Assembly: GCF_038502225.1 (NCBI RefSeq)
Contig: NC_091292.1
Coordinates: 51,247,444 to 51,311,443 of the forward strand
DNA length: 64,000 nucleotides
Source of the DNA: Cherax quadricarinatus
Lineage: Eukaryota > Arthropoda > Malacostraca > Decapoda > Parastacidae
Direction: 5' to 3'
In this document: piece after piece, positions 1 through 64,000 of the stretch
How positions within the stretch are numbered: the stretch's first letter is position 1
Layout of the letters: each line of letters starts with the position of its first letter
Made by a program: the position numbers and the translations under genes
Notes under the pieces: model-generated
Databases searched by the model: none
Told to the model about the DNA's origin: nothing
Seen by the model: the letters and a program-made list of their open reading frames with translations, nothing else

Positions 1-3000
1 CAACAGCACGTCAAGTATTAAAAACCATTTGTCTCCATTCACTCCTATCAAACACGCTCATGCATGCCTGCTGGAAGTCCAAGCCCCTCGCACACAAAAC
101 CTCCTTTACCCCCTCCCTCCAACCTTTCCTAGGCCGACCCCTACCCCGCCTTCCTTCCACTACAGACTGATACACTCTTGAAGTTATTCTGTTTCGCTCT
201 ATTCTCTCCACATGTCCGAACCACCTCAACAACCCCTCCTCAGCCCTCTGGACAACAGTTTTGGTAATCCCGCACCTCCTCCTAACTTCCAAACTACGAA
301 TTCTCTGCATTATATTCACACCACACATTGCCCTCAGACATGACATCTCCACTGCCTCCAGCCTTCTCCTCGCTGCAACATTCATCACCCACGCTTCACA
401 CCCATATAAGAGCGTTGGTAAAACTATGCCTTCATACATTCCCCTCTTTGCCTCAAAGGACAAAGTTCTTTGTCTCCACAGACTCCTAAGTGCACCACTC
501 ACTCTTTTTCCCTCATCAATTCTATGATTCACCTCATCTTTCATAGACCCATCCGCTGACACGTCCACTCCCAAATATCTGAATACGTTCACCTCCTCCA
601 TACTTTCTCCCTCCAATCTGATATTCAATCTTTCATCACCTAATCTTTTTATCCTCATAACCTTACTCTTTCCTGTATTCACCTTTAATTTTCTTCTTTT
701 GCACACCCTACCAAATTCATCCACCAATCTCTGCAGCTTCTCTTCAGAATCTCCCAAGAGCACAGTGTCATCAGCAAAGAGCAACTGTGACAACTCCCAC
801 TTTATGTGTGATTCTTTATCTTTTAACTCCACGCCTCTTGCCAAGACCCTCTCATTTACTTCTCTTACAACCCCATCTATAAATATATTAAACAACTACG
901 GTGACATCACACATCCTTGTCTAAGGCCTACTTTTACTGGGAAAAAATTTCCCTCTTTCCTACATACTCTAACTTGAGCCTCACTATCCTCGTAAAAACT
1001 CTTCACTGCTTTCAGTAACCTACCTCCTACACCATACACTTGCAACATCTGCCACATTGCCCCCCTATCCACCCTGTCATACGCCTTTTCCAAATCCATA
1101 AATGCCACAAAGACCTCTTTAGCCTTATCTAAATACTGTTCACTTATATGTTTCACTGTAAGCACCTGGTCCACATACCCCCTACCTTTCCTAAAGCCTC
1201 CTTGTTCATCTGCTATCCTATTCTCCGTCTTACTCTTAATTCTTTCAATTATAACTCTACCATACACTTTACCAGGTATACTCAACAGACTTATCCCCCT
1301 ATAATTTTTGCACTCTCTTTTATCCCCTTTGCCTTTATACAAAGGAACTATGCATGCTCTCTGCCAATCCCTAGGTACCTTACCCTCTTCCATACATTTA
1401 TTAAATAATTGCACCAACCACTCCAAAACTATATCCCCACCTGCTTTTAACATTTCTATCTTTACCCCATCAATCCCGCCTGCCTTACCCCCTTTCATTT
1501 TACCTACTGCCTCACGAACTTCCCCCACACTCACAACTGGCTCTTCCTCACTCGTACAAGATGTTATTCCTCCTTGCCCTATACACGAAATCACAGCTTC
1601 CCTATCTTCATCAACATTTAACAATTCCTCAAAATATTCCCTCCATCTTCCCAATACCTCTAACTCTCCATTTAATAACTCTCCTCTCCTATTTTTAACT
1701 GACAAATCCATTTGTTCTCTAGGCTTTCTTAACTTGTTAATCTCACTCCAAAACATTTTCTTATTTTCAACAAAATTTGTTGATAACATCTCACCCACTC
1801 TCTCATTTGCTCTCTTTTTACATTGCTTCACCACTCTCTTAACCTCTCTCTTTTTCTCCATATACTCTTCCCTCCTTGCATCACTTCTACTTTGTAAAAA
1901 CTTCTCATATGCTAACTTTTTCTCCCTTACTACTCTCTTTACATCATCATTCCACCAATCGCTCCTCTTCCCTCCTGCACCCACTTTCCTGTAACCACAA
2001 ACTTCTGCTGAACACTCAAACTCTACATTTATAAACCTACCCCATACCTCTTCGACCCCATTGCCTATGCTCTCATTAGCCCATCTATCCTCCAATAGCT
2101 GTTTATATCTTACCCTAACTGCCTCCTCTTTTAGTTTATAAACCTTCACCTCTCTCTTCCCTGATGCTTCTATTCTCCTTGTATCCCATCTACCTTTTAC
2201 TCTCAGTGTAGCTACAACTAGAAAGTGATCTGATATATCTGTGGCCCCTCTATAAACATGTACATCCTGAAGTCTACTTAACAGTCTTTTATCTACCAAT
2301 ACATAATCCAACAAACTACTGTCATTTCGCCCTACATCATATCTTGTATACTTATTTATCCTCTTTTTCTTAAAATATGTATTACCTATAACTAAACCCC
2401 TTTCTATACAAAGTTCAATCAAAGGGCTCCCATTATCATTTACACCTGGCACCCCAAACTTACCTACCACACCCTCTCTAAAAGTTTCTCCTACTTTAGC
2501 ATTCAGGTCCCCTACCACAATTACTCTCTCACTTGGTTCAAAGGCTCCTATACATTCACTTAACATCTCCCAAAATCTCTCTCTCTCCTCTGCATTCCTC
2601 TCTTCTCCAGGTGCATACACGCTTATTATGACCCACTTCTCGCATCCAACCTTTACTTTAATCCACATAATTCTTGAATTTACACATTCATATTCTCTTT
2701 TCTCCTTCCATAACTGATCATTTAACATTACTGCTACCCCTTCCTTTGCTCTAACTCTCTCAGATACTCCAGATTTAATCCCATTTATTTCCCCCCACTG
2801 AAACTCTCCTACCCCCTTCAGCTTTGTTTCGCTTAGGGCCAGGACATCCAACTTCTTTTCATTCATAACATCAGGAATCATCTGTTTCTTGTCATCCGCA
2901 CTACATCCACGCACATTTAAGCATCCCAGTTTTATAAAGTTTTTCTTCTTCTCTTTTTTAGTAAATGTCTACAGGAGAAGGGGTTACTAGCCCATTGCTC

Positions 3001-3341
3001 CCGGCATTTTAGTCACCTCATACGACACGCATGGCTTACGGAGGAAAGATTCTTTTCCACTTCCCCATGGACAATAGAAGAAATAAAGAAGAACAAGAGC
3101 TATTTAGAAAAAGGAGAAAAACCTAGATGTATGTATATATATATATATATGCATGTGCGTGTCTGTGAAGTGTGACCAAAGTGTAAGTAGGAGTAGCAAG
3201 ATATCCCTGTTATCTAGCGTGTTTATGAGACAGAAAAAGACACCAGCAATCCTACCATCATGCAAAACAGTTACAGGTTTCTGTTTCACAGTCATCTGGC
3301 AGGACGGTAGTACTTCCCTGGGTGGTTGCTGTCTACCAACC
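1..3341 (-). mobile_element. RTE-like LINE, copy 1 (3' end outside window)
   Basis: This reverse-strand non-LTR retrotransposon is nearly identical to the complete copy at 41210-44810. Its 5' end lies at about 3341, where similarity to that copy stops after the shared motif GTCTACCAACCTA. The 3' UTR runs off the left window edge. It holds one endonuclease-reverse transcriptase frame (11-2914) broken by a single stop. It abuts an old LTR end at 3345, so it probably inserted into or beside that LTR. Both full copies share a roughly 400-bp 5' leader with a short TA microsatellite (3131-3150). Confidence 0.9.
11..2914 (-). pseudogene. LINE endonuclease-reverse transcriptase, one nonsense mutation
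   Basis: The product would nick target DNA and reverse-transcribe its own RNA. Read from 2914 downward, an APE-type endonuclease comes first (SETKLKG near residue 29, VVGDLNAK, and SDHF near 230). A reverse transcriptase follows, with MDLEKAYDRV near 607, GLRQGCVMSP near 665 and the catalytic FADD near 713. A C-terminal tail contains RWFGHVERIERNR. The frame is interrupted by TAG at 896-898, where the intact copy at 41470-44376 has tryptophan. Otherwise it is open to the TGA at 11-13. A single EN-RT frame of about 970 codons without a separate ORF1 fits the RTE group. No in-frame ATG precedes the endonuclease: the first methionine falls inside the domain and the frame is open back to about 2975. 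Confidence 0.88.
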
Positions 3342-3344
3342 TAT

Positions 3345-3558
3345 CTATATAAAAATTATCATTTTTATATTTTATTTTTCATTTTTCTTTCAAATAGGAT
3401 TAATTCTCATGTTTAACTGTTTTAAAAATTTTCCACATAAATTCTTACAATAAAGTGTTTATATTTGCATGTTATTGTTATTTTTCTGTTACTTTTCCTA
3501 AGGAGGAGCCAGCCTTGTTAATACTTCCATAAGATCTTACAGGGATGAGTATGCCTTT
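3345..3558 (+). repeat. Old 3' end of a related LTR
   Basis: The AT-rich stretch, the AATAAAGTGTTTAT signal and the block GAGGAGCCAGCCTTG...ACAGGG.TGAGTA match in order the last 210 bp of the LTRs at 27084-28162 and 33401-34481. It is clearly more diverged than those two are from each other. Its 5' side is cut by LINE copy 1 and its last bases are replaced by a TA run and a MITE end. It is an older relative of the 27-34 kb element. Confidence 0.72.
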
Positions 3559-3662
3559 ATATATATATAAGATATTGTGCCGAATAGTTAAAACTGGTCA
3601 ATTAGCAAGAACTCATTTAAAATTAAGTCCTTTCTATAAATTTTCTCTTATACGTTCAAAGA
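3559..3662 (+). mobile_element. MITE fragment (TGCCGAATAG end)
   Basis: A TA microsatellite is followed by TGCCGAATAG (3578-3587) and about 80 bp matching the left part of the element at 10954-11275. Only the left end is kept. Confidence 0.6.
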
Positions 3663-5357
3663 TATGAACTTAGAAGCACTCTTCCTCCATGGCTCAAGGG
3701 TCTCTGAGCCTATTGGAACGAATATATGATGCTGAGCAAGTTCACCGCATTTTCTAAACTTTTGGGACTCCCTTAAGCTGGGAGCTTCCCCTTCTTCCTC
3801 CATGGTGTATATGAGTAAGGTATAAGACAGTGTAGATGCATGTGTATAGTCCCACACCATCTGCTTGCCGTCTGTCCAGGCTTGAAGGGTGTTATCTGGT
3901 CGCTTTTAGTTACGATCCAATCTGCATAGTTGGGGTGGCTCCCTTATTGCTGGGCATTCAGCTGTTGCGAGACTTCTCTTGATGATATTAACCTTTTCAT
4001 GCCTTGCAATTTTTCCCTTGGATCTACGGCACACTAGGCCATGGTACCCTAATCGGTCTGCTGATTCACTGTCGCAAATACACCTGTGTTCAGCGAGAAT
4101 AGGGGGCGACAAGAAAAAGGGGATCACCAATGTGGATGGCCTGTGGATCAAGGCGTGTGTCAAGGGAGGAGTTGGAAACAGCCAACAGAAAGTCCCCTGA
4201 ATGATGTGCTCTCACTGCCAGGAGGCGGGCTATATCCTTCCCAGACACACTCTGAAGCTATATTCTCCACTACTGGACCGTCCCAGTGTGACTATATGTA
4301 GTTGTTGGAGGAGCAGATCTGGTTTCAGAGCCCATTAGATTATCCCAGAGTGTGACTCCATCAACGAACTTTTGGTCATGGATTCCAACTTTGTCCCAAA
4401 GATGGTCAGGGAGAATCGCTGCTACAAGTCTACTGGATGCAACACATGAGGACAGGAAAACAGGTAGCGCATTCTGTGATGCCCTGCGGATACCAATGCT
4501 TCCCAGTCTGACATTAAGTGTAGCTTGGTCCCACTGCCCATCTTCCAAAATAAGGTTGAGCACTTTCGTAAAAAATATCCCCCGGGATACTGTCGTATTC
4601 ATGCAGCATAGGGTTATTTGTATGAGGGCGAACATATTAGGAAATATGTTAACCTGGATGGACTCAAGCACTTTGTGAGAAGGTACAAGGCATCATGGGT
4701 GTCAAGACTGCCTATTCATTGTTCCATCCTCCTCAACTCATCCAGTTTCTTCCTGAGAATTGTGTCAATGGCATCACTTATGAGAGGTGCTCCAAACAAG
4801 ACGCTATTTTTGAAGGAAATGACTGATGCTCCTGGTAGTTTTGATCTCACTACATCAATCACTTGTTGACTGACCGAGATGATTTCACATCTGGGTGGAC
4901 TGAGAATGAGTCCCATTTCCTGTCCTCGTGTCAACACCTGTGTAAGATAATGAAGAAGGGACTCCTTTGTACCCTTCAGTCTGCCATCATCCAGAAACCA
5001 GACGTTTAGCTCACTGGTCAGCCTGACCGTGATTTCCCTAACCGTAATATAGAAGAGAAATAGTGCAAGAGGATCCCTTTGCTGGACACTCTCTGATGAC
5101 GTAATTTCATGCTCTCCAAATAGGAGCGTTAATTCCTTTCTATATCCAGCTGAAACAAAAGGGAAGAGACCAGGGAAATGTTCTTGTACAGCTGCTAATA
5201 CCACGTCTCTTTTCAGGAGATTACGTGAAATCTTGAAATGTAATTTTACCACTACATTGTCTTTAGGCAGGTTGTTAATATATGCCCTTGTTAAACGAAC
5301 CGCTGCTTCGCTTCCTTGGGGGACCCTAAAGCCAAGTTGGTTTGGTTGAAGCATCAT
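3648..5357 (-). pseudogene. Decayed LINE RT with CCHC and restriction-like endonuclease motifs
   Basis: Three reverse-strand blocks form one broken polyprotein. Block 5357-4716 is a reverse transcriptase with VQQRDPLA (family form usually GVQQGDPLG) and FLDDG in place of the usual F/YADD. The first catalytic aspartate region reads KLHFKI, so that Asp is lost. Block 4671-4270 is a linker or thumb. Block 4163-3648 carries a C-x-C...H-x3-C knuckle followed by KRPDNTL and VWDYT, which resembles the CCHC plus RPD...D motif of restriction-like endonuclease LINEs such as R2 and NeSL. A TAA at 3906-3908 lies within this last block. The blocks are in different frames, so at least two frameshifts separate them. 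The 5' part is missing beyond about 5400. The exact clade is not settled. Confidence 0.7.
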
Positions 5358-5468
5358 GGCCGCCTCTATGTGAATTCTTCAGACAGCAGTTTTGGAAACG
5401 AAGCGGTGAAAAATGTTGCTCACAGCAATTGGCCTAATTTCTCCATCCTTCTTTTTAAGGGCAGAAAG

Positions 5469-5469
5469 T

Positions 5470-5526
<57 letters not shown>
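5469..5526 (+). repeat. (GT)n microsatellite
   Basis: An uninterrupted GT run of about 58 bp. Confidence 0.98.
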
Positions 5527-5528
<2 letters not shown>

Positions 5529-6289
5529 AATAAGAGTGGATGCAATTGTTTCAGTGACTTAGTCTATTCTCCATTTCAGCGGGTGACTGCAAGTATTAAC
5601 ATGGGTGAAGATCGCATTTTACTCCAAACTGTCCTGATAGATTACTAATGGTGGGCAGTTCTAGCTTCAAGTGATTCATCTGATTGTCCTACATATAAGA
5701 GGAAAAACCTGTCACGTTGGTCGGTGGACTTAGTAAACCTTGGTTTCACTATCCCAGTATTAAATATTTTCTTAACTGCCCTTAACACCAAGACAACAAA
5801 ATTTCTTGGGATATCTCAGCTTTGACCTAATGTTGAATACCTTACCAATTTCATCCTCTATATATTAGGAGTTGCAAATAAGTAAAGCTCTCAGAAATAT
5901 TTTGATGATGTACTCCTTGCAACCCTAGTTCCCTGAGTATGAGTGGAATAATACTGAATGAACGACGACACATTAGGTGACTTCCTATACACAGTAAATT
6001 TAAATTTAATCTCCTGTCGTCACGCTGGACTAAAACATCTAAAAATTATCGAGTAGAGGTAAGAATCATTACGATTGTCATCCCTCTCACTGACTTAATG
6101 TTAATAGAAGAGGAACTAGTAAATTTCTGTGTCCTGCCCCACGAATATTATCACCGAACATTTTCCTAAATTACGTTTTGTTTACACTCCCTGTTTCTTT
6201 TCAGTATCATAATATGTTGTTTATTAGTAATGAGAATTATAATTCTGTAGAAGTAGACAATGAAGGAACTTTGGGCAACTGTGACAATA
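5527..6289. other. No gene seen
   Basis: Unique-looking AT-rich sequence. No convincing reading frame, repeat or RNA motif was found. Confidence 0.5.
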
Positions 6290-6760
6290 CTACTTATAAT
6301 GTTACTATAACAACTATTACTACTCATTCCACTACTACTATTGCTGTTACTACTACAATTACCACTACTATTACTACAACTACTACAGCTGCTACGACTA
6401 CTACCACCCCTAGTACAACTACTGCTACTACTAAATCTAATACTAAATTTAATACAACTTCTTTCATTCCCATAAATTATTTTACTACTTATACACACTG
6501 AGTATTTTATTCTACTATTTGTACTGCTAGCACTACCACTACTACTACTACCACCACCACCATTTCTACTAGTTGTACTACCACTACCTCATTGTTACTA
6601 CCGCCACTGCTGCTACCTCCATTAATATTACTACTATTACTACTTTCTACTACTACTACTACTGCTACTTTCACCGTCGCTAATTCTATGAGCACCTCAG
6701 TCACTACTATTACTACTACTTATACTACCGCTTTTTACTACTACTACTACTATTGCATTT
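6290..6760 (+). repeat. Imperfect (ACT/ACC)n trinucleotide tract
   Basis: About 470 bp of degenerate ACT, ACC and GCT triplets. This simple repeat makes Thr-rich and Ser-rich apparent frames on either strand, which are not taken as genes. Confidence 0.9.
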
Positions 6761-6770
6761 CTCGCCTCAG

Positions 6771-6815
6771 TTGTGACGTGACGATGGTCCAAAACGCACC
6801 GAAACGTCATCATGA
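6771..6815 (+). ncRNA. Hammerhead-like motif, class 2 (GTC cleavage triplet)
   Basis: GTGACGA (core CTGAYGA with its first base changed), a helix II of GGT/ACC around TCCAAAACGC, then GAAACGTC. Bases 6771-6776 can pair with 6810-6815 as helix I (two G-T wobbles). The NUH site would be GTC at 6806-6808. The core C-to-G change probably weakens or abolishes activity. Confidence 0.4.
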
Positions 6816-6829
6816 AGTTCCTTAAAGTG

Positions 6830-8505
<1,676 letters not shown>

Positions 8506-9262
8506 ACTCACCTAGTTGAGGTTGCGGGGGTCGAGTCCGAGCTCCTGGCCCCGCCTCTTCACTGATCGCTACTAGGTCACTCTCTCTGTCTCAGTAGTAG
8601 TACCAGTTCCTAGTAACCAGTTACCAGTAACCAGTGTACCAGTAGATGACTCACTACCAACCGTCTATGTGTGAATCACTGTCTGTATTCATATTGTTGC
8701 TGACCACAGCAGTATTCAAACACCCCCCTCACATATGGGTACTGGGGTTAGTTAGTCTTACGAGTGAGAGCAAGGAGGCAGGTCGCGGCTGTTTGGCGTT
8801 TCACATACTTTCAGTTCCAATATACGTACTTCACCAGTTACCAGTAACCAGTGTACCAGTAGATGACTCACTACCAACCGTCTCTGCGTGAATCACTGTC
8901 TGTATTCATATTGTTGCTGACCACAGCAGTATTCAAACACCCCCCTCACATATGGGTACTGGGGTTAGTTAGTCTTACGAGTGAGAGCAAGGAGGCAGGT
9001 CGCGGCTGTTTGGCGTTTCACATACTTTCAGTTCCAATATACGTACTTCCAGCCTACGTGAGTATTTTTACCCAATCCACGTGTTCGAACCACACATGAT
9101 ATCTGAACCGTGAGCTTTATCATACCTCTGCTTAAAGCTATGTATGGATCCTGCCTCCACTACATCGCTTCCCAAACTATTCCACTTACTGACTACTCTG
9201 TGGCTGAAGAAATACTTCCTAACATCCCTGTGATTCATCTGTGTATTCAACTTCCAACTGTG
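8506..9262 (-). mobile_element. 3' end of a CR1/Jockey-like LINE
   Basis: GTACTCACCTAGTTG and the following bases match the 3' end of the LINE at 56893-59229. Positions 9068-9262 encode on the reverse strand the RT C-terminus (MNHRDVRKYFFSHRV, KWNSLGSDVVEAGS), also present in that copy. Between them sits a 217-bp tandem duplication absent from the other copy. The 5' end is cut at the next GT microsatellite. Confidence 0.75.
8617..9050. repeat. 217-bp tandem duplication (2 copies)
   Basis: Copies 8617-8833 and 8834-9050 differ at only a few bases (for example CTATGTGTG against CTCTGCGTG). Each starts with short CCAGTTACCAGTAACCAGTG motifs. Confidence 0.93.
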
Positions 9263-9400
<138 letters not shown>

Positions 9401-9439
9401 GGCTAGTGCAAGTATGAGTAGTAAGGGGGGGTTGAAGAG

Positions 9440-10330
9440 GGATGGAATAGTTTTAAAAATGCAGTGTTAGAATGTGGGGCAGAAGTTTGTGGTTATAGGA
9501 GGGTGGGTGCAGGAGGAAAGAGGAGTGGTTGGTGGAATGATGAAGTAAAGGGTGTGATAAAAGAGAAAAAGGTAGCTTATGAGAGGTTTTTACAAAGCAG
9601 AAGTGATGTAAGAAGGGTAGAGTATATGGAGTGTAAAAGAAAGGTGAAGAGAGTGGTGAGAGAGTGCAAAAGAAGAGCAGATGATAGAGTGAGAGAGGCA
9701 CTCTCAAAATTTTTTGGGAAGAATAAGAAAAATTTGGGAGTGAGAAACAGGCTAAGAAAGCCTAGGGAACGAATGGAGATATTGGATAGATTGCAGGAAT
9801 ATTCTGAGGAACTTTTAAATGTCGCTGAAGAAAGGGAGGCATTAATTTTCCAGCACTAGCCAGGGAAGTATAACATGTTTTAGGAGTGAAGAGCAGGATG
9901 TGAGTGTGGGGGAAGGTGCGTGAGGCATTACGTAGAATGAAAGGGGGTAAAGCAGTTGTAACTGATGGGATCATGACAGAAATGTTAAAAGTAGGGGGGG
10001 ATATAGTGTTGGAGTGAGTGGTATTTTTGTTTAATAAATGTATGAAAGAAGGGAAGGTACCTATGGATTGGCAGAGAGCGTGTATTTCATCTGCAATCCT
10101 GCTCTCTGTCTTACCTCTAATTCTTTCAATAATAACCCTACCGTATACTTTACCTGGTATACTCAATAAATTTATTCCCCTATAATTTTTACAAACTTTT
10201 TGTCCCCCTTTCTAGTTATGAAGGAACTACACATGCTCTCTGCCAGTCCCTGGGTACCTTCCCTCCTTTCAAACATTTACGGAACGAAAGTACCAACCAC
10301 TCCAACACTATATCTCCCTCCCACTTGGCT
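9440..10330. mobile_element. RTE-like LINE fragment with internal inversion
   Basis: Forward-strand 9440-10085 matches the middle of the RTE-like LINE (WWNDEVK..., KRKVKRVVRECKRRA, then EGKVPMDWQRAC). At about 10083 the orientation flips: 10330 to 10083, read on the reverse strand, covers GDIVLEW-like through SIPGKVYGRVIIERIRGKTE. The two pieces meet head-on and overlap in element coordinates around DWQRAC. This resembles LINE 5' inversions made by twin priming. Stops and shifts make it non-functional. Confidence 0.8.
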
Positions 10331-10535
10331 CTATGCAGGCCAGGACTGACTTGATGCCATGGCTCCCAGCCTTACAATACATCGTGACACCCGTACTTCC
10401 TTGGCGGTGTGAGGGACCACCAGACACTAACAAAGTAATGCCAGTTAGCAAGGTTGTTACAGTGAAGCGCCTGTCACTAAAAATAAACATCCTACCTATA
10501 AGTGCGGATAATAATATAACGCCGAACAGCTTCAT
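10308..10535 (-). CDS. Possible first exon of a small secreted protein (weak)
   Basis: Starting at 10535 in an AAAATGA context, the frame begins MKLFGVILLSALIG, a plausible signal peptide, and stays open for 75 codons into the edge of the neighbouring LINE fragment. A donor-like G|GTAGGA follows the signal-like segment, so the coding part could end there as a short exon. I recognise no family in the remaining residues. It may equally be a chance frame in degraded repeat DNA. Confidence 0.2.
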   Translation of the reverse strand: MKLFGVILLSALIGRMFIFSDRRFTVTTLLTGITLLVSGGPSHRQGSTGVTMYCKAGSHGIKSVLACIEPSGREI

Positions 10536-10716
10536 TTTAACTATCTAATGAAGATCTTCGCAGTGTTGTTCATGGTTACAATAATATAAAATACTGCTCG
10601 TGGAGGCTAGCACACCAAACGGGGAGAAGAATGAAATTAGTTCAGAGGCACCCACACCACCGTATGTCCTCGGATTATGGTAAAACTCCTAGCTCTGCTG
10701 GGTGCATGATTCTAGT

Positions 10717-10852
10717 AGGATTTGGTGGTCCAGTGTGTTAGAGCATCATGCGGTTTTCGCTCACCATGAGGCAGGCAAAACAACATGGGTTCTAGTCCTT
10801 GTCTCGCCGCAGTGTTGTTATTGATCAATACCACTTGTTCGTGGTTACAGTA
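10717..10852 (+). mobile_element. tRNA-derived SINE head
   Basis: TGGTCCAGTGTG resembles a Pol III A box and GGTTCTAGTCC matches the B box consensus at tRNA-like spacing. The tail (CGCAGTGTTGTT...GGTTACAGTAATATAA) recurs in shorter form at 10559-10590, implying a second copy of the tail. Confidence 0.55.
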
Positions 10853-10944
<92 letters not shown>

Positions 10945-10949
10945 TATAT
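10853..10949 (+). repeat. (TA)n microsatellite
   Basis: About 95 bp of TA ending at the MITE terminus. Confidence 0.97.
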
Positions 10950-10953
10950 GTCG

Positions 10954-11275
10954 TGCCGAATAGATAAAACTGGTCAATTAGCAAAAACTCATTTAAAATT
11001 AAGTTCTTTCTAAAATTTTCTCTTATACATTTAAAGATTTATTTTTTCATTTATGGTAATATAAAAATTAATGATTTTGTTTCAAAAGAACCTAAGGAAA
11101 CTTACCCTACCTTATTATAACAAGTGCAATTTAATTTAGTTTAATTCAACTAAACATATTTTATGTAAATTTACAATAGTTTAATAATTAAGAAACACAA
11201 TGAAATATATTTTTTTCGCAGAATGATTTTTGCGAAATTAACGCATACACAAATTTTTGCTCGCCCTATTCGGCA
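10954..11275. mobile_element. MITE with 10-bp terminal inverted repeats
   Basis: TGCCGAATAG at 10954-10963 and CTATTCGGCA at 11266-11275 are perfect reverse complements around AT-rich, non-coding sequence. The left end sits in a TA tract here and also in the copy at 3559, which suggests TA-rich target preference. Homology may continue to about 11340. No transposase is encoded. Confidence 0.6.
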
Positions 11276-11340
11276 AGAAGTGCATTGCCATTTAAGCAAA
11301 AATCGCAAGTTTTACCTACAAAATAACGCATTTTGCCATT

Positions 11341-11970
11341 AATGCAGTGCTTTTCCTAGATGTTGGGCGTGTGGACTTTGTCCCCATCTAGCAGGGCCCG
11401 CCTCTTGCTGCTGTTCCTGCTCTCCAGCCCTGGTTCCTTCTTTTCTTAAGCTAAAACGTCCTTCTGAGTGGTTGACACGAGGATTGAGCTAGCGGCGAAA
11501 CTGAACAACCATTAAGCTGGTCCATCTGCCACTAAGCTAGCCCAAATGTCAGCAAGCCGGTGTCATCTACAAGCCTATGTTGCTTTTATGCCCCATGTCT
11601 GCTAGGTATTCGCCTACCTCAGCTTTAGTTTCTAGTCAGGCAAGCCGTTTTCAACTCAGTACTAAAACACCGGCTTCTTAAGCTAGTGCAGCTGCGTACA
11701 CTTTTGCCTGATACCTGCTGCAAGCCACATGCTTCGTCTGTCACCCATGCAGTGGTAAGCTACTCAGGTCTCCTGTGGCATCCCTTGTACCAATAGCCCC
11801 GTTAAGCCAGCTCCAACAGAGGCAGTTGTTACCATGGCGGCCACATGACTACCTCCACATTGTGATGAATGGTTTGAAAAACCGACAAGTTGAAGATTGA
11901 TGGACTGAACACATCGACTCCAGGCTGAGGGACTGATTACCTCATACTCCCCCTCTCCTTACGCCTTCCT
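11341..11970. other. No gene; leader of a hammerhead repeat near the end
   Basis: CT-rich sequence with no coding frame. From about 11870 it has GAATGGTTTGAAAAACCGACAAGTTG and GAGGGACTGATTACCTCA, which also occur in the hammerhead units at 14.7 and 56.5 kb. Confidence 0.55.
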
Positions 11971-12023
11971 CTTTGTATTGGACTGATGAAGCCACTGTGT
12001 GGCGAAACGTTTCCTGAATAAAG
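11971..12023 (+). ncRNA. Hammerhead ribozyme motif, type I
   Basis: Core CTGATGA at 11983-11989, helix II GCCAC-TGT-GTGGC and GAAAC at 12004-12008 followed by GTT as the NUH site. Helix I can form from GGA with TCC plus CTTTGT (11971-11976) with ATAAAG (12018-12023), separated by an internal loop. Helix III is only AC/GT, as in minimal hammerheads of retrozymes and Penelope-like elements, which usually cleave as dimers. All core bases are consensus. Confidence 0.75.
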
Positions 12024-12508
12024 ATTCCCATATGCTGCATAAGTGTCTCAATCTTCTACCTCCACATTCCTTGCCCATCGTTTCTTTGTGTACCAAATTG
12101 AGGTGTTGAATATTTGAGAGACGGACAAGGTGAAAACCAATTCGATATCCAGGTCAACGTTTTCCTGGTGATATCATAGTTCATCGAAAAGATACTCTGC
12201 CCCTCCTGCGCACTCTTTAATGTTGTCTTATTGGTTTGTTCCGCAGATGCCGCCGCCATGACAGTAGCAAGCAGCCTCGTCGTATGAATATTCTGTCCTT
12301 CGCTTCTCTTGTCTTGCATCTTCATTAGTAGAATAAGCAGCTTAATTTCTTTGGTTCAATACATCTATTTCAGCTGTATTTCTGTTTGTCTTCAGTACTA
12401 TGCTTCGCTGTGAGCTATTGCTGTTCCTCATTTACTGTGCTCTGTTACATGTGTAATTTCACAGTGGTGTGTTACTTAGTGTCCATACTACCTCAGAAAA
12501 GTATTATG

Positions 12509-14014
12509 CTACATGTGTCGCACGCTACATGTGTCGCACGCTACATGTGTCGCACACTACATGTGTCGCACACTACATGTGTCGCACGCTACATGTGTGG
12601 CACGCTACATGTGTCGCACGCTACATGCGTCGCACACTACACGTGTCGCACGCTACATGTGTGGCACACTACATGTGTCGCACACTACATGTGTCGCACG
12701 CTACATGTGTCGCACACTACATGTGTCGCACACTACATGTGTCGCACACTACATGTGTCGCACGCTACATGTGTCGCACACTACATGTGTCGCACACTAC
12801 ATGTGTCGCACACTACATGTGTCGCACACTACATGTGTCGCACACTACATGTGTCGCACGCTACATGTGTGGCACACTACATGTGTCGCACACTACATGT
12901 GTCGCACACTACATGTGTCGCACACTACATGTGTCGCACACTACATGTGTCGCACGCTACATGTGTGGCACACTACATGTGTCGCACACTACATGTGTCG
13001 CACACTACATGTGTCGCACGCTACATGTGTCGCACACTACATGTGTCGCACACTACATGTGTCGCACACTACATGTGTCGCACACTACATGTGTCGCACA
13101 CTACATGTGTCGCACGCTACATGTGTCGCACACTACATGTGTCGCACACTACATGTGTCGCACACTACATGTGTCGCACGCTACATGTGTCGCACACTAC
13201 ATGTGTCGCACACTACATGTGTCGCACACTACATGTGTCGCACACTACATGTGTCGCACACTACATGTGTCGCACGCTACATGTGTCGCACGCTACGTGT
13301 GTCGCACACTACATGTGTCGCACACTACATGTGTCGCACACTACATGTGTCGCACACTACATGTGTCGCACGCTACATGTGTCGCACACTACATGTGTCG
13401 CACACTACATGTGTCGCACACTACATGTGTCGCACACTACATGTGTCGCACACTACATGTGTCGCACACTACATGTGTCGTACGCTACATGTGTCGCACA
13501 CTACATGTGTCGCACACTACATGTGTCGCACACTACATGTGTCGCACGCTACATGTGTCGCACACTACATGTGTCGCACACTACATGTGTCGCACGCTAC
13601 ATGTGTCGCACACTACATGTGTCGCACACTACATGTGTCGCACGCTACATGTGTCGCACGCTACATGTGTCGCACACTACATGTGTCGCACACTACATGT
13701 GTCGCACACTACATGTGTCGCACACTACATGTGTCGCACGCTACATGTGTCGCACACTACATGTGTCGCACACTACATGTGTCGCACGCTACATGTGTCG
13801 CACGCTACATGTGTCGCACACTACATGTGTCGCACGCTACATGTGTCGCACACTACATGTGTCGCACACTACATGTGTCGCACACTACATGTGTCGCACA
13901 CTACATGTGTCGCACGCTACATGTGTCGCACACTACATGTGTCGCACACTACATGTGTCGCACGCTACATGTGTCGCACACTACATGTGTCGCACACTAC
14001 ATGTGTCGCACGCT
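12509..14014 (+). repeat. 16-bp satellite, about 94 units
   Basis: The unit is CTACATGTGTCGCACA, with A or G at the last position and rare other changes (GTGTGG, CATGCG, CTACG). Because 16 is 1 modulo 3 and the unit has no stop, all three forward frames stay open for about 500 codons. I regard those frames as by-products of the array. Confidence 0.97.
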
Positions 14015-14640
14015 TTGTGATTTGTTTTCCCTTTGGGTTCCTTCACAGACTTCGATGCCATTACTGGTTCTGCATTAGTTTTGCATTTGTTTTCCAAGCT
14101 CCACTTAGAACTGTGCACTGTGAACTTTTTTTTATGACTACCTAACAGGTACACTGCTGCTCTATTGTTGGGACTATTTAAGTATATTATTTTTTTACTG
14201 TTCATTTAGGCTCTGTTTCTAGGACTGTTGTTCAGCTTCCTTCTTTTATTTATTTGCCGTTTTCTCGGTGGAATTTTATTATTTTACTGCGTTGACGTTT
14301 GTAATGGTTCAACTGCCAACTTGTTCTGCTATAACAGGTTCAGTTCTTTCTTGTGTGCCTTGTTCATGTTGGGGAAATTCTCAATTACGTTTTCTTTCTG
14401 CCAGTTTATTTTTTTTCCTTTCCTTGATTGGCTGCAGGAATTCCATTGGTACACTCTATGCACTTTTATTTTTTACCTGTATATGATGTGTTTATTCTTT
14501 GGTTTTTGCTTGTGGTAATTTGCTTCTATTTGGTATAGTTACAAGCAGTGTGTTTGTGGCAGCCATTTATAACTTTTATTTTCCTGTGACATTTTGCATA
14601 AATATGCCTGGAAAGTTGCCGTGATGTCACCTGTGTGTGA
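14015..14640. other. No gene seen
   Basis: T-rich sequence downstream of the satellite. It contains hydrophobic chance frames only. Confidence 0.5.
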
Positions 14641-14656
14641 GTCAGACAATATTGTT

Positions 14657-15060
14657 TTAAATTAGACACATGTGCAACACTTGGGGTATCTTTAATGAGG
14701 AAACGTTTCGCCACACAGTGGCTTCATCAGTCCATACAAAGAAGAATGGTGAAGAACAGGAGGAGTTTCAGTTAGTCAGTCCCTCAGAATAGAGTCGAAG
14801 TAATCAGTCCATCAATCTTGAAAAGATTACAGCATATGCGCTAAGTAGCTTATATACTGTAGACAGGTGAGGTGAAGTAGTCGTAGGTGGTATCACATTT
14901 GACCCATGTGGAAGTAGGTCATGCCCAAGGGTTGGGCAAGTGAAGAATTCCCTGTATTAAGATCCCAGGATGATGCTGTGTCAGACAGGAATGTAGATAA
15001 ATGGTTCAGAGAACCGACAAGTTGATAAGTTAGACATATGTGCAACACTTGGGTATATTC
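14657..15060 (-). mobile_element. Retrozyme-like tandem unit, locus 1 (368-bp period)
   Basis: On the reverse strand the tail motif (ACACATGTGTCTAATTTATCAACTTGTC family) occurs at about 15032 and again at 14664, 368 bp apart in the same orientation. Between them are a TATA box (reverse complement of 14849-14856) and, 108 nt downstream of it, a consensus hammerhead at 14741-14690. This is the layout described for animal retrozymes: direct repeats, a ribozyme in each, a promoter upstream and no coding capacity. The outer ribozyme copy is replaced by an inverted one at 15067. Confidence 0.6.
14690..14741 (-). ncRNA. Hammerhead ribozyme motif, type I
   Basis: Read on the reverse strand: CTTTGT, GGA, CTGATGA, helix II GCCAC-TGT-GTGGC, GAAAC, GTT, TCC, ATTAAAG. 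All conserved core bases are present, and helix I and helix II pair as in the 11971 copy. Confidence 0.77.
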
Positions 15061-15066
15061 ACCATT

Positions 15067-15110
15067 CTGATGAAGCCACTGTGTGGCGAAACGTTTCCTC
15101 AATAAAGATA
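15067..15110 (+). ncRNA. Hammerhead ribozyme motif at centre of an inverted repeat
   Basis: CTGATGA, GCCAC-TGT-GTGGC, GAAAC, GTTTCC. The flanks 15001-15056 and 15111-15168 are inverted copies of the family tail (ATGGTTCAGAGAACCGACAAG against its complement), so ribozyme and arms form one long fold-back. The 5' strand of helix I differs from the consensus (ACCATT rather than TATGGA), so the self-cleaving fold may be lost. Confidence 0.6.
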
Positions 15111-15179
15111 TCCAAGTGTTGTACATGTGTCTAATTTATCAACTTGTCGCTTCTCTGAACCATTTATCTACATTATTCT

Positions 15180-18100
15180 TTTACTGTGAGTCGTGCTTTT
15201 ATTAATATTTTTATAGGAATGTTAGATTATTCTACTGTTCTTATACTCCTTAGGGAGATTTGTTCTCTGCTAGTAAGCAGTATGAGAAATAAGCCTCTTT
15301 TCTGTTATGCTTTGTGATATATCTTATTGCATTAATTCTAGGCTTAGCCTAGCCCTCAAGTGATACCCATTTATTTTTTTGTTTATTTTAGTTTATGTAT
15401 GTACAGGCTTACCTACCCTTCTATGTTTTGACATTCTTGATTTTCCCAGTCTCGATTTTTATAGGTACGTTTACTCCTTAATCCTTGTCTCATGATTTTT
15501 ACATTGTGATTTTACTTCCTGTCTGTAAATATCTGTGTAACAGATTCACTGAACTGCTGAAGTAAGCTTTCCTTTTGGGAATTTTTTTAATTACTCTGTT
15601 TACATTTTATTTCTTGCAACTCTTGTTGGGAAGAGACAGTATCTCAATTGACTTTTTTTTATAGAACTTCGCTACTTACATTTACATTTTTGGGTAGATT
15701 TGCTGTGCTTCCAGCTTGCTTTTTTTTCAGTTGTTGTTCTCGTGTACTATGTTAAGTTACGTGCCTCCTTCGCTTAATCATAATCTCTTTTCTAATATGC
15801 TTAACTTAAATTTAAGGGTCTTTATCAGTTGACTTTATTATTGTTCCTGTAACCATGTCTAGCCTGGCATTCGTACCGAGCACCGTAGGTGCTTAGTCTG
15901 TTGAACAAGCATGTAATGTCTACAAAAGAGACTATGGGATTCTCCCCTCGAGTTATCCGTCCTGCTCTGGCCGCATTTTCGTTAACCTGACAGGTTTCCA
16001 AAGACGCTGCTAACACTGCAGCTGGGGCCCCAGCTTAAGAGATTGGCAAACCTTCAACCTTCATCAGTAGCATTACCAAGCAGTGGGCACTGGTTACACT
16101 GTAACAGTGTCTTTCTCGTAAGAAAGTGCGAGGATGCCTAGGGTGACGGGACGCTCAAACAGAGGCTCCGGGACTTTCAGTGTCATTGCTACTAATTTGA
16201 GGTGGGTTCCTCCACAGAAGATGCACTATCGGAAAGTGTCTACTTGAAATGTCGATGCCTTCTCCAGTGAATGTCAGAGGCCGTCTGCAGAGAGACACCT
16301 TCTGCAGGGGCTAGTGCAGTCATTTGTCTATCAGTAGTTGAGATCCTGTATGTTCACTCGAACAGGATCAAGTATATATGGTCGTAGAAACATATTTGGG
16401 CTCTGCCATACTGTGTCCTCTTCGAGTCACTGTGGGCCACTTTGCGTTGTGTGCCTGCATGTCACCCTATGTTCATCTACACGAATGAGTCATGATGTTG
16501 TGTTACTGTGTGCAATCTTATGATACTCCTTGAGGCTGTGCGTCATTTTACAATATCTTTCATCATATAGTACTCTTCGTAACTGAGTGTGACATTGTAA
16601 CGTTTCTGATGTAACGTTTCTGAGACCGCGTCAGTTGCAAGCATGCTCACAGGTCTAGATGACTAATGACTCTGAAAACACAGAAGTAGATGGAACATCT
16701 TTGGGGACTAGTGTTCGGTATGATAATTCTCTTATGCCTCTTGTGTAATAGCAGAGGTAGGAGTGCATTTCCGTAGATATATGTGTAACGCCACTACTTA
16801 TTATTAAATTTTAAGTATTCTTAAAAAGATAAAAAAATAAATATGTTTGCACATGTAAATAAGTATAATCTTGATCAGCCTTTGTTGCCTATGTCTAGAC
16901 ATGTCTCAAGCGATAACCATTAACATACCATTCATTAAATTTTATGAAGTATTCTGCTGTGTTCAGTGTCCTTCAGTATTACAGCCTTGCAATAAAGCTT
17001 GCTCAGTGTCTCTATTTTAGGATTCTTGTTAAAGTCTTTCCATGAATTCTAAATTCTGACAGATTGTTGTCTGTGCCACAGCAAGTTACTTTCTTCTATT
17101 TACTTTCCTTTTTATAGTATTTTCATCCAGATTTCGGGAAATGACTCAAAATTTTCAATTCATTCATTCATTTATTAACCTATTGTTGATTTATGAATAT
17201 GTGTTGAATACTTGAATCAATAATTCAACTATGTTTCTTAAGTTGCATTGTATAATTTTCACTTCTTGCTAATTTTGATCTCGCAACTCATGCTCCTTGT
17301 GCAACAACGCCTAGTACTGTTGCTACTGTGTGGTCGCCCAGCCGTAGGATAGCCCAGCTGTCAATAATGTCAGAATTCGCGTCCCTTGGTATGCATAATT
17401 GTTAGTGTGGCGCTATATGTTAAAGCATGACAGCATTTTTTTTAAGCAGTGATGCTTATGCCATGTGCATATGTCATTGGTCCCCAGACAGCAGCTGGTA
17501 CCGGAGGTCTTAGACGTACAGTCAGTTTTGAATCTTTGAGGCCAGAGGAAAGACATGTGTGGCTGCAGCTCCTGTGTATGCTTCACTTGTACAATAAATG
17601 GAATAATTATAATAAAACAGAAGTGCTAAACCACAACAATAAATGGGAGAACTGAGGTTATGCATCCTTTTCTCTGTCTATCTGGTGCAATTCATAATAT
17701 GCCCAGATAAATTTGTAACACCAATATATGGCAAAAACTACGCCTCACCAGAAAGATCATCAGATCTGTAGAATCGACACTGTCAAATTTTTTTGTCTTA
17801 TGTGTAATGAGGCAGAGGTTTCATGCCTGGGCTTCAAATCCACCTCAAAAACTTAGTTTTGAACTGAGGTTCATCCCTTCGGACATCATCAGTGCTTCTC
17901 ACTGTCTGGTGTGTGCTCGGACGATACACTGTCAAAGATTTTGGGGTCAGTTAGTCAGTGACCACTCATGTGACCCCCTGAGCCGCGCTGAGAGCTCCAC
18001 ATTATTGATAAGTAGGTCACTGGCATTAATGTTGCATCTAATGTTGTGTTAATGTTGCATATATTAAACAACCAACCCATCACAACAGCCATTAAGTCTT

Positions 18101-18860
18101 TATTATCAATCAAACACTTGGTGCAGAAGCGCAAAAGAGAATTGTCGACGGGAGCATAAGTATACATTACACCATATGTAGGAGACATTAAGAAGTACGT
18201 TGTGAAGGATTGCAAGAGCTTTGGAAACTAGATGTATTCTGGTTGCTGCACGATCCCAGAAAGGCATCCCTGGCTTAAAAAAAAGCACCCTGTACTGCAC
18301 TGCACACGATAGAACAGTGCAGAATATAGCATAACATTTTCATGGCGTAAGAATTCAAATGTCAAAAATCGCAATTTTTCAATAAAAATAACGAATTAGA
18401 TCATATGCAGTCCAAACTTAATTCAAACTTTCAATTACGGAACGTCAGTTTTAAATGTAAACTGAAGAGGAATAAACTTATATCAGAGAGAAAAATATGC
18501 CAAAATTCACACTGAGTTTGCAATCCCTTAAAGTTGCATTACCAAGTTATCAGCGTTGAAAGGTTAAGCCCATTCGATGGGCCACTTAGAAATTATCGCG
18601 TAACAAGTAATATTTCAATCCCAAAATCAATCTGAGCTTTTTTTTCAAAGAAAGACTTGTCAACGTTTAAGATGTAAGTTAATAATTAAGTTTTATCCAA
18701 GTTTTGAGCACGTAACATACATTTTTCTACAACAGTACTGGGCATATACATGTTAAGGGTGAATATCAGAAATGCTGAGTGACTGACAACCTCAAATCTA
18801 AATCTTCAAAGGTGATGGACTGATAACATCTTCACATAATTACTGCTCCTGCCTACTTTC
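15180..18860. other. No gene seen
   Basis: About 3.7 kb of AT-rich sequence with short frames only and no recognisable protein, SINE or ribozyme motif. Confidence 0.45.
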
Positions 18861-18865
18861 TGTGC

Positions 18866-18910
18866 TCGACTGAAGAGGTCTACTGTGTAGGCGAAACTTT
18901 CCAACATGTT
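18866..18910 (+). ncRNA. Degenerate hammerhead motif
   Basis: CTGAAGA (core T-to-A), helix II GTCTAC-TGT-GTAGGC (six pairs with one wobble) and GAAAC at 18893-18897. Helix II pairing is kept although its bases differ from other copies. Confidence 0.5.
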
Positions 18911-19140
18911 AAGGGTACTGTTACCAAGATACGTGGAGGTGAGGGGAAATATAAAATACCTTGTCTAGGGGTATTTATAAAAGTTATTTAAAAATAAACT
19001 ACAGGCCACAGGAAGACCAAACACTATCAGTGGCGCCTTCAGTCTCCTGGCAAAAATGCAACCATTTCTGAACTCTCCACCACTCAGACCTTTTAGCACA
19101 AAAAAAAAAAAAATGCCATTCACGTAAGCATAAAACAAAC

Positions 19141-19457
19141 TATAGCTGAATTGCTAGCTCACTCAGATCACACACTGAAATCAGGGATTCGATCCCTGGT
19201 ACAGATAGAAACATTAGGACGTGTTTCCTTAAGGCACTTGCTGTCCCTGCTCATCCACCAGTAAAATAGGTATCTGGGTGTTAGTCAACTGGTGTTGGTC
19301 GCATCGTAGAGACAAATTTGACTAAATTTGCCCGAAATGTTGTGCATAACAAGGGACCTTTCTATGCGGTAGTATGTCATTGATGTCAACTGAGACTGTA
19401 TACGTTGTACATGTACTTTCAGAAATAAAGATAATAATTATTATTATTATTATAAAT
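19141..19457 (+). mobile_element. tRNA-derived SINE, copy 1
   Basis: The tRNA-like head has a B-box-like GGATTCGATCC. The body motifs TAGAAACATT, GGGTGTTAGTC.ACTGGTG, GCATAACAAG and GTACATGTACTT match the copies at 35349 and 52030. It ends in an AATAAAGATA-type signal and an ATT run. Confidence 0.82.
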
Positions 19458-20420
19458 ACAACTTACGGCTTGATAATCATATAAAATACATACACTACAT
19501 ATCTGCAACCTTCCTCCAGCACATCTTCCCAGGTATGCCATCACCCCTGAGACACTATCACAATAGTCACCCTGTTACAAGAGTCACTCTGCCAAAACAG
19601 TCACGCCGTACAAGAAGAAACTGAAGTCGACGGCCATACCCCAGGCCTGACCTCACCCTCGAACAAGAACACTACGTTCGCCAAAAGAACTCCACCCTCG
19701 ACTCTGCAATGGTACTGTCAAATACACCTCCGTTGCCCCATATAACTTTACACCATTTAACTTCAAGAGTTTTACTGAATTCCAAGTAGACAACATCGTA
19801 TTCTTTATCATGATCCACTACCTTACTACCTTAGGCATGCACGGCCCCTTGTGAATCTTGGGTGAGACTCATTAATCAAATTATGCTTTATGGTCTCTGT
19901 TGATGTCAGGATGAATGGATGGTCTCTGTTGATGTCAGGATGAATGGATGGTAATCCTATGGTAGGGACTTATTTCCTGTTTAACAGAGAGGAATCACAT
20001 TAGTCATCTTCCAGATATCAGTTAGTAGTGAGAAGACTATTTACCAGATTGCTAAATTCTATTTTGGATTATTATATAAGGCCGCTTGAGAACAGTTTTG
20101 CTTTATTCGGTCCACTTTCTTAATACCAAAGTCTTTAGTGTCTGTGATGTTATATAATTCGCTTTCCTCAGGTTCCATGAAATAAGTAATTTCTGGAATT
20201 TTATTTGTGTCATATGTTACAAATAAGACAGAAAATAATTGTTAAAAATCGAGATAATTTCTACCTCATTATCAGTTAGGTGTCCAAAGTTTGTTAAAAT
20301 AAATCCAAATTTTCTTTAGTCCTTGTTCTATATATCTGAAAGAAACTAAGATTTAACTTTAATTTCTTTGTAGTTTTATTTCATAGTCTCTTAGTTTTCA
20401 TCATACTTTTTGACCTCTAT
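19458..20420. other. No gene; short 29-bp duplication
   Basis: No coding signal. A 29-bp unit (ATGGTCTCTGTTGATGTCAG...) is repeated twice near 19889-19950. Confidence 0.5.
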
Positions 20421-20424
20421 TTTA

Positions 20425-23060
20425 CGATGACCGTGATGGTTCATTAGGTGACTCTCTTACCTTCACATAAGATGACCGTGATGGTTCATTAGGTGACTCT
20501 CTTACCTTCACATAAGATGACCGTGATGGTTTATTAGGTGACTCTCTTACCTTCACATAAGATGACCGTGATGGTTCATTAGGTGACTCTCTTACCTTCA
20601 CATAAGATGACCGTGATGGTTCGTTAGGCGACTCTCTTACCTTCACATAGGATGACCGTGATGGTTCATTAGGTGACTCTCTTACCTTCACATAAGATGA
20701 CCGTGATGGTTCATTAGGTTACTCTCTTACCACCTTCACATAAGATGACCGTGATGGTTCATTAGGTGACTCTCTTACCTTCACATAAGATGACCGTGAT
20801 GGTTCATTAGGTGACTCTCTTACCTTCACATAAGATGACCGTGATGGTTCATTAGGTGACTCTCTTACCTTCACATAAGATGACCGTGATGGTTCATTAG
20901 GTGACTCTCTTACCTTCACATAAGATGACCGTGATGGTTCATTAGGTGACTCTCTTACCTTCACATAAGATGACCGTGATGGTTCATTAGGTGACTCTCT
21001 TACCTTCACATAAGATGACCGTGATGGTTCGTTAGGCGACTCTCTTACCTTCACATAGGATGACCGTGATGGTTCATTAGGTGACTCTCTTACCTTCACA
21101 TAAGATGACCATGATGGTTCATTAGGTGACTCTCTTACCTTCACATAAGATGACCATGATGGATCATTAGGTGACTCTCTTACCTTGGCATAAGATGACC
21201 GTGATGGTTCATTAGGTGACTCTCTTACCACCTTCACATAAGATGACCGTGATGGTTCGTTAGGCGACTCTCTTACCTTCACATAAGATGACCATGATGG
21301 TTCATTAGGCGACTCTCTTACCTTCACATAAGATGACCATGATGGTTCATTAGGTGACTCTCTTACCTTCACATAAGATGACCATGATGGTTCATTAGGT
21401 GACTCTCTTACCTTCACATAAGATGACCATGATGGTTCATTAGGTGACTCTCTTACCTTGGCATAAGATGACCATGATGGTTCATTAGGTGACTCTCTTA
21501 CCACCTTCACATAAGATGACCGTGATGGTTCATTAGGTGACTCTCTTACCACCTTCACATAAGATGACCATGATGGTTCATTAGGTGACTCTCTTACCAC
21601 CTTCACATAAGATGACCATGATGGTTCATTAGGCGACTCTCTTACCTTCACATAAGATGACCGTGATGGTTCGTTAGGCGACTCTCTTACCTTCACATAG
21701 GATGACCGTGATGGTTCATTAGGTGACTCTCTTACCTTCACATAAGACGACCATGATGGTTCATTAGGTGACTCTCTTACCTTCACATAAGATGACCATG
21801 ATGGTTCATTAGGTGACTCTCTTACCTTGGCATAAGATGACCGTGATGGTTCATTAGGTGACTCTCTTACCACCTTCACATAAGATGACCGTGATGGTTC
21901 GTTAGGCGACTCTCTTACCTTCACATAAGATGACCATGATGGTTCATTAGGCGACTCTCTTACCTTCACATAAGATGACCATGATGGTTCATTAGGTGAC
22001 TCTCTTACCTTCACATAAGATGACCATGATGGTTCATTAGGTGACTCTCTTACCTTGGCATAAGATGACCATGATGGTTCATTAGGTGACTCTCTTACCA
22101 CCTTCACATAAGATGACCATGATGGTTCATTAGGTGACTCTCTTACCACCTTCACATAAGATGACCATGATGGTTCATTAGGCGACTCTCTTACCTTCAC
22201 ATAAGATGACCGTGATGGTTCGTTAGGCGACTCTCTTACCTTCACATAAGATGACCGTGATGGTTCATTAGGTGACTCTCTTACCTTCACATAAGATGAC
22301 CATGATGGTTCATTAGGCGACTCTCTTACCTTCACATAAGATGACCATGATGGTTCATTAGGCGACTCTCTTACCTTCACATAAGATGATGACCGTGATG
22401 GTTCATTAGGTGACTCTCTTACCTTCACATAAGATGACCATGATGGTTCATTAGGCGACTCTCTTACCTTCACATAAGATGACCGTGATGGTTCATTAGG
22501 TGACTCTCTTACCTTCACATAAGATGACCATGATGGTTCATTAGGCGACTCTCTTACCTTCACATAAGATGACCGTGATGGTTCATTAGGTGACTCTCTT
22601 ACCTTCACATAAGATGATGACCGTGATGGTTCATTAGGCGACTCTCTTACCTTCACATAAGATGACCATGATGGTTCATTAGGCGACTCTCTTACCTTCA
22701 CATAAGATGACCGTGATGGTTCATTAGGTGACTCTCTTACCTTCACATAAGATGACCATGATGGTTCATTAGGCGACTCTCTTACCTTCACATAAGATGA
22801 CCGTGATGGTTCATTAGGTGACTCTCTTACCTTCACATAAGATGACCATGATGGTTCATTAGGCGACTCTCTTACCTTCACATAAGATGACCGTGATGGT
22901 TCATTAGGTGACTCTCTTACCTTCACATAAGATGATGACCGTGATGGTTCATTAGGCGACTCTCTTACCTTCACATAAGATGATGACCGTGATGGTTCAT
23001 TAGGTGACTCTCTTACCTTCACATAAGATGATGACCGTGATGGTTCATTAGGTGACTCCC
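20425..23060 (-). repeat. 45-bp satellite with long reverse-strand frame
   Basis: About 58 units of 45 bp. On the reverse strand each encodes 15 residues of the form VKVRESPNEPSRSSY. Length variants are exactly +3 bp (extra Val before RES, or extra Ser in SSS), so the frame from 23106 is open for 795 codons. One unit carries a stop at about 20719-20721 (GTGACTC to GTTACTC), after which the same frame continues to 20422. Arg/Trp variants (CCG against CCA on the forward strand) alternate in places, giving a 90-bp higher-order unit. No protein family is recognised. It may be a satellite or a low-complexity coding repeat. Confidence 0.9.
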
Positions 23061-23109
23061 TCTTACCTCTACCATCCAAAGAATTTTTAATCGCATATTC
23101 AACCATTTC

Positions 23110-23539
23110 AAACCAGTTTTATTTGATCTTATTTCTCGTTAGGGAATGTATGTTTTTTTGGACATTATGTACAGTATTCACAAGTCATACTGGCAGTTTT
23201 CTTCGTTACCTATTCAAACAAAATGTGTGTTATTTAAGGCAATTGTATCTACTGAAAGAAAATATAAGACCTTTACTGCATCACTAATACTGTATTTTCA
23301 TACTTACAGGTAATGTTAAATGTAACAGATTTGGGATCACTTATAGCAAAGTTCTTCGTAAATTGTTCACAAGGGTCTTCTTGTTTGCTAGAGACACATA
23401 AAGCAGGTTATGTCATCTCATCAGTTCTGACAAATTAAAGGAATAGTTCTGGATTACTTCAAGGAAGTCTTTTGACTCTAGACTACTCAAAGAATTCAAA
23501 TCAATTTGGCTAAAATTGGCTAAGTTTACTGCATTTTCA
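23110..23539. other. No gene seen
   Basis: AT-rich flank between the satellite and the palindrome. Confidence 0.5.
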
Positions 23540-23617
23540 TGTTAGGTAAGACACATATGCAACAGTTAGGTATCTTTATAAAGATACCTAACTGTTGCAT
23601 ATGTGTCTTACCTAACA
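23540..23617. repeat. 78-bp perfect palindrome of hammerhead-family tail
   Basis: Two 39-bp arms are exact reverse complements with no spacer (centre between 23578 and 23579). Each arm is the sequence that follows the ribozyme in family members at 52.8 kb (TAAAGATACCTAACTGT...CATATGTGTCTTA). The ribozyme itself is absent. Confidence 0.95.
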
Positions 23618-23906
23618 ATCTGTCGGTATTTTATACCATTTTAATGTTCACTGCATTTTCATATCTTGAAGCCCGACAATTTCTTCCCCCCCCAAAGTCT
23701 TCGTTGGCCGATTTGTAAGGTGAGGGAGGTGTCGATATTGCTCGCCTAACATCAGATTTTTATTTCCTTCAAAAATTGCTTACCTACAGATTCAGTGTCA
23801 GTTTTTGCAGATTTATCATAATTTTTGACGCAAGAGCTCAAGTTTTCTCGCAGTCCATCCCCATTCTCATTGTTTCCATCAGTGGGGAATAATTTACGTC
23901 CTTGTA

Positions 23907-24050
23907 ATGTGGCATGTGGCAGGCATGTGGCAGGCATGTGGCAGGCATGTGGCAGGCATGTGGCAGGCATGTGGCAGGCATGTGGCAGGCATGTGGCAGG
24001 CATGTGGCAGGCATGTGGCAGGCATGTGGCAGGCATGTGGCAGGCATGTG
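23907..24050 (+). repeat. 11-bp satellite, about 13 units
   Basis: Near-perfect repeats of GCATGTGGCAG. The unit is open in several frames, so the Cys/His-rich frames here are array artefacts. Confidence 0.97.
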
Positions 24051-24059
24051 TCCACTTCT

Positions 24060-25395
24060 CAAGTTGAACTACATCTTGTTCATCGTTAGAAAATCTAAAT
24101 ATATAATACGTACAGTTGTTCTTAGTTCGTCCATCTTCGTGAACGGGCAAGTTTTTCTGCGCCCTCTATTGATATTTTTCTTATTTATGGTGTTTCCATC
24201 TCAGTACAATTTTTTTCGTTTTAATTTTCAGACTGGATGCCATTTTTATCGTTCACAACTTCACAAGAACGTCCCTTCTCAGGGAAACTCGTGAACCCAA
24301 CCATCAAGAGATCTAGATTTTTGTTCGTATTAGTTTTACAGTCTTAGCGTTAGTGTCCTTTTCAGAGTTTTCAAATAAGTGACGTTTCCCGGACTACTGC
24401 TATAAACTAGCTGAAACCCCCAGACAGACTACTAACCGCTCGCTTTCCTGAACTAACCAAAATTTTTGAATTCCAGTCGTGAAAGATCGGAAAAGGCATT
24501 CCGGTCAGCAATTAATGCCAATGGTCCTAGACAGCCTTTCATTACCCACCCTCTTCCTTGGCCGAATTTTACATAGCACAGATTTAAAACTTTTTTCTTT
24601 ACTCAATATAGTCTTTCGGAGCCTTTTCAACAATTCCTCGATCGAGGCTTCATGCCATCGTTATCCCATCATTATGGAAAACAACACGTTCATTCCTACT
24701 TCTAGTCAGGATACTAGACAGACTCTCCATCTTATTCTTTCTATCCCTTTCATATAATGCATGACATACCTATCTCCCCTGATTCATTGCTATGTTAGAT
24801 GTCATGCACTGGTCATGAGGCAGAGCAAATGAGTTAGTAACGTCCACAGCTCCTTCACATGTTATATTCTTGAGATTAATGCTTTTCCTTTCAACCCCCG
24901 GTCAGGCACTTTCCTATTAGACCTTATCAGTTATCCCCTAAGGGAATAACAAGGATTTCAGACATATATGTTCTTCACGGTTGATACTCATGTTCTTATG
25001 TATTGTGAGGTGTCGTATCATAGACGAGGTGATGAATGAAACTCTCTTGTTGAAGTATTACGGTATTTTTTTGAGATATTTTCTAGAATATACTACATAG
25101 CAGACTGAATACCTTTCAAAGTTACTTGTAGTTTTGGGTGTACTAAGAATTTTCGCATCTTTCGTTATTTTCGAATGAAGAATGTAAGATAATGCAGTTT
25201 TGTTAATGTCTCTGATAGTGCTATAGTGTTACATTCTCCGTCTAGGAATTCAGCAAAGTACTAGATAAGCCAATGATATACTCTACGGAAAAATGAATAG
25301 TAACTTTGAATTACTCTAATGATTTTATTCAGCTACTTGAATTATGTATAAACTTCAACTGCTTCTCACACAGATGTATATACTACATTAAATAT
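24060..25395. other. No gene seen
   Basis: Unique-looking AT-rich sequence without a convincing frame. Confidence 0.45.
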
Positions 25396-25399
25396 ACAA

Positions 25400-25800
25400 C
25401 ATGGATATAGATTCACCATTTAGTGCTATGCTATCCCCTGTTTTCACAGACACATGGTAACAAAGTCGTAATAACCTTTTTCCACAGAACATGGATGAGA
25501 AATGTATATGTAATATTTATCTTCACTTCAGTTCGACATGATTTGCAACAACTAGAAAGCAACTTATACTACAGTGAACTATCGGTTCAGTTTACGTTGG
25601 AAAATGAGGTAAACAAAATCAAAATTCTAGATATTCTCATACATAGTTCAATCGAGAGAAGATTTCATACACATCTAGTCACATCATTGTACTAAAACTA
25701 ATTGAGGTGTCTTAACCAGATTTTTTCTGGGAAATTCTTGACTCTGTTGTTCTGAATTCCTAGGAGAAGAATGTGACACTGTTAAATACGATTTTTTATC
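25400..25800 (+). pseudogene. Penelope-like RT fragment (decayed)
   Basis: The frame 25423-25695 contains LQQLES, QFTLENEVNKIKILDILIH and RFHTH. In order these resemble the segment after the catalytic motif of Penelope-like reverse transcriptases, where FTIE/FTLE...LPFLDVLI is typical. The upstream RNVYVIFIF would correspond to RYVDD.F with the aspartates lost. Frames break after 25695. Penelope-like elements are known carriers of hammerhead motifs, which makes this fragment relevant to the ribozyme repeats. The assignment rests on motif likeness only. Confidence 0.5.
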
Positions 25801-26142
25801 TGACATTCTTCTTCATAACTGGAGAAGGAAACTTGTGAATGTTCTTATGACACTCAAAACCGCCAGTAACATGGACAAGTTCCTAGTCTTCCTTATTATT
25901 TTTGTTATTATCACACTGGCCGATTCCCACCAAGGCAGGGTGGCCCGAAAAAGAACTTTCACCATCACTCCATCACTGTCTTGCCAGAAGGGTGCTTTAC
26001 ACTACAATTTTTAAACTGCAACATTAACACCCCTCCTTCAGAGTGCAGACACTGTACTTCCCATCTCCAGGACTCAAGTCCGGCCTGCCGGTTTCCCTGA
26101 ACCCCTTCATAAATGTTACTTTGCTCACACTCCAACAGCACG

Positions 26143-27078
26143 TCAAGTATTAAAAACCATTTGTCTCCATTCACTCCTATCAAACACGCTCACGCATGCC
26201 CGTTGGAAGTCCAAGCCCCTCGCACACAAAACCTCCTTTACCCCCTCCCTCCAACCTTTCCTAGGCCAACCCCTACCCCGCCTTCCTTCCACTACAGACT
26301 GATACACTCTTGAAGTCATTCTGTTTCGCTCCATTCTCTCTACATGTCCGAACCACCTCAACAACCCTTCCTCAGCCCTATGGACAACAGTTTTGGTAAT
26401 CCCGCACCTCCTCCTAACTTCCAAACTACGAATTCTCTGCATTATATTCACACCACACTGCCCTCAGACATGACATCTCCACTGCCTCCAGCCTTCTCCT
26501 CGCTGCAACATCCATCACCCATGCTTCACACCCACATAAGAGCGTTGGTAAAACTGTACTCTCATACATTCCCCTCTTTGCCTCTAAGGACAAAGTTCTT
26601 TGTCTCCACAGACCAGTAAGTGCACCGCTCACCCTTTTTTCCACATCAATTCTATGATTCACCTCATCTTTCATAGACCCATCCGCTGACACATCCACTC
26701 CCAAATATCTGAATACATTCACCTGCTCCATACTCTCTCCCTCCAATCTGATATCCAATCTTTCATCACCTAATCTTTTTATCCTCATAACCTTACTCTT
26801 TCCAGTATTCACTTTTAACTTTCTTCTTTTGCATACCCTACCAAATTCATCCACCAACCTCTGCAACTTCTCTTCAGAATCTCCCAAGAGCACAGTGTCA
26901 TCAGCAAAGAGCAACTGTGACAACTCTCACTTTATGTGTGATTCTTTATCTTTTAACTCCACGCCTCTTGCCAAGACCCTCGCATTTACTTCTCTTACAA
27001 CCCCATCTATAAATATATTAAACAACCACGGTGACATCACACATCCTTGTCTAAGGCCTACTTTTACTGGGAAATAAT
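26143..27078 (-). pseudogene. LINE RT C-terminal part
   Basis: Reverse-strand blocks 26923-26426 (LLFADDTVLLGDSEE, FRYLGVDVSADGS) and 26451-26143 (NIMQRIRSLEVRRRCGI, RWFGHVERMERNRM) are collinear with the intact LINE protein but lie in different frames, because of a small deletion near 26455. A stop precedes residue LSQ at about 26926. The catalytic FADD is present, but the protein cannot be made whole. Confidence 0.85.
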
Positions 27079-27083
27079 CTCCC
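27079..27083. other. 5-bp target-site duplication, left
   Basis: CTCCC, repeated at 34482-34486. Comparison with LINE copies 1 and 2 shows the uninterrupted site is single there, which confirms the LTR element boundaries. Confidence 0.9.
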
Positions 27084-28162
27084 TGTGAGGGAAAAGTTCA
27101 ATAGATAGGAGTAGCGAGGGAGTATATAGTAACAATAGTTTCATTGCCGGCTACTTGTTAAGGTAAGGTAAGTCAAGCTCCCGCTATTCCCGCCTTTTTT
27201 CCCCCACCCCGAAAGTGATAGTTTTATTGCCGGCTACTTGTTAAGGTAGGGTAAGTCAAGCTCCCGCTATTCCTGCCTTTTTTTCCCCACCCCGAAAGTG
27301 ATAGTTTGACTGCCGGCTGCTTGTTAAGGTAGGGTCAGTCTAGCTCCCGCTATCCCTTCCCCTCCTTCTTCCTCCCCCCCCAAAAGGTAACGTGTGGGAC
27401 TCCGGTCCAAACAGTAATCACTAGACTCACAGCTCCCAGCACTACTGTAAGCACATGCCTGCCTTGTATTCTAGTGGATTTACTGGTTAGAAGCTTCACT
27501 TTTGAACAATAATAAACTTAGTCCATTCAGTCTTGCTCTAAGTTGACTCTTGTAATAATCACCACATCTTTTAGGTATTGTACTTATCATGGAGAGTGAT
27601 TTCTTAAGCAGTGGGTAGCCTGTCTATCTTTCCAGCTTGGATGACAGAGAGGGTCACCTGCCAATCAACGAGAAGAACTGATGGAGATGGACTAACGTCT
27701 TGAGACTTCCCCTTTTTGGATTTAATTACCTGTGCACCTGTATGAAATTGCAGGACGTAACCCCTCATCATTGCAGCGGTAAAGAACCTGCTTTCCTGTC
27801 ATCAGGATAGAATACTCAAGGCTATACTGTGAAGAACTAGCCAGTAGGTTGTAACCAACACGTGCGACCCCCCTCATCATCAGCAACGACCACGATTTCA
27901 ACAACACAGTGTCACCAACACCAGACACCCAAGTTTTATATTAGCGTTGAATTCAGTTATCATTTATATTTTTCATTTTTCATTTTCTTTAATGTAGTAT
28001 TAATATTTCATATTTAAGTGTTTTATATTTTATATTTTCTATATAATAAAGTGTTTATGTTTGTCTGTTATTATTTCTTTTTCTATTCATTAATTTTCCT
28101 GAGGAGGAGCCAGCCTTGGTAATACTGTCTGAAGTTGTTACAGGGCTGAGTAAGCCTTCACA
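27084..28162 (+). repeat. 5' LTR with 83-bp internal repeats
   Basis: Starts TGTGAGGGAAAAG and ends GCCTTCACA. Three tandem units of 83 bp begin at 27136, 27219 and 27302 (TAGTTT..TGCCGGCT.CTTGTTAAGGTA), the third diverged. AATAAAGTG near 28044 is a likely polyadenylation signal. Confidence 0.93.
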
Positions 28163-28164
28163 AG

Positions 28165-28182
28165 TGGCGACCTTGCCAGGAT
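28165..28182 (+). promoter_or_regulatory. Primer-binding site
   Basis: TGGCGACCTTGCCAGGA begins two bases after the LTR. The TGG start and GGCGACC pattern resemble binding sites for a tRNA-Arg 3' end. The exact tRNA is inferred. Confidence 0.65.
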
Positions 28183-28732
28183 CAACTCTACTGACTCAAG
28201 ATTCAACTCCATCTCGAATCTACCATTGGAACTACAGCGCTGCATACCACAGACGGTTACCACCAGCCATGAGTAATCATTCTCTATGGTAGGACTACAG
28301 TACAGGTATTTAAAAGATTTGGTGATTGTTATAGTCTCAATTTATTGTAAGTCAAGTCAAGGCAAGAATACTAGTTAATTCTGCCATCTATTTTTGTGTG
28401 AGCTTGAAACACTTTGGAGGATTAGACTCTAGGGACCCGAGATTTTCCAGTGACAATTTGTTTCATTGAGCTCTTTATTATATCAAGGGAACTGTCATAG
28501 GACACTCTTGATTTGTTGGTGAGAAGATTGGATGGTCAAGTGACCCCATTCTACTTACCGTTTGCTCGGAGCCGGCATAGAACCCTTCATTTTAATTAAT
28601 ACATATTGTTTAATTGAAGTAGGGATCGAGCCCTCTGGTTTATTTACAGTTTGAGCAGAGCAGGAATTGAACCCTCTGTTTTCTTTAATACCCATTTCAT
28701 TTCCCCTGACAGCTTAAGTTATTCTTGCAAGT

Positions 28733-30037
28733 ATGGAGGAATACCAGTTTTGGATGAATGCTGGAAGTAAGTTAGGAATAACAGGGAAAAATTTAGAATC
28801 TTTCATTAGTGCTAAGATCCAGGAAAGATTTGAAAGAGAGAGAATTGAGAGAGAAGAGACAGTTAGAAAGGGAAAGAGAAGAGAAAAATGAGAGAGAGAG
28901 AGAATTGAGAGAGAAATCTAAGAAAGACGGTTAGAAAGAGAAAGAGAAGACAAAAAGGAGCGTGATAGACTTGATCGTGAAGAAAGAGCTAGAGTACGTG
29001 AGGACCAGGCTAAAATACGTTAGGAACAGGCTAAAATAAGAGAACTTGAGGAAAGAGCAAAGGAAAGAGAAGTTGAGGAAAAAGCTAGAGAACTTGAGTT
29101 CATAGAGAGAGAAAAGGATCGCGAGCTCGAAAAAGCTCGCCTTGAATTAGAGAATAAAAAGTTAACTCTTACACAACAACAATTAGAGGAAGGAGTAATT
29201 GAACATCATGCAGCTAGTGCACATATTCCAACACCTAATTTACCTCCCTTTACAGAGGGGGAAGACATAACTTCACACATTATCAGGTTTGAAAATACCG
29301 CTACCCTCTGTGAATGGCCTGCTGACACCTGGGCTACCAGGTTAGGAATGTTATTTTCTGGTACAGCTTTGAATATCTATGCAACTTTGTCGCAGGATAT
29401 TATATGTAATTATAACCTACTGAAGAAGGCAATCCTTAAAGCATATCAAAAAACCACTAATTCTTTCAGGAAAGATTTCAGGTATGCCACCTTACAGCCT
29501 GGCCAGAACTTTCAGCAGTTACAGGTAACACTCTTTCGTTTGTTCGACTTCTGGATAGAGAGTTCAGGAATTGATCACAGTTATGAATCTCTTAGAGACT
29601 TCATGATTGCTGACCAGTTCCTGACAGCTCTTCCTCACCAGATACGAACATTCATCAGAGAACGTAACGTGATTAAAGCTGAGGAAGTTGCTGAGGCTGC
29701 TGACCTGTATGCTGAGGCTCACAATTCCTATAAAGACCTAAAGGGATCGAACCCTAAGGGCAAGAGTTCATCAGACCTTAAGAAATCAAAGCCTCTAGTG
29801 GAAAGTAAAATGACTTCTTTTATTCCTGTTTGTCATTTGTGTGGTGTTAAGGGACATAAACGTCCAGATTGTCCTTCTAAGAAGGTCCAAAAAGTTGGAA
29901 GATGTTTTAAAGACTGTAATGACCAAGCTCCCTTCTGTTCAGAAACAGTTAATGGACTTAATGTATCTACCATTTTACGAGACACTGGATGCACATGTAT
30001 AGTCATTTCTGATAAGCTGTTCCCTAACCTTAATTAA
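28733..30037 (+). pseudogene. Gag and start of protease, three in-frame stops
   Basis: ATG at 28733 starts a frame that stays in register to 30037 but has TGA at 28889, TAA at 28919 and TAG at 29021. Codons up to about 29200 encode a highly charged Glu/Arg/Lys coiled coil. Next come a capsid-like region (TEGEDITSHIIRFE, then a helical stretch) and a zinc knuckle, CHLCGVKGHKRPDC (C-x2-C-x4-H-x4-C), near 29830. The aspartic protease site DTGCT follows near 29980. A one-base insertion in the AATTAA run at about 30033 throws translation out of frame inside the protease. The role is particle assembly and polyprotein processing. Confidence 0.85.
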
Positions 30038-33000
30038 AGAAACTCATTCCTCTGCTATACTTTCAGACTACTTGGGCCGTACGGACACTTTTCCTACCAT
30101 CCGTTGTTACATTAGGTCTAAATGGTTCACAGGTTGGTCTGAAGCCGTACTAGCTCCCATCACTTCTTGCTCCGTACTAATAGGTAATGTAAAAGGTGCC
30201 ATTCTTCCTTCTGAGGTTGACCTTTCATCACCAAAGGCGGACATAGGCTTTTCAGATCCTCTTCCTGTAGAGTCAGAGAAGTCCCTCGAAAGTTCAGATG
30301 AGACAATGTCTCGTGAGATTCATGTGGGATTAAAAACCAGTGATGCTACTCTCGAAAGCGAGGTAGTAGGATCACCGGTTCACTTATTAGATGAAAGTGA
30401 AGATATCACCTCCGATACCATAAATGTCTTGACTAGGGCTCAGACCAAAGCCCAGGCTTCTCCTACTGTCCATCCTTTGATTTTCTCTGACTTTAAGCCT
30501 TTAGACATATCGAAGGACTCCTTTGTCAATTTACAACGTAATTGCCCTTCTCTTCAGAATTGCCATAATGCCGCTAAACAAAATCAAGTTATCCAAAGGA
30601 AAAACTTTTCATATAAATTTGAATATAAAAAAGGTATCTTGTACAAGTCAGTATTCAAATTAAATTCAGATGAGATAGACTATTCCATCTTAGTTGTTCC
30701 AAGTCAATACAGAGAGACTGTTCTTAAAATGGCTCATGACCTGCCAGTGGCAGGGCATTTCTCGCATCGTAAAACCTTAAATAAAATTAGGGAAACCTAT
30801 TTTTGGCCAAAAATGTCCTCAGATGTCACTACCTATTGTAGATCGTGTAAAGTTTGCCAACTGTCATCCTCCCGAGGTACCAGGCGAGTACCTATGGTCA
30901 AAATGCCAATCTTTACGGTACCGTTTGAAAGAGTAGCTATTGACATCGTTGGTCCTTTATCTCCACTTTCATCTGGGGGACATAGATATATATTAACATT
31001 AGTTGATTATGCTTCGAGCTTCCCTGAAGCCGTTCCCTTTAAAACCATAACTACTACAGAGGTGGCTGAAGCCCTTTTGTCCATCTTCTCCAGAGTGAGC
31101 ATCCCTAGAGAAATTTTGTCTGACCGTGGGACACAATTCATATCTGACTTAATGCAACATCTATACAAACTTCTGGGAGTGAAGCCTCTCTTCACCACAC
31201 CCTATCACCCCAGCTGTAATGGGAGGATTGAGCGCCAGCATTCGATTCTAAAGTCAATTTTAAGGAAACTTTGCTCCCTTAAACCTAAGGAGTGGCATCG
31301 TTACCTACCCTGTGCTTTGTTTGCCATGAGGGAAGTTCCCAGTGACTCTTTGGGGTTTTCACCTTTTGAACTTCTCTATGGTAGACAGGCCAGAGGTCCA
31401 CTGTCCATCCTTCATGACTTATGGACTAATGAGGAGGTAAATGCTGAGGTTCAGTCTTCTTACCAGTTTCTCCTTGAACTTAGATCCAAACTTGAGGAGA
31501 CCTCTGACATAGTTTCGAAAAACTTAAGTTTGTCAATGGACCAGTACAAAACCTATTTTGATTCCAAAAGTCAGAGGAGAAGTTTTAAAGTAGGGGATGA
31601 AGTTCTGGTACTTTTGCCTATCAAATCAAATAAATTATTAGTAGCGTGGAAAGGTCCATATAAAGTATTAAAAATTTGTGGGAAAGTTGACTACCTCATA
31701 GAAGTCAAGGGGAAACCTAACCTTTATCATATCAACATCCTTAAGAAATATTACCGAAGAAATTCGGTTAACTGCCTTAATAACTTTGACTTTGTTTTTC
31801 CACACGAACTTGATAAGACAACTGAAGAATGTAAGGTGTGTGTAATTGACACCTCTAACTTAGACTATGATGAAGAACTACATGACTTGGTGACTCTTGA
31901 CCACTCGGACGCAACCAACATTAATATTAATGAATCTTTGGATGACCATAAGAGACATGAACTACTTCAATGTATGAGTAACTTTTCAGACGTCTTTACT
32001 GATATTCCAGGTGTTACCTCCACGGTAGTCCATAAGATTGACTTAGTGACAGACAATCCTATCAAACGAAAATTATACCCAGTTACAGTTCACCTTAGGG
32101 ATGCATTTTACCGAGAGGTAGACAAATTTTTAAAACTAAAGATCATTGCCCCTTCAGTATCTTCATATTGTTCACCAGTAGTCATGGTTAAGAAGGAGGA
32201 TAATTCATATAGACTTGCTATTGACTTCAGAGGCCTTAATGCTATAACTCGGTGGGATGATGAGCCTATGCCCTTAATAGATAGCGATCTACACAAATTT
32301 TATGACGCTTCCTTCTTTTCAGAGATTTATATTGCGCAGGCATATCATCAGGTAATGTTAGATCCTTCTTCTAAGCAGTACACCGCTTTTCCTACACACA
32401 AAGGACTGATGCAGTATAGAACTATGCTCTTCGGTTTGGTAACTGCCTGTGCTACCTACGTGAGACTGATGAGAAAGGTCTTGGGTAATATGCCAAATGT
32501 TTCAGTTTATTTTGATAACATAATGACATCCACGTGGGGCGAACATATCCAAACATTAACATCAGCTTTGCGTAGGTTACGCTCACATGGCCTCACTGCC
32601 AAGCCGAAGAAATGCTTCCTTGGGTATAACAAGATTAGATATATTGGACTGATACTTTCTAATAACTCTCTACAGCCTCTCCCCAGTAAGATCAAAGCTT
32701 TATTAGAATTTAAATTCCCCAAAACCAAGAAGCTCATGCGTAGCTTTCTTGGTTCTGTAAATTTTTATGCACGGTTTATCCCGAACCTTACTGATCTTAC
32801 AGGCAACTTATCCGACTTCCTTAAAAAGTCTGTGAAGGAACCTCTTGAACTTTCCGACGTAGCTCGGGAAAAGTTAAATGAGATTAAAAGTATCTTTTCG
32901 AAAGACCCTATACTTAAGATTCCAGATATTAATAAAACATTTTGTTTAAGAGCTGATGCCTCCAATACTGGCTTAGGTGCAGTGCTACTACAATACCATG

Positions 33001-33308
33001 ATGGTACTCCCTTCCCTGTATGCTTCCTAAGCCGGAAACTCCTTCCCGCAGAAACGAGATACTCCACCATAGAAAAGGAATGTTTGGCCCTTGTGTGGGG
33101 TATCTCCAAACTTAAATTTTATTTGCTGGGAAAAGAATTCATTTTAAAAACGGACCACAATCCTTTGATATACCTAGAAACTTTTAAGGGAACCAACAGT
33201 CGCCTCTTGAGGTGGACATTGGCACTCCAGGCTTTTAAGTTCCATATTGTGTATATCAATGGTTCATCCAATTATTTCTCTGACTGGTTAAGTCGTGACA
33301 GTCAGTAG
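30038..33308 (+). pseudogene. Pol: protease end, integrase, reverse transcriptase, RNase H
   Basis: Open from about 30040, with residues numbered from 30072. The protease end is followed by a linker. Integrase: H2C2 finger (AHDLPVAGHF near 218, YCRSCKVC near 256), then Asp in VAIDIVGP near 289, Asp in SDRGTQF near 349 and Glu in GRIERQHS near 385. A GPY/F module (WKGPYKV) lies near 525. RT: LAIDFRGLNA near 714; motif A reads EIYIAQAYHQ near 753, with the catalytic Asp now Tyr (TAT at 32328-32330); the YxDD box reads YFDN near 816 (AAC at 32517-32519). RNase H: RADASNTG near 959, EKECLAL near 1000 and TDHNPL near 1027. Integrase and RNase H residues look intact while RT is catalytically dead. 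Integrase before RT is unusual for this superfamily. Confidence 0.9.
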
Positions 33309-33390
33309 AAGATTTGTTGCCTTACGCGACTTCCATATGTTAGAACTTTTTCCTCGCCTATTCTTCTTATACTCCTTGACTAAGTGTTGG

Positions 33391-33400
33391 TGTGGGGGAG
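33391..33400 (+). promoter_or_regulatory. Polypurine tract
   Basis: TGTGGGGGAG lies immediately before the 3' LTR, the expected plus-strand primer position. Confidence 0.75.
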
Positions 33401-34481
33401 TGTGAGGGAAAAGTTCAATAGATAGGAGTAGCGAGGGAGTATATAGTAACAATAGTTTCATTGCCGGCTACTTGTTAAGGTAGGGTAAGTCAAGCTCCCG
33501 CTATTCCCGCCTTTTTTCCCCCACCCCGAAAGTGATAGTTTCATTGCCGGCTACTTGTTAAGGTAGGGTAAGTCAAGCTCCCGCTATTCCCGCCTTTTTC
33601 CCCCACCCAGAAAGTGATAGTTTGACTGCCGGCTGCTTGTTAAGGTAGGGTCAGTCTAGCTCCCGCTATCCCTTCCCCTCCTTCTTCCCCCCCCCCCGAA
33701 AGGTGACGTGTGGGGCTCCGGTCCAAACAGTAATCACTAGACTCACAGCTCCCAGCACTACTGTAAGTACATGCCTGCCTTGTATTCTAGTGGATTTATT
33801 GGTTAAAAGCTTCACTTTTGACCAATAATAAACTTAGTCCTTTCAGTCTTGCTCTAAGTTGACTCTTGTAATAATCACCACATCTTTTCGGTATTGTACT
33901 TATCATGGAGAGTGATTTCTTAAGCAGAGGGTAACCTGTCTATCTTTCCAGCTTGGATGACACAGAGGGTCACCTGCCAATCAACGAGAAGAACTGATGG
34001 AGATGGACTAACGTCCTGAGACTTCCCCTTTTTGGATTTAATTACCTGTGCACCTGTATGAAATTGCACGACATAACCCCTCATCATTGCAGCGGTAAAG
34101 AACCTGCTTTCCTGTCATCCGGATAGAATACTCAAGGCTATACTGTGAAGAACAAGCCAGTGGGTTGTAACCAACACCTGCGAAGACCCCCCCGCCCCAT
34201 CATCAGCAACGGCCACGATTTCAACAACACAGTGTCACCAACACCAGACACCCAAGTTTTATATTGGCGTTGAATTCATTTATCATTTATATTTTTCATT
34301 TTTCATTTTCTTTAATGTAGGATTAATATTTCATATTTAAGTGTTTTATATTTAATATTTTCTATATAATAAAGTGTTTATGTTTGTTATTATTTTTTTT
34401 TCTATTCATTAATTTTCCTGAGGAGGAGCCAGCCTTGGTAATACTGTCTGAAGTTGTTACAGGGCTGAGTGAGCCTTCACA
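33401..34481 (+). repeat. 3' LTR
   Basis: Matches the 5' LTR end to end, including the 83-bp internal repeats. Length is 1081 bp. Scattered substitutions and small homopolymer differences separate the two. Confidence 0.93.
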
Positions 34482-34526
34482 CTCCCTCTTTCCTTCACAC
34501 TCCCTCTTTCCTTCACACTCTAACTT
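34471..34526. repeat. 18-bp triplication at LTR/LINE junction
   Basis: CCTTCACACTCCCTCTTT occurs twice in full and once in part. It combines the LTR terminus, the target duplication and flanking LINE sequence, so it arose after insertion, probably by slippage. Confidence 0.85.
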
Positions 34527-34614
34527 GAGCCTCACTATCCTCGTAAAAACTCTTCACTGCTTTCAGTAACCTACCTCCTACAACATACACCTGCAACATC
34601 TGCCACATTCCTTA

Positions 34615-35348
34615 CTAGTAATAAAAAATTCTAAATCAGGGCAACAATATAGATTTAATCTACACCTCAAACATGATATAAGAACTTACAAAACACAGGA
34701 ACAAAAGCAACAGTTAAGAAGTGCTAGTGTGCATGATATTCCATATCAAGGATTCAATCAAATATATGTGAGATAAAGTGCCTGAGATGTAACTTCACGT
34801 TACATCTCAGGAACTCTCACAACCATTGATAAAGTGGACGAAAACAAGACACTGAGTTATTATGATGGCGAGAAATTAAAACAAAATGCTTTAAAATCGC
34901 TCTAATTACAACCTTCATCACCAACGTGCAATACAGCTTCGGGACCAGCCATCAAGGCTGAATGTTACCTCAAGTTCACTCTCAAACTCGACCTCTCTCG
35001 CTCTTGCCTTTATAATATCCTTTCTCCAGGTACTATCTATTGACTTGAAAAATATTGTATAATAAAGTTGTCTAATAAAGTTTCCTATAGCTGAAATTTG
35101 TTTTTATTTCATGCAAAATAAATTTCCATGAAAATGTACGACTTAATAAAATGTACGACTTAATAAAATGTCATATATATATTCACTCCATCAATGTTAC
35201 ATTGGTGTCAGGGTAGTAGTTCCTCGGTACTGATGACCAAGCAAATGCTTGAAACATTTAAATCTGCAACTGGACGAATATCTGCCTCCATGTGGTGAGT
35301 TCTGGATGTTTTAAATGACTGTACATATTGTCTGTCTCTGGATAAACT
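34615..35348. other. No gene; hairpin and hammerhead-like motif
   Basis: 13-bp perfect inverted repeat CCTGAGATGTAAC / GTTACATCTCAGG at 34781-34811 with a 5-nt loop. A 19-bp tandem duplication (AAAATGTACGACTTAATA) lies at about 35132-35170. At 35230-35255, CTGATGA, an AAGC/GCTT hairpin and GAAAC follow hammerhead order, but no NUH site is evident. Confidence 0.6.
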
Positions 35349-35639
35349 ATACCTCTCTGGTGGCTAAAGCTCTCGCTTCACACTGCGAGGGCCTGGGTTC
35401 GCTTCCCAGCCAGGGTAGAAACATTGGACGTGTTTCTTTACACCTGTTGTCTATGTTCACCCATCAGTAAATGGGTACCTGGGTGTTAGTCGACTGGTGT
35501 GGGTGGCATCCTGGGACACTGACCTAATTTGCCAGAAATGCTCTGCATAACAAGGTGCTTTATATACAGTAGTCATATACTATGTCATTGATGTGAGCTA
35601 GGTCTGTCTATACCATGAACATGTACTTGTAAATAAAGA

Positions 35640-35685
<46 letters not shown>

Positions 35686-35688
35686 GTA
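35349..35688 (+). mobile_element. tRNA-derived SINE, copy 2
   Basis: tRNA-like head with B box GGTTCGCTTCC (35396-35406), the same body as the copies at 19141 and 52030, then AAATAAAGAT and an (ATT)n tail of about 50 bp. The long clean tail suggests it is the youngest of the three. Confidence 0.88.
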
Positions 35689-35689
35689 T

Positions 35690-37079
35690 CAAATCTGATT
35701 AAATTTTATTCTATAGGCACTCTATGCTCTATGAGAGTTTAGTGGTCAAAGGAGATACAATTCAAGACGAATTCATTGTTTCCTTCAGGTCCTACGTTCT
35801 AATGGAGACATTTCTCACGCATTTTCTCCTTCAAGCGGGGAAATGCACTCTAGTCTAAGACTGGTGAGATAGATGGGCGTGACAATTCTTCAGGATCAAC
35901 GCCCTAGTCGAGTCCAATTCATCTTCATGAAGTTGGCCAGGGGGTGAAACCATCTCTCACAGTAGTCAGTAAACAAAATATTGTGTATTTTAAGGAAGTC
36001 ATTATGCATCATGGCACTGGCACCTTGGTAGGATACATTTATTTTCATTGAGATGTCAGTTTGAAATAAAAGTAGTATAAGAGATGTAAATATTCAGATT
36101 AGAAAATCGTGAGTGACAACACAGAAACTATATGTCCTAGGACTTGTTAAGCTTCCCTAAGATATTAACACATGTTAAACTTCTTGGTATCTTCATTGAG
36201 GCAAAAGTTTGGCTTGAACAAGACGATTCTTCAGTCGAATAAAAGCGAATAAAACACTGTAAACAGAATAGGTTGTTTTGATATGATCAGTCCGTCAACA
36301 ACAGAAACAGCTGGTCAGTCTATCTCCTAATATTGATTTTTTCACTATAATCTACTTTGTCCATAATTATTATCGCATTTGCTTTGTCTGCTTTTGTAAG
36401 GTGAAGTTCAGGATCTTTCCTTAATTCATGGTATAACTTAAATCTTTGATGACAATTGTGTTGTAGAGGTCTGAGCTTTGTTCTGCATCAAGACACCCCG
36501 ACACTGATGAGTAAGACACATGCACACCACATGAGGGACTAAATACCTCCTTCCAGGGCTGATGGACTGATCATCTCAAAACTACTTCCAATGCCTCCAA
36601 TATTTTTTTCGCGTGAATCCTACTGAGGAAGACTGCTGTGCAGACGAAATGTTTTGGCAGTGAAGATACCCAAGTATTTTTATAACACACTAGCTGTCTC
36701 CCACCGAAGTAGGGTTACAACAATAAAAGAATGTCACCGTCATTCATTCAATTGTTTCTTGTTTTTCGAGTCACCATACCTTTGTTGAAGACTGCCAGTG
36801 TCTTCTGTTCATCATCTTGTCAGTAATTATTCCATCAGTACAACGATTCCCTGAGAGAGGCTGCGTCTCTGTAGTCAGGTTAAGAGTTCAGAAATTATGA
36901 CATCCTAAGGCATTTTCTGAGTCATTTTAAGTATGCTAAGCCGTTAATTACCTAAAACTGCGTATCACAGATGTGCATCCGAAACACATTTTGAGATAAA
37001 AGCATTAATTCTATACACATGTGTATAGATGAGAACTACGTACAAATTTAAGTGTAGCCATGTGTCCAGAAGTAGCAAT
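35690..37079. other. No gene; two degenerate hammerhead motifs
   Basis: Reverse-strand motif at about 36190-36250 (CTGAAGA ... AAAC) and forward motif at 36632-36665 (CTGAGGA, CTGC-TGT-GCAG, GAAAT) stand in inverted orientation about 400 bp apart, as at other family loci. Both have core changes. Confidence 0.5.
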
Positions 37080-37330
37080 GTGACTCAGTGTTCAAATGAT
37101 AGGGTAAAAAAGGCAGAGAGTTACATCAGTGCGAATGTCTTGAGGGTCGAGGCGAATGTCCAAGGAGGAATTAAGAACAGCCGATAGAAATCATCATTCT
37201 TCCTCCCGAGACATTCTAACACATCACTGATATTTTCTTTCCCAGCTGTGATCATCAATTGTTTTCTGGCGGATCACTGATTCGCTCCTTCAGTGAACTT
37301 CGGATTTTGAATCCCAACAGAAACCTTACT
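37080..37330 (-). mobile_element. Remnant of the restriction-like-endonuclease LINE
   Basis: Reverse-strand sequence matching parts of 4130-4400 (GTC.AAGGAGGA.T...AACAGCC and TGAACTT..GAT...GAATCCCAAC blocks) with many gaps. No frame remains. Confidence 0.4.
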
Positions 37331-37499
37331 GGCCTGTTAGGATCAATCCAGAAAAACAAGAATGCAGATAATGTTATCTTTGCTCAATTGCAGGACAAGT
37401 GTTTCCCTGACGCGGGTTTTAGATGATGACCCGCCGCTGGAGCTTCTGAGCATCTAACCAAGACTTTCCGCTGGCTTACCGGTCAACCTCTTTAAAAAC

Positions 37500-38270
37500 T
37501 GTCATAGTTATACCCATATTTTATGAAGTTTATGAAGTTCATTGAAGACAGATTTCAATTATTCCTCAAAAGAAAACTCGAGAAAATAAAAACTGGATCC
37601 CAGTATAAAGCAAATTCCAACCACACAACAGAGCAGAAAACTAATGTGAAGGACCAGGGAGTGATAATGTCAGAGAATTTCACTTTAAAAGATCACAACA
37701 ATGCCTCTGCCACATCTGCTACGAAAATGATAAGATGAATACTGGGAACCTTCAAAACTAGGGACACCAAGCCAAATTGCAGACCTGGAGAATATACAGA
37801 GAACTTTCACTGCACGTATAAGTACCATGCAACACCTAAATTACTGAGAATGGTTGAAGTTCCTTGACCTGTACTCCTTGGAAAGCAGGCGAGAAAGATA
37901 CATGACAAATACACGTGAAAAATCTTAAGAGGGACTAGTCCCAAATCTGCACACTGAAATCACTCACTACGAAAGCAATAGATCCAACAGGAGGTGCAAC
38001 ATCCCCCAATGAAAAGCAGGGGCGCCGTCGGTAAGCCTCCCATCATACATAAGGGGAATTACAAATAAACCCCTGGCTGTCTTCAACAGGGAGCTGGACA
38101 GGCACCTAAAGTCAGTACCAGACCAGCCGTTGATTTGCGTGCAGCTAACAGTAACAGCCTTTTTGATCAGGCCCTGATCCACCGCGAGACCTGATCATCG
38201 ACCGGGCCGCGGCGACGTTGACCCCGGAACACCTTACAGGTATACTCCAGGTATTTACCTGCTTTTAAGA
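37500..38270 (+). mobile_element. CR1/Jockey-like LINE 3' fragment
   Basis: Discontinuous forward frames include VKDQGVIMSENFTLKDHN, GTFKT, RERYM-like and PPMKSRG pieces, collinear with the reverse-strand copy at 55096-55705. The end, GACCCCGGAACACCTTACAGG...CCAGGTATTTACCT, matches the tail of that copy. Multiple stops and frameshifts. Confidence 0.65.
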
Positions 38271-39965
38271 TGCGCACCTCATAAAAAAAGAAAAACAGAT
38301 TATCCTGGGCAGGATCATATAACTTACGAGAAAATACAGAGCATCGTTGACAGGTGTATTATTCTCTTCGTAAAAGAGAGGAAGAAAGATGCTGTACATT
38401 TTGAACTCCAATTGAGATCCACCTCAGCAGATACAGTGCAGGGATAAACAACTTGGCTTTTCTCGTACAAGGAAAAATGCTTCATCATTCTGAGGAAGGT
38501 AATGTCACATGAAAGGCGGGTTAAGTGAAGACGTGACACTCCATGCACAGTGAGAGTCATCCTAGCTGAAGACTGAAGTACTGAGATCCAAGGCTGCAAT
38601 GTACGTTTAAAAAATAATCATAATGATAACGTCAGGTCTTCGCTGACCTTACAGAATCTTGACTCTGGATTTGGTTTGGTTTGATCTTAGATTCTGTCCT
38701 TTTGCAAGCCAACCCATTTGCGTGTGTATACTTTTTTATTACTCTTAAGAGTTTCATATGATTAAAAAATATGTAAAGAAAATTAGATCATGTTTTATCG
38801 GAAATCTATATATACGACGAATTATATTTATATCTTTCAGTCAGTTTTGGTTAAATTAGATGTACAGAGTCGGGAATGTTTGTATGCTAACTGAAACTGA
38901 GACAATAATACTTAAAAAAAAAAAAAGGAAACAGCACTATAACTGCAAAGATTAAAAGTTATACAGAATAACTTCTACATAAATGCTCATTGCTAGTTAC
39001 TACTAATGAGCTCATATGAAAAATTAAAGCAACACGAGAGTATCTAAAATTAAATTTTTAATAAAAACATGTTTAAAAAATAAAAAAATGCAGTAACTAC
39101 TAGCACAATAACTGCCAATTAAAAAAAAAATTAATGTGAATTTCTTTTAAACCAATCATACAAACGACAGATAAATATTAAATCACTAGAATTACTAAAT
39201 ACATACTAATATAACTCATTAGAATTTTTTTTTATATTTTCCAGAATTTTAAGAAAAACAATTATAATATTGACTGGGAAGCTGCTTGCAACATACGTAA
39301 AACAAACTTTATGCATGGATGAGGCAATTATTACAATATAACAACTAATCTTACAATTCAGTAAGTTGTTCCTGCACTTGACTGTTTATACACTTGTTCC
39401 ATATGACTTAAGTCAGGTGTCCTTCCACCAATATGGTGACTGACCGCACCACCGGCGACTGATAACGCCATTAGTAATTGGTCACGCCAGTGATAACTGG
39501 AAACATCACTGGTAACTTATGACGTGACTAGTGGCTGACTACATCACTAGTGACTAACACCGGCGACTGACCACACCTTGATAAATGGCTACACTATTTC
39601 CGGAAAATGTCTGACAAAAACAGTCTTCAGGAGAAACGTTTGCATCAACGAATTGCAGACGTCTGGATCATGACTTATCCCGATAAATGAGACTCACATT
39701 CATTTTCCTTTCCAGTGTCACGCACTCTATTATTATAGGGAATAAGAACGCTGTTTTCCTAGGCATCATCTGATTTATGCCTTCCTAAGCGTTCTCGGAG
39801 TAAAAGAGCCGTAATTTATTCTTCTGAATAATTCACCCGTTCTGGATATCCTGAGAGATTTTTAACTTCATCTTTGATACGAGTCTTGCTTCCAGAATAC
39901 GTAATGAGAAAATTTTAAATTGAAATACCCAGCGAAGAGGCGAGCACCATTCTTTTGACCTGCCT
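38271..39965. other. No gene; degenerate repeats near 39430-39590
   Basis: Mostly AT-rich with A-homopolymers. Positions 39430-39590 hold roughly 30-bp degenerate units built from GTGACTGACCACACC-like and CACTAGTGACTA-like words. Confidence 0.5.
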
Positions 39966-39967
39966 CA

Positions 39968-40040
39968 CAACCTCATAACTCAGTGGTTGAGCATTCTACT
40001 CACAACCATTAGGGCTCGGGTTCTTTCCTGGGTGGGGGCA
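39968..40040 (+). mobile_element. tRNA-like SINE head, decayed
   Basis: TAACTCAGTGGTTGAGC resembles an A box region and GGGTTCTTTCC a damaged B box, about 40 bp apart. There is no recognisable body. Confidence 0.4.
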
Positions 40041-40860
40041 AGTTACAATAATTTATTGTGATATTTCTAAAGCGCTGACAATGTTTATAAGCGAGGAAAA
40101 CTACCTCTAACACGGGGTCCATTGGGAGTGAAGGTTTGGCTATACTAACAAATGTGTAGGTGATGCAGATATGACTTGACAATCATAATATAGTGGTACT
40201 TTTTCAGCTAATATCCGGTATTCGAACCGCAACTATGCTTCACTATGGTATTATAATGGTTACAGTATGTTTAAAATTATTTTATATTGTATTACCTGCT
40301 CACTTCCTAGAGTCAAATCCTCACCACAAACAATCCCTCTAATAGATCTAGCTATCGTCGCCTTAAACATTGTGAATGCTTGATTTTTCTTAGTGTAAGG
40401 CCAAATTTTTTTTTTATCAAGCCAGAATGATGGTTGAAGGAGTGTAAATAATTGGCAAAATTTGTAGATTTACGTTAAATTGCAAATTATAACAATGATT
40501 CCCTCCGATTATAAATGTAGACTCGAAGGGCAACTAGGGGACTAGAATATATAAAGTTTGCAAGTTAACATTATCGAATGGTCCCCATTACTCATTCGAG
40601 ACTGTATAAATGTCATCAACATTTCTGTACCATGTGAAATGTACTATGCCATGTCCAGAGACGGACATCTAGGCAAATCTCACCTCTAAGATAGATTAAA
40701 TTTACTGGAACAGTCAGATTAAACGGCAATAGGAGGCAGAGGTGTATTTTCCTACAGCTTGAATGCAGGATATCGTTACCCATCATGACAATATTATGGC
40801 TGGAAATGCGACCATGCCCAGAGAAATTCGTGTTAATTGCTAGCTGGGAAAATACTGAAA
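40041..40860. other. No gene seen
   Basis: AT-rich sequence without supported features. Confidence 0.45.
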
Positions 40861-40879
40861 GGATATTGCAGCGCCATTC

Positions 40880-41007
40880 ACCGACAACTGGGACTACTAC
40901 GGTAAGTATGACATGTTTGCCAGGGATGGGGTTCATTTATCTAGGTCAGCGGTGGCAGCCTTGGCTAGTATGGCAGTGGATGTTGTTTGGGGTTTAAACA
41001 AGAAATA
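40880..41007 (+). pseudogene. Possible LINE ORF1 esterase-domain fragment
   Basis: The forward frame reads YYGKYDMFARDGVHLSRSAV and ends with a stop after GLNKK. The D-G-x-H-L-S block resembles the catalytic Asp/His region of SGNH-hydrolase domains found in some CR1/L2-type LINE ORFs. The upstream part is not recognisable. Confidence 0.4.
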
Positions 41008-41197
41008 GGCAGTGCCATGAGTTTTTGTGTTGGAACAATGTACTTTGGCAACATGAATATAATTTTTGTAATATTATGAATTTTAGAAATAATTATCATG
41101 TATTACTCAGTAAAGATAACAACAACAAAAATAATGGTAAGACAGATGAAGAGCGGCAAGTTGCAGAAGAAATTATAATTTAATGTGCATTATACAA

Positions 41198-41209
41198 ATA
41201 ATCGAAGTA
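41198..41209. other. 12-bp target-site duplication, left
   Basis: ATAATCGAAGTA, repeated exactly at 44811-44822, brackets the full-length LINE. Confidence 0.88.
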
Positions 41210-44200
41210 TTTATTTTTATTTTTTTATTATCACACCGGCCGATTCCCACCAAGGCAGGGTGGCCCGAAAAAGAAAAACTTTCACCATCATTCACTCCAT
41301 CACTGTCTTGCCAGAAGGGTGCTTTACACTACAGTTTTTAAACTGCAACATTAACACCCCTCCTTCAGAGTGCAGGCACTGTACTTCCCATCTCCAGGAC
41401 TCAAGTCCGGCCTGCCGGTTTCCCTGAATCCCTTCATAAATGTTACTTTGCTCACACTCCAACAGCACGTCAAGTATTAAAAACCATTTGTCTCCATTCA
41501 CTCCTATCAAACACGCTCACGCATGCCTGCTGGAAGTCCAAGCCCCTCGCACAAAAAACCTCCTTTACCCCCTCCCTCCAACCCTTCCTAGGCCGACCCC
41601 TACCCCGCCTTCCTTCCACTACAGACTGATACACTCTTGAAGTCATTCTGTTTCGCTCCATTCTCTCTACATGTCCGAACCACCTCAACAACCCTTCCTC
41701 AGCCCTCTGGACAACAGTTTTGGTAATCCCGCACCTCCTCCTAACTTCCAAACTACGAATTCTCTGCATTATATTCACACCACACATTGCCCTCAGACAT
41801 GACATCTCCACTGCCTCCAGCCTTCTCCTCGCTGCAACATTCATCACCCACGCTTCACACCCATATAAGAGCGTTGGTAAAACTATACTCTCATACATTC
41901 CCCTCTTTGCCTCCAAGGACAAAGTTCTTTGTCTCCACAGACTCCTAAGTGCACCACTCACTCTTTTTCCCTCATCAATTCTATGATTCACCTCATCTTT
42001 CATAGACCCATCCGCTGACACGTCCACTCCCAAATATCTGAATACGTTCACCTCCTCCATACTCTCTCCCTCCAATCTGATATTCAATCTTTCATCACCT
42101 AATCTTTTTGTTATCCTCATAACCTTACTCTTTCCTGTATTCACCTTTAATTTTCTTCTTTTGCACACCCTACCAAATTCATCCACCAATCTCTGCAACT
42201 TCTCTTCAGAATCTCCCAAGAGCACAGTGTCATCAGCAAAGAGCAGCTGTGACAACTCCCACTTTGTGTGTGATTCTTTATCTTTTAACTCCACGCCTCT
42301 TGCCAAGACCCTCGCATTTACTTCTCTTACAACCCCATCTATAAATATATTAAACAACCACGGTGACATCACACATCCTTGTCTAAGGCCTACTTTTACT
42401 GGGAAAAAATTTCCCTCTTTCCTACATACTCTAACTTGAGCCTCACTATCCTCGTAAAAACTCTTCACTGCTTTCAGTAACCTACCTCCTACACCATACA
42501 CTTGCAACATCTGCCACATTGCCCCCCTATCCACCCTGTCATACGCCTTTTCCAAATCCATAAATGCCACAAAGACCTCTTTAGCCTTATCTAAATACTG
42601 TTCACTTATATGTTTCACTGTAAACACCTGGTCCACACACCCCCTACCTTTCCTAAAGCCTCCTTGTTCATCTGCTATCCTATTCTCCGTCTTACTCTTA
42701 ATTCTTTCAATTATAACTCTACCATACACTTTACCAGGTACACTCAACAGACTTATCCCCCTATAATTTTTGCACTCTCTTTTTTCCCCTTTGCCTTTAT
42801 ACAAAGGAACTATGCATGCTCTCTGCCAATCCCTAGGTACCTTACCCTCTTCCATACATTTATTAAACAATTGCACCAACCACTCCAAAACTATATCCCC
42901 ACCTGCTTTTAACATTTCTATCTTTATCCCATCAATCCCGGCTGCCTTACCCCCTTTCATTTTACCTACTGCCTCACGAACTTCCCCCACACTCACAACT
43001 GGCTCTTCCTCACTCCTACAAGATGTTATTCCTCCTTGCCCTATACACGAAATCACAGCTTCCCTATCTTCATCAACATTTAACAATTCCTCAAAATATT
43101 CCTTCCATCTTCCCAATACCTCTAACTCTCCATTTAATAACTCTCCTCTCCTATTTTTAACTGACAAATCCATTTGTTCTCTAGGCTTTCTTAACTTGTT
43201 AATCTCACTCCAAAACTTTTTCTTATTTTCAACAAAATTTGTTGATAACATCTCACCCACTCTCTCATTTGCTCTCTTTTTACATTGCTTCACCACTCTC
43301 TTAACCTCTCTCTTTTTCTCCATATACTCTTCCCTCCTTGCATCACTTCTACTTTGTAAAAACTTCTCATATGCTAACTTTTTCTCCCTTACTACTCTCT
43401 TTACATCATCATTCCACCAATCGCTCCTCTTCCCTCCTGCACCCACTTTCCTGTAACCACAAACTTCTGCTGAACACTCTAACACTACATTTTTAAACCT
43501 ACCCCATACCTCTTCGACCCCATTGCCTATGCTCTCATTAGCCCATCTATCCTCCAATAGCTGTTTATATCTTACCCTAACTGCCTCCTCTTTTAGTTTA
43601 TAAACCTTCACCTCTCTCTTCCCTGATGCTTCTATTCTCCTTGTATCCCATCTACCTTTTACTCTCAGTGTAGCTACAACTAGAAAGTGATCTGATATAT
43701 CTGTGGCCCCTCTATAAACATGTACATCCTGAAGTCTACTCAACAGTCTTTTATCTACCAATACATAATCCAACAAACTACTGTCATTTCGCCCTACATC
43801 ATATCGTGTATACTTATTTATCCTCTTTTTCTTAAAATATGTATTACCTATAACTAAACCCCTTTCTATACAAAGTTCAATCAAAGGGCTCCCATTATCA
43901 TTTACACCTGGCACCCCAAACTTACCTACCACACCCTCTCTAAAAGTTTCTCCTACTTTAGCATTCAAGTCCCCTACCACAATTACTCTCTCACTTGGTT
44001 CAAAGGCTCCTATACATTCACTTAACATCTCCCAAAATCTCTCTCTCTCCTCTGCATTCCTCTCTTCTCCAGGTGCATACACGCTTATTATGACCCACTT
44101 CTCGCATCCAACCTTTACTTTAATCCACATAATTCTTGAATTTACACATTCATATTCTCTTTTCTCCTTCCATAACTGATCATTTAACATTACTGCTACC

Positions 44201-44810
44201 CCTTCCTTTGCTCTAACTCTCTCAGATACTCCAGATTTAATCCCATTTATTTCCCCCCACTGAAACTCTCCTACCCCCTTCAGCTTTGTTTCGCTTAGGG
44301 CCAGGACATCCAACTTCTTTTCATTCATAACATCAGCAATCATCTGTTTCTTGTCATCCGCACTACATCCACGCACATTTAAGCAACCCAGTTTTATAAA
44401 GTTTTTCTTCTTCTCTTTTTTAGTAATTGTATACAGGAGAAGGGGTTACTAGCCCATTGCTCCCGGCATTTTAGTCGCCTCATACGACACGCATGGCTTA
44501 CGGAGGAAAGATTCTTTTCCACTTCCCCATGGACAATAGAAGAAATAAAAAGAACAAGAGCTATTTAGAAAAAGGAGAAAAACCTAGATGTATGTATATA
44601 TATATATGCATGTGCGTGTCTGTGAAGTGTGACCAAAGTGTAAGTAGGAGTAGCAAGATATCCCTGTTATCTTAGCGTGTTTATGAGACAGAAAAAGAAA
44701 CCAGCAATCCTACCATCATGCAAAACAATTACAGGTTTTTGTTTCACAGTCATCTGGCAGGACGGTAGTACTTCCCTGGGTGGTTGCTGTCTACCAACCT
44801 ACTACTGCAT
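41210..44810 (-). mobile_element. Full-length RTE-like LINE, copy 2
   Basis: A 3.6-kb reverse-strand element with an intact EN-RT frame, an approximately 430-bp 5' leader, a 250-bp 3' UTR (GGGCCACCCTGCCTTGGTGG region) and an A-rich tail (AATAAAAAAATAAAAATAAA type). It is flanked by an exact 12-bp duplication. Features point to a recent, full-length retrotransposition. Confidence 0.92.
41470..44376 (-). CDS. LINE endonuclease-reverse transcriptase, intact frame
   Basis: 968 codons without a stop. APE endonuclease domain about 1-235 (SETKLKG with Glu near 29, VVGDLNAKVG, LLDYVLV, SDHFLVVA). Linker rich in Lys/Arg, about 250-430. RT about 450-780: GGKAAGIDGIKIEM, YKGKGEKRECKNYRGISLLS, catalytic Asp in AFMDLEKAYDRV near 607, GLRQGCVMSPWLF near 660-675 and FADDTVLL near 714. 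C-terminal region RWFGHVERMERNRM and RRGRGRPRKGW near 890-925. All catalytic residues I can check are present, so the protein could be active. The 44376 start is a GTG codon. The frame is open upstream to about 44440 without any ATG, so the true start is unresolved: spliced, frameshifted or non-AUG. Confidence 0.9.
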   Translation of the reverse strand: MRGCSADDKKQMIADVMNEKKLDVLALSETKLKGVGEFQWGEINGIKSGVSERVRAKEGVAVMLNDQLWKEKREYECVNSRIMWIKVKVGCEKWVIISVYAPGEERNAEERERFWEMLSECIGAFEPSERVIVVGDLNAKVGETFREGVVGKFGVPGVNDNGSPLIELCIERGLVIGNTYFKKKRINKYTRYDVGRNDSSLLDYVLVDKRLLSRLQDVHVYRGATDISDHFLVVATLRVKGRWDTRRIEASGKREVKVYKLKEEAVRVRYKQLLEDRWANESIGNGVEEVWGRFKNVVLECSAEVCGYRKVGAGGKRSDWWNDDVKRVVREKKLAYEKFLQSRSDARREEYMEKKREVKRVVKQCKKRANERVGEMLSTNFVENKKKFWSEINKLRKPREQMDLSVKNRRGELLNGELEVLGRWKEYFEELLNVDEDREAVISCIGQGGITSCRSEEEPVVSVGEVREAVGKMKGGKAAGIDGIKIEMLKAGGDIVLEWLVQLFNKCMEEGKVPRDWQRACIVPLYKGKGEKRECKNYRGISLLSVPGKVYGRVIIERIKSKTENRIADEQGGFRKGRGCVDQVFTVKHISEQYLDKAKEVFVAFMDLEKAYDRVDRGAMWQMLQVYGVGGRLLKAVKSFYEDSEAQVRVCRKEGNFFPVKVGLRQGCVMSPWLFNIFIDGVVREVNARVLARGVELKDKESHTKWELSQLLFADDTVLLGDSEEKLQRLVDEFGRVCKRRKLKVNTGKSKVMRITKRLGDERLNIRLEGESMEEVNVFRYLGVDVSADGSMKDEVNHRIDEGKRVSGALRSLWRQRTLSLEAKRGMYESIVLPTLLYGCEAWVMNVAARRRLEAVEMSCLRAMCGVNIMQRIRSLEVRRRCGITKTVVQRAEEGLLRWFGHVERMERNRMTSRVYQSVVEGRRGRGRPRKGWREGVKEVFCARGLDFQQACVSVFDRSEWRQMVFNT

Positions 44811-44920
44811 ATAATCGAAGTACTACTAAGAATAAGACTAACGAAGTGAACTTGATTGTTTGTGTTGGAAACAATGATAATTTTGCAATAACTGAAACGA
44901 GATTTTTGAAGAACTGGGAG

Positions 44921-44975
44921 GTGCCCATATTACTCTTTATTATTTTATTAGTATTAATAAGAGTAATATGGGCAC
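44921..44975. repeat. 17-bp perfect inverted repeat
   Basis: Arms 44921-44937 and 44959-44975 (GTGCCCATATTACTCTT and its complement) with a 21-nt AT-rich loop. Could be a small MITE or a transcribed hairpin. Confidence 0.85.
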
Positions 44976-45165
44976 ATTCATAATGAAGATGATAATATAA
45001 CTGGCCTAGTGTTATTAGGCTAAACTCGGCGCCAAGAGATAGCGAACTAAACGTTACTAAAAATATGATACTAGGCTACAATCTACCCTCAGTGATGGAC
45101 TTACTACACTGTTTTATAGGCTTACACTCATGTATCAATCTACACTGTTTTATAAGACTATATTC

Positions 45166-45500
45166 TGCACTCTGTTTTATAAGACTACACTCTTGTATAA
45201 GACTACACGCTTGTATAAGACTACACGCTTGTATAAGACTACACTTTTGTATAAGACTACACTTTTGTATAAGACTACACGCTTGTATAAGACTACACTT
45301 TTGTATAAGACTACACTTTTGTATAAGACTACACGCTTGTATAAGACTACACGCTTGTATAAGACTACACTTTTGTATAAGACTACACTTTTGTATAAGA
45401 CTACACTTTTGTATAAGACTACACGCTTGTATAAGACTACACTTTTGTATAAGACTACACGCTTGTATAAGACTACACGCTTGTATAAGACTACACGCTG
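45166..45500 (+). repeat. 18-bp satellite
   Basis: About 18 units of the CTTGTATAAGACTACACG type, with G/T variants (CGCTTG or CTTTTG). Confidence 0.93.
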
Positions 45501-47125
45501 CGCACTCTGCCATTAGTGATATAAAGCTACACTCTGCCTTCAGTGACATAAAGCTACACTCTGCCTTCAGTGATATAAAGCTACACTCTGCCTTCAGTGA
45601 TATAAAGCTACACTCTGCCTTCAGTGATATAAAGCTACACTCTGCCTTCAGTGACATAAAGCTACACTCTGCCTTCAGTGATATAAAGCTACACTCTGCC
45701 TTCAGTGATATAAAGCTACACTCTGCCTTCAGTGACATAAAGCTACACTCTGCCTTCAGTGATATAAAGCTACACTCTGCCTTCAGTGATATAAAGCTAC
45801 ACTCTGCCTTCAGTGACATAAAGCTACACTCTGCCTTCAGTGACATAAAGCTACACTCTGCCTTCAGTGATATAAAGCTACACTCTGCCTTCAGTGATAT
45901 AAAGCTACACTCTGCCTTCAGTGACATAAAGCTACACTCTGCCTTCAGTGATATAAAGCTACACTCTGCCTTCAGTGATATAAAGCTACACTCTGCCTTC
46001 AGTGACATAAAGCTACACTCTGCCTTCAGTGACATAAAGCTACACTCTGCGTTCAGTGATATAAAGCTACACTCTGCCTTCAGTGATATAAAGCTACACT
46101 CTGCCTTCAGTGATATAAAGCTACACTCTGCCTTCAGTGATATAAAGCTACACTCTGCCTTCAGTGATATAAAGCTACACTCTGCCTTCAGTGATATAAA
46201 GCTACATTCTGCCTTCAGTGATATAAAGCTACACTCTGCCTTCAGTGATATAAAGCTACACTCTGCCATTAGTGATATAAAGCTACACTCTGCCTTCAGT
46301 GATATAAAGCTACACTCTGCCTTCAGTGACATAAAGTTACACTCTGCCTTCAGTGACATAAAGCTACACTCTGCCTTCAGTGACATAAAGCTACACTCTG
46401 CCTTCAGTGATATAAAGCTACACTCTGCCTTCAGTGATATAAAGCTACACTCTGCCTTCAGTGATATAAAGCTACACTCTGCCTTCAGTGATATAAAGCT
46501 ACACTCTGCCTTCAGTGATATAAAGCTACACTCTGCCTTCAGTGATATAAAGCTACACTCTGCCTTCAGTGATATAAAGCTACACTCTGCCTTCAGTGAT
46601 ATAAAGCTACACTCTGCCTTCAGTGATATAAAGCTACACTCTGCCTTCAGTGACATAAAGCTACACTCTGCCTTCAGTGATATAAAGCTACACTCTGCCT
46701 TCAGTGACATAAAGTTACACTCTGCCTTCAGTGACATAAAGTTACACTCTGCCTTCAGTGACATAAAGTTACACTCTGCCTTCAGTGACATAAAGTTACA
46801 CTCTGCCTTCAGTGACATAAAGTTACACTCTGCCTTCAGTGATATAAAGCTACACTCTGCCTTCAGTGATATAAAGCTACACTCTGCCTTCAGTGATATA
46901 AAGTTACACTCTGCCTTCAGTGATATAAAGTTACACTCTGCCTTCAGTGATATAAAGCTACACTCTGCCTTCAGTGATATAAAGCTACACTCTGCCTTCA
47001 GTGATATAAAGCTACACTCTGCCTTCAGTGATATAAAGCTACACTCTGCCTTCAGTGATATAAAGCTACACTCTGCCTTCAGTGATATAAAGCTACACTC
47101 TGCCTTCAGTGACATAAAGCTACAC
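45501..47125 (+). repeat. 27-bp satellite
   Basis: About 60 units of the ACTCTGCCTTCAGTGATATAAAGCTAC type. It shares its TATAA.GCTACAC end with the 18-bp unit before it, so one probably derives from the other. As 27 is divisible by 3, both strands keep one open frame of nearly 680 codons. GATATAA/GACATAA and GCTAC/GTTAC variants cluster. Confidence 0.95.
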
Positions 47126-48383
47126 TGCCATTAGTGATATAAAGCTACACCCTGCCTTCAGTAATATAAAGCTACACTGCCATTAGTGATATAAAGCTAC
47201 ATCCTGCCTTCAGTGATATAAAGCTACACTGCCATTAGTGATATAAAGCTACACCCTGCCTTCAGTGATATAAAGCTACACTGCCATTAGTGATATAAAG
47301 CTACATCCTGCCTTCAGTGATATAAAGCTACACTGCCATTAGTGATATAAAGCTACACCCTGCCTTCAGTGATATAAAGCTACACTGCCATTAGTGATAT
47401 AAAGCTACATCCTGCCTTCAGTGATATAAAGCTACACTGCCATTAGTGATATAAAGCTACACTCTGCCTTCAGTGATATAAAGCTACACTCTGCCTTCAG
47501 TGATATAAAGCTACACTGCCATTAGTGATATAAAGCTACACTCTGCCTTCAGTGATATAAAGCTACACTCTGCCTTCAGTGATATAAAGCTACACTGCCA
47601 TTAGTGATATAAAGCTACACTCTGCCTTCAGTGATATAAAGCTACACTCTGCCTTCAGTGATATAAAGCTACACTGCCATTAGTGATATAAAGCTACACT
47701 CTGCCTTCAGTGATATAAAGCTACACTGCCATTAGTGATATAAAGCTACACTCTGCCTTCAGTGATATAAAGCTACACTGCCATTAGTGATATAAAGCTA
47801 CACTCTGCCTTCAGTGATATAAAGCTACACTGCCATTAGTGATATAAAGCTACACCCTGCCTTCAGTGATATAAAGCTACACTGCCATTAGTGATATAAA
47901 GCTACACTCTGCCTTCAGTGATATAAAGCTACACTCTGCCTTCAGTGATATAAAGGTACACTGCCATTAGTGATATAAAGCTACACTCTGCCTTCAGTGA
48001 TATAAAGCTACACTGCCATTAGTGATATAAAGCTACACTCTGCCTTCAGTGATATAAAGCTACACTGCCATTAGTGATATAAAGCTACACCCTGCCTTCA
48101 GTGATATAAAGCTACACTGCCATTAGTGATATAAAGCTACACTCTGCCTTCAGTGATATAAAGCTACACTGCCATTAGTGATATAAAGCTACACTCTGCC
48201 TTCAGTGATATAAAGCTACACTGCCATTAGTGATATAAAGCTACACTCTGCCTTCAGTGATATAAAGCTACACTGCCATTAGTGATATAAAGCTACACTC
48301 TGCCTTCAGTGATATAAAGCTACACCCTGCCTTCAGTGATATAAAGCTACACTCTGCCTTCAGTGATATAAAGCTACATTCCG
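47126..48383 (+). repeat. Higher-order satellite, alternating 25- and 27-bp units
   Basis: A 25-bp unit ACTGCCATTAGTGATATAAAGCTAC alternates with one or two 27-bp units, giving 52- and 79-bp higher-order repeats. The 2-bp shorter unit destroys the open frames of the preceding block. Confidence 0.94.
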
Positions 48384-48689
48384 CCCTATGTGAAAAAAAA
48401 AAATCATTCTACTACTGTTTTGAAAGAAAGTTGTTCTTCAAAACGGAAAATTTCACTCCAGTCTGATTTCGATGATATAAGAACATAAGAAAGGAGGAAC
48501 ACTGCAGTAGGCCTATTGACCCATACTTGGCAGGTCCTGTACAAATCTAATGCACAAATCTAATATAATCCACTGGATAACAACATATTTAGGTAACAAG
48601 ATCAGGTAACAAAGTTTAAGCAACTAAAATTTAGGTAATAAAAAAAACTGGATATCAGTATAGAGAAAATGAATGTGCTCAGAAAGCTA
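48384..48689. other. No gene seen
   Basis: Short AT-rich spacer between satellite and LINE fragment. Confidence 0.5.
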
Positions 48690-49365
48690 TGTGTTAGTGG
48701 ACTTGTCGGCAGATGAGTCTATGAAAGATGAGGTGAACCATAGAACTGATGAGGGGAAATAAAGGTGGGTGGTGCATTGAGGCAACTGTGGAGAAAATGT
48801 ACATTATCCATGGAAGCGAAAAGGGGTATGTATGAGAGTATAGTGATACCGACACTCTTATATGGGTGTGAAGCATGGGTGGTGAATGTTGAACTGAGGA
48901 GGCGGCTGGAGGCAGTGGAGATGTAATGTCTGAGAGCAATGTGTGGTGTGAATATTATTCACAGAATTCATAGTTTGGAGATTAGAAGGCGGATTCAGAT
49001 TAATAAGACTTATCCAGTGAGCTGAGGAGGGGTTATTGAGGGGGTTTGGATATTTAGAGAGGATAGGTTGAAACAGGATTGCTTGTAGGGTGTATAAATC
49101 TGTAGTGGAAGGCAGGGTAGGTGTCGCCTTAGGAAAGTTTGGACATCCAGCAGGCACATGTGTGTAAAATAGGAGTGAATAAAGGCAAATGATTTTTTAT
49201 GACTTGACGTGCTGTTGGATCTGATTGAGCCCTGGAGGCGGAAAGTACAGTACCTGCACTCTGAAGGAGGGGTTGAGATATCTGCGGGCCATCTTAATTA
49301 ACTGTAGCCTCAGAGCGCCTCTGGCAAGACAGTGATAATGTGAGTGATGGTGAAAACGTTTCTTC
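48690..49365 (+). mobile_element. Old RTE-like LINE 3' fragment
   Basis: The forward strand matches the C-terminal coding part and 3' UTR of the LINE (GTGGACTTGTCGGCAGATG, TATATGGGTGTGAAGCATGG, GGAGGCAGTGGAGATG, CTCTGAAGGAGGGGTT). Many stops and shifts. Much more diverged than copies 1-3. Confidence 0.8.
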
Positions 49366-49369
49366 CTTT

Positions 49370-50635
49370 TCAGCTGTCCCTACCTCGGAGGGGAAGGGCC
49401 AGTATGTTAAAAATAACAGTCTATTGCCCTTGGGTATCTTGATACTGGTACTGCTGGTTCAAGGAATTGCCCTCGCCATTCCAGGTCAGGCGCTGTCTGA
49501 CGCTTACATGTTACCCCATGAGCATAAATATAATACTTCGCAATGCTGCAGTTCTCTGTGCAATATGACTCCATGCCAGAGCCATTATTTTCAAACTGAA
49601 ACACAGGTAACACAACAACGCCCCGTCTGCTAATTGATCACTAGCTGTGTGTTGTGCTGAAAACTGAAGAATCTGGCAACTCTACTAGGCGGTACACGCT
49701 GCCTGCCATGGCGTCGTTATACTCTCAGTATAATATAACACGAATGACATTCAATTTGCAGTGGTGACAGGAGCTCCAGGAGCGAATATGATGCAAACAA
49801 AAAAGTATCTTACTATCCTTTTCCCAGTAAGATTTCTGGAGTCTCGTGGGGTACATTTGTGTGACTGGTAACATGGACGCGTGAACATGGGCACACATGT
49901 AGTTTGTATGAGGATATTCCTGTGTGTGACAGCTTGCTGGAGACCTGGGTAATTTACTGCTACGCGTCCTGGAGTCCTGTGACTTTCTGCCACACAACTT
50001 CGTGAGTCCTTGGAATTTCCGCTACATATCCTACAGGAATCTTGTAAAATCCATATGAATCTTTCCACACAACTAGCAGGATTTCTGCATCCCAACCTGC
50101 AGTTGTGCCACACAGCCTCCAGGAGTCCTGTTACACAGCCAGCAGGAATCCTGCTGCATATCCTTCAAGAGTCCTGCAACACAGCTTGCAGATGTCCTGC
50201 AAATCAAGTTGCAGCATTGCTGCTGCACAGTGTGCCGGGGTCCTGAGACTTGCTGCTCCGCCCTGATAGCGTCGAGGTAGTCATGAATATTACATGAACA
50301 TAATGTGTGCGTGATGCCAGTCGTCTTGGACTTCCGTCTCTGTCATAAGTATAATACTTTAGTGAACATGAATATCACAACAGCTATCATAACAGCTGAT
50401 ATCACTTCTATATGGATAGCAACCTTACAATATGAGGTGTCTGTTATTTATGATTAGCTGAGGCGTTGTTAGTTCTTATCCTCTGGGAATTCAGTAACTA
50501 TGATAGCAGGTCATTCAGGTAGCCAGGTGCACTGAGAATAATTAGTGCTTGCTTCAGAAGGGAACCGTAATTGTCCTGATTAACACTGTTACATTAATGT
50601 TATCCCGCACCGAGCATTTGGTAATTGGCACCTAG
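49370..50635. other. No gene; degenerate about 23-bp repeats
   Basis: Between about 50040 and 50260, units built on CAGGAGTCCTGTTACACAGC recur with strong divergence. No coding frame is supported in the rest. Confidence 0.5.
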
Positions 50636-50639
50636 TGTC

Positions 50640-51425
50640 CTATACTTGGAACCACACTGGAAGCTTCGTGCACAAGTCACCTGGAATCAGGCACCAGATA
50701 TCTGGCATCAGGAATTTGGAACTTGCACCAACTACGAGGAACCCTGAACCTGTAATACGGCACCTGGCATCAGTTACAAGGCACCTTTCGTCAGTCACCC
50801 GATACCTGGTACTGGGTGCGGAACGTCAGTCAACAGGTACGTAGCATCAATCACTAGGTATCTAGCACCAATCGTCAGCTATCTAACACCAGTCAAAAAG
50901 GTACCTAGTAGCAATCAACAGGTACCTGGTACCAGTCACCAGGTACCTAGTGCTAATCACCAGGTATCTAATATCAGTTACCAGGTAACCAGCACCAACC
51001 ACCAGGTACCTAGCACCAGTTACCAGGTACCTAACACAAGTCACCAAGTACCTAGCATCAGTCACCAGGTGCCTAGGACTAGTCACCAGGCACATAGCAC
51101 TAGCCACCAGGCATCTAATATCAGTCACCAGATACCTAGCACCAGTTACCTAGCACAAGTCACCAGGTACCTAGCACCAGTTACCTAGCACAAATCAGCA
51201 GGTACCTAGCACCAGTCACCAGGTGCCTAGCACCAGTCACCAGGTACCTAGCACCAGTCACCAGGTACCTAGCACCGATCACCAGGTATCTGGCACCAGT
51301 CACTTAAAACCTGGCACATGGCATCCAGACATCTATCACTAGTCATGCAGTACCAGATACCCTGCACCACGCTCATGGCAACAGATATGGCAATTGGTAC
51401 CAGGTAACAGGCTCTAGGTACGAGG
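50640..51425 (+). repeat. Degenerate about 21-bp repeats (GGTACC/CACCAG words)
   Basis: Roughly 35 diverged units of the ACCAGGTACCTAGCACCAGTC type. The best-conserved stretch is 50930-51310. Confidence 0.9.
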
Positions 51426-52025
51426 AACCACACATAGGGTGTCTGGTAAGCTATACAATCTATATAAAATGCATTATTTTTCGATTTTTGTCAATAAGAT
51501 AATAAGAATTAATTAACACAGTCGTGTATTTTAATACCCGTTCGAAAATTCATTGTTCCGCTCAAAATCAAAATCACGAAGATAAATTTTCACTGGATAT
51601 ATTAGGGAGAGATAGACTATAGTGTATTTTCTTCACAGTTATAGTTGTGGGTTTCTTACTTGTTTATCGTTAATTATGAGGAAGGTTGTGAGAAAGTTTA
51701 TGAGTTATTGTATTATACAGTTATAGGGAGAATGTATTGCCTTAATTTTACAAAACTGTAACACTCAGGGAGAATTCAGTTTTAAATTTATTGCCAAGAT
51801 GAAGTTCAATGGTTATAGAAGAGAACATTTGAGAAGAGAGGCGTGTGATAGTTACAACCTCGTAATTATAAGAAACTTTTCGAAGACGTTTTAGGGGAAA
51901 ACTCCGGAAACCAGCTTCCCTTCCTTGTCAATTATTGAAATAGAGGAGTATCAGGAGTATCATGGTTGTAGTAGCAGTGTTTATATGTCTGTTGTAGTTT
52001 ACATTCTTGTTAGTTATAATATTTT
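51426..52025. other. No gene seen
   Basis: AT-rich, no supported feature. Confidence 0.5.
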
Positions 52026-52029
52026 TAAG

Positions 52030-52318
52030 TGTCTGAACGGTACGGTGCCCCGTGGCCTGGGTCTGGGTTCGATTCTCAGCGAGGGTAGAAACATTGGTTG
52101 TCTATGTTCACCCATCAGCAAAATGGGTACCTGGGTGTTAGTCGACTGGTGTGGGTCGCATCCTGGGACAAAACTGACCTAATTTGATAGAAATGCTCTG
52201 CATAACAAGGGGGTTTTCTATATTGTAGTATGCCATTGATGTCAGCTAGGACTGTATACCTTGTACATGTACTTGTAGTATTATTATTATTAATTATTAT
52301 TATTATTATTATTATTAC
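52030..52318 (+). mobile_element. tRNA-derived SINE, copy 3
   Basis: B box GGTTCGATTC (52076-52085), the shared SINE body and an ATT-rich tail from about 52278. The A-box part is poorly conserved. Confidence 0.85.
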
Positions 52319-52371
52319 TTCTTAAGTCACTTATATGGGTGTACATGAATGGAATATAATACCAACAAGAT

Positions 52372-52440
52372 GAAGAATTACACACATGTGCAACATCTCG
52401 GTATCTTTATTTGCATATGTTGCACATGTGTCTAATCTTC
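52372..52440. repeat. Imperfect palindrome of hammerhead-family tail
   Basis: GAAGAATTACACACATGTGCAACAT and ATGTTGCACATGTGTCTAATCTTC face each other across 20 bp. This is the same tail-to-tail arrangement as at 23540. Confidence 0.8.
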
Positions 52441-52556
52441 ACATATGTAGGTACTGAGACTGGAGCGGACAAATGGGTAATACATCACAGCCAACCTGAC
52501 GGCAGAGGCAAGATGAAAGCTGAGGTATCTTGCTATCTCATGTCTTTCTATGAAAA

Positions 52557-52875
52557 ATAAGACATATGTGCAAAAGTTAGGCATTTTTATTCCGAAACGT
52601 TTCGCCTACACAGCAGGCTTGTTCAGTCGAACACAGAGGAGGCAGCAGAAGCAGTAGAGATGGAACAATGTTTCAGAATATGGAGCAAAACTCTTCTCCA
52701 GGCTGAGGGACTTACACCCTTGAAACAACGTCAAGGACTGGTTCAGTCGTCTTGACATCTCTACTGCTTCTGCTGCTTCCTCTGTACTCGACTGAAGAAG
52801 CTTGTTATAGAGGCAAATCGTTCGGAATAAAGATACCTAACTGTGGCACATGTGTCTTATCAACTTGTCGGTATT
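52557..52875. mobile_element. Fold-back of two hammerhead repeats
   Basis: Reverse-strand motif at 52583-52641 (CTGAACA, GCCTG...TAGGC, GAAACGTTT) and forward motif at 52781-52832 (CTGAAGA, damaged helix II, GGCAAATCGTTC) sit in inverted arms. Arm sequences (GAGGCAGCAGAAGCAGTAGAGATG and complement) pair across a spacer of about 100 bp. Both cores have mutations. Confidence 0.65.
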
Positions 52876-52889
52876 GTATTCCATTATCA

Positions 52890-54150
52890 TAGTCATATTT
52901 TTCTATGCTTCTCAAAGCTGCTAGATACGTTTTTGTTGTGATTTAGTTATACTTATTTATCACAGGTATATTTCCTTATAGGTTAGTTATATTTCAAGGA
53001 CCAATCGAGTTATGTTCTGTTGTTTCTAAATTCTTCTTGAACGTTTAAAGAAACAGAGAAAGAAGGTTCTCTTCCCTTGTGTTTCTATAATTAGCTTATA
53101 ACTAGTTAAGCATGGCGATTATAATTTTATATGGTAGGAAGAGAAACAGTTATAATCTTCTCTAAATTTTCATTAGGTCTTATGTGAATTTTCTTTTCTC
53201 ATAACTTTTTTTTCCTAATCCTTGTCATTTCTAATCGTCATTGTAATTTTTCTTACATACGTCATTCTTCCATTCAGTGTATTCTTATCCTATTTTGGCT
53301 GTTCTTCTATTTTAATGTACAGTACTTACTCACTATATATATTTATTTAAACTTTCTATATATCCCATACACGGTTTGTCTTATTGCTTTTCTCTATCAT
53401 ATTTCACCTAATAAGGTTTCTTTTAAAGTTTTCATCTATGTCATTTAGCCACTATTGCTACGTTTTACTTCATTCTTTGACTGCTTAGCCTAGTATTATT
53501 TTCTTCGCTCAGCTTCCCACTTGATATAACGTCTCATACAGAGGAACCTTGCAATATTCCCATCACCCTCTGTAAGCTCACATTCATGCTATCCGAGCGT
53601 CTACTTACAGCAGCAGAACCAGATGACGTCTATATGCACATACCTCAGTGCTTTCATCCTACAGCTCTAATCTTCTTCTTCCTCGTTTTTCAATCTGTTC
53701 CTCGGGTCAAGATGCGTCTTCCCATCATGCTCCGTGAACTCACATTCACGTTATCCGAGTTCCAGCTAACATGAGCTAGGCCAGATGACGTCCATGTCTC
53801 TGTGCTTCAATGTTTTTTTCCTGCAGAACTAATCTCAATCTTCAGCTTCGTCTTACACGTTTTTCAGTCTGTTCCTCGGGCCAAGATACTTCTCATTATA
53901 GCACTATTGCTATTACCAGTACTACTCGGGAAGATGCAAGCGCTCATAGTTAACAAATAAATCGTGTGGTACTTACAAACTCTAAACTTGTTTTCAGCTC
54001 ACCAGCCTGGCTTTAGAACGGGGATTTTCTATCATGGAACCCTCACTCCGTCTCGAGAAATACATTCGGAACGTCTTCACTTCGAACCATTCAGTCACTG
54101 CTCTTTAATTTGAATCAAGAAAAGCTTACGACACCCTTGGCATAACAATA
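52890..54150. other. No gene; degenerate duplication 53578-53900
   Basis: AT-rich. Two diverged copies of a 162-176-bp segment (TCACATTCA.G.TATCCGAG ... TCTGTTCCTCGGG) start at 53578 and 53740. Confidence 0.6.
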
Positions 54151-54157
54151 TTTAGTC

Positions 54158-54770
54158 CGTACATGAATGGTATACAGTACCGACAAGATGAAAATTTAGA
54201 CATGTAAAACATCTGCGTATCTTTACTTTAGACGTTTCGCCATCCAGTATATAGTTCTTCTGTCTTCCATTCATTTCTTTAAATTTGATTTGATAAAGCC
54301 ACTGGATGGCGAAACGTTTACAATAAAGATACCCAGATGTTGCACATGTGTCACAGTTTTCATCTTGTCGGTATTGTATACCATTCATGTACAACTTGTC
54401 AGACACTGCAACATCATGGAATCTTGGTTCAGAGGACACCTGCATAACTTTTTTCACGGCTACTACTATTACAACTAACCCATCCCTTGGGTATGACCTA
54501 CTCCCCTTGGGAAATCCGCCATACCAGTGATTATGCCCTCGTCTGCTGCCCATCCCCTTCCACCTGACGCCAGTATATAAACACCAGCCTTCTTGCCTGT
54601 GCTCCAGAATCTTCACGACTACGGTGCTCGTCACACCAACTCCAAGGTTGATTACTTCATCTTTTGTATATAGTTCTTCTGTCTTCCATTCATATCCTTG
54701 AATTTGTATTGATAAAGCCACTGGATGGCGAAACTTCTACAATAAAGAAACCCAGATAATGAAAATTTAA
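54158..54770 (+). mobile_element. Retrozyme-like tandem unit, subfamily B (419-bp period)
   Basis: Forward hammerhead-like motifs with GAAAC at 54311 and 54730, 419 bp apart in direct orientation. Between them lie the family tail (CAACTTGTC...), a TATA box (TATATAA at 54574-54580) and a leader ending before the second ribozyme. A reverse-strand half copy at 54170-54260 makes the left end a fold-back. Helix II is GCCA-CTGGA-TGGC. The core TTGATAA deviates from CTGATGA. Confidence 0.6.
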
Positions 54771-55095
54771 ACGCATTTGCAACAACATTTAGTCCCAAGA
54801 ATATTCATTAGAGCTACAACGCAAACTAACACTTTTTACCAAAGATTTTCAGTCAGAAAGGCATTACAGTGCTCAAGTAAATATTAAGGCTACATCCTCA
54901 GTATTACCACGTTCCTAATTTTGCTATTTCTTGTGCAGTCCCACCCCGTCGGCTCGTTGCAACCACTCTCCATTACGCCATCGATCGTCCTGGCAACTGG
55001 GTCACCTCATTTAGTTCCAGATTTTCTATTGTTAAAACAGATTTTATGACTATCGTTCGACACTGTCATTTCACAGCCTATTTTACATCTGAATG

Positions 55096-55705
55096 GTTTC
55101 CCTATTACCTGGAGTTTACCTGGAGAGAGTTCCGGGGGTCAACGCCCCCGCGGCCCAGTCTGTGACCAGGCTTCCTGGTGGATCAGAGCCTGATCAACCA
55201 GGCTGTTACTGTTGGCTGCACGCAAACCAACGTACGAGCCACAGCCCGGCTGGTCAGGAACCGACTTTAGGTGCTTGTCCAGTGCCAGCTTGTAGACTGC
55301 CAGGGGTCTGTTGGTAATCCCCCTTATGTATCCTGGGAGGCAGTTGAACAGTCTCTTATTGTATTGTCTCTTAACGTGCTAATGACACTCCTGCTGTTCA
55401 TTGGGGGGATGTTGCATCGTCTGCTTTCGTAGTGAGTGATTTTCGTGAGCAAGTTCGGTACTAGTCCCTCTAGGATTTTCCAGGTGTATATAATCATGTA
55501 TCTCTCCCGCCTGCATTCCAGGGAATACAGGTTCAGGAACCTCAAGCGCTCCCAGTAATTGAGGTGTTTTATCTCCGTTATGCGCGCCGTGAAGGTTCTC
55601 TGTACATTTTCTAGGTCAGCAATTTCACCTGCCTTGAAAGGTGCTGTTAGTGTGCAGCAATATTCCAGCCTAGATAGAACAAGTGACCTGATGCGGTCAA
55701 ATTTT
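55096..55705 (-). mobile_element. CR1/Jockey-like LINE 3' fragment
   Basis: Reverse-strand frames read LNYWERLRFLNLYSLECRRERYMIIYTWKILEGL, then KITHYESRRCNIPPMNSRS, the RT C-terminal region, followed by a 3' tail with CCCGGAACTCTCTCCAGG. One frame (55545-55324) is open, but the upstream RT is missing. It directly abuts the hammerhead at 55722. Confidence 0.75.
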
Positions 55706-55721
55706 GCTGCCTTCTTCAGCT

Positions 55722-55775
55722 GACTGAAGAAGCCACTCGTGGCGAAACGTTTCCTTTAATAAATACCCTGAACTA
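55722..55775 (+). ncRNA. Hammerhead motif variant
   Basis: CTGAAGA, helix II GCCA-CTCG-TGGC and GAAACGTTTCC. One core change (T to A). Helix II pairing is intact with a 4-nt loop. Confidence 0.55.
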
Positions 55776-55849
55776 TACATAAGGATCTTTTTCCAAACCT
55801 TCTTTATGATTGTCGATAGTCACTGACATCTTACATCAAGACGAAAATT

Positions 55850-56100
55850 AGACACATGTGCAACATCTGGATATCTTTATTGTAGACGTTTCGCCATCCA
55901 GTAGGTTTATCAAATTATATACAAAAGATAAGGTAATCAGTCCCTCAGCCTTTTAGTTGGTGTGAAGAGCACCGTAGTCGTGAAGATTCTGGAGCACAGC
56001 CAAGAAGGCTGGTGCTTATATACTATCGTGGGGTGGAAAGGGACGGGTAGCAGACGAGGGCATTTATTCTCTGATATTCCACTATAATAAAGACATTATC
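55850..56100 (-). mobile_element. Single hammerhead unit, subfamily B
   Basis: The reverse strand carries TATA-like TATATAAGCACC (near 56015), a leader matching 54580-54700 and a ribozyme-like block at 55915-55872 (helix II about CCA/TGG, GAAACGTC), then the ACACATGTGTCTAAT tail. The core reads TTGATAA. Confidence 0.55.
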
Positions 56101-56104
56101 AGTG

Positions 56105-56404
56105 ATCACTAAGACAACAACAGTGTGCCAAGGTAACCACTAAAGTCAATGTGTAATGGTCTGTCTATCTCTCTCTCTCTCTCATTCCTTTTTTTCTCTT
56201 TCCAGGGGGGATGGGAGTACGAAGGTGCGGAGAATGAGGGAGTGAGCATATAGATTGCACAAGAAGTTGGGTGGCAAGTGAGACAAGTAATTTAAGCTAA
56301 TTAACTCAGCTGGAAGAAACCATCTGAGTTATTTTTTTGCATAAATGCTGGCAGTATATGAATTATCCACATAAGAATAATTAGACAATACAGATATTAC
56401 TGAA
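56105..56404. other. No gene seen
   Basis: Short spacer with a CT run near 56165-56205. Confidence 0.5.
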
Positions 56405-56892
56405 AATGAATGGTTCAGAGAACCGACAAGTTGATAAATTAGACACATGTGCAATACCTGGGTATCTTTAATGAGGAAACGTTTCGTCACACATTGGCCT
56501 CACCAGTCCATACAAAGGAGAATGGTGAAGAACAGAAGGAGTTTGAGGTAATCAGTCCCTCAGCCTCGAGTCGATGTAACCAGTCCATCAGTCTTGAAAA
56601 GAATACAGCATATGCGCGAAGTGGCTTATATACCGTAGGCAGGAGAGGTGCAGCAGTCGTAGGTGGTATCACATTTGTTCAATGTGGAAGTAGGTCGTGC
56701 CCAAGATTTAGGCAAGTGAAGAATTCTCTTTATTAAGATCCCAAGATGTTGCAGTGTCTGACAGGAATGTAGATGAATGATTCAGAGGACCGACAAGTTG
56801 ATAAATTAAACACATGTGCAACACTTGGTTATCTATAATGAAGAAACGTTTCGCCACACACCATTCTCCTTTGTATGGACTGATGAAGCCAC
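56405..56892 (-). mobile_element. Retrozyme-like tandem unit, locus 2 (367-bp period)
   Basis: Tail motifs at 56441 and 56808 lie 367 bp apart on the reverse strand. The TATA box (reverse complement of 56625-56632) is 108 nt upstream of the ribozyme at 56517-56466. A second partial ribozyme (GGCGAAACGTTTC) lies at 56838-56860. Layout, spacing and promoter position equal locus 1 at 14657-15060, although the two differ by substitutions. An inverted forward half ribozyme closes the unit at 56869-56892. Confidence 0.65.
56466..56517 (-). ncRNA. Hammerhead motif, type I (one core change)
   Basis: Reverse strand: CTTTGT, GGA, CTGGTGA (A to G in core), helix II weakened (GCCAA...GTGAC), GAAACGTT, TCC, ATTAAAG. 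Helix I pairing is retained. Confidence 0.55.
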
Positions 56893-59229
56893 AGTACTCA
56901 CCTAGTTGTGGTTGCAAGGGTCAAGTCACAGCTCCTGGCCCCGCCTATTCACTGGGCGCTGCTGGGTCACTCTCCCTGAACCATGAGCTTTATCATACCT
57001 CTGCTTAGAGCTATGTATGGATCCTGCCTCCACTACATCACTTCCCAAACTATTCCACTTCCTGACTACTCTGTGACTGAAGAAATACTTCCTAACATCC
57101 CTGTGATTCATCTGTGTCTTCAACTTCCAACTGTGTCCCCTTGATGCTGTGTCCCATCTCTGGAACATTCTGTCTCTGTCCACCTTGTCAATTTCTCTCA
57201 GTATTTTATATGTCGTTATCATATCCCCCCTATCTCTCCTGTCCTCCAGTGTCGTCAGGTCGATTTCCTTTAACCTCTCCTCATAGGACATACCCGTTAG
57301 CTCTGGGACTAGTCTTGTTGCAAACCTTTGCACTTTCTCTAGTTTCTTTACGTGCTTGGCTAGGTGTGGGTTCCAAACTGGTGCCGCATACTCCAATATG
57401 CAGTGTACAGAGTCCTGAACGATTCCTTATTAAGATGGCGGAATGCTGTACTGAAGGTTTGCTAGGCGCCCATATGCTGCAGCAGTTATTTGGTTGATGT
57501 GCGCCTCAGGAGATGTGCCTGGTGTTATACTCACCTCAAGATCGTTTTCCTTGAGTGAGGTTTGTAGCCTGTAGCCCCCTAGACTGTACTCCGTCTGCGG
57601 TCTTCTTTGCCCTTCCCCAATCTTCATGACTTTGCACTTGGTGGGGTTGAACTCCAGGAGCTAATTGCTGGACCAGGCCTGGAGCCTGTCCAGATCCTTT
57701 ACTAGTTCTGCCTGGTCCTCGTCCGATAAATTCTTCTCATCAACTTCACATCATCTGCAAACAGGGACACTTCGGAGTCTAGTCATTCCGCCATGTCGTT
57801 CACGAATACCAGAAACAGCACCGGTCCTAGGACTGACCCCTGTGGAATCCCACTCGTCACAGGAGCCGACTCTGACCCCTCACCTCGTACCATGACTCGC
57901 TGCTGTCTTCCTGACAGGTATTCCATGATCCATTGTAGTGCCTTTCCTGTTATCCCTGCCTGGTCCTCCAGTTTTTGCACTAATCTCTTGTGTGGAACTC
58001 TGTCAAACCCCTTCTTACAGTTTAAGAAAATGCAATCTACCCACCCCTCTTTCTCTTGCCTTGCTGCTGTCACCCTGTCATAGAACTCTAGTAGGTTTGT
58101 GACACAGGATTTCCAGTCCCTGAAACTGTGTTGGCTGTTGTTAAGTTCATTTCTTTCTAGGTGTTCCACCACTCTTTTTCTGATAATCTTCTCCATAACT
58201 CTGCATACTATACATGTCAGTGACACTGGTCTATAGTTTAGTGCTTCTTGTCTGTCTCCTTTTTTAAAAATTGGGATTGCATTTGCTGTCTTCCATACCT
58301 CAGGTAATCTCCGTTTCGATAGATGTGTTGAATATTGTTGTTAGGGGCACACATAGCGCCTCTGCACAATCTCTCAGGACCCATGGAGAGATGTTATCCG
58401 ACCCCATCGCCTTTGAGGTGCCTAGCTCGCTCAGCAGCCTCTTCACTTCTTCCTCGGTTGTATGTATTGTGTCCAACGCTTACTGGTGTACCCCACCTCT
58501 CCATCTTTCTGGAGTCCCTTCTGTCTCTTCTGTGAACACTTCTTTGAATCTCATCTTGAGCTCCTCGCATACTTCTCGGTCGTTTCTTGTGATCCATCTC
58601 CCTTCCTTAGCCTGATTACTTGGTCCTTGACTGTTGCTTTCCTCCTGATGTGGCTGTACAATAGCTTCGGGTCAGATTTGGCTTTCGCTGCTATATAATT
58701 TTCATATTGTCGTTGGACCTCCTTTCTTATCTGGGCACACTTGGTTTTGGCTTCCCTGCACCTCTGGGTGAACTACGGGCTCACCCTGGCTTTTTCATTA
58801 TTCCTGTTACCCTTGGGTACAAACCTCTCCTCAGCTTCCTTGCATATTGTTGTCATGTATTCCATCATCTCGTTTACTAACTTCTCTGCCAGTTCTCTGT
58901 CCCACTGAACCCCGTTCAGGAAGTTCTTTATTCCCGCATAGTCCCCCTTCTTGTAGTTTGGCTTTATTCGTCTGGCTTTTCCTGCTCCCCTCTGCATCCC
59001 CCCCCACTTGTAACTCGACCGTGTATTCAAATCTTAAAACCACATGATCACTGGCCCCAAGGGGTCTTTCATATGTGATGTCCTCAATATCTGCACTACT
59101 CAAGGTGAATACTAGGTCCAGTCTCGCTGGTTCATCCTCTTCTCTCTCTCTGGTAGTGTCCCTTACGTGTTGGTACATGAAGTTTTCCAGTACCACATAC
59201 TCTTGCCTTGGCCTCCTGCTATTATGTTC
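56893..59229 (-). mobile_element. CR1/Jockey-like LINE, 5'-truncated
   Basis: Reverse-strand order is endonuclease C-terminus, RT, thumb, then a short 3' UTR ending ...GGTGAGTAC at about 56894. The same 3' end occurs at 8506. The insertion interrupts a hammerhead repeat. I could not identify a clear target-site duplication at the junctions. Confidence 0.85.
56926..59220 (-). pseudogene. LINE EN-RT polyprotein remnants
   Basis: Block 59220-58831: RLDLVFTLS, ERPLGASDHVVLRFEY, the endonuclease end with SDH. Block 58226-57783: VMEKIIRKRVVEHLE, FRDWKSCVTNLLEFYD, motif A IFLNCKKGFDRVPHK with the catalytic Asp changed to Asn, and SGIPQGSVLGPVLFLVFVNDM, then a stop. The downstream LFADDVKL follows the stop. 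Block 57396-56926: MEYAAPVWNPH, YEERLKEIDLTTLEDRRDRGDMI and HRDVRKYFFSHRVV, the C-terminal region. Several stops and shifts. Non-functional. Confidence 0.85.
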
Positions 59230-59559
59230 TGTGTGGTGAAACATTTCCTCATTAAAGATACCCAAGTGTTGCACATGTCTAATTTATCAACAGATACTAC
59301 TGTCCAAAGTGAATTTTGGTTTAACCCAACAACCTCAAATAGCATAAATACTTTTGACAGCAATAAATATTTTTAATAAGGTTCACATTCATAAAGCAGC
59401 AGGTGGTACAGTGATTATGTTAACAAAGAACTGCATACCAGAAATTCGTGAGCATAATGTAATAGGATACGACACTATTCGTATAAATCCAAGCAAATAA
59501 AAGCAACACAGTTATATTCCTCGTACAACAGCGTCCTCGCAAACAAAGTCAAAGGCAAT

Positions 59560-60840
59560 TTTCAGGGAAAAAAATAATCATTATAAGTTGAGGACTTTAA
59601 TATGTCAATCAGAAGGCCGCCCGACTCGTCATCATCAATGAGGACAACTTTTTAACTCAAACTGTTACTTATGTTACCCATGGCAACAATATTTTGGATC
59701 TTGATCTCTACACAGATTGTGATCTTATACAATCAGGCAAGCTAGGAGACAGACTTGAAAACAACGATCACAACATTCATTTCAAAATTAATATACACTT
59801 TGTGATTCAAAATTACACAGTGATGGTTCTCAATTACAGATCTGCTGCCTTTGCTATGATACGCCGAGTAACGACACTAACGTTACTCTGATCGCCGAGT
59901 AACGACACTAACGTTACTCTGATCGCCGAGTAACGACACTAACGTTACTCTGATCGATCTACTAAATACAGATAACTTAGACTGTTAGCTGAGATCTTAG
60001 GCAAAAATTGCAACGCAAACAATAAATTTAAAGTTACTCGTAACCCGGGTAACTATACAAACTACATACAGTTGCAAAGAGAAAACAAGAGAAAAAATTA
60101 GAAATGATTTTGAAAGACGATTAAAAAAAAAAGTAATCCAAATTCTTCATGTTAAATTTATCAGAAAAAAGAAAGAAGATTGTTTGAGTATTCAGAGTGA
60201 CTTGGACAAGTTTACACAGTTGTTGGATAAGCAGAAAATAAGTTTCAACGGGGACAAGTACAAAGAAATGCATTTTCAATGTAATAATATCAGACACGTA
60301 CAAAGAAATTCTAACATGAAGCTAACAGATACAAGAAAAAGACCTTGGAGTAATCATGAGCAATGGCCTCATTTTTACTAAGCAATGACTATTTACGAGC
60401 AGCAAAGATCACAGTGCTAGGCTGCACAGCTAGAAACTTTGAGAAGTAAACATCAGACACGATGTTGAATGTGTTATCTAGTTTTAGTCTGCAAATTATA
60501 TAAATGAAGATATACTAGAAAGGAATAAAGAAAAGCTGTAATGCTCGTATCATTGTTCAGAAACAGAACCTTTAAAAGAAGACTCAAATCCCTCAACCTT
60601 TTTTCTCTTTCTCTTTCTTAGGAAGCGGAGATTACGATATCTTACTGAGATCTTTACAATACTGAATAACTTTCACTCACAGGAAGAACTATCTCAAGTG
60701 CCGAGAGAGTCAGCAACAGCAGGTCACAAAATAAAACACGACCGTATGCACAGTTATTTTGCAAACAGAATCACAGCAGAATTGAATAAACTACTTGCTG
60801 CAGATGTAAGCGCGAAGACAATCATTAACTAATACACCAG
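59560..60840 (+). pseudogene. CR1-like LINE remnant with internal deletion
   Basis: Forward pieces: FNMSIRRPPDSSSS and the ILDLDLYTDCDLIQSGKLGDRLENNDHN-like stretch of an endonuclease end (59580-59800). Then RT C-terminal pieces: SIQSDLDKFTQLLDKQKISFNGDKYKEMHF (60185-60280), then RYLTEIFTILNNFHSQEELSQV, SYFANRITAELNKLL (60620-60830). The RT core between them is absent. Stops and shifts throughout. Confidence 0.7.
59858..59955 (+). repeat. 31-bp triplicated hairpin unit
   Basis: Three units of 31 bp. Each contains GAGTAACG...CGTTACTC, an 8-bp stem with a 7-nt loop, so three identical hairpins stand in a row inside the LINE remnant. Confidence 0.92.
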
Positions 60841-61089
60841 AATATTACATGATTCTTCTTAATCTATAGAGTAGATAGTGCTTCCCATCAGATAGCTTGG
60901 GTGTGGACTATCCTTTTATCAACTATCCGTTGTTCTTTCATGTAATTTCTCCCACTTTCTCTCTCTCTCTAGCTTTTTTTTTTATTTACGTAAGGGTTTT
61001 CACAGGGTTAGGTTAGGAGTTCCTACCTTTATTTGCAAATTAAGAGCTGCTAACTACCCCAGCACATTAGAAAGCCTTTTCTTGTTATG

Positions 61090-62860
61090 AAACATACAAA
61101 TGGAGAACAGGATAAAGTTGGAGCCATCTGTTGGCTTGCGATTTCATTTGATCAACTGACTTTTTTTAATCAATGTCATTATGCTGTACTAACATGTTCC
61201 AGGAATGAATGCTCTCAGATCTCAGATGGAGTGATGTCCTTGAGAACAGTAGATATTGAATGTAGTTGCTGCTTGCTGCCAGTTTTGTTGTATAAAACTG
61301 TCTGCGAAGTGGTGCCAGATGTGACACTGTGACAACTTTGGCCTTGTCCAAATTGTAAAGTAACCCACATCTTACCAGTGTTAAGGCTCTGCTGAAGTGA
61401 AAGATCTATCCACACCGGGTCTAGGAGGCAAATGAGTCATCTTGCTCTCTTCTCTATTTTGTCAAGAAGTCGTAGATGAAACGGGAAGCAGGCAGTCCAA
61501 GAAAGTGGGGCATACTGAGGATGTAAGCACATTTGGTCCTCTTACCGAGTCTTCCAGTCCCTACTAACGAGCAATACGAGATACGCCTTTTTACTGTTAT
61601 CTTCTTGGCCCCTTCGCTTGGTTCTTCAGTCAGTTTTGAATTAGATTTTACTCCAAAGATTTCAACTTCATCACCGGATTCCAACACGCGCCCTTTCATT
61701 CTTACCACTGTTCAAGCATTATCATCATCATTTATGTTTTCTGAGAAGCAAATGTAACCTACTATCAGTTTTCCCTTGCTGATACACCTGTTGACTTGTG
61801 ATTGATGTAACCGAGACCAGCTGGATTTCCTATTTTCGATAAGTAAATGTCACAGTACAGTCATCTGAAGAGGCAAATGATTCTAGGATGAGTTGAAGAA
61901 CGTCACTGGTGCTTGAGCCATTTCATAACAATGGCTCAAGCACCCTTCACTGTGGAACACTGGTACCGACTGAGTGTCTTATTGACTCTGTCTCATTGAG
62001 AACTACTAAGAGAAGGTATAGTGTAGAGCTAGACTCCTAATGCCAAGAGTCTATGGTGCTATTTTCGGTCGAAAGCGTCAGCAATGTTTGGTGCTACTAC
62101 ACAGCTTATCTTGGATTCTACCAGCGACTTGTATCACATCGTGGATTGGTTTAACCACTGTTAAACCATTTCTGAAGCTATACTGACGGTCAAAAAAAAA
62201 AAGCGAGTGGTAATCAAAAATCATTCATTTGACATGAGTTTGTCTCAAGAATCTTGCTAGTGATTTCCAGGAGTGACACTGCTTTGTAGTTGCTGATTCC
62301 CGGTTTGCTCTTCTTTTTGTTCTTTTTTTTATTTTGTCCATTTACACTGTGCTAGGTAGTGCTGAAGGATGCGAGTTAGAGATGATCCTAGCTGGTCTGC
62401 ACCTCTACTCGACTATCTTGGGCTCGCCTTAACTGGGCCCACAGCTTCTTCTTGGTCCAGGGATTTAAGGAAATATACTATCATTTCAGACAGCTTTGAC
62501 ACAGTTCTTGCGGCTAGCAAAGGTTTCCTTGCATCAAAGTGTGCATCAAAGAGATCAGCTTTCTTTATATTAATAAATTAAATCGATAAATTTTGAGGCA
62601 GAATAATTTCATCACGTGAAAAACCTTATCGATCTTTGACCAATGACGACAAGGTTTTGGATTCCACTCTTCTTGATGCCGTTTTTGTGTCGGCCTCCCA
62701 TCTAGAGATGACCCATTTATGGATATCTTCCTTATGCCCGCAGGTCTGCCTGTACAGGTTCCTGTTATAGATAATAGGATGCCTCTTATATCTTCTCCAA
62801 GCCTTGTACTGAGCAGTAACGGCTCATCAGCAAAGAAAGCCACACTAATGCTGACCTGAA
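61090..62860 (-). pseudogene. Decayed Jockey/Daphne-like LINE RT
   Basis: Reverse-strand fragments: AVSLLEITSKILE (about 62275), a FRNGLTVVKPIHDVIQVAG-like stretch (about 62170), GRVLESGDEVEIFGVKSNSKLT (61700-61620) and SLQQSLNTGKMWV (about 61400). Their order matches the RT thumb and C-terminal region of Jockey-superfamily LINEs (the G-D-E-V-E-I-F-G-V...S-K-L-T block). No catalytic motif survives. The block near 62840-62600 is unassigned. Confidence 0.5.
61908..61944. repeat. 15-bp perfect inverted repeat
   Basis: GGTGCTTGAGCCATT / AATGGCTCAAGCACC with a 7-nt loop, inside the LINE remnant. Confidence 0.85.
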
Positions 62861-63044
62861 GGCTTCATCACATATTGACGGTGTTTGAGAGTGTAGGAAT
62901 TCACTTAGTTCTGAACATCACATTAGAAAAGAGCATTCCAATCGCAGGCTCCAAGCTCCAAGTAAAGAGGACAGTTTCCTCTATCCCACAGCCAGGTGGG
63001 ATAATTCTTCACCTCGTTCTGTTGTAAAGACAGCCTTTTGGTTA

Positions 63045-63830
63045 CATGACCCAACATTAAACCATACCCCCGGCCGGGATTGAACCCGCGGTCATAGAGT
63101 CTCAAAACTCCAGCCCGTCGCGTTAGCCACTAGACCAGCTAGCCACAATAAGATTCATCCAACTAGGTATATTTCTACACCATAGGAAGGTTAGCACAGG
63201 CACCTCTGTGACCACAAATGCAAGTTTTTACAGACGAATCTCCAGCTAGCGTGGCCGTGACGAACTCTAGCTCAAGTCCCTTCACTGCCGTCAACATGAC
63301 TTAAGAAATCGTAATGACACGATTGCAAATAAACCATACCCCCGGCCGGGATTGAAATCGTGTCATTACGATTTCGTCATGTCGGCATGAAGAGAGCTAG
63401 AGTTCGTCACGGCCACGCTAGCTGTTCGTCTGTATTGCATTTGCAATCCTGTGCTCATTACGATTCTTATTGTGGCTAGCTAAGTCATGACCGCGGGTTC
63501 AATCCCGGCCGGGGGTATGGTTTATTTGCAATCGTGTCATTACGATTTCTTAAGTCATGTTGACGGCAGTGAAGGGACTTGAGCTAGAGTTCGTCACGGC
63601 CACGCTAGCTGGAGATTCGTCTGTGCATTTGTGGTCACAGAGGTGCCTGTGCTAACTCTATGGTGTAGAAATACACCTAGTTGGATGAATCTTATTGTGG
63701 CTAGCTGGTCTAGTGGCTAACGCGACGGGCTGGAGTTTTGAGACTCTATGACCGCGGGTTCAATCCCGGCCGGGGGTATGGTTTATTTGCAATCGTGTCA
63801 TTACGATTTCTTAAGTCATGACCCAACATT
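63045..63830. mobile_element. Fold-back of tRNA-like units with 14-bp target duplication
   Basis: CATGACCCAACATT at 63045-63058 and 63817-63830 brackets 758 bp. The left arm (63059-63355) is the reverse complement of the right arm (63499-63785), with about 143 bp of rearranged unit sequence between. The unit has an A-box-like TGGTCTAGTGG and a perfect B box GGTTCAATCCC, repeated at 261 bp on the forward strand (63496 and 63757). A mismatched T stem, no acceptor pairing and a poor anticodon loop argue for a tRNA-derived SINE rather than a real tRNA gene. Confidence 0.75.
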
Positions 63831-64000
63831 GCCAAGATGTTTGTAAGTGACTCTGCCTTCACATAGATCAGTCAGAACTGGGTCAAGGGAGGAGCAAAAA
63901 TATGAGTAGAGAAGTCAAAGTTTTTCATCTCAAACAATGTTGCCAAGGAGCTCATTAAAATTTCTGTGTATAAAATATTGGTTTTAGGTCACCAACAATT
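63831..64000. other. No gene seen
   Basis: Short right-hand flank without supported features. Confidence 0.5.

Follow-up and report, generated by a model that had tools for sequence, protein, structure and literature searches.

The window analysed here is a 64,000-nucleotide stretch of the genome of the decapod Cherax quadricarinatus (NC_091292.1, positions 51,247,444 to 51,311,443), and it is populated by insertions with the anatomy of Penelope-like elements (PLEs), some with and some without copies of a hammerhead ribozyme motif. Element E7 (11849–12068, plus strand) is bounded by 13-bp duplications CTACCTCCACATT at 11849–11861 and 12056–12068, and consists of an inverted tail on the left and a 5′-truncated direct pseudo-LTR (pLTR) with hammerhead A (11971–12023, plus). 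This copy pairs CTTTGT with ATAAAG and GGA with TCC in helix I, and has the core CTGATGA with an extra A, helix II GCCAC-TGT-GTGGC, GAAAC and GTT, with the predicted cut between 12011 and 12012. In element E1 (14658–15175, minus), a direct unit running from 15056 to 14658 on the minus strand adjoins a partial inverted copy on the plus strand (15067–15175) in a head-to-head arrangement. Hammerhead B (14687–14743, minus) has an intact core starting at 14730, a helix II of 5 bp, GGA/TCC in helix I and a predicted cut between 14702 and 14701; hammerhead C (15053–15110, plus) keeps core and helix II intact and has lost its helix I partner strand, the 5′-side strand in this copy at 15067. Element G (18748–18916, plus), with 13-bp duplications ACATGTTAAGGGT at 18748–18760 and 18904–18916, carries a hammerhead (18856–18912) with helix II GTCTAC/GTAGGC and without G16.2. 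The predicted cut site lies a few bases before the end of the element, which has neither pLTR end type.

Two insertions, E5 (23528–23662) and E6 (52340–52437), are pairs of head-to-head pLTR ends, one arm tailed and the other not, with no hammerhead; E5 has the 13-bp duplication ACTGCATTTTCAT. Element H (36164–36680) combines a decayed inverted copy (36188–36248, minus) with a hammerhead (36609–36668, plus) whose helix II, GACTGC/GCAGAC, contains one A-A mismatch. In E4 (52545–52907) the hammerheads I (52582–52640, minus) and J (52778–52835, plus) are inverted relative to each other. E3 (54150–54795) has an inverted arm from 54248 to 54159 and a direct arm with the tandem hammerheads K (54275–54331) and M (54694–54750), both of which have a U3-A8 core; copy N (55845–56063, minus), which has TATATAAGC and the cut triplet GTC, belongs to the same U3-A8 subfamily. 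Hammerhead O (55710–55765, plus) reads CTGAAGA and GCCAC-TC-GTGGC, has two helix I pairs and represents a separate subfamily adjoining LINE-like sequence. Finally, E2 (56405–59291, minus) has a direct unit from 56860 to 56405 on the minus strand, with hammerhead F (56463–56519) and, at a distance of 367 nt, the broken hammerhead D at 56852, and an inverted arm (56859–56892 plus 59230–59291) that is split within helix II by a LINE insertion (56893–59229).

The motif in this window is real. The exact core CTGATGA-N(4–30)-GAAAC occurs four times against 0.37 expected, and three of the exact-core sites (11983 plus, 14730 minus and 15067 plus) have one 26-base string in common. Five sites passed a strict scan for CTGANGA, helix II ≥ 4 bp and GAAA, against an average of 0.18 over 100 shuffles; the scan demands C3 and G8, so that copies with U3-A8 are deliberately beyond its reach. 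CGTH is present as well at four of these sites, a combination seen in 0 of the 100 shuffles, and all four have a helix II of at least 4 bp. Core, helix II and three helix I pairs occur together only at 11983 plus and 14730 minus; the remaining, non-strict copies have changes in the core or the cut triplet. Minus-strand sites include 14730, 56506, 52625 and 55917. Twelve window copies were used to build a covariance model, which gave 17 matches at E ≤ 10: the 12 source sequences, one new decayed copy (36188–36248 minus, E 0.0014), three partial copies (54218 minus, E 0.17; 56830 minus, E 1.1; 59227 plus, E 2), all within BLAST-homologous repeat arms, and a site at 60271 minus (E 2.1) that we set aside as a likely chance match. 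The resulting 16 homologous sites agree with the roughly sixteen that a sequence-only reading of this DNA had proposed. Searches of viral contigs with five motif patterns and of prokaryote contigs with one gave 0 matches, which says little, these being the wrong organisms.

In the four strict copies GAAAC directly abuts GTT, and the helix III hairpin is absent. The sequence-only reading had proposed a search with the Rfam hammerhead model and took the absence of a match as counting against the motif; read literally, that absence is what was found, with 0 matches of the Rfam hammerhead models to the window at any threshold tried and the gathering threshold not reached. This silence may be explained by the published existence of PLE hammerheads that lack helix III. 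The same reading had expected helix II to keep pairing while its bases change, and this is borne out by the pair counts, in which the changes of helix II do not ignore pairing. Its claim of a perfect core at three copies holds for those at 11971 and 14690 (cores at 11983 plus and 14730 minus); the reassembled copy at 56880/59230 reads GAAAC-ATT and has G-U as its first helix II pair. In helix I, GGA/TCC is confirmed in hammerheads A and B, and the outer CTTT/AAAG part constitutes weak evidence, because AATAAAG is conserved even where the partner strand differs.

The hand alignment has 13 rows, leaving out the broken copies 56852 minus, 54238 minus and 36188 minus; the tool alignment has 12, being additionally without the LINE-split copy, and in it the helix II versions of 5 bp and 6 bp are out of register, as are rows G and J at helix I. 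Across the 12 rows, 78.8% of pair cells are paired against 71.3% after shuffling, and nine are changed on both sides against a shuffled mean of 4.1 (each reached in 0 of 500 shuffles), figures to be read with the caution that the rows are related copies, that the structure was derived from the same sequences and that neither control corrects for this. Slid versions of the pairing register all score below the true one. Pairs with a change on both sides (five; reached by 55 of 500 shuffles) and further pair types (392 of 500) are not clearly above chance, so that three of five measures of helix I and II pairing under substitution exceed the shuffles. Helix I pair 3 is GC in five of the 12 rows and CG in three, helix I pair 2 is GC in six and UA in one, and core pair 3-8 is CG in eight and UA in three; only 61% of helix I cells are paired. 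Between subfamilies with different helices I and II, the unpaired letters of the core stay the same.

The ends of the insertions point to PLEs. Opposed pLTR arms stand head to head in E1 through E6, with only an inverted tail in E7 and none in G. A tail of ~30 nt is found at one end only in six of the seven elements with both ends readable (E1, E2, E4, E5, E6 and E7), G being the exception; in those six, the two arms differ in their stopping points, one lying near GTGTCTTA/GTGTCTAAT and the second near ACCATTCAT. In E3 the long end is present and the other decayed, and the ends of H, N and O are not both readable. Target duplications of 13 bp are present at three of the 11 elements tested (E5, E7 and G). 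No duplication was found at H, N or O, and none that convinces at E2 or E6. Among 400 random position pairs in the window, matches of exactly 12–13 bp arose in two, of exactly 9 bp in 28 and of exactly 8 bp in 85, and 51 had a match of at least 13 bp, all but one of these of at least 17 bp, which probably reflect tandem arrays and repeats in the window. The 8-bp repeats of E1 (TGTGAGTC, 14636/15185) and E4 (TTTCTATG) are within chance. The E3 repeat ATTTAGTCC is 9 bp exact (14/15 bases when read leftwards) and flush with the tailed end, and the duplication scan returned an additional 11-bp match inside this element. TATATAA, promoter-like by its sequence, occurs in all four units examined (E1, E2, E3 and N). 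No PLE reverse transcriptase or GIY-YIG domain (Pfam) was detected in the 20 frames scanned, out of 487 with a length of 45 aa or more, and short copies would lack one.

We are confident, short of certainty, that the sites are pLTRs of several PLE subfamilies. They occur as short copies in which no reading frame was detected, and most of those in the window are relics. The sequence-only reading had offered minimal type I hammerheads of either PLEs or retrozymes. Its hammerhead and PLE leads are supported by the order of the core, the zero-loop helix III, the pair changes on both sides and the element anatomy; its retrozyme lead is not. A non-LTR retrozyme would be a short, tandemly repeated and non-autonomous unit that carries a canonical type I hammerhead and propagates as circular RNA of 170–400 nt, and several facts invite the comparison: the cut-to-cut spacing in E2 falls inside the ~170–400 nt given in the available text of PMC7229834, which names crustaceans among the animals with retrozyme-like repeats, and the circular fold of the E2 unit has a lower minimum free energy than 100 shuffles (z −2.7). 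On the other side, 58% of bases pair in that fold, the inverted tailed ends and the target duplications are in keeping with insertion in the PLE manner, and the window's only tandems are short ones with broken or imperfect hammerheads (367 nt in E2, with one broken; 418 nt in E3, with both imperfect). With no locus holding two intact hammerheads in tandem, 367-nt circles are unlikely to arise here, and the circular RNA of that size suggested earlier finds no support: its spacing joins the copy at 56852 minus, broken at an inverted junction, to the one at 56506 minus, damaged in core and helix II. The intact copies have no helix III hairpin, and for want of helix III we reject the retrozyme reading as very improbable.

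Some weight, though clearly the smaller share, goes to a pLTR stem-loop that is kept for another reason, such as reverse transcriptase binding, a role as ORF start region or 3′-end formation, and now has no catalytic role. For the Anolis PLE, the accessible part of PMC11167929 reports that hammerhead mutants leave in vitro insertion unchanged and that no RNA-seq reads with an end at that site of cleavage were detected; in the window, the downstream AATAAAG has changed less than the helix I strand that would pair with it. Such a stem-loop sits poorly with unpaired core letters that persist while helices I and II vary, and with a core pair 3-8 altered on both sides together in one subfamily. Chance or a simple-repeat artefact could appeal to the missing Rfam match, and is negligible given the four strict sites against none in the shuffles; the homologous repeats at several places already refute it.

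Under the PLE reading, a full unit runs from the TATATAA promoter-like box through a minimal type I hammerhead without helix III hairpin and AATAAAG to a 3′ end at a fixed position, where a tail of ~30 nt may follow. We infer promoter use, mobilisation in trans and cleavage as follows. A PLE reverse transcriptase/endonuclease supplied from another place in the genome would act on RNA from the pLTR promoter. The tailed end may arise when reverse transcription starts internally, and the head-to-head inverted pLTR may come from template switching or self-priming. Cleavage by the hammerhead would fall between GTT (or GTC) and helix I; it would probably take two motifs joined through ACGU:ACGU, or the help of the element protein.

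At 54291 plus, 54709 plus and 55917 minus, U3-A8 replaces the core pair C3-G8. Laboratory exchanges of this pair, U-A included, are reported to keep activity (Przybilski and Hammann 2007). It is conceivable, though doubtful, that this subfamily is a natural hammerhead lineage in which C3-G8 was exchanged with the ribozyme still active (the triplet in N is GUC), A rather than G supplying the general-acid 2′-OH. The literature matches listed hold no report of natural U3-A8 hammerheads, a weak test. Cleavage by this subfamily, if it occurs, would put the tolerance of the hammerhead core for change to a natural test. More generally, the Rfam hammerhead models miss the motif here, so such copies may go unannotated in crustacean genomes, and the locus suggests that pLTR anatomy (a tail at one end, an inverted arm, 13-bp duplications) can flag PLE relics without coding sequence.

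Decapods are described as carrying Penelope elements, with a mean of 2.3% in Astacidea, for example (PMC10454600, in the portion available); PLE hammerheads in decapods went unreported among the literature matches listed, again a weak test. Animal non-LTR retrozymes share the unit length and type I order of the window copies, but as described in the text available (PMC7229834) their hammerheads are of canonical type I and possess a helix III as well as loop contacts, whereas the helix III hairpin is not seen here. The Poseidon PLE of Anolis carolinensis, PAc, likewise has a hammerhead at the pLTR and the tail signature. As far as the accessible text of PMC11167929 goes, its frame starts at stem II, whereas the frame from the ATG of CTGATGA stops after 11 codons in hammerheads A and B; an equation of the distance from that ATG to the cut site with the 26 nt of Anolis was rejected, the Anolis start codon lying after G8. 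Penelope of Adineta vaga, as presented in the part of PMC3846280 available, shows the same head-to-head inverted pLTR, optional tail of ~31 bp at one end, TATA box and target duplications, the last being 8–10 bp there versus 13 bp at three elements here; its pLTRs measure ~193–218 bp versus a repeat unit of ~367 nt, and its coding part has no counterpart in the 20 of 487 frames scanned. Another close likeness is to the PLE minimal type I hammerheads (Cervera and de la Pena 2014; Lunse, Weinberg and Breaker 2017), to which the window subfamilies, one of them with U3-A8, are not traced individually in the published record as available to us. Core, stem I and stem II are the same, there are no non-conserved helix III nucleotides, and the copies are dispersed, sometimes tandem, and located in pLTRs. 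Minimal hammerheads without helix III are described from PLE pLTRs (PMC6155905; PMC7761336), and dispersed ones are already published by the thousand from animal genomes (PMC7761336), each according to the text available. The locus is thus an ordinary but clear case of this known kind.

The exact hammerhead core with a gap of 4–30 bases occurs four times in the window, against 0.37 expected, and three of these four sites share the same 26 bases; the fourth, at 35230, was picked up by neither our covariance model nor BLAST with the repeat units. When a strict scan required CTGANGA, four or more helix II pairs and GAAA, five sites were found (0.18 in shuffles); CGTH, the segment with the cut triplet, follows at four of the five and was seen in none of 100 shuffles. 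The covariance model was built from 12 window copies, so its recovery of those 12 is by construction; it added one new decayed copy (36188–36248, E 0.0014). Partial copies at 54218 (−), 56830 (−) and 59227 (+) scored E 0.17 to 2 and sit in arms homologous by BLAST, and a weak match at 60271 (E 2.1) is taken as chance. The sequence-only reading had proposed about sixteen sites in one family. As homologous sites, recognized by the model and the BLAST arms, they stand, but intact sites are far fewer: by the strict scan, only 11983 (+) and 14730 (−) have the core, helix II and three pairs of helix I all preserved.

Pairing was assessed over 104 cells of the named structure in a 12-row alignment with 500 shuffles. 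Paired cells amount to 78.8% (71.3% shuffled) and cells changed on both sides number nine (4.1 shuffled), with none of the 500 shuffles as high on either count; every slid version of the structure scored lower. Helix I holds four of these nine cells, core pair 3-8 three and helix II two. Two further measures were not helpful: 55 of 500 shuffles matched the count of pairs with both-side change (5 versus 3.1), and 392 of 500 matched that of further pair types. Permutation of distinct rows in a 13-row hand alignment gave P = 0.001 for helix II, in line with the proposal that its pairing is kept despite base changes, and P = 0.012 for the first four pairs of helix I, all pairing statistics here ignoring the kinship of the rows and scoring a structure read from the same copies. 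The outer CTTT/AAAG pairing of helix I that was proposed earlier is doubtful, since the conservation of AATAAAG extends to copies with a different partner.

A covariance-model search with the Rfam hammerhead families, named beforehand as a check, gave no match at any threshold used, either in the whole window (gathering threshold or E up to 10) or in three short segments around the copies at 14730 (−), 54709 (+) and 11983 (+). A likely reason is a helix III without a loop: GTT directly follows GAAAC, leaving two possible pairs. Excerpts of PMC6155905 and PMC7761336 describe hammerheads of Penelope-like elements (PLEs) as minimal versions without helix III or its non-conserved nucleotides, and the latter, citing 2014 and 2017 papers, adds that their cleavage may take place in dimers.

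C3 pairs with G8 in a solved structure of a hammerhead in pseudoknot form, and the 2'-OH of G8 is taken to be the general acid in the hammerhead (PMC11300833, in part). Changing C3 or G8 singly in an Anolis PLE abolished cleavage, and the double exchange restored it in part (PMC11167929, excerpted). Both sides of this pair are changed in three copies of one subfamily, K (54291, +) and M (54709, +) within element E3 and N (55917, −), where TTGATAA supplies U3 and A8; this is probably one inherited event. Whether these copies would cleave is uncertain, because all carry other damage: two mismatches at the helix I base in K, GAAAC-TTC in M, and in N a partly lost helix I with one pair of helix II also gone. 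Only this subfamily could surprise a specialist.

The two longest units, in the PLE-type insertions E1 (14658–15175) and E2 (56405–59291), are 88% identical over 399 bases, and each meets an inverted partial copy head to head. The same arrangement is seen in E3 (54150–54795), E4 (52545–52907), E5 (23528–23662) and E6 (52340–52437); E7 (11849–12068) is a truncated unit with only an inverted tail beside it. Six of the seven elements with both outer ends readable (E1, E2, E4, E5, E6 and E7) have one end of each of two types: a shorter one near GTGTCTTA or GTGTCTAAT, and a longer one that extends about 30 bases beyond this, to near ACCATTCAT. The exception, G, has neither pseudo-LTR (pLTR) end type, unlike the others; it (18761–18903) stops a few bases past the predicted cut site, directly at a 13-bp duplication. 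Target duplications of 13 bp surround E5, E7 and G. In E3 one end is of the long type and the opposite one is decayed, and the tailed end shows a flush 9-bp repeat (leftwards 14/15 bases); an 11-bp match inside E3, being contained in the arm, was set aside as a target duplication. Matches of 8 bp at E1 and E4 do not exceed chance (longest match of 8 in 85 of 400 random pairs). TATATAA is found upstream in all four units examined, and a LINE that includes reverse transcriptase (56893–59229) interrupts the inverted arm of E2 within helix II.

The window also holds other repeats. A 16-bp minisatellite (12509–14011, ~94 copies) lies between E7 and E1, a 45-bp minisatellite (20426–23068, ~58 copies) is largely open as a 799-aa minus-strand frame, and a 27-bp minisatellite (45503–48385, ~108 copies) adjoins an 18-bp array. 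A LINE at 41470–44445 (−) has an uninterrupted 991-aa frame with endonuclease and reverse transcriptase; it has a copy at 1–3139 (98.7% identity) and a fragment at 25973–27084 (96%). Among the best 120 of 209 matches, its protein reaches 55–56% identity; the few relatives bearing an organism name include Oratosquilla oratoria at 51%, Panulirus ornatus at 50% and a bacterial metagenome entry at 43%, which makes a malacostracan crustacean the probable host. A Gypsy-like element (27084–34481; LTRs ~27084–28162 and ~33401–34481, 96% identical) encodes integrase domains ahead of its reverse transcriptase and RNase H domains, a permuted arrangement known from Gmr1-like elements.

Transcripts from a pLTR promoter would include the hammerhead, and cleavage would fall after GTT, or after GTC in N. 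Cutting in the Anolis PLE required the element protein, and insertion in vitro did not depend on cutting (PMC11167929, in part). Judging by the copies present, the 367-nt circular RNA suggested earlier would not be expected from this locus, because the tandem hammerheads of E2 and E3 are damaged and the E1 transcript is expected to fold on itself, its arms being 91–96% complementary. The 367-nt spacing in E2 separates 56852 (−), its 5' half replaced by the inverted junction, from 56506 (−), with CTGGTGA (A6 changed) and two helix II mismatches; K and M in E3, 418 nt apart, are both imperfect.

Pfam was scanned with 20 of the 487 frames of at least 45 aa; five matched reverse transcriptase families, interpreted as belonging to LINE or Gypsy elements, and GIY-YIG was absent from all 20, hence the window copies are non-autonomous or truncated. 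The connection with a PLE enzyme is based on their anatomy. Decapod genomes are reported to contain Penelope elements, which average 2.3% in Astacidea and make up 5.18% in M. nipponense (PMC10454600, in excerpt). The published Penelope anatomy, as excerpted in PMC3846280, comprises an inverted pLTR, an optional 31-bp tail, a TATA box and short duplications, and the window insertions have the same anatomy. Together, the sites form a clear collection of relic PLE pLTRs bearing hammerheads of the minimal kind already known.
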